A stretch of DNA of 21,843 nt from a bacterium (GTDB lineage Bacteria; UBA9089; CG2-30-40-21; SBAY01). The stretch spans positions 1 through 21,843 of the forward strand of contig JBFLYA010000046.1 in assembly GCA_040757115.1 (NCBI GenBank), given 5' to 3'. Below, piece after piece: positions 1 to 21,843 of the stretch (positions are counted from its first letter, which is position 1; each line of letters opens with the position of its first letter). Both the position numbers and the translations under genes were made by a program. The notes below the pieces were generated by a model, which had not been told where the DNA came from, ran no database searches, and was given only the letters and a program-made list of their open reading frames with translations.

Positions 1-158
1 TTGCAGGGGAATTAGTATTTGAAAAGAGTGGAATGAATGAAATCAAATGGAACCTAAAGAATAAAGATAACGAAGATGTTGCCTCAGGTATTTATATCTA
101 TTTTTTAAAGGATGAACTCGGCTCGGTTAAGAGAGGTAAGATTGGGGTGATAAAGTAA
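1..158 (+). CDS. C-terminal end of a secreted protein with a FlgD-like / type A sorting-like tail (5' end outside window)
   Basis: An open frame enters from the left edge (first full codon at base 3) and stops with TAA at 156-158, giving about 51 residues. It reads as the last beta-strands of a FlgD Ig-like or T9SS type A sorting-like domain: a W-x-L-K-N-K-D motif, then VASGIYIYFLK and a basic end GKIGVIK. The same pattern (W-D-V-K-D, SGIYIYLI, GKIAIIR) closes the 2357-residue protein at 13601-20674, so both are probably exported and sorted or anchored the same way. What lies upstream cannot be known from this window. The next gene starts 130 bp downstream, after a repeat-rich spacer. Confidence is good for a coding 3' end and moderate for the domain name. 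Confidence 0.72.
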   Translation, partial: AGELVFEKSGMNEIKWNLKNKDNEDVASGIYIYFLKDELGSVKRGKIGVIK

Positions 159-202
159 AGACCATAGAGCGTAACATCTCCCTGCCCTTCGTGCTCTTCG
201 TG

Positions 203-265
203 GTGAATAGTTACATTAAAAGTAAGTAATCGGTTAACCGGTAACTAATAACCATTCACCAATTA
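203..265. repeat. Intergenic repeat block: dispersed 12-mer plus heptad array
   Basis: The 130-bp gap before the export gene holds one copy of the dispersed motif (GTGAATAGTTAC, 203-214) and then 7-bp words of form CnnnnnA from 231 to 265 (CGGTTAA, CCGGTAA, CTAATAA, CCATTCA, CCAATTA). CGGTTAACCG at 231-240 is a perfect palindrome. I see no convincing promoter here. Confidence 0.5.
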
Positions 266-288
266 CTAAAGTAATGGAGGAAAAAGAT

Positions 289-969
289 ATGAGTCTGCGG
301 TGGAGTTTTGTTTTTACTATTATTATATTATTTTTATTGAATGTGCTAATACAGAATTCATGGGCAAAAGATAGAACTTCTTACCTGTTGGGTAAGGATG
401 ATGTCATAAAGGTTTTTGTCTGGGACCATCCAGAATTAAGTGGTGATATGGTAGTTAATCCCGCAGGTAATATCTCCTTTCTTCTATTGGGAGATGTGAT
501 GGTTGAAGGATTAACAGAAGAGGAGTTAGAAAAGATATTAACCGAAAAGTTTTCCCAGTATATAATGGCTCCCCAGGTTTCGGTCACGATAGTAGGATAT
601 AACAGTAAAAAAATTTATATTTTAGGCGAAGTAAGTAAACCGGGTGAGTATCCAATTGGCGGAACGGTTATATCGTTACGGGAAGCTATACTCAAAGCCG
701 GCTTACCAACTAAATCTGCGGCACTGGGACGAGTGCGAATTATCACACCACAACCGACTAAACCAATAGTTAAAATCGTAAATCTATCACTGATTTTAAA
801 TAAAGGATGTTTGAAAGAAGATATTGATTTGCAGGCAGGGGATATAGTTTATATTCCATCTAATATACCAGCTAAAATAGGTGATGGTTTAGATAAAATT
901 GCGTCACCTATTAGTAGGATTCTTGCCTTTATAGGATTAATAGAAGGGATTAAAGGAATTGGGGAATAA
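289..969 (+). CDS. Polysaccharide biosynthesis/export protein (Wza/GumB-like, SLBB domain)
   Basis: This is the probable outer-membrane or periplasmic export channel subunit for exopolysaccharide. I chose the ATG at 289 (226 aa) because a strong GGAGG at 276-280 lies 8 nt before it; the upstream in-frame ATG at 274 overlaps that ribosome site. The N-terminus is a hydrophobic signal peptide of about 26 residues ending N-S-W-A. It has no lipobox Cys, unlike E. coli Wza. A Poly_export domain follows (YLLGKDDVIKVFVW, later VSVTIVGY), then an SLBB-type segment (IYILGEVSKPGEYPI). The last 25 or so residues form a hydrophobic or amphipathic helix, which may match the C-terminal pore helix of Wza (inference). 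The co-polymerase gene starts 9 nt after its stop, so the two are surely co-transcribed. Confidence 0.88.
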   Translation: MSLRWSFVFTIIILFLLNVLIQNSWAKDRTSYLLGKDDVIKVFVWDHPELSGDMVVNPAGNISFLLLGDVMVEGLTEEELEKILTEKFSQYIMAPQVSVTIVGYNSKKIYILGEVSKPGEYPIGGTVISLREAILKAGLPTKSAALGRVRIITPQPTKPIVKIVNLSLILNKGCLKEDIDLQAGDIVYIPSNIPAKIGDGLDKIASPISRILAFIGLIEGIKGIGE

Positions 970-978
970 GGAGAAGAG

Positions 979-2526
979 ATGGATATACTTAAAGCAACAC
1001 GAGTTAATATAGGTGATTATCTCCAGGTAATATTTCGTCGGAAATGGCTATTTATAATACCCTTTTTTACTATATTTCTTACGACGACAATAGGGGCTAT
1101 CTTTATGCCTAAAATTTATGAATCTAAGGCTATGCTTGTGGTAGAAGAAAAGCAACTTCTTTCACCATTAGTCAGTGGTATGGCTGTTGCACCTACTATT
1201 CAGGAACGTCTGGATATCTTAAAAGAGCAAATAACGAGTTGGTATAGGTTAGCCGAGATGGTTGAGGCATTAAAATTATGTACCTATACCAAAGACCAGA
1301 CTAAAATTAATGCCTATATTCAATCCCTTCAGAAGAGAATTAAAGTTATTTTAAAAGCAAGATTTCTTATTCAAGTATCTTTTGAAGATACAAATCCAAA
1401 AGTTGCTGAGGCAGTAGTCAACTATATTACTAAGAGTTTGGTTAAAGAAGAAATTTCTGGCCAGGAAGAAGAGGCACTTTCGGCTATTAAATTTATTGCG
1501 GATCAAGTTAAGCATTATCAAGAAAAACTTGAAGAGGCAGAGGCATCATTAAAAGACTTCAAAGAGAAAAATCTATTAGAATTGCCAGGTAGTGGTGGCT
1601 CAAACTTAGCTAAGGCAATTGGTATTAAAGATGCTCTGTTAGAAATTAGACTTGATTTACAAGAGGCTCATAAAACTAAACAATTGCTACAAAGACAATT
1701 GGCTAGTGAAGAAAAAATTATCACTTCTAAAACAACCTCAATAAATCCTGTTATCGAAAAATTAAACGCTAAATTGATTGAACTTCAAACAGAATTGAGT
1801 GACCTTAAGGCAAAAAAATGCACAGATGAACATCCATGGGTAATAGCGTTAAAGGATAGCATTCAAAAACTTGAAGCACGCATTGAAGATGAAAAACATT
1901 CAACAATAAGTAGTGAAGTAACAGAAGTTAATCCAACATATATGGAAATAGAGTCGAAATTACGCGATACAGAGGCATTAATTGATTCTCTGAGCGCCAG
2001 AGAAAAACAATTACAAGAATTAGCCACATCATATGAAAGCCGGGCAAGGATAGTTCCGAGTCAAGAACAAGAACTCACCCGGCTAACCAGAGATATGGGA
2101 GTGAATGAAAGTATTTATTCGATGTTATTAAATCGATTAGAAACAGCTAATATCTCTCAAAAATTAGAGAAGGCAGAACGCGGAACAAGATTTAAAATTA
2201 TAGACCCCGCAAGAGAACCTTTACACCCAATTAAACCTGATATGAATATGATGGTTTTTTTAGCATTTGTTATTGGGTCGATTTTTGGATGTGGATGTGT
2301 TTTCTTAGGCGAATATACAGACCATTCCTTCAGAAGCCTGGAAGATGCTGAATCTGTTTTAGCAGTCCCTTCTTTAGGCTCTATATCGAAAATAACTACT
2401 GTTGAGGAACTTATAAATCAGCGGGCAAAACAGAAAAGAAGAATCGTATTAGTGACAATTTTTACTCTATGTCTAGTCGGAGTGATTGTGTTTGTTGTTT
2501 TATTAACAATGAATCCTGTAAAGTAA
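979..2526 (+). CDS. Wzz/GumC-family polysaccharide co-polymerase (chain-length determinant), no kinase domain
   Basis: This 515-residue inner-membrane protein probably controls polysaccharide chain length and bridges to the export protein encoded just upstream. TM1 lies at about residues 24-44 (WLFIIPFFTIFLTTTIGAIF). A long Glu/Lys-rich coiled-coil region spans about 150-400, and TM2 is at about 425-443, preceded by the Pro-rich I-K-P-D turn typical of the family. After TM2 comes the Wzc-like linker (TDHSFRSLEDAESVLAVPSLGSI), but instead of a fused kinase there is a third hydrophobic segment at about 489-509. That segment would place the C-terminus in the periplasm. The cognate kinase is a separate gene at 2827. 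A G-G-A-G ribosome site precedes the ATG. The family call is firm; the exact polymer is unknown. Confidence 0.87.
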   Translation: MDILKATRVNIGDYLQVIFRRKWLFIIPFFTIFLTTTIGAIFMPKIYESKAMLVVEEKQLLSPLVSGMAVAPTIQERLDILKEQITSWYRLAEMVEALKLCTYTKDQTKINAYIQSLQKRIKVILKARFLIQVSFEDTNPKVAEAVVNYITKSLVKEEISGQEEEALSAIKFIADQVKHYQEKLEEAEASLKDFKEKNLLELPGSGGSNLAKAIGIKDALLEIRLDLQEAHKTKQLLQRQLASEEKIITSKTTSINPVIEKLNAKLIELQTELSDLKAKKCTDEHPWVIALKDSIQKLEARIEDEKHSTISSEVTEVNPTYMEIESKLRDTEALIDSLSAREKQLQELATSYESRARIVPSQEQELTRLTRDMGVNESIYSMLLNRLETANISQKLEKAERGTRFKIIDPAREPLHPIKPDMNMMVFLAFVIGSIFGCGCVFLGEYTDHSFRSLEDAESVLAVPSLGSISKITTVEELINQRAKQKRRIVLVTIFTLCLVGVIVFVVLLTMNPVK

Positions 2527-2528
2527 GT

Positions 2529-2806
2529 GATAACTGGTGATTGGTAAATGGTAATTATAGCAGTTATTAGTCAAATTTTACTCAGAGTGGATAAGTAAAA
2601 AATCCCAAATCCCAAGCACCAAATTCCACATACCAAAAAGCGAATTAGAGATTAGTGAATTAGAGATTAGATTTTACTAATTCGCTAATTCGCTTAATTC
2701 ACTAATTCACTAAATGGAATTTGGAATTTGTGATTTGGAATTTCATAGCCATATCTGGGTCAAATTTCGATTAATAAGTGCTATAAATACCATTTAACCA
2801 GTGACC
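2529..2806. repeat. MITE-like nested inverted-repeat element with heptad words
   Basis: This fills almost all of the 300-bp gap between the co-polymerase and kinase genes. Outer arms (about 2529-2591 and 2751-2806) are imperfect inverted copies. Their core at 2556-2578 (TATAGCAGTTATTAG...) matches the reverse complement of 2761-2785. Inside is a second palindrome of short words: AATCCCA, AATCCCA, AGCACCA, AATTCCA, CATACCA (2601-2635) pairing with TGGAATT, TGGAATT, TGTGATT, TGGAATT (2715-2742). GAATTAG-type words (2642-2670) pair with CTAATTC-type words (2677-2710). There is no ORF. The same terminal repeat occurs at 7204-7348. It could fold into a long hairpin in the operon transcript. Confidence 0.7.
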
Positions 2807-2826
2807 AACATAGAAGGAGTGCCAAA

Positions 2827-3672
2827 ATGGATGAATTAAACAAGAAATCAAAAAAGTCTAATATGGAACATCAAAAAGATGAGTTAGAAGATAATGGAAT
2901 GAGAGAGAAAAAAAGGCAGAAGATTTCTGTTCCGCCGCCTTCATTGTATGTGGCAAGTAGCAGAAAAGGTGGAGGGATAGATTCTCGAATAGTCACTTAT
3001 CATGACCCTAAAGCCCCTATCGCAGAACAGTATCGCATTCTAAGAACTAATATTCAACGCCTTACGCCGGAAAATCCCCCTCGCGTCATTGCGGTTACCA
3101 GTGCTTTACATCAGGAAGGTAAGACAACTACGGCGATTAATTTAAGTGTAGTTATGGCTCAGGACCTTCATAAAAAAATACTTCTATGTGATTGTGACCT
3201 CCGTAAACCAATGGTGCATAAATTGATGGGAATAGATTCCAATAAAGGAATAGCCGAAATCCTTCTTTATGATGCCGATATTGAATCTGTATTACACACT
3301 GGTAAAGTGGAGAATTTAACCATTCTTCCTTGTGGCAAAAGACCACCTAATCCTGCAGAATTACTTGGTTCATATAAAATGAAAGAATTGATAAATGAAT
3401 TAAGAACAAAATTTGACTACATAATTATTGATACCCCACCAGTTTTAGCTATTACAGATGTTGGAATTATCGCCGATTATATTGATGGAGTAATATTCGC
3501 TGTCCAGGCATGGAGAACACAACGAGAGGCAGTTTTAAGAAGTCAAGCACTACTCACAGCCGCACGCGCTAAAATTCTGGGATTTGTTCTGACAAATGTA
3601 GAACATTTTGTCCCAAGATATCTATATCACTATGGTTATGGTTACCAATATGGATATTATCACTACGCATAA
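2827..3672 (+). CDS. CpsD/CapB-family bacterial tyrosine kinase (BY-kinase), stand-alone
   Basis: This 281-residue cytoplasmic P-loop ATPase is likely to autophosphorylate on tyrosine and to work with the co-polymerase encoded upstream, as in split Wzc systems (CapA/CapB, CpsC/CpsD). Walker A is ALHQEGKT (93-100), Walker A' is ILLCDCDLRKP (118-128), and Walker B is DYIIIDTPP (197-205). The family-typical E-Q-Y-R-x-L-R-T-N-I sits at 67-76. The C-terminus is a dense Tyr cluster with nine Tyr between 265 and 280, the expected autophosphorylation site. The first 50 residues are Lys/Glu-rich and probably disordered. AGGAG ends 7 nt before the ATG. The gene overlaps the convergent gene at 3663 by 10 nt. 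Confidence 0.9.
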   Translation: MDELNKKSKKSNMEHQKDELEDNGMREKKRQKISVPPPSLYVASSRKGGGIDSRIVTYHDPKAPIAEQYRILRTNIQRLTPENPPRVIAVTSALHQEGKTTTAINLSVVMAQDLHKKILLCDCDLRKPMVHKLMGIDSNKGIAEILLYDADIESVLHTGKVENLTILPCGKRPPNPAELLGSYKMKELINELRTKFDYIIIDTPPVLAITDVGIIADYIDGVIFAVQAWRTQREAVLRSQALLTAARAKILGFVLTNVEHFVPRYLYHYGYGYQYGYYHYA

Positions 3673-5132
3673 AAAAGAAATAAAGTAACTGTTACCATTA
3701 TTTTAAGTGAACTTGCAAGGAATTCCAATGCCTCTTGCTTATTCTTAATTTTCTTATCAACAAATGCCTCCTCTACCTCTCTTAATAATTTACCTATCAG
3801 TGGTCCAGAGGGAAGTCCAAAATGTTCCATTATCTCACTGCCTTTAAGTATCTTTGGCGGCATAATCGTCTGTGAAGGAGAATAGAATTTATCTATCATA
3901 TTATTGATTGTTTGGTAGTATTTGTGCAGGTCTTCCGGAGAAACCTTTTGTCCTAAGGTTGCATATCTATCTGCTAATGTAAGTAATAAACTACTTATCC
4001 CCTCTTGCCCCATATCTCTAAAGAATCGATGCAGAGCACGGTTAGTAATTGTTGGTGCTTGAATAAGATAGCCTGGACGCATATGATTGCGAATGATTAA
4101 TCCCATCATCTTTTTTTCCTTCGTGCCCAATTTTAGCCTGCTGGCGATTTTTGAGGATATTTTAGCCCCCAATATTTCATGACCTATGAACCTGATTTTA
4201 CCCGAAATCTCTTGTGTCATTGTTTCGTATTTGCCAATATCATGGAATAATGAGATGAGCTTAAGATTAACCAATCTGTTATGTTCTTTAGTTATAGGCT
4301 CGTTTAAATATTTTCTTATTTCATTATGCCATCCGGGAAATAATCTCTCAAGGCTTGAAACTATACCTTCTAACTGAGCCAATGTCGCTATGGAATGTTC
4401 AAAGACAGATAAATGATGATAGCCGTTTTGTTTAATCTCTTTTAAAGGTATAATTTCTGGAATGATTTCTTCAAACAATCCTAATTTATCAAAGTGGGTT
4501 ATAAAAAAACTTGAATTTTTTGAAGATAATATTAAATAAATTTCATTAGTAATTCGTTCTGCACTAACATTGGAAATTAATCCTTTTGACTTAACAATGG
4601 TCGAGCAAGTATCCTTTTCTATCTCAAATCCTAATTTGCAACACAGCCGAACCGCTCTTAACATTCGTAATGGGTCATCTTGAAATGTATTGGGAGAGAT
4701 AATGCGGATAATTTTTTCTTGAAGGTCTTGGACGCCATTATTTTTATCAATAAGTTCAATATTTGCAGATGTTAAATCTATGGCGAGGGCATTTATGGTG
4801 AAATCTCGCATCTGCAGGTCTTCAGATATATTTTCTCCTTTAAGATTATTAAAGTCTAAATTTAGTGTCTGGTTTTTTAATTTACAGACAACTCTTGCTG
4901 TTCCTCTTTCTTTTTCTAAGAGGATGAAGGTTCCGCCTAAAACTTCAGCCACTTTTTGAGCAAAGGATAGGGCATCCCCTTTTATTGCAAAATCATAATC
5001 ATTAGACTCACGATTTACGAGGAAATCTCGAATATATCCTCCGACAAGATATAGAGGGAGATTCATCTTAATAGATAAATCTTTTATTATCGAAAGGGGA
5101 GGATTGCAGATTTTTATTTTATCTATGTTCAT
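3663..5132 (-). CDS. tRNA nucleotidyltransferase / poly(A) polymerase family protein with HD domain
   Basis: This 489-residue class II nucleotidyltransferase probably adds CCA (or A) to tRNA 3' ends. The head domain shows LVGGYIRD (29-36), the catalytic D45-x-D47 pair in NDYDFAI, and the RDFTINALA motif (109-117). The DPLRMLRAVRL motif (153-163) marks the RNA-binding neck. An HD phosphohydrolase domain follows with H297-D298 in LFHDIGK. Head, neck and HD order fits the bacterial CCA-adding/PAP family, and 489 residues is normal. CCA- versus A-adding specificity cannot be decided by eye. The ATG at 5132 has no clear Shine-Dalgarno. A terminator hairpin lies just upstream, so read-through or an unseen promoter must supply transcription. 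The 3' end overlaps the kinase gene tail to tail. Confidence 0.88.
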   Translation of the reverse strand: MNIDKIKICNPPLSIIKDLSIKMNLPLYLVGGYIRDFLVNRESNDYDFAIKGDALSFAQKVAEVLGGTFILLEKERGTARVVCKLKNQTLNLDFNNLKGENISEDLQMRDFTINALAIDLTSANIELIDKNNGVQDLQEKIIRIISPNTFQDDPLRMLRAVRLCCKLGFEIEKDTCSTIVKSKGLISNVSAERITNEIYLILSSKNSSFFITHFDKLGLFEEIIPEIIPLKEIKQNGYHHLSVFEHSIATLAQLEGIVSSLERLFPGWHNEIRKYLNEPITKEHNRLVNLKLISLFHDIGKYETMTQEISGKIRFIGHEILGAKISSKIASRLKLGTKEKKMMGLIIRNHMRPGYLIQAPTITNRALHRFFRDMGQEGISSLLLTLADRYATLGQKVSPEDLHKYYQTINNMIDKFYSPSQTIMPPKILKGSEIMEHFGLPSGPLIGKLLREVEEAFVDKKIKNKQEALEFLASSLKIMVTVTLFLFYA

Positions 5133-5155
5133 CTTTGGTAAATGGTAAAAAAGAA

Positions 5156-5188
5156 AGGAGCAAGATGCAAATTTTACCTCTTGCTCCT
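5156..5188. terminator. Bidirectional Rho-independent terminator
   Basis: A perfect 10-bp stem (5156-5165 with 5179-5188, core GGAGCAAGA/TCTTGCTCC) has a 13-nt loop. It is followed by T-runs on both strands: TTTTTTTT at 5191-5198 on plus, and the complement of A-rich 5147-5156 on minus. On minus it would end the lipoprotein transcript about 30 bp after its stop and just before the nucleotidyltransferase start. On plus it would stop read-through from the left. Confidence 0.78.
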
Positions 5189-5220
5189 CCTTTTTTTTAA
5201 TTTTTTTTCGTATTCCTCAC

Positions 5221-5436
5221 TTATTCTTTTGCAGCTGGTGCTTCTTCTGCTGGTGTTTCTTCTGAACTTACTTCCTCTGCTTCTTCTGTTGCTGCTTCTT
5301 CCTCAGGTGCTGTTGCTTCCTCTTCTACCGTAGTAGCTGGTGGAGCCTCTTCTTTTGCTGGTGGTGCACAACTTGACAGAATTGTAACGACTCCTACTAC
5401 CAGGCAGAATGACATTATCAATCTCATTATCTGCAT
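5221..5436 (-). CDS. Small acidic lipoprotein, Glu/Ala/Thr/Pro-rich
   Basis: About 71 residues. A short basic/hydrophobic signal ends in a lipobox LSSC (Cys23 from the ATG at 5434-5436). The remaining 48 residues consist almost only of Glu, Ala, Pro, Thr, Ser and Val, with one Lys near the Cys and one near the end. This predicts a lipid-anchored, disordered, highly acidic tether or spacer; no catalytic domain is present. GGAGGT at 5451-5456 lies 14 nt from the ATG and 11 nt from an in-frame TTG at 5437-5439, so the TTG is a possible alternative start. A near-perfect promoter (5574-5601), a palindrome next to the ribosome site and a terminator show it is a real single-gene unit. Its function is unknown. 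Confidence 0.75.
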   Translation of the reverse strand: MQIMRLIMSFCLVVGVVTILSSCAPPAKEEAPPATTVEEEATAPEEEAATEEAEEVSSEETPAEEAPAAKE

Positions 5437-5456
5437 CAATTTATCCTTTCACCTCC

Positions 5457-5479
5457 TTTTCTAAGGCTGCCTTAGAAAA
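5457..5479 (-). promoter_or_regulatory. 23-bp perfect palindrome abutting the lipoprotein ribosome site
   Basis: TTTTCTAAGGC, one central T, then GCCTTAGAAAA: an 11-bp perfect inverted repeat that ends exactly where the GGAGGT site begins on the minus strand. In the mRNA it would be a stable stem just upstream of the ribosome site, within a leader of about 130 nt. It could equally be a dimer operator. On the plus strand a T-run follows after a short gap (5487-5493), but no plus-strand gene is there to terminate. Confidence 0.55.
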
Positions 5480-5573
5480 ATAGCCTTTTTTTATTTTTAT
5501 CTCCCACTGATTGATTTATGGTTTCTCTTAAGATATTTTCCCTTCACAAATCCACAGGTTGGGTCTGACCTTA

Positions 5574-5601
5574 ATTATACAGAAAATAATAAATTTGTCA
5601 A
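5574..5601 (-). promoter_or_regulatory. Consensus sigma-70 promoter for the lipoprotein gene
   Basis: Reading on minus: TTGACA (5601-5596), a 16-bp spacer, then TATAAT (5579-5574). Both hexamers match the consensus exactly. The predicted start near 5567 gives a leader of about 130 nt. Confidence 0.8.
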
Positions 5602-5691
5602 GTGAAATTTTATAACTTTTTTATTAAAATATTCATAACGGTATAATTAGCAATGAGTTAAGACAGCCTAAAATATTTTTATTCATTTTAC

Positions 5692-5720
5692 TTGACTTTT
5701 TATGGATTGGTTAGTATAAT
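5692..5720 (+). promoter_or_regulatory. Sigma-70 promoter for the DUF58 gene
   Basis: TTGACT (5692-5697), a 17-bp spacer, then TATAAT (5715-5720). The ATG at 5739 is only 18 nt after the -10 box, so the leader would be about 10-12 nt with only a weak GTGGA as ribosome site. Together with 5574-5601 it makes a divergent promoter pair. Confidence 0.75.
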
Positions 5721-5738
5721 GAAGCGTGGAAAAGTAAT

Positions 5739-6617
5739 ATGATTCCAAAAGAGGTTTTAAAAAGGGTCAAAAAGATTGAGATTAGAACTCGTAATTTAGT
5801 CAGTGAAATGTTTGCGGGCGAGTATCACTCTGTATTTAAAGGTAGAGGGATAGAATTTACTGAAGTGCGCGAATACCAATTTGGAGATGATATTAGAAAT
5901 ATTGATTGGAATGTAACGGCAAAAATGACTCATCCTTATGTAAAAAAATACCGTGAGGAAAGAGAATTAACAGTTATACTCGTCATAGATGCAAGTTCCT
6001 CAAATAAATTTGGGACAGTCGCACAAATGAAAAGCGAGATAGGTATAGAAATAAGTGCATTGCTGGCATTTTCTGCTATAAAAAATAATGACCGAGTAGG
6101 ATTAATCATCTTTACGGATAAAGTTGAGAAGTTTGTTCCACCTAAAAAGGGTAAAAAACATGTTCTGCGTGTGTTAAGAGAACTTTTATATTTTAAACCA
6201 TCAGCAACCAGAACAGATATTAATTGTGCCTTAGAATATTTAAGTCATATCATCAGAAAAAAAGCAGTCGTATTCTTAATCTCAGATTTTTTAGCTAAAG
6301 ATTACGCAACATCATTAAAGATTGCTAATAAACGACATGATGTTATCGCGATTAATATTATTGACCCACGAGAAATAGAATTGCCAGATGTGGGATTTAT
6401 AGAACTAAAAGATGCAGAAACACAAGAAGATGTTTTAATTGATACATCTGATATATCATTTCGTAATACTTTCCGTGAATTGAATCTTAAAAAACAAAAT
6501 CAACTTAATAAATTATTTGGCGGGATTGGCGTAGATTCAATTGATATTTGGACAAATAAATCCTATGTAGAACCACTTATGAACTTTTTTATCAAACGAG
6601 CAAAAAGGTTTAGGTAA
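5739..6617 (+). CDS. DUF58 domain protein (von Willebrand factor A-like)
   Basis: 292 residues. The DUF58 signature runs from FKGRGIEF (33-40) through VREYQFGDDIRNIDWN (43-58). It is followed by a vWA-like fold with a MIDAS-type D84-x-S86-x-S88 and, later, FLISDF. DUF58 proteins usually sit beside a MoxR AAA+ ATPase and vWA/BatA-type membrane genes and are thought to act in chaperone-like or metal-dependent assembly; their biochemistry is poorly defined. Here no moxR or bat gene is adjacent, and the gene has its own promoter and repeat-filled flanks, so it appears to have split from the usual operon. There are no membrane segments. The family call is strong; its role is inferred only from the family. 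Confidence 0.87.
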   Translation: MIPKEVLKRVKKIEIRTRNLVSEMFAGEYHSVFKGRGIEFTEVREYQFGDDIRNIDWNVTAKMTHPYVKKYREERELTVILVIDASSSNKFGTVAQMKSEIGIEISALLAFSAIKNNDRVGLIIFTDKVEKFVPPKKGKKHVLRVLRELLYFKPSATRTDINCALEYLSHIIRKKAVVFLISDFLAKDYATSLKIANKRHDVIAINIIDPREIELPDVGFIELKDAETQEDVLIDTSDISFRNTFRELNLKKQNQLNKLFGGIGVDSIDIWTNKSYVEPLMNFFIKRAKRFR

Positions 6618-6651
6618 GTTAATTTGTAAAGGTTCAGTTATCAGTTTTTTC

Positions 6652-6880
6652 GTAACCGTTCACAGCAAGATGCCACAGAGACGCAGAGAAAAAATTAAAA
6701 TCTATTCACCAGAGACAGAAATTTCCTTTTTTTGTGCATTTTGGGTCTTTCGTTATTTATTAATCTTTTAATACTTACTTTTGACTAACTGTTTTTAAGC
6801 CTTTTTAAACACCGAAAAACGCGAAAAACAGGGAAAAAAGATATTTGCCTCTCTGTTTCTCTGCGTCTGTGCGGTAAAGG
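6652..6880. repeat. Inverted-repeat element before tatA-like gene
   Basis: The 280-bp gap begins with a minus-oriented copy of the dispersed 12-mer (GTAACCGTTCAC, 6652-6663). It contains inverted arms CACAGAGACGCAGAG (6674-6688) and CTCTGCGTCTGTG (6859-6871). The central 160 bp is AT-rich with no ORF. The right arm ends just before the GGAGGTG ribosome site of the next gene (6886-6892), so the arms could pair in an RNA leader. Confidence 0.6.
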
Positions 6881-6899
6881 ATTATGGAGGTGAAAAGTT

Positions 6900-7097
6900 A
6901 TGTTAGGACCAATTGGACTGCCAGAATTAGGGGTTATTTTAGTGATAGTGTTGGTTATTTTTGGCGCAGGGAAATTACCTCAGGTAGGTAAAAGCCTGGG
7001 GAAAGGGATTAAAGAATTTCAATCGGCAATTAAAGGTAGTGATGAAGAAAGTAATGAGAACAAAAAAGGCGAGATTAAAGAAAAAACAGGAGAATAA
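6900..7097 (+). CDS. tatA: Twin-arginine translocase TatA/TatE-family subunit
   Basis: 65 residues. An N-terminal membrane helix ([20 protein letters not shown]) is followed at the hinge by the F-G-x-x-K-L-P motif. Then come an amphipathic helix ([17 protein letters not shown]) and a charged, Lys/Glu-rich tail. Length and layout fit TatA, the pore-forming part of the Sec-independent export system for folded proteins. GGAGGTG ends 7 nt before the ATG. A second Tat subunit gene lies 268 bp downstream, and no tatC is present in the window. TatA versus TatE cannot be told apart from sequence alone. Confidence 0.88.
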
Positions 7098-7176
7098 GGA
7101 TGCAGGTAACGAGCCAGCCATAGATGCACACAGACTCTCCTGTGTTATTTATCCATGCTGACCCGTGTTAATCAGT

Positions 7177-7348
7177 GGCTGAATAGTTACCCTCACTTTC
7201 TCTTATAGTAAGTATTAACCAAAAGTTCACATTAGTATTGTTGATAGTTGATGGTTGATAGTCTATGAAACTATCAACTATAAACTATCAACCATCAACC
7301 CTGTTGCTATATCTGTTCTATGAGAAATTTTCGTTAATAACTACTATA
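7177..7348. repeat. MITE-like inverted-repeat element between the two Tat genes
   Basis: A copy of the dispersed motif (CTGAATAGTTAC, 7177-7188) precedes an element with terminal inverted repeats at 7204-7227 and 7325-7348. These share the TATAGTA...TATTAAC core with the element at 2529-2806. The interior is a heptad hairpin: GTTGATA, GTTGATG, GTTGATA (7240-7260), then ACTATCA, ACTATAA, ACTATCA, ACCATCA (7270-7297). It ends directly before the ribosome site of the next gene. Confidence 0.68.
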
Positions 7349-7365
7349 TCTGTGAGGTGATAGGG

Positions 7366-7575
7366 ATGTTTGGAATTGGTATGTCAGAATTGATTATTAT
7401 TCTTATAATTGCTCTTATTGTTTTTGGTCCTAAAAGGATGCCGGAAATGGGTAAGGCTCTGGGACGGGCAATGAAAGAATTCAGAAAGGCAACACAAGAA
7501 TTAAAAGAAGAATTACAATTTAATGAATCTGGAGGGCATTTAGAGAAAGAAAAAACTAAAGAATTACTCGGTTAA
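7366..7575 (+). CDS. Twin-arginine translocase TatA/TatB-family subunit
   Basis: 69 residues from the ATG at 7366. I prefer this start to an in-frame GTG at 7357 because GAGGTG (7354-7359) lies 6 nt before the ATG and overlaps the GTG. The membrane helix (ELIIILIIALIVFGPKRMPE) starts with a conserved Glu and ends in F-G-P-K-R-M-P-E, which is more TatB-like than the gene at 6900. The amphipathic helix GKALGRAMKEFRKATQELKEEL follows. Many non-proteobacterial lineages use TatA-type proteins for both roles, so the TatB label is tentative. The Glu at the start of the membrane helix is the polar residue expected for TatB or for contact with TatC. Confidence 0.82.
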   Translation: MFGIGMSELIIILIIALIVFGPKRMPEMGKALGRAMKEFRKATQELKEELQFNESGGHLEKEKTKELLG

Positions 7576-7635
7576 GAGGAGATTCACGGTTAATCTCAAA
7601 ACCTTGAACCCTGTGAACCCAATTAACTCCTTTTT

Positions 7636-7937
7636 AGGGTTCTGCAAAATAGGATTTGGGGGAGACAACAAATAAATATCAAATATTAAATATCAAAATG
7701 CAAAATTACAAATCAAATTTCAAAAAGGAAATAGCAGGGTTTCTCAAAGAGTTGGAGGAATTTGGTAATATCTTTGCTTCAAGTATTTTAACGCTGAAAG
7801 GAAAGAGATAATTTTACATTTTGATATGTAATTTTTATATTTGCTTTTTGCATTTTGCTCTTTGGAGGAAATTGATAAAAATAGAGGTTTTAAATACCCG
7901 CTTAAAAACTACAATTTCCTATTTTTGCAGAACTCTA
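7636..7937. repeat. About 300-bp element with terminal inverted repeats and heptad arms
   Basis: The convergent gap 7576-7945 is mostly one element. Ends at 7636-7652 (AGGGTTCTGCAAAATAGG) and 7917-7936 are inverted copies with one substitution and one extra A. Inside, heptads AAATATC, AAATATT, AAATATC, AAAATGC (7674-7701) face CTTTTTG, CATTTTG, CTCTTTG (7844-7864). A 37-codon open frame at 7698-7811 begins within a heptad and lacks a ribosome site, so I do not call it a gene. The element has no recognisable transposase and could be a MITE. Confidence 0.55.
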
Positions 7938-7945
7938 AACTCCTT

Positions 7946-8416
7946 TTAAAATATATCCTTTGGATTTAAATTTTTAAGTTCCTCTTTAAATCTTCTCATT
8001 TCCTCATCATCAATAGGATGTTGGGGCATAGAAATGGTGCTTATCACATGGTCTGTAACAAAAATAGGTGAATCGGTTCTTAAAGCTAATGCAATTGCAT
8101 CACTTGGCCGAGAATCTACCTCAACTAAATTGTTCCCATAATTAATAAATACTTTAGCAAAATAAGTGTTATTACAAAGTGCCGTAATTACTATTTTATC
8201 GACCTCTCCACCCATAGTTTCAATAACTGATTTCAATAAATCATGGGTTAGTGGTCGTGGTGGAAGTATTCCTTCTAATGCAAAAAGTATTGCCTGTGCC
8301 TCAAATATACCCACCCAAATTGGAAGTGCTTTTTGCCCATCCTCATTTTTCAAAATAATAATAGGCATATTATTATTATCAACCGCTATTCCTACTACCT
8401 TCATTTGTTCTATCAC
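7946..8416 (-). CDS. Bifunctional nuclease (BFN, DUF151) domain protein
   Basis: 156 residues. The start is a GTG at 8414-8416: GGAGGG (8425-8430) lies 8 nt upstream, whereas the first ATG (8404) would be 20 nt away. The BFN core is visible as MPIIILKNEDGQKALPIWVG, EAQAILFALEG, RPLTHDLL and VDSRPSDAIALALRT. The RPSDAIALA motif is the most diagnostic part. Family members, such as the Thermotoga structure and plant BBD proteins, are described as having DNase and RNase activity or regulatory roles; the in vivo role in bacteria is unclear. The UVR motif some homologues carry at the C-terminus is absent, and the end is short and charged. It is a single-gene unit with a likely promoter at 8461-8489. 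Confidence 0.88.
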   Translation of the reverse strand: MIEQMKVVGIAVDNNNMPIIILKNEDGQKALPIWVGIFEAQAILFALEGILPPRPLTHDLLKSVIETMGGEVDKIVITALCNNTYFAKVFINYGNNLVEVDSRPSDAIALALRTDSPIFVTDHVISTISMPQHPIDDEEMRRFKEELKNLNPKDIF

Positions 8417-8460
8417 TTTTTATTCCCTCCATTTCTTTAAAAAATTTATTAGTTAATTAT

Positions 8461-8489
8461 AGATTACCTTATTTTTTGCAAAAAGTCAA
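8461..8489 (-). promoter_or_regulatory. Probable promoter of the BFN gene
   Basis: On minus: TTGACT (8489-8484), a 17-bp spacer, then TAATCT (8466-8461). The -35 box is near consensus. The -10 box keeps the first T, second A and last T only. It lies 45 bp before the GTG start. Confidence 0.5.
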
Positions 8490-8595
8490 CAGAAATTTTT
8501 GGTAGTGTGTAATGGGGCAGTGGGGGAGCGTTCACAATTTGGGACTTGTGGTTAGTTTATAGATTTTTCAAGGGGATTTTGCCATTTTAAAATTC

Positions 8596-9082
8596 GTAAG
8601 CGTTCAGCCACACAGACACAGAGTTCACAGAGAATTAAGGAAAGTAGCCACAAATGGATACGAATTAACCTCTGACATCCCATAAATGTAGTGCGAAGCT
8701 TTAAGTTCGCCTTTTGGCTTGCCAGAAGCGAATCTAACGCCTCGCAGTACAAATCTTTGTAAGCGTTCAGGTGGTGTAAGAAAAGGAGATATGGAGATAA
8801 AGGAGATAAGGGGATATATTTAGGAGTTTTTGGTGAAAGGATTAGGGTTAGGAAGCTGGTTTGGTTTAGGGGTTATAAAAGTTAGTCTTTTTGCATAACC
8901 ATTTTGCCCAATTATCCAGGAAATTTATAATCTCCACATCTCCCCAATCCCCTTATCTTCCTTCTTACACTTCTAATGTATAACCTGAACGGTTACAAAT
9001 CTTTATTGTATTTGTGTTCATTCGTGGTTATATATTTCCTCTGTGTTCTCTGTGACTCTGTGGCTATATCCTGACGATTACC
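8596..9082. repeat. About 490-bp doubly nested inverted repeat
   Basis: This fills most of the 716-bp gene-free stretch 8417-9132. Outer arms 8596-8640 and about 9030-9082 are imperfect inverted copies (both contain the GCCACA...CACAGAG words). Inner arms 8759-8815 and about 8935-8996 repeat the plan with GGAGATA-like words facing TATCTCC-like words. Copies of the dispersed 12-mer mark the edges: minus-oriented at 8596 and 8759, plus-oriented at 8985, with a degenerate copy at 9071. The 66-codon frame inside is not a credible gene. Confidence 0.6.
8687..8751. repeat. 65-bp palindromic repeat
   Basis: TGTAGTGCGAAGC (8687-8699) faces GCCTCGCAGTACA (8739-8751), and pairing continues inward through TTCGC/GCGAA. 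The loop is around CTTTTGGCTTGCC. It is more GC-rich than the surrounding repeats and sits inside the larger nested element, which suggests a separate short mobile palindrome. Confidence 0.5.
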
Positions 9083-9092
9083 AAAAAATCAT

Positions 9093-9121
9093 TTGCATTT
9101 TAAGCATGAATGTGATATACT
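9093..9121 (+). promoter_or_regulatory. Promoter of the hydrolase-LbH gene pair
   Basis: TTGCAT (9093-9098), a 17-bp spacer, then TATACT (9116-9121). The ATG at 9133 is only 11 nt after the -10 box, so the predicted leader is about 5 nt, too short for a Shine-Dalgarno site. None is visible. Confidence 0.6.
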
Positions 9122-9132
9122 AAAAATGAATT

Positions 9133-9936
9133 ATGGATACGAAATCTTTATTACAATTAATATCTCTATTCTTCACCCCCTGTAAAGGGGCTTCTAAACT
9201 TCCAAAAGGATACAAGGAAATTAAAGTCAAAACCCCAGATGGGATTAAAATTGCCTTTAATGAATTAAATAGCGGGAAAAATAAGGTCATTATTATCTGC
9301 CATGGGATTAATGAATACAAAGATTCTCCTGTATTTACCAGTATCAGCAGGGAATTTGAGGAGGAATATGATGTCATTAATATGGATTTGCGAGGGCATG
9401 GGAGAAGTGGGGGTAAATGCACCTTAACGGCATTAGAACCTTATGATTTAAAAGCAGTAGTGGATTATGCCCGCAAAACCCATGAAAAGGTGGGTGTGAT
9501 TGGCTTTTCTCTCGGTGCAGGCACAGCTATTTTGGAAACTGCTGACTATAAAAATATTGATTCTCTTATTCTAATTAGTTCATTTACAGGGATTTTAAAG
9601 GGAAATTTCAGATTCTGGGAAAAGGAGGCATTTAATAGTGTAAAAAGACATTTCAATGATTGTTACAAAAGGGCTAAAATCGGAAATGTATTTTTACCCA
9701 AAAACGACCCGATAGATGTTATTGATAAAATCTCGCCAATACCCATCCTCTTTTTACACGGAACAGAAGATTGGGTATTTGATGTTTCTCATAGCCAAAA
9801 GCTTTATGAAAAGGCTAAAGAACCCAAAAAACTAATTATCTTTGAAAATGCCGCCCATGCGGAAGACTTATATACAAAATTCCCGAAAGAATTCAGAAAT
9901 ATCTGTCTTGAATGGTTTAAGGAAACAATGAAATGA
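9133..9936 (+). CDS. Alpha/beta hydrolase (serine hydrolase fold)
   Basis: 267 residues. The core fold is clear: the oxyanion-hole HG in IIICHGINEY, the nucleophile elbow G-F-S-L-G in VGVIGFSLGAG, a probable acid Asp in LFLHGTEDWVFD, and the catalytic His in NAAHAEDLY near the C-terminus. This resembles the serine aminopeptidase S33/monoacylglycerol lipase-like group. The substrate cannot be read from sequence. Its stop overlaps the start of the next gene by 4 nt (ATGA), so the two are translationally coupled. With that neighbour and the acyl ligase further on, a role in lipid or acyl-chain chemistry is a reasonable guess. A GC-rich stretch (CCCCCTGTAAAGGGG) falls early in the reading frame. 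Confidence 0.8.
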   Translation: MDTKSLLQLISLFFTPCKGASKLPKGYKEIKVKTPDGIKIAFNELNSGKNKVIIICHGINEYKDSPVFTSISREFEEEYDVINMDLRGHGRSGGKCTLTALEPYDLKAVVDYARKTHEKVGVIGFSLGAGTAILETADYKNIDSLILISSFTGILKGNFRFWEKEAFNSVKRHFNDCYKRAKIGNVFLPKNDPIDVIDKISPIPILFLHGTEDWVFDVSHSQKLYEKAKEPKKLIIFENAAHAEDLYTKFPKEFRNICLEWFKETMK

Positions 9937-10634
9937 CATTAATACAACTTGGCTTTACATTATTTATGTATCTCCTGGGAACGGTGTTTGTGGGAATATG
10001 TTTATTGCCGGGACTATCTCTTACTTTTATTATCTGGCAAAACTCATCCGGATTAATCCTTCCCTTAAGGATATTAAGTATTTCCCTATCGTTAGCCGCC
10101 ACCTATTTTATCTACGGAATTACTCTAATCTTTGTCATTGGGCTTTGTCGAGTCATATTTAGATTAAAGTTAAAGGAAGGCGAATATCCTTATTTCTCCA
10201 TTGGGGCAATGAAATGGGCATTTACCAATGCCTTTGTCTTACTGGTCAATGTTACCTTTATGGACTTTATGATGCTGACACCGTTAAATATCCTGTTTTA
10301 TCGAATGATGGGGGCGAAGATAGGGAATAGGGTGCAAATCAACTCCAAAAAATTGGCAGATGTCTCCCTCATAGAAATAGGCGATGATACGGTCATCGGA
10401 GGAGATGCTGTCTTGATTTGTCATGTGGCAGAAAGGGGAAGATTAAAACTTAAACCTGTGAAAATCGGAAGTAAGGTAACGGTAGGATTAAATTCTATCA
10501 TCTTGCCTGGTGTAGAAATTGGGGATTCGTCAATCATAGATATTTGCTCAGTCATCCGTAAAAATGAAAAACTACCTCCAAAAACAGTTTTTAGCAGTAT
10601 ATCTGCTAAAAATATACGGCAAAAAGAAAAGTGA
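9933..10634 (+). CDS. Membrane protein with C-terminal left-handed beta-helix (hexapeptide) domain
   Basis: 233 residues. The first half has three or more hydrophobic segments: about 7-35, 40-72, and a third around 85-120. The second half, from about residue 128, is a hexapeptide-repeat left-handed beta-helix. It reads GAKIGNRVQIN, IEIGDDTVIGGDAVLI, VKIGSKVTVGLNSIILPGVEIGDSSIID. LbH domains are typical of O- or N-acyltransferases; the fusion to a membrane part resembles LbH modules found with adenylation/acyl-carrier proteins. A catalytic His of the usual kind is not obvious, although CHVAERG is a candidate, so a structural role is possible. It starts inside the hydrolase stop codon (ATGA). 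The acyl ligase 510 bp downstream could supply an activated acyl group (inference). Confidence 0.72.
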   Translation: MTLIQLGFTLFMYLLGTVFVGICLLPGLSLTFIIWQNSSGLILPLRILSISLSLAATYFIYGITLIFVIGLCRVIFRLKLKEGEYPYFSIGAMKWAFTNAFVLLVNVTFMDFMMLTPLNILFYRMMGAKIGNRVQINSKKLADVSLIEIGDDTVIGGDAVLICHVAERGRLKLKPVKIGSKVTVGLNSIILPGVEIGDSSIIDICSVIRKNEKLPPKTVFSSISAKNIRQKEK

Positions 10635-10650
10635 TTAGTTTATTAAAGGG

Positions 10651-10692
10651 ACTCGGGGCTCGGGACTCGGGACTCGGGGCTCGGGACTCGGG
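10651..10692. repeat. Perfect heptanucleotide tandem array, 6 x [A/G]CTCGGG
   Basis: Six back-to-back 7-bp units (ACTCGGG, GCTCGGG, ACTCGGG, ACTCGGG, GCTCGGG, ACTCGGG) begin 17 bp after the LbH gene stop. This is the clearest heptamer array in the window and much more GC-rich than its surroundings. Confidence 0.9.
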
Positions 10693-10716
10693 AATAAAAG
10701 AATCCCCTAACCCCGG

Positions 10717-10770
10717 AAGTGTGAGTGTCAATGAAGAAAGGTTTCAATTCCTTAACTGACACTGACACTT
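10717..10770. repeat. Hairpin followed by a ribosome-site-like box
   Basis: AAGTGTGAGTGTCA (10717-10730) pairs with TGACACTGACACTT (10757-10770) with a single mismatch. It runs directly into TTATTTTCAGGAGAA (10769-10783), the same box that ends each tandem copy further right. Confidence 0.6.
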
Positions 10771-10815
10771 ATTTTCAGGAGAACGGTCATGAACCATTAG
10801 TTCACAAATGAAGAT

Positions 10816-11134
10816 GAGAATAGTAGGTAGGAGATAGAAGGTAGGAGGTAAGGAGATAAGCGTGAGGAGTGGTGTTTTCTTTACTTTCTACTTTCTACTC
10901 TCTACTTTCTTATTTTCAGGAGAATAGTAGGTAGGAGATAGAAGGTGGAAGATGGGGAGATAAGCGTGAGGAATGATGTTTTCTTTACTTTCTACTTTCT
11001 ACTCTCTACTTTCTTATTTTCAGGAGAATAGTAGGTAGGAGATAGAAGGTGGAAGATGGGGAGATAAGCGTGAGGAGTGGTGTTTTCTTTACTTTCTACT
11101 TTCTACTCTCTACTCTCTACTTTCTTATTTTCAG
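10816..11134. repeat. Three tandem 104/104/111-bp leader repeats before the acyl ligase
   Basis: Copies are 10816-10919, 10920-11023 and 11024-11134. Each has a purine-rich heptad arm (for example AGTAGGT, AGGAGAT, AGAAGGT, AGGAGGT at 10822-10849) and a pyrimidine-rich arm (TTTCTAC, TTTCTAC, TCTCTAC, TTTCTTA at 10885-10912), and ends in TTATTTTCAG plus GGAGAA. The third copy is longer by exactly one 7-bp word (an extra TCTCTAC). Copy differences are otherwise few point changes, so the duplication is recent. The last AGGAG (11133-11137) is the ribosome site of the ligase. Confidence 0.85.
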
Positions 11135-11144
11135 GAGAAGTAGA

Positions 11145-12788
11145 ATGCTCAAAGGGTTAAATAGTATTGAAGATATAATAGATACTCTGAAGAAATATGG
11201 TGAAAAAATAGCCCTTCAGATAAAAGGAGATACAGGGTTTCATAGTTTATCATATCTTGAACTAAATAATAGAAGTTTTGATGTTTCATCGACATTGATT
11301 AAATCAGGGGTTGAAAAAGGAGACAGAATTGCAATCCTTTCTGAAAATAGACCCGAATGGGCAATTGCCTTCTTTGGCATTATCTTTTCCGGGGCAATCG
11401 TTGTGCCGCTCGACATCAAACTAAAAGAAAAAGAATTGACTTACATCCTCAATAATTGTGAGGCAGAATATATCTTCGCCTCTGCCAGATTTATTGACCT
11501 CATCAAAACTCTAAAAACTAAAATTAGAATGGTCATATCCCTGGATGAAAAGATAGGGGAAGATATTCTTTCTTTAAAAGAGTTAAAGTCTGTTGAAGGA
11601 GAACTTAAACACCGTGCCATAGAACTAAACGATACTGCGGTAATTATTTACACCTCAGGGACTACCGGCAATCCTAAAGGTGTAGAACTGACTTATCAGA
11701 ATCTTTTTTTTCAAATTTCCTCCTTTGGTAAAATGCTCAAATATGGAGCTAAGGATAATTTCCTCTCTATTTTGCCATTAAATCATGCCTATGAACTTAT
11801 CTGTGGATTTTTAGGACCACTTCACGGTGGCTCATCCATTACCTATCTGCGGAGTTTAAAACCTGCAGAAATCATCTCGACTATGAAACAAACCCAGACC
11901 ACAATTATGATTGTTGTGCCTTTGATATTACAGATGTTTTACAAAAATGTGATGAAAGAGATTGAAAAATCCCCAATCCATATTAAAAAATCATTTGAGA
12001 TGATTTTAGTGCTGTCAAAATATTTAGGGAAATGGAATACCATCAGATACCTGCTTTTTAAAAAGGTTCATTTGGGATTTGGTGGTAGGTTACGGTGTTT
12101 TATTAGTGGTGGTGCACCACTTGACCCACAAATAGCCACGAATTTCCAATTAATGGGCATACCTGTGCTTCAAGGTTATGGACTTAGTGAAACCTCACCT
12201 GTAACCTCAGCTAATACATTTAAGGAAAATCGCCCTGGCTCTGTTGGAAAACCTTTACCAGAAGTAAATGTAAAAATTAGTGATGAAGGAGAAATACTTA
12301 TTCAGGGACCCCATTTAATGAAGGGATACTTCAAAGACTCTGCCCTGACACAAGAAGCAATAAGAGATGGTTGGTTTCATACCGGAGATATAGGTGAGAT
12401 TGATAAGGATGGATTTTTATACATTAAAGGCAGGCTAAAAAATCTTATCGTAACCGCTGGCGGTAAGAAAATTCACCCGGAAGAAGTTGAAGAAGAAATC
12501 TTAAAAAGCCCCTGTATCAAAGAGATATGTGTTATCGGAAAACCAGGCAGGAAAGGTGGAGAAGAGGTTTATGCGGTGGTTGTGCCTGATTATGACTATT
12601 TTAAAGAAAAAGATGAGGAAGGGATAAAAAAACTCGTTGAGAAGGAGATAAAAAAATATTGTTCGATCTTAGCCGATTATAAGCGGATCGTGGATTTTGA
12701 GATATGGAAAGGAGAGTTACCTAAAACTTCGACAAGAAAGGTGAAAAGAAAAGAGATATTGGAAAGGATTCAGCAGGGACAAAGATGA
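11145..12788 (+). CDS. AMP-forming acyl-CoA synthetase/ligase (long-chain fatty-acid type)
   Basis: 547 residues from the ATG at 11145, chosen because AGGAG (11133-11137) lies 7 nt upstream. The open frame extends further left, but only through the tandem leader repeat. It activates a carboxylic acid with ATP to an acyl-adenylate and usually passes it to CoA. The P-loop-like A3 motif is IIYTSGTTGNPKG, then VLQGYGLSETSP (A5), FHTGDIGEIDKDGFLYIKGR (A7/A8 hinge) and GGKKIHPEEVEEEI. A C-terminal Lys in LPKTSTRKVKR is the likely catalytic A10 lysine. Length and motif order fit the bacterial long-chain acyl-CoA synthetase group. The substrate is unknown. The hydrolase and LbH genes upstream point to a small lipid-modifying set, though 510 bp of repeats lies between. 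Confidence 0.88.
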   Translation: MLKGLNSIEDIIDTLKKYGEKIALQIKGDTGFHSLSYLELNNRSFDVSSTLIKSGVEKGDRIAILSENRPEWAIAFFGIIFSGAIVVPLDIKLKEKELTYILNNCEAEYIFASARFIDLIKTLKTKIRMVISLDEKIGEDILSLKELKSVEGELKHRAIELNDTAVIIYTSGTTGNPKGVELTYQNLFFQISSFGKMLKYGAKDNFLSILPLNHAYELICGFLGPLHGGSSITYLRSLKPAEIISTMKQTQTTIMIVVPLILQMFYKNVMKEIEKSPIHIKKSFEMILVLSKYLGKWNTIRYLLFKKVHLGFGGRLRCFISGGAPLDPQIATNFQLMGIPVLQGYGLSETSPVTSANTFKENRPGSVGKPLPEVNVKISDEGEILIQGPHLMKGYFKDSALTQEAIRDGWFHTGDIGEIDKDGFLYIKGRLKNLIVTAGGKKIHPEEVEEEILKSPCIKEICVIGKPGRKGGEEVYAVVVPDYDYFKEKDEEGIKKLVEKEIKKYCSILADYKRIVDFEIWKGELPKTSTRKVKRKEILERIQQGQR

Positions 12789-12994
12789 AATAAAGAGTCA
12801 AAACATTCAGGAAGCGATTTCCTATCACTATAAAAATCAACAATATACTCCCCAATAGGCTTTTGTCTCATAAACTGATAGCCATTCATCTTTCTGCTTC
12901 TCAAATACTTCCAAAGCAATACTTCCGATAAAACCCCTTGCTTTCTAAGTTCTCTGGCGTAAGTTTTCAATTTCGGATTGTAATGAATCTTCAT
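12770..12994 (-). pseudogene. DUF559 (PD-(D/E)XK-like endonuclease domain) fragment
   Basis: A 74-codon frame. Residues 1-56 (MKIHYNPKLK, SEVLLWKYLRS, GYQFMRQKPIGEYIVDFY) clearly match the start of DUF559 proteins, which usually run to about 110-130 residues. After the first catalytic Asp (VDFY) the similarity stops and the last 18 residues look random, so the second acidic residue, the Lys and the rest of the fold are missing. The frame runs into the 3' end of the acyl ligase by 19 nt. Its ATG (12992-12994) coincides with the first unit of the 28-bp tandem repeat. A truncated remnant is most likely; a short functional protein is unlikely. Confidence 0.78.
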
Positions 12995-13076
12995 ACTTAC
13001 AACCCCCTAACCCCCTTTATATACTTACAACCCCCTAACCCCCTTTATATACTTACAACCCCCTAACCCCCTTTAT
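12993..13076. repeat. Three perfect 28-bp tandem repeats
   Basis: Units 12993-13020, 13021-13048 and 13049-13076 are identical: ATACTTACAACC, CCCTAACC, CCCTTTAT. 28 bp equals four heptamers. The last unit runs into TAAGGGGG, so CCCCCTT and AAGGGGG (13067-13084) can form a hairpin. It overlaps the start of the DUF559 remnant. Confidence 0.9.
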
Positions 13077-13380
13077 TAAGGGGGAATATCTGTCCTCCAC
13101 CTCTAATCTTTTCTATATTTGGGTGAGGGAATTTCGTGAAGCCCTATTCTATCTGTGTTAATCCGTGTCCATCAGTGGTTGAATGAGGACATCAGTTTTA
13201 AGTTTTGAGTTGTAGATTTGACTTTTGACATTTGAGTTTTGAGTTAATATTGTCCAGTTTGATGGGCAAGGCTGAACGGTTACCTTTTATGTGCTCTAAT
13301 TTATTTCTATGTCTTCTCTGCGAACTCTTGCGTCTCTGCGGTAAAGGACTACCTGAACGGTTACGAATTATCGACCTGTG
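13077..13380. repeat. Repeat-filled spacer with heptad array and two dispersed 12-mers
   Basis: There is no gene. Heptads AGTTTTA, AGTTTTG, AGTTGTA, GATTTGA, CTTTTGA, CATTTGA, GTTTTGA run from 13194 to 13242. Perfect copies of CTGAACGGTTAC sit at 13272-13283 and 13353-13364. Phrases of the kind GTGTTAATCCGTGT and GCGTCTCTGCGGTAAAGGAC recur from other spacers. Confidence 0.6.
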
Positions 13381-13386
13381 CGGTTA

Positions 13387-13509
13387 AATGTAAAATGGAT
13401 AATGTAAAATGAGAAATGTAAAATGAAAATGTATAACTGAAAGGTAATGAGTCTTGCGAAGTCCTAAAATTTCCCATTTTTCATTTCCTATTTTACATTT
13501 TACATTTAT
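13387..13509. repeat. Heptad hairpin upstream of the giant secreted protein
   Basis: Six 7-bp words AATGTAA, AATGGAT, AATGTAA, AATGAGA, AATGTAA, AATGAAA (13387-13428) face five complementary-type words CATTTTT, CATTTCC, TATTTTA, CATTTTA, CATTTAT (13475-13509). The loop is about 46 nt. It lies 55 bp before the promoter. Confidence 0.75.
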
Positions 13510-13563
13510 TTTTCCTTTGCGTCTCTGCGATGAATTAGTCTAATCGCACAGGTGGAATTTTAT

Positions 13564-13592
13564 TTGACATCTATTTCTATATTTGATATAAT
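13564..13592 (+). promoter_or_regulatory. Perfect consensus promoter predicting a leaderless mRNA
   Basis: TTGACA (13564-13569), a 17-bp spacer, then TATAAT (13587-13592). The ATG at 13601 is 8 nt after the -10 box, where transcription would start, so the transcript should begin at or within a base or two of the start codon. No Shine-Dalgarno exists. Confidence 0.8.
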
Positions 13593-13600
13593 CTTATTTA

Positions 13601-16600
13601 ATGAAACGAGTAGTGATTATTCTGGCAATATTACTTCTATTGGCGAAGGAATCCACTGCCTCGTTAAGTGATTTCCTTAATCCTGGGAGTGCGACTCAAA
13701 TCAGTGGCACAGTCACATCAATTATTGATGGAGATACCATTAAGGTTGAAATGTCTGGCACGGAAACTACGGTTCGATTATTAAGTATTGACACTCCAGA
13801 ACTTATGGATGAGCCTTTTGCTCAAACCGCAAAAGATTTTGCCTCTCAAACATTATCAACTCAACCCATCCAATTATTTTATTCTAAAAACCCCACTCAA
13901 CAATGGGATGACTATGGTAGATTGTTAGCGGTTGTGGTTAAGGATGACGAGATATTCAATCTTAAACTCCTTGAACAAGGGTTAGCTGTTCGGATGTTTA
14001 TCTTTAACGATATTATCAAATTCCCTGCCTGGGAAGATGTAGAAATCTGGGCAAGACAACAGGGATTAAATATCTGGTCAAATATTAATCAGAAAGGAAT
14101 ATTTATCAATGAAATTAACCCGAATCCTGCTGGAACAGATACAGATGCAGAATTTGTCGAATTATATAATAATACTGCAACTGCGGTGGATGTAAGTAAT
14201 TGGGCATTTATCTCTATCTATAATGAATTTATTATCCCTGCTGGAACAACTATTCCTGCAAATGGATATTTAATCATTGCCCGGACTGATACCGCCAGTT
14301 TTAAACAAATATACACAACCACACCACCATCTACGATTATTATCGATGCTGGAGATAATTTAATCCTGCGAAATAGTTATATTCCTGAAGAAGACCTGCT
14401 CATTCATCTTAAGGCAGATGATAAATCTTATCAAGATTCCCTGACCTACAATTTGGAGTGGGATAATGGTGATGCAAACGACACAGGAAGAACCCTTGAG
14501 CGAAAAAGCCTTTCTCTTACCAATGTTGGCGATAGCGAAGTAGGTGGTGTGGATGATTTGAACTGGGATGCAAGTCTTAATTTAAAAGGCAGTCCTGGAG
14601 AATCTAACATCCGTGATGAATTAGATGTGGCAAGCTGGATTATCACCTGCCAGCGGACTACGGGGGCTATCTGCACCGATGATTTTCAAACAAAAATCAT
14701 CCCTTATAAGGCAAATATTGCGGCGATGGGACTACTTGAAAAAGGCGGCTATGAAGGAATAGTCAAAAAGTGGATAGAATGGTTTTTCGCACACCTTGAG
14801 TGGGGAACAATATATGATTATTTAGTGCAAAGTGACACTGAAATATCCATCTATCCAGCTGAAGCAGAGGATAGAAATCTTGTCACCTTCTTTTCTCTAT
14901 TAAAAAAATATTATCAGGCAACTTTCGATGTTGATTTCTTAAAAAATTATCAAAGCCAACTTAATGAGATGGGAATATGGTTGCTTTTTGTGCTTCAAGA
15001 CTTCAATGATTATTTAATATGGACAAATACAAATAATGGTGGGGAGCGAAAATTATTGATAAATAATGCAGAATCCTATCACGGGTTAAAAGATTTAGCC
15101 AGCCTTTATTTTGACCTTGATTTTGATGATAATCTTACTCAGCGTGATCTTTTTAATAGCGGAGCAGAATCTATAAAACAAGCCATAAATACAGAATTAT
15201 GGAACGCTAATTCGTATTATTGGGAAAAAGATAATTTAGGGAATAAAACAGCGTGTAATTGGGCGACCGTTTATCCAGATGCCGTTTCACAACTACATAC
15301 CATCTTGAATAATGTTAATCTACCAGAGGATTCCATAAGTGGGGGACTTTATCAAACCTTTAGCCATTTCCCACCTGATACAGATTTTTATGCTGAAGTT
15401 AGTTATGCGGCAAGTTTAATGGCAGATACAACCAATACCGAATTATATCAAGATTCCATTATGGCTAATGTCATCAATCAAGGTTATCCTTCACCATGGG
15501 ATGTTGAGGATGCCGGCTTTTATCTGCTTGCGGAAAATAGACTTGCAGAGGTTGAGGAGATTCAACCACTTATCAATCAACCTCAAGAACTTTGCCAGAA
15601 TTTTATAGATTCGAGGATGCTGATTCCCTGGGGAGGTATCCAGGCACAATTTATGAATACTGCCCAACCAAGCCAGACAGACGGTGTCAATCATGAAGTC
15701 CCTTCAGAGGCAACCAGTCAAGCACTACTTTATGCCGCCGCTACCAATGATAAGGCATTTTTTGATGAACAATTTGAGATTTTAATAGATAATCATCTCT
15801 CCCCAAAAGATGTTTTAGTCTGGAAATTGAAACCAAATAGTGAATGGTGGGAAAATAATGGTGGTAGTTACGCTAATGCAGCCATTGATGACCTGCGGGC
15901 TATTCGAGGATTACTTTTAGCCTATGATAACTTTGGAGATGAAAATTATTTAAATTATGCCAGATTACTTGCCGCTGGACTAAAAAGCCATAATATCGAA
16001 GGAAATGAATTGCGGGATTATTTCGCCTGGAATGATGGTCTGGAAAACATTAGTCAGGATGTTGTTTTAAGTTATATTGACCTTGCCACGATAAAAAGAT
16101 TAACTGAGTTTGATACTGGCTGGGAAACAATCCTTCAGACTAACAAAAATATTATGCTTGGTGGGACGACCACCTCAGGTTTATTTTACCACAAATACAC
16201 TTCAAACCAAAACCAATATTATGGGATGGAAAACAGTTTTATTAATATGATTCATTCGGCGTGGACTGCGGAGAATTTAGCCCGCTACTGGAAGATTACC
16301 GCAGACCAGGAATGTAGAACCGCCTCGACAAAATTCCTGGATTTTGCCAAAAACGAGTATAATACTTATGGAAAAATTTATGGGCAATATGATATTAATA
16401 CCGGAATACACAGTGTTGAATATGAAGATATTGCTGTTTATTCAATTATCGCCAGATTAGCCTTTATACTTGGTGATTTTGAATTTGCCAGCACATTAAA
16501 AAAAAATAAAATCCTGAATTATCAAAATAAAGAGATAAAAAGTCAAACCGTAGGTTGTTTTGGATTTGATTGGACAAATCCTTATGCCTTTGTCTGTCTT

Positions 16601-19600
16601 GAGGCTTTATTAGCCCTTTTTGAATTAGAGGCGAAAGAAGAATATCTTATTCGGGGTAAAGTTGTTAGTTTTTCAAATAAAACGCCGATTGAAGGTGTTC
16701 TGATGACACTTTCTGGCACTACCTTTGATATATTTACTACGGGTGCAAATGGTTATTATGAATTTAAAGGCACACCAGGGGGAACTTATACCATTACTCC
16801 ATCTAAAACCGAATATGTATTTTATCCAAGAACAATTAAACCTTTAAATACTCATTATGATAATTTTGATTTTGAAGGTTATTGTGGCAAGATTACCTCT
16901 GTTTCACCTGTTGCCGGGACAATAGGAATTCCTATCACGATTACTGGTGAAGGATTTACAGAGGAGGAAATTCGAATAAGTTTTGGGGGCGTTATTACGG
17001 TGATGATGATTAAATCCAGTCCTCTGGGAACATTTACGGCGATTTTTACTGCTCCTGCCCAGCCCTCCGCAACGATAACGATTACGGCGTATGGAAGTAT
17101 TTCAACAATGGTTGGGATTAATTATTTCTTCCTCAAGGCGTTACACCATTTTACCATAGGCACAATTACCTCACAAATAGCCGGGAAAGGTTTTGAGATT
17201 TTTATCAGTAGCCTCGATGCCCACAATGACATTTTTGAATATAGTGGCACGGCGACATTGACAGATGACTCGATGACCATCTTTCCTTCTGAAACAACAC
17301 CTTTTAGTGCAGGTAATTGGAGTAGCAATGTGCTGATTACTAAAGTCGGCACAACCACGATTAAGGTTTTAGCTGAAAATAAAACAGGCATAAGCAATTC
17401 TTTTCTTGTTAGCCCGGCACCAATAAATAAATTAGTTTTTGTTACATCCACTCAGACTATTACCGCGGGCAGTTCCACTGCCTTCATTCTTTTTCAGACA
17501 CAGGATGAATTTGGTAATCCATCACCGACTCAAGCTGATGTCCAGATTCAACTTTTGAGTTCGAGTTTAAAGGGTCAATTCTCTCTGACCAAATCTCCCT
17601 GGCTACCTACAAATACTATCACACTTGCCTCAGGAACCGATACAGGTGGATTTTATTATTTAGATACATTGGTTGGAACACATACGATTATAGTCAAAGA
17701 TGGAGTCTGGGTAGCTGGGACTCAATCTGTCATTGTTAATCCTGCGGTGATTGACCATTTTACATTTCAGACCATCACCACACAAACCGCAGGTCAAGAA
17801 TTTCAGATTCAAATTCAAGCCGTAGATGTTTTTGAGAATCTTGTTAATTTTAACGGAACGGTTAGTTTGACGGACACATTCCCCGGGATAGCGACATTTA
17901 CCGCCGGTATCTCGCAGGCATCTGTGACGATAACAAAAGCAGGGACGACTTCCATATTTGCTTTATTTGAGAGTAAGTCTGGCACCAGTAATCCTTTTTG
18001 GGTAAATCCAGCTGAATTTTCTCAGTTGACCATTGGCACGATTACCTCACAAATCGCCGGTCAGCCATTTACGATTAAAATAACGGCTCTGGATGTCTAT
18101 GGGAATATAGCCACATACAGTCAAACTGCGGATTTAAAGGCAGAAACTACCTCCCAAATTACCTTTACTCAAGGTATCTACGAAGGCACGCTAACCATAA
18201 CAAAAGCAGGCACAACCACTGTTTACTGTTCGGGGTTCATTAATTACTTTATCTCCGGTACAAGTAATCAATTCTTTGTTAGACCAGCTGTCTTAGACCA
18301 CTTTGCCTTCGGGACTATCTCCTCTCAACAGGCAGGGATTGAATTTGAGATTGAGATTACAGCCTTTGATGCCTACAAAAACATTGCTACTTACACGGGT
18401 ATTGCCTATCTAAATATTTTACCCTATCAAACTAATCCTTTTACCAATGGATTTTGGAAAGGAACCGTGACGACAACTAAATCAGGCACAACAACGATTA
18501 TTGCCTTTATTGACAATAAACAGGGCACAAGTAATGATTTCTGGGTTAGCCCGGCAGATTTAGACCATTTCTCCTTTGCCACGATTACCGACCAGATTGC
18601 AGGACAGGGATTTGGAATTACCATTATTGCCAGGGATATTTATGAGAACATCACCAATTATAATGATAAAGTTAAATTACAGGATATTTCAAATACCCTT
18701 ATAGGCACATTAACCGATAATTTTAAACAAGGTTTATGGCAAGGGACGGTGAGTATAACCAGAGCAGGCACTACCTGTATTTTTGCTACCTCAAATGGTA
18801 AGAACGGAACAAGTAATACCTTTTCTGTTAACCCGGATGCCCTCAATAAAATCGTCATTAGCCCACCGGAGAAGGTATTAGGGATAGAAGATGAATGTCA
18901 GTTTAATGCCTCTGGATTTGATAAATATGAGAATGAGATACTCGGATTAGATTACACCTGGCAGACAATAATTGGCAATGTTAATCCTTCGGTAGGCAGA
19001 TGGACATTATTTAAAGCTGGAATTATACTCACTACCGGAACATTAACCGCAAGTTACGGGCCAATTATTGGCTATGCCACGATTACTGTGGAAAGTGGCA
19101 CCTTAAGTTATATAATCATTACGCCGTCAATAACCACAATGGTTGTTGGAGAAAGTAAAATATTTTTCGCTACCGGCTATGACAAATATGAAAATGAGCA
19201 GGTAATCGAAGGGGGGTTTTGGGAAATAGAGAATGGAATAGGTAATATTTCTCCATCTATGGGCACATGGACAAAATTTACTGCAGGTTTAAAAGCCGGT
19301 TGTGGCAGGTTAAAATACCAGTTAAATCAAGTATTAGCCTTTGCGACTATTACTATTTTACCAGGCACACATACCTGTTTTCAAATTGGCACTATTTCTT
19401 CTCCACAAATCGCCGGTGTGCCATTTGCCGCCACAATTACTGCCCAGGATGCCTACGGAAATATTATTGATTATACCGGAAGTGTGATTTTGACCATTTC
19501 TTCTGGCAAAATATCTCCGAATGCAGTTAATCTTACCTATGGGATATGGACAGGGACAATAACTTTGCTAAACTCGGCAGAAAATGTATTTCTCACGGTT

Positions 19601-20674
19601 CGAGATACAGTGAAAGGCACAAGTAATCTTTTTAGTGTTCAAGCCAATGTTTTTGACCACCTTAAAATAAGTGAGATTGGTCTGTCGCAATTGATTAATT
19701 CTCAAATTCCTATTGTCATCACTGCGGAAGATGTTTATGGAAATATCAACACAGATTTTAATGGGACTTTTAGCCTGACAGATGATACGGGCACGATTGA
19801 GCCTGATGAAGGCTCTTGTATTTCAGGCAAATGGGCAGGTTCAGTAACTATCTCAAAGGCAAAACCTAATATCAGAATTACCGTTATTTCTTCAAATAAG
19901 ACCGGGATAAGTAATCTATTTACTACCCTCATCGATAATGATTTAAACATAACTCTTGTAGAGGAGAATACATCTATTGAGATACCGAGAGGGATTTTGC
20001 CAACAGATTTTTACATCGTTATTGATAAAGAACCTGAGGAAGAAGCAATGGAGATAAATATAGCCAATTCATTGTTATCCCATGACCCTACAGTGAAGGG
20101 GATAGCAGATTCATTACGGTTATTTCAGCCATATAATAAAGATAATAAGCCGATAGAAGTGGGGACTGATTCTTTTATTTTGATTTCCCTGCCTTATTTA
20201 GATGAAAATCAAGATGAGTTTGTTGATGTGCCTGATGCAAAAATACCTGAGATGTCACTTAAAATATATAAATTAGAGACGGCAAGTCCTATCCGTTGGA
20301 TAGAAGTCGAAGGTTGTTCGACAGTTCATCCTTATAAAAATATTGTTAGTGCCTATGTGCCGCGATTTGGTATCTATATGTTACTTGGACAGATTATCCC
20401 TGAAAATCTTAATCTCATTGTTGTCTATCCCAATCCGTTCAAACCTATTCGTGGGGATAGGGAAATTATATTCGATGGTTTGCCTGTAAATACCTATATC
20501 AGAATATATGACATCTCTGGAAGTTTGATAAAGGAAATTCACGATGCCTCAACCAGTTATCCCTGGGATGTAAAAGATGCTTATGGACGGGATGTTCCCA
20601 GCGGTATCTATATTTATCTCATCACCAATGATAAAGGGATGAAAAAAACAGGCAAGATAGCGATTATCAGATGA
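13601..20674 (+). CDS. Giant secreted multidomain protein: SNase, lamin-tail, GH8-like toroid, Ig repeats, sorting-like tail
   Basis: 2357 residues. A signal peptide (1-20) is followed by a staphylococcal-nuclease-like domain (34-159) with all key residues: D43, D45, R59, D64, E67 and R107 (equivalents of D19, D21, R35, D40, E43, R87). A lamin-tail-like domain spans about 167-275 (INEINPNPAG, AEFVELYN). A large helical region at about 340-1010 looks like an alpha/alpha-toroid; its second half resembles glycoside hydrolase family 8 (VPSEATSQAL with E703; NAAIDDLRAIRGLLLAYD with D763/D764). Next come a carboxypeptidase-regulatory-like domain (1015-1095) and an IPT/TIG domain (1097-1175). About ten Ig-like repeats of 85-110 residues (1181-2112) follow, eight ending in a GTSN-F-V-type or similar motif and two (1750, 1837) of a different subtype. 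The C-terminal segment has YPNPFKP (about 2276) and a FlgD-like tail. Probable role: surface enzyme degrading extracellular DNA and perhaps polysaccharide. Confidence 0.85.
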   Translation: MKRVVIILAILLLLAKESTASLSDFLNPGSATQISGTVTSIIDGDTIKVEMSGTETTVRLLSIDTPELMDEPFAQTAKDFASQTLSTQPIQLFYSKNPTQQWDDYGRLLAVVVKDDEIFNLKLLEQGLAVRMFIFNDIIKFPAWEDVEIWARQQGLNIWSNINQKGIFINEINPNPAGTDTDAEFVELYNNTATAVDVSNWAFISIYNEFIIPAGTTIPANGYLIIARTDTASFKQIYTTTPPSTIIIDAGDNLILRNSYIPEEDLLIHLKADDKSYQDSLTYNLEWDNGDANDTGRTLERKSLSLTNVGDSEVGGVDDLNWDASLNLKGSPGESNIRDELDVASWIITCQRTTGAICTDDFQTKIIPYKANIAAMGLLEKGGYEGIVKKWIEWFFAHLEWGTIYDYLVQSDTEISIYPAEAEDRNLVTFFSLLKKYYQATFDVDFLKNYQSQLNEMGIWLLFVLQDFNDYLIWTNTNNGGERKLLINNAESYHGLKDLASLYFDLDFDDNLTQRDLFNSGAESIKQAINTELWNANSYYWEKDNLGNKTACNWATVYPDAVSQLHTILNNVNLPEDSISGGLYQTFSHFPPDTDFYAEVSYAASLMADTTNTELYQDSIMANVINQGYPSPWDVEDAGFYLLAENRLAEVEEIQPLINQPQELCQNFIDSRMLIPWGGIQAQFMNTAQPSQTDGVNHEVPSEATSQALLYAAATNDKAFFDEQFEILIDNHLSPKDVLVWKLKPNSEWWENNGGSYANAAIDDLRAIRGLLLAYDNFGDENYLNYARLLAAGLKSHNIEGNELRDYFAWNDGLENISQDVVLSYIDLATIKRLTEFDTGWETILQTNKNIMLGGTTTSGLFYHKYTSNQNQYYGMENSFINMIHSAWTAENLARYWKITADQECRTASTKFLDFAKNEYNTYGKIYGQYDINTGIHSVEYEDIAVYSIIARLAFILGDFEFASTLKKNKILNYQNKEIKSQTVGCFGFDWTNPYAFVCLEALLALFELEAKEEYLIRGKVVSFSNKTPIEGVLMTLSGTTFDIFTTGANGYYEFKGTPGGTYTITPSKTEYVFYPRTIKPLNTHYDNFDFEGYCGKITSVSPVAGTIGIPITITGEGFTEEEIRISFGGVITVMMIKSSPLGTFTAIFTAPAQPSATITITAYGSISTMVGINYFFLKALHHFTIGTITSQIAGKGFEIFISSLDAHNDIFEYSGTATLTDDSMTIFPSETTPFSAGNWSSNVLITKVGTTTIKVLAENKTGISNSFLVSPAPINKLVFVTSTQTITAGSSTAFILFQTQDEFGNPSPTQADVQIQLLSSSLKGQFSLTKSPWLPTNTITLASGTDTGGFYYLDTLVGTHTIIVKDGVWVAGTQSVIVNPAVIDHFTFQTITTQTAGQEFQIQIQAVDVFENLVNFNGTVSLTDTFPGIATFTAGISQASVTITKAGTTSIFALFESKSGTSNPFWVNPAEFSQLTIGTITSQIAGQPFTIKITALDVYGNIATYSQTADLKAETTSQITFTQGIYEGTLTITKAGTTTVYCSGFINYFISGTSNQFFVRPAVLDHFAFGTISSQQAGIEFEIEITAFDAYKNIATYTGIAYLNILPYQTNPFTNGFWKGTVTTTKSGTTTIIAFIDNKQGTSNDFWVSPADLDHFSFATITDQIAGQGFGITIIARDIYENITNYNDKVKLQDISNTLIGTLTDNFKQGLWQGTVSITRAGTTCIFATSNGKNGTSNTFSVNPDALNKIVISPPEKVLGIEDECQFNASGFDKYENEILGLDYTWQTIIGNVNPSVGRWTLFKAGIILTTGTLTASYGPIIGYATITVESGTLSYIIITPSITTMVVGESKIFFATGYDKYENEQVIEGGFWEIENGIGNISPSMGTWTKFTAGLKAGCGRLKYQLNQVLAFATITILPGTHTCFQIGTISSPQIAGVPFAATITAQDAYGNIIDYTGSVILTISSGKISPNAVNLTYGIWTGTITLLNSAENVFLTVRDTVKGTSNLFSVQANVFDHLKISEIGLSQLINSQIPIVITAEDVYGNINTDFNGTFSLTDDTGTIEPDEGSCISGKWAGSVTISKAKPNIRITVISSNKTGISNLFTTLIDNDLNITLVEENTSIEIPRGILPTDFYIVIDKEPEEEAMEINIANSLLSHDPTVKGIADSLRLFQPYNKDNKPIEVGTDSFILISLPYLDENQDEFVDVPDAKIPEMSLKIYKLETASPIRWIEVEGCSTVHPYKNIVSAYVPRFGIYMLLGQIIPENLNLIVVYPNPFKPIRGDREIIFDGLPVNTYIRIYDISGSLIKEIHDASTSYPWDVKDAYGRDVPSGIYIYLITNDKGMKKTGKIAIIR

Positions 20675-20701
20675 AGTCATAGTGTCGTGTTGAGCAAATT
20701 C

Positions 20702-20880
20702 GGTAACTATTCAGCCACTGATTAACACGGATTAGCACGGATGAATAGCAGAGGGCAGAAGGCAGAGGGCAGAGGACAACAGGAGAAAAACCCTTCAGCC
20801 TAATTACGGACACGGAAAACGGACACGATTTACGAATTTTCAGTGTTTCATCCGTGTCCATCTGTGGCTGAATAGTTGCC
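20702..20880. repeat. About 180-bp inverted-repeat element with heptad core
   Basis: Left arm from 20702 (GGTAACTATTCAGCCAC) and right arm to 20880 (GTGGCTGAATAGTTGCC) are inverted copies, each extending through an ACACGGAT-type phrase. Inside are four heptads GCAGAGG, GCAGAAG, GCAGAGG, GCAGAGG (20748-20775). The element starts 28 bp after the stop of the giant gene. The 64-codon minus frame across it is not a credible gene. Confidence 0.68.
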
Positions 20881-21048
20881 TTAAATCTTATCTGTAATCT
20901 TTCTCCATCATCCTTCTTTTTACTGAATAGTTACATTTTAAATTAAAGTGCCCATTCCTCCTTTCCTTTTGCGGGGTAGTCTTAACATCTTCCTCGTGTT
21001 TTCCTTTCTTACAACTCGCTTTATTTCCCTCTGCAAATTTCTTACCTT
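20881..21048. other. AT/pyrimidine-rich spacer
   Basis: Contains one more dispersed motif (CTGAATAGTTAC, 20923-20934). I see no gene, promoter or clear terminator in the rest. Confidence 0.4.
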
Positions 21049-21384
21049 TCATCTCTCAAAAATTCTCCTTACCACATCATATATCATTTTTATTTCTTCA
21101 ATATCTCTTTTTCGCAGGAAAGCACTGATTTTACTAATGAGCTGTTCCTCCTTAATATTCTTTTCTGCTGCCCCAGAAAAAGAAAAAAGCTCTTTAATCT
21201 CAACCTTTAAGGCAGAAGCAATTTTTTCAAGTCCTTCTAGAGAAGGAGCCCGTTGACCTCTTTCTATTAGTCCAATAAAGTTATCACTAAAGTCAGTGAG
21301 TTCAGCAAGTTTAGATTGACTCATATTCATTTGTTTCCTTAATTCAAAAATTCTTAACCCAAGTTGTCTTTTAATATAACTCAT
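21049..21384 (-). CDS. XRE-family helix-turn-helix transcriptional regulator
   Basis: 111 residues. The N-terminal HTH_3 domain spans about 5-65: LGLRIFELRKQMNMSQSKLAELTD, then the recognition helix region SDNFIGLIERGQRAPS, then LEGLEKIASALKVEIKELF. All hallmark positions of Cro/C1-type domains are present. The C-terminal 45 residues are charged and helical (EEQLISKISAFLRKRDIEEIKMIYDVVRRIFER) and probably dimerise. GGTGGAG lies 9-10 nt before the ATG. No restriction, phage or toxin partner is visible next to it; the nearest right-hand items are an interrupted ORF and an IS end. Such regulators often control themselves and a divergent neighbour. Confidence 0.88.
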   Translation of the reverse strand: MSYIKRQLGLRIFELRKQMNMSQSKLAELTDFSDNFIGLIERGQRAPSLEGLEKIASALKVEIKELFSFSGAAEKNIKEEQLISKISAFLRKRDIEEIKMIYDVVRRIFER

Positions 21385-21446
21385 CAGTTTGTCTCCACCT
21401 TGTTTGTTATAGTATATGATATTTTTTAAAAAAATAATACAAACTG
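21385..21446 (-). promoter_or_regulatory. Regulator leader bounded by an 8-bp inverted repeat
   Basis: CAGTTTGT (21385-21392) and ACAAACTG (21439-21446) are perfect inverted copies bracketing an AT-rich segment with a TATACT-like -10 (minus, near 21411-21416). The proximal copy touches the start codon. It is a candidate autoregulatory operator or leader stem. I found no well-spaced -35 box. Confidence 0.35.
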
Positions 21447-21634
21447 AGAGCGTTGCAAATAAGATTGGGATTTAATGCAGGTTTTATTTAGTAATGGAGA
21501 GATAGAACTTGCCAAAGTAGGAAAAGAGATATAAAATTGGAACTTGACATCAAAGGAGGGTGTAGAATTAGGGAGTTATGGATTTGGTAGTAGCGTGAGA
21601 GGGCCTAATGTTTTGGATAAAATAAGTCGATAAA
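21447..21634. other. Spacer without a recognisable gene
   Basis: Only short frames (a 19-codon one at 21476-21535) without good ribosome sites. A TTGACA at 21544-21549 has no matching -10 box at normal spacing. Confidence 0.4.
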
Positions 21635-21701
21635 GATAACAGAAGTAAGTCTAAATTCTTTAGGAGGGGAGTAATGAATACAAAAGAGGACTTCTGTTAT
21701 C
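21635..21701. repeat. 12-bp perfect inverted repeat around a ribosome site
   Basis: GATAACAGAAGT (21635-21646) and ACTTCTGTTATC (21690-21701) pair perfectly across 43 nt that hold AGGAGGGGA and an ATG. The right arm lies inside the codons of the short ORF. In RNA this would loop out the ribosome site; as DNA it could be an operator pair. Confidence 0.55.
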
Positions 21702-21716
21702 AGGGTATTTCATTTC
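21674..21716 (+). pseudogene. Start of an unknown ORF interrupted by an IS end
   Basis: ATG at 21674 follows a strong AGGAGGGGA (21662-21670). About 14 codons (MNTKEDFCYQGISF) run before the sequence enters the insertion-element end near 21717, and the frame then stops at 21737-21739. The excellent ribosome site and abrupt loss of frame suggest a real gene cut by insertion. The product is not recognisable from so few residues. Confidence 0.45.
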
Positions 21717-21843
21717 TGTCAATGGCAATTGAAAACTGAGCCATTTTTGGCAATTGAAAATTGACCCAGGGGGCTCCAATAATCCATCAAATTTGGCAAT
21801 GAAAATTGACCCACCCCCAAACGCATTTGTGTTACGAAATTTC
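21717..21843 (+). mobile_element. Terminal region of an IS21-like insertion sequence (cut by window edge)
   Basis: From TGTCAATGG at 21717 there are three spaced copies of a GGCAATTGAAAA-(T/C)TGA(C/G)CC repeat at 21724-21742, 21749-21767 and 21795-21812 (the last lacks one T). Multiple short terminal repeats of this kind, starting with TG, are characteristic of IS21-family ends, which lie upstream of istA/istB. No transposase codons are in the window, so the family call rests on the end repeats alone. Confidence 0.55.

Follow-up and report, generated by a model that had tools for sequence, protein, structure and literature searches.

Heptanucleotide arrays in the spacers of a CG2-30-40-21 bacterium probably belong mainly to short, MITE-like mobile palindromes

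Tandem arrays of 7-bp words are over-represented in the intergenic DNA of this bacterium, and most of them probably make up the arms or cores of short MITE-like palindromes that are mobile but non-autonomous, colonise spacers, are often nested, and vary in length by slippage. The window analysed is the whole 21,843-nucleotide stretch of contig JBFLYA010000046.1, and its features are listed in the Table.

In the 5,282 intergenic bases of the window, six strict arrays were found at lag 7 against none in 100 dinucleotide shuffles, with none at any other lag from 4 to 12; Tandem Repeats Finder reported about 15 period-7 rows. All heptad blocks listed in the original prediction were located where it had placed them, with two qualifications: block 2601-2635 is present but weak (70% matches), and block 13387-13428 is present but better described by 14-bp units than by 7-bp ones. 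The survey was extended to 1.21 Mb of the draft assembly of the same genome, of which 211 kb is intergenic (about 28% of the genome was read directly). The genome-wide excess that had been proposed as a check was found there: the lag-7 autocorrelation of the 211 kb was 0.3197 versus 0.2751 in shuffles, and among lags 1-40 the excess was largest at 7; lags 14 and 8 came next, ahead of 2 and 21. With a criterion of at least 18/21 matches, 180 intergenic arrays were detected at lag 7, compared with 32 at lag 8, 12 at lag 6 and about 8 in shuffles; the last are probably runs of N, because nearly every lag gives an equal number. Lag 7 is thus the dominant period of the intergenic DNA of this genome.

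Table. Arrays and palindromic elements in the window
Feature	Position	Remarks
Heptad-type array, GGTAAC/CCAATTAC-like units	231..273	Directly upstream of Poly_export gene; two more 7-bp units in sister
TA-type mobile palindrome, 231 bp	2556..2786	Terminal repeats about TAGCAGTTATTAGTCAAA / TAGCACTTATTAATCGAAA, TA-flanked; inside older GGTAACTGGTAATT palindrome; sister spacer holds other elements
Its outer arms, AAATCCC/GGAATTT heptads	2601-2635, 2715-2742	
Its inner arms, GAATTAG/CTAATTC	2642-2713	
TA-type-looking palindrome	7203..7349	Head-to-head GTTGATA (7240-7262) and AACTATC (7269-7299) arrays; DNA fold z = -6.6
Mobile palindrome, GGGTTCTGCAAAATAGGA ends, AAATATC arrays	7635..7937	Target duplication AACTCCTTTT (7625-7634 / 7938-7947); missing at orthologous site of sister
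Older GTAA-type palindrome, CCACACAGACACAGAG arms	8596..9081	Split by newer element 8759-8996
GTAA-type element, 238 bp, arms of 8-9 bp words (AAGGAGATA)	8759..8996	8-bp target duplication AAATCTTT; not in sister
GGGACTC array	10648..10693	6.6 units; about 3 units fewer in sister
Three hairpin units bounded by TTTTCAGGAGAA	10810..11140	Marks at 10913, 11017, 11128; 104-bp period, third +7 bp; arms of AGGAGAT/GTAGGTA and TTTCTAC heptads; >40 related copies in genome; missing from orthologous spacer of sister
AGTTTTG-type heptad array	13194..13245	Same word in a same-phylum genome (L095)
Dispersed palindromic element, CCTGTGCG ends	13368..13555	Arms of AAATGTA / TACATTT heptad-14mer (13386-13442, 13469-13507); many copies in sister; DNA fold z = -4.3
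GTAA-type palindrome, arms of 10-bp words CACGGATTA / ATCCGTG	20703..20879	Holds GCAGAGG array (20748-20775); ends decayed, no target duplication left

Assignment of the arrays to a library of repeated elements revealed that 115 of 177 non-coding arrays (about 65%) lie inside library elements, compared with 25% of random intergenic 35-mers, while about 35% have no such assignment. Multicopy flanks were found for 90% of arrays and 65% of random intergenic positions. These figures bear on a reading by pure replication slippage, in which arrays could form at any spacer position, independently of each other, and would only happen to lie in mobile elements. The 17 of 177 arrays with single-copy flanks are what such a process would leave, and in many bacteria long repeats are most often heptanucleotides, as cited in PMC4679880 and PMC4692102; the concentration in mobile elements with multicopy flanks, however, argues against it, and slippage alone cannot yield the pairing described below, which is far above chance. 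Slippage by itself also leaves the choice of seven unexplained, and we consider it unlikely as the whole account.

The elements themselves have the terminal inverted repeats and fixed-size target duplications of MITEs (8 bp for the GTAA type; TA). Pairs of GTAAC(C/T)(G/A)TTCA ends with at least 7/8 matching 8-bp target duplications numbered 111 against a null of 2, and TA-type end pairs were TA-flanked in 22/22 cases. One 11-bp end is common to 55 different interiors, elements are often nested in one another, and over a quarter of the intergenic DNA sampled is covered by matches to library elements. The IS66 family is characterised by 8-bp target duplications and by ends that start with GTAA, and on sequence grounds the GTAA superfamily appears to bear an IS66-like signature. 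The best copy of the IS66 transposase (TnpC) lies between GTAACCGTTCAG ends, but it is interrupted by stop codons and lacks a matching target duplication. Intact tnpA/tnpB/tnpC in a full-length element were not found, the TnpC matches in this genome being only fragmentary or stop-containing, and we therefore call the elements IS66-like MITEs and not IS66 members. No intact parent transposon with GTAA-type ends was found in the genome as sampled, no TA-type ends were seen beside IS630-type genes, and no TA-type parent was found. REP/BIME elements, short imperfect palindromes mobilised by a REP-associated tyrosine transposase (RAYT) whose gene they flank, were considered as well. Y1-type transposase genes are present, and a scan of three such loci (L346-L348) for element ends found one GTAA end (L348), one chance-like CCTGTGCG match (L347) and nothing else.

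Across 132 kb that is orthologous in a sister genome, 92-99% identical, 17 clean indels were found. Many of them have terminal repeats and target duplications, several of these duplications being exact, and they provide occupied and empty versions of orthologous sites. Individual elements are either there or cleanly missing, and the same spacer holds different elements in the two sisters. This accounts for the claim that a hairpin plan is kept while the word changes: different mobile palindromes occupy the same spacer.

Length changes inside arrays go largely in 7-bp steps. Among gaps of at least 4 bp, 27/39 within arrays were multiples of 7 versus 38/334 outside; in direct alignment the sister intergenic gaps included 12 of 7 bp, 8 of 6 bp and 2 of 8 bp, a small absolute excess. 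Subfamily lengths also step by 7 (208/215/222/236, 140/147, 151/158). In the window the TTTTCAGGAGAA marks are spaced 104 and then 111 bp apart, confirming that the third copy is longer by exactly one heptad. Gain and loss in 7-bp steps, as originally predicted, is thus borne out, and both the lag-7 excess and the concentration at multiples of 7, whose absence had been named beforehand as refuting outcomes, were observed. A special mutational code inside arrays was considered and rejected, as array variants comprised 460 transitions and 279 transversions versus 144 and 97 in orthologous spacers.

The predicted pairing of arrays into hairpins was also upheld: a complementary stretch within 350 bp was found for 118 of 300 non-coding arrays versus 21 of 300 random intergenic segments, and neighbouring arrays carried the same word inverted in 34/67 cases versus 7 with randomly drawn words. 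Of four elements whose DNA folding was predicted, three gave stronger hairpins than their shuffles (z -2.7, -6.6, -4.3). Such pairing would be expected if a dedicated templated copier, such as a reverse transcriptase reading a 7-nt RNA or gene conversion templated by a hairpin, wrote the same new word into both arms; the genome does contain reverse-transcriptase genes, and one word recurs exactly across phyla. Arm lengths are, however, uncorrelated (Spearman 0.12, p = 0.49), and the left and right arrays within one subfamily change separately. Since the two arms vary independently, slippage is favoured over templated copying; array variants have an ordinary transition share and the words follow mobile copy families, which makes such a copier very doubtful. 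Of the three mechanisms originally proposed, mobile hairpins with slippage fit and templated copying is disfavoured. The hairpins, and the position of the arrays between genes, could also fit regulatory or structural sites under selection (protein-binding arrays, terminators, insulators). Against this, orthologous sister spacers hold other elements or none, with no conserved site found in them, and unit numbers drift freely; we regard this explanation as extremely improbable.

Each block in the window has a different word, as had been noted, but this does not extend to the genome, where 236 arrays in 1.2 Mb share 56 words and about a dozen recur. The suggested system producing many different heptad words is thus without support; the dictionary is small and recurring because words travel in copy families of mobile palindromes. 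AGTAGAG arrays recur exactly in unrelated contexts in many phyla, and period 7 is dominant in those other genomes too (46 arrays versus 10 at period 8), both of which are also in keeping with pure slippage. In a word search AGTAGAG gave 82 and 83 matches in two genus members (reversed-word control 1 and 0) and outside the phylum was found in only 2 of about 200 genomes. AACTATC was found in 5/19 genomes of the phylum and its scrambled control in none; universal word-specific spread of AACTATC was rejected, as outside the phylum it occurred in only 2 of about 213 genomes, like the scrambled word (2/232 genomes). Because AGTAGAG recurs exactly across phyla and period 7 dominates elsewhere on those contigs, there is room for a shared generator working in 7-nucleotide steps, either an intrinsic feature of bacterial replication or repair or an enzyme resembling a polymerase. 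Its arrays in many phyla would draw on a dictionary that is partly common to them, and the mobile palindromes here would be only its best-preserved record. We judge this rather improbable.

Under the preferred reading of mobile palindromes varied by slippage, the largest superfamily is that with GTAAC(C/T)(G/A)TTCA ends and 8-bp target duplications such as IS66-type transposases make, the others being TA-targeted or having other ends. Transposition in trans would spread each word, as the clean sister insertions with target duplications suggest, the responsible transposase being conjectural. Within a copy, slippage or unequal exchange, a presumed enzymatic step behind the observed 7-bp changes, would add or remove units. 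Ordinary point mutation may create new words; the sequences GTAAC-TATTCAC-CATTCAC and GTAAG-CGTTCAG-CCATCAG of two end lineages suggest a second route, in which the terminal repeat itself was duplicated in tandem. Seeding from the terminal repeat was rejected as a general rule, being real in these two lineages only; arrays seeded in this way show lag 7 only. Where head-to-head arrays sit only 2-9 bp apart, the pair was probably made by a nascent strand folding back and serving as its own template. A minority of arrays stand alone in single-copy DNA, and no function beyond mobility seems needed.

Why bacteria favour 7-bp repeats has been a question since 2007. The present genome pair offers dozens of orthologous spacers at few-percent divergence, in which array birth, growth, pairing and loss can be ordered. 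With library matches over so much of the sampled intergenic DNA, the elements influence how spacers evolve and complicate the assembly and annotation of genomes from such poorly known phyla.

In long simple sequence repeats (Mrazek et al. 2007) and Calothrix STRR, heptads are the dominant class, as cited in PMC4679880 and PMC4692102. The arrays here agree in having over-represented, mainly intergenic 7-bp tandem units, dominance of heptads, length change by whole units between relatives and a few recurring words. They differ in a wider dictionary and in forming, for the most part, the arms or cores of mobile palindromes that have terminal repeats and target duplications. The GGGAATC repeats of Xanthomonas, with 70 convergent pairs among 186 repeats in X. 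campestris (PMC4692102), are near-identical in word type to GGGACTC here, and likewise show frequent convergent pairs and length drift between related genomes; they are reported there as generally without the mobile-element association that most arrays here have. TAACTGA repeats of Beggiatoaceae, Cyanobacteria and Bacteroidetes are also short intergenic heptad arrays, patchy across phyla, but consist of one word, mostly lie directly upstream of start codons and are rarely inverted (PMC4679880). MITEs derived from insertion sequences of IS66 type and IS630/Tc1-mariner type resemble the present elements in being short, without transposase, with terminal inverted repeats and target duplications (8 bp; TA), in many copies and polymorphic for presence, whereas here the arms are tandem 7-bp (or 8-10-bp) words, one end serves many interiors and elements are nested. 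No MITEs with heptad arms were matched in the literature searched. An excess of heptanucleotide repeats is a known phenomenon, whereas their use as the arms of MITE-like elements is a new variant.

All the heptad arrays (tandem 7-bp units) listed in the original prediction were found in the window, which is an entire contig (C46). Its spacers carried six strict lag-7 arrays, whereas 100 dinucleotide shuffles had none; the other lags from 4 to 12 gave no strict array there. The genome of the window (4.32 Mb, 462 contigs) was then represented by a 1.21 Mb sample, in the intergenic DNA of which lag 7 had the top autocorrelation excess among lags 1-40 (0.3197 versus 0.2751 shuffled), with 180 arrays at lag 7, 32 at lag 8 and 12 at lag 6, over a nearly constant shuffle background of about 8 that is probably due to runs of N. 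The anticipated genome-wide excess at lag 7, over both shuffles and other lags, is therefore real.

Occupied and empty sites were compared with a sister genome of the same genus (aligned stretches 92-99% identical). Seventeen clean indels were found in 132 kb of orthologous sequence, many of them palindromes that carry terminal inverted repeats and lie between target duplications (Table). End pairs of the form GTAA[CGT]NNTT[CT]A delimited 111 elements in which 7 or all 8 bases of an 8-bp duplication matched, versus 2 by chance; behind these ends the interiors diverge into 55 end types, with only the first 11-12 bases in common. GTAA ends and 8-bp duplications are traits of the IS66 family. IS66 transposase matches in this genome were degraded, and the best one was bracketed by GTAA-type ends, without a matching duplication. 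A second superfamily has TAG(A/C/T)A(C/G)TTATTA ends and TA flanks in 22/22 pairs, as in IS630/mariner-type elements; a search for its parent element found none. The transposases that would mobilise the elements have putative identities. The library of these elements matched 27.6% of intergenic bases and 0.8% of coding ones.

Table. Coordinates of mobile palindromes, arrays and other features
Feature	Location	Remarks
Mobile palindrome	window 7635-7937	flanked by AACTCCTTTT; missing from sister
Mobile palindrome	window 8759-8996	flanked by AAATCTTT; missing from sister
Examples of GTAA-type elements with arms of 8-10-bp words	L046:4193-4436; L061:4646-4923; window 8596-9081, 20703-20879	words CGCAGAGA, CACAGAGTT, CACGGATTAA; in own and sister genomes
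Array	window 231	two 7-bp insertions in sister
GGGACTC array	window 10648	about three units fewer in sister
TatA-like genes in tandem (by eye)	window 6901-7098, 7367-7576	mobile palindrome in spacer between
Start region of AMP-binding enzyme ORF	window 11049-11145	predicted GTG start (11049) lies inside third hairpin unit
Three perfect 28-bp tandem units (ATACTTACAACCCCCTAACCCCCTTTAT)	window 12993-13076	8-bp repeat inside each
TACTTTC/CTCCCTA-type array, same-phylum genome G011	L093:1380-1700	apparently inside ORF, within signal-peptide-like N-terminus
TACTTTC/CTCCCTA-type array, same-phylum genome G017	L098:1380-1700	apparently inside ORF
Reverse-transcriptase matches, own genome (two)	L358; L359	

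The arrays are concentrated in these elements. Among non-coding arrays of the window's genome, 115/177 matched the element library with the match reaching past the array, versus 25% of random intergenic 35-mers; flanks were multicopy for 90% of arrays versus 65% of random intergenic sequence, and single-copy for 17 arrays. In two end lineages the array begins within the terminal repeat itself, at lag 7 in both. Arrays were indeed paired into hairpins, as predicted, a complementary partner being present for 118/300 versus 21/300 by chance. Neighbouring arrays often lie head to head with the same word, only 2-9 bp apart, an arrangement that probably arises by snap-back synthesis. In the spacer between a gene end at 2526 and a gene start at 2827, a TA-type element is nested in a GGTAACTGG palindrome, and the sister's counterpart keeps this palindrome with other elements inside. 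Thus the claim that the hairpin plan persists while the word changes holds as a pattern, and is explained by different nested elements occupying the same palindrome. The anatomy is one of nested MITE-like palindromes (short mobile elements without transposase) whose arms are slippage-prone heptad arrays.

The AMP-binding enzyme gene is a real one whose reading frame is lengthened by the third hairpin unit, and its true start is probably the ATG near 11145.

Gain and loss in 7-bp steps was confirmed. Over 539 element pairs, 27/39 gaps of at least 4 bp were multiples of 7 inside arrays versus 38/334 outside, and intergenic gaps between the sister genomes were of 7 bp in 12 cases, 6 bp in 8 and 8 bp in 2. 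Element subfamily lengths step by 7, 14 or 21 (208/215/222/236; 140/147; 151/158). Templated copying, one of the mechanisms originally offered, is disfavoured by the arms: their lengths were uncorrelated over 34 inverted pairs, and copies of the CATTCAC subfamily have left-arm arrays that vary by several units, with a unit of the right-arm array lost in other copies. Together with a transition share of within-array substitutions close to background, these data favour independent slippage or unequal exchange, of which slippage would be the enzyme-level process changing array length. Outside heptad arrays, gap lengths peaked at 8, 10 and 18, and the unit-array plan seems to exist with periods other than 7 too.

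A system yielding ever-different words was not what we found. The 236 arrays used 56 canonical words, and a dozen covered most arrays, so the dictionary is recurrent, not open-ended; these frequent words include ACTCGGG, AACTATC, AAAGTAG, AGAGGGC, ACTCTCT, AAACTAT, AATTCAC, AATTACC, AAATTCC, AAATATC and AACTGGT. In whole genomes, AGTAGAG arrays numbered 82 and 83 in two genus members (reversed-word control, 1 and 0) and AACTATC arrays 127 and 19, with zero arrays for its scrambled-word control within the phylum.

At least 120 stretches from genomes taken one per species contained an exact 26-bp AGTAGAG array, in unrelated contexts; by record titles they came from Bacillota, Chloroflexota, Planctomycetota, Bacteroidota, Fibrobacterota, Pseudomonadota and other phyla. 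Away from the seed, these contigs held 46 arrays of period 7 versus 10 of period 8, and only 5 of their 32 period-7 words were shared with the dictionary of this genome; thus what such genomes have in common is the period of 7, and mostly not the word. This generality agrees with work cited in PMC4679880 and PMC4692102, according to which the long repeats of many bacteria are most often heptanucleotides, for which polymerase slippage at 7 nt has been proposed. GGGAATC repeats of Xanthomonas often form convergent pairs and differ in length between relatives, and are reported to be generally without mobile-element association (PMC4692102). No match to MITEs with heptad arms was found in the literature searched, and to our knowledge both the combination and how far it extends are new; the way the elements work is that of known MITEs combined with known heptanucleotide repeats.
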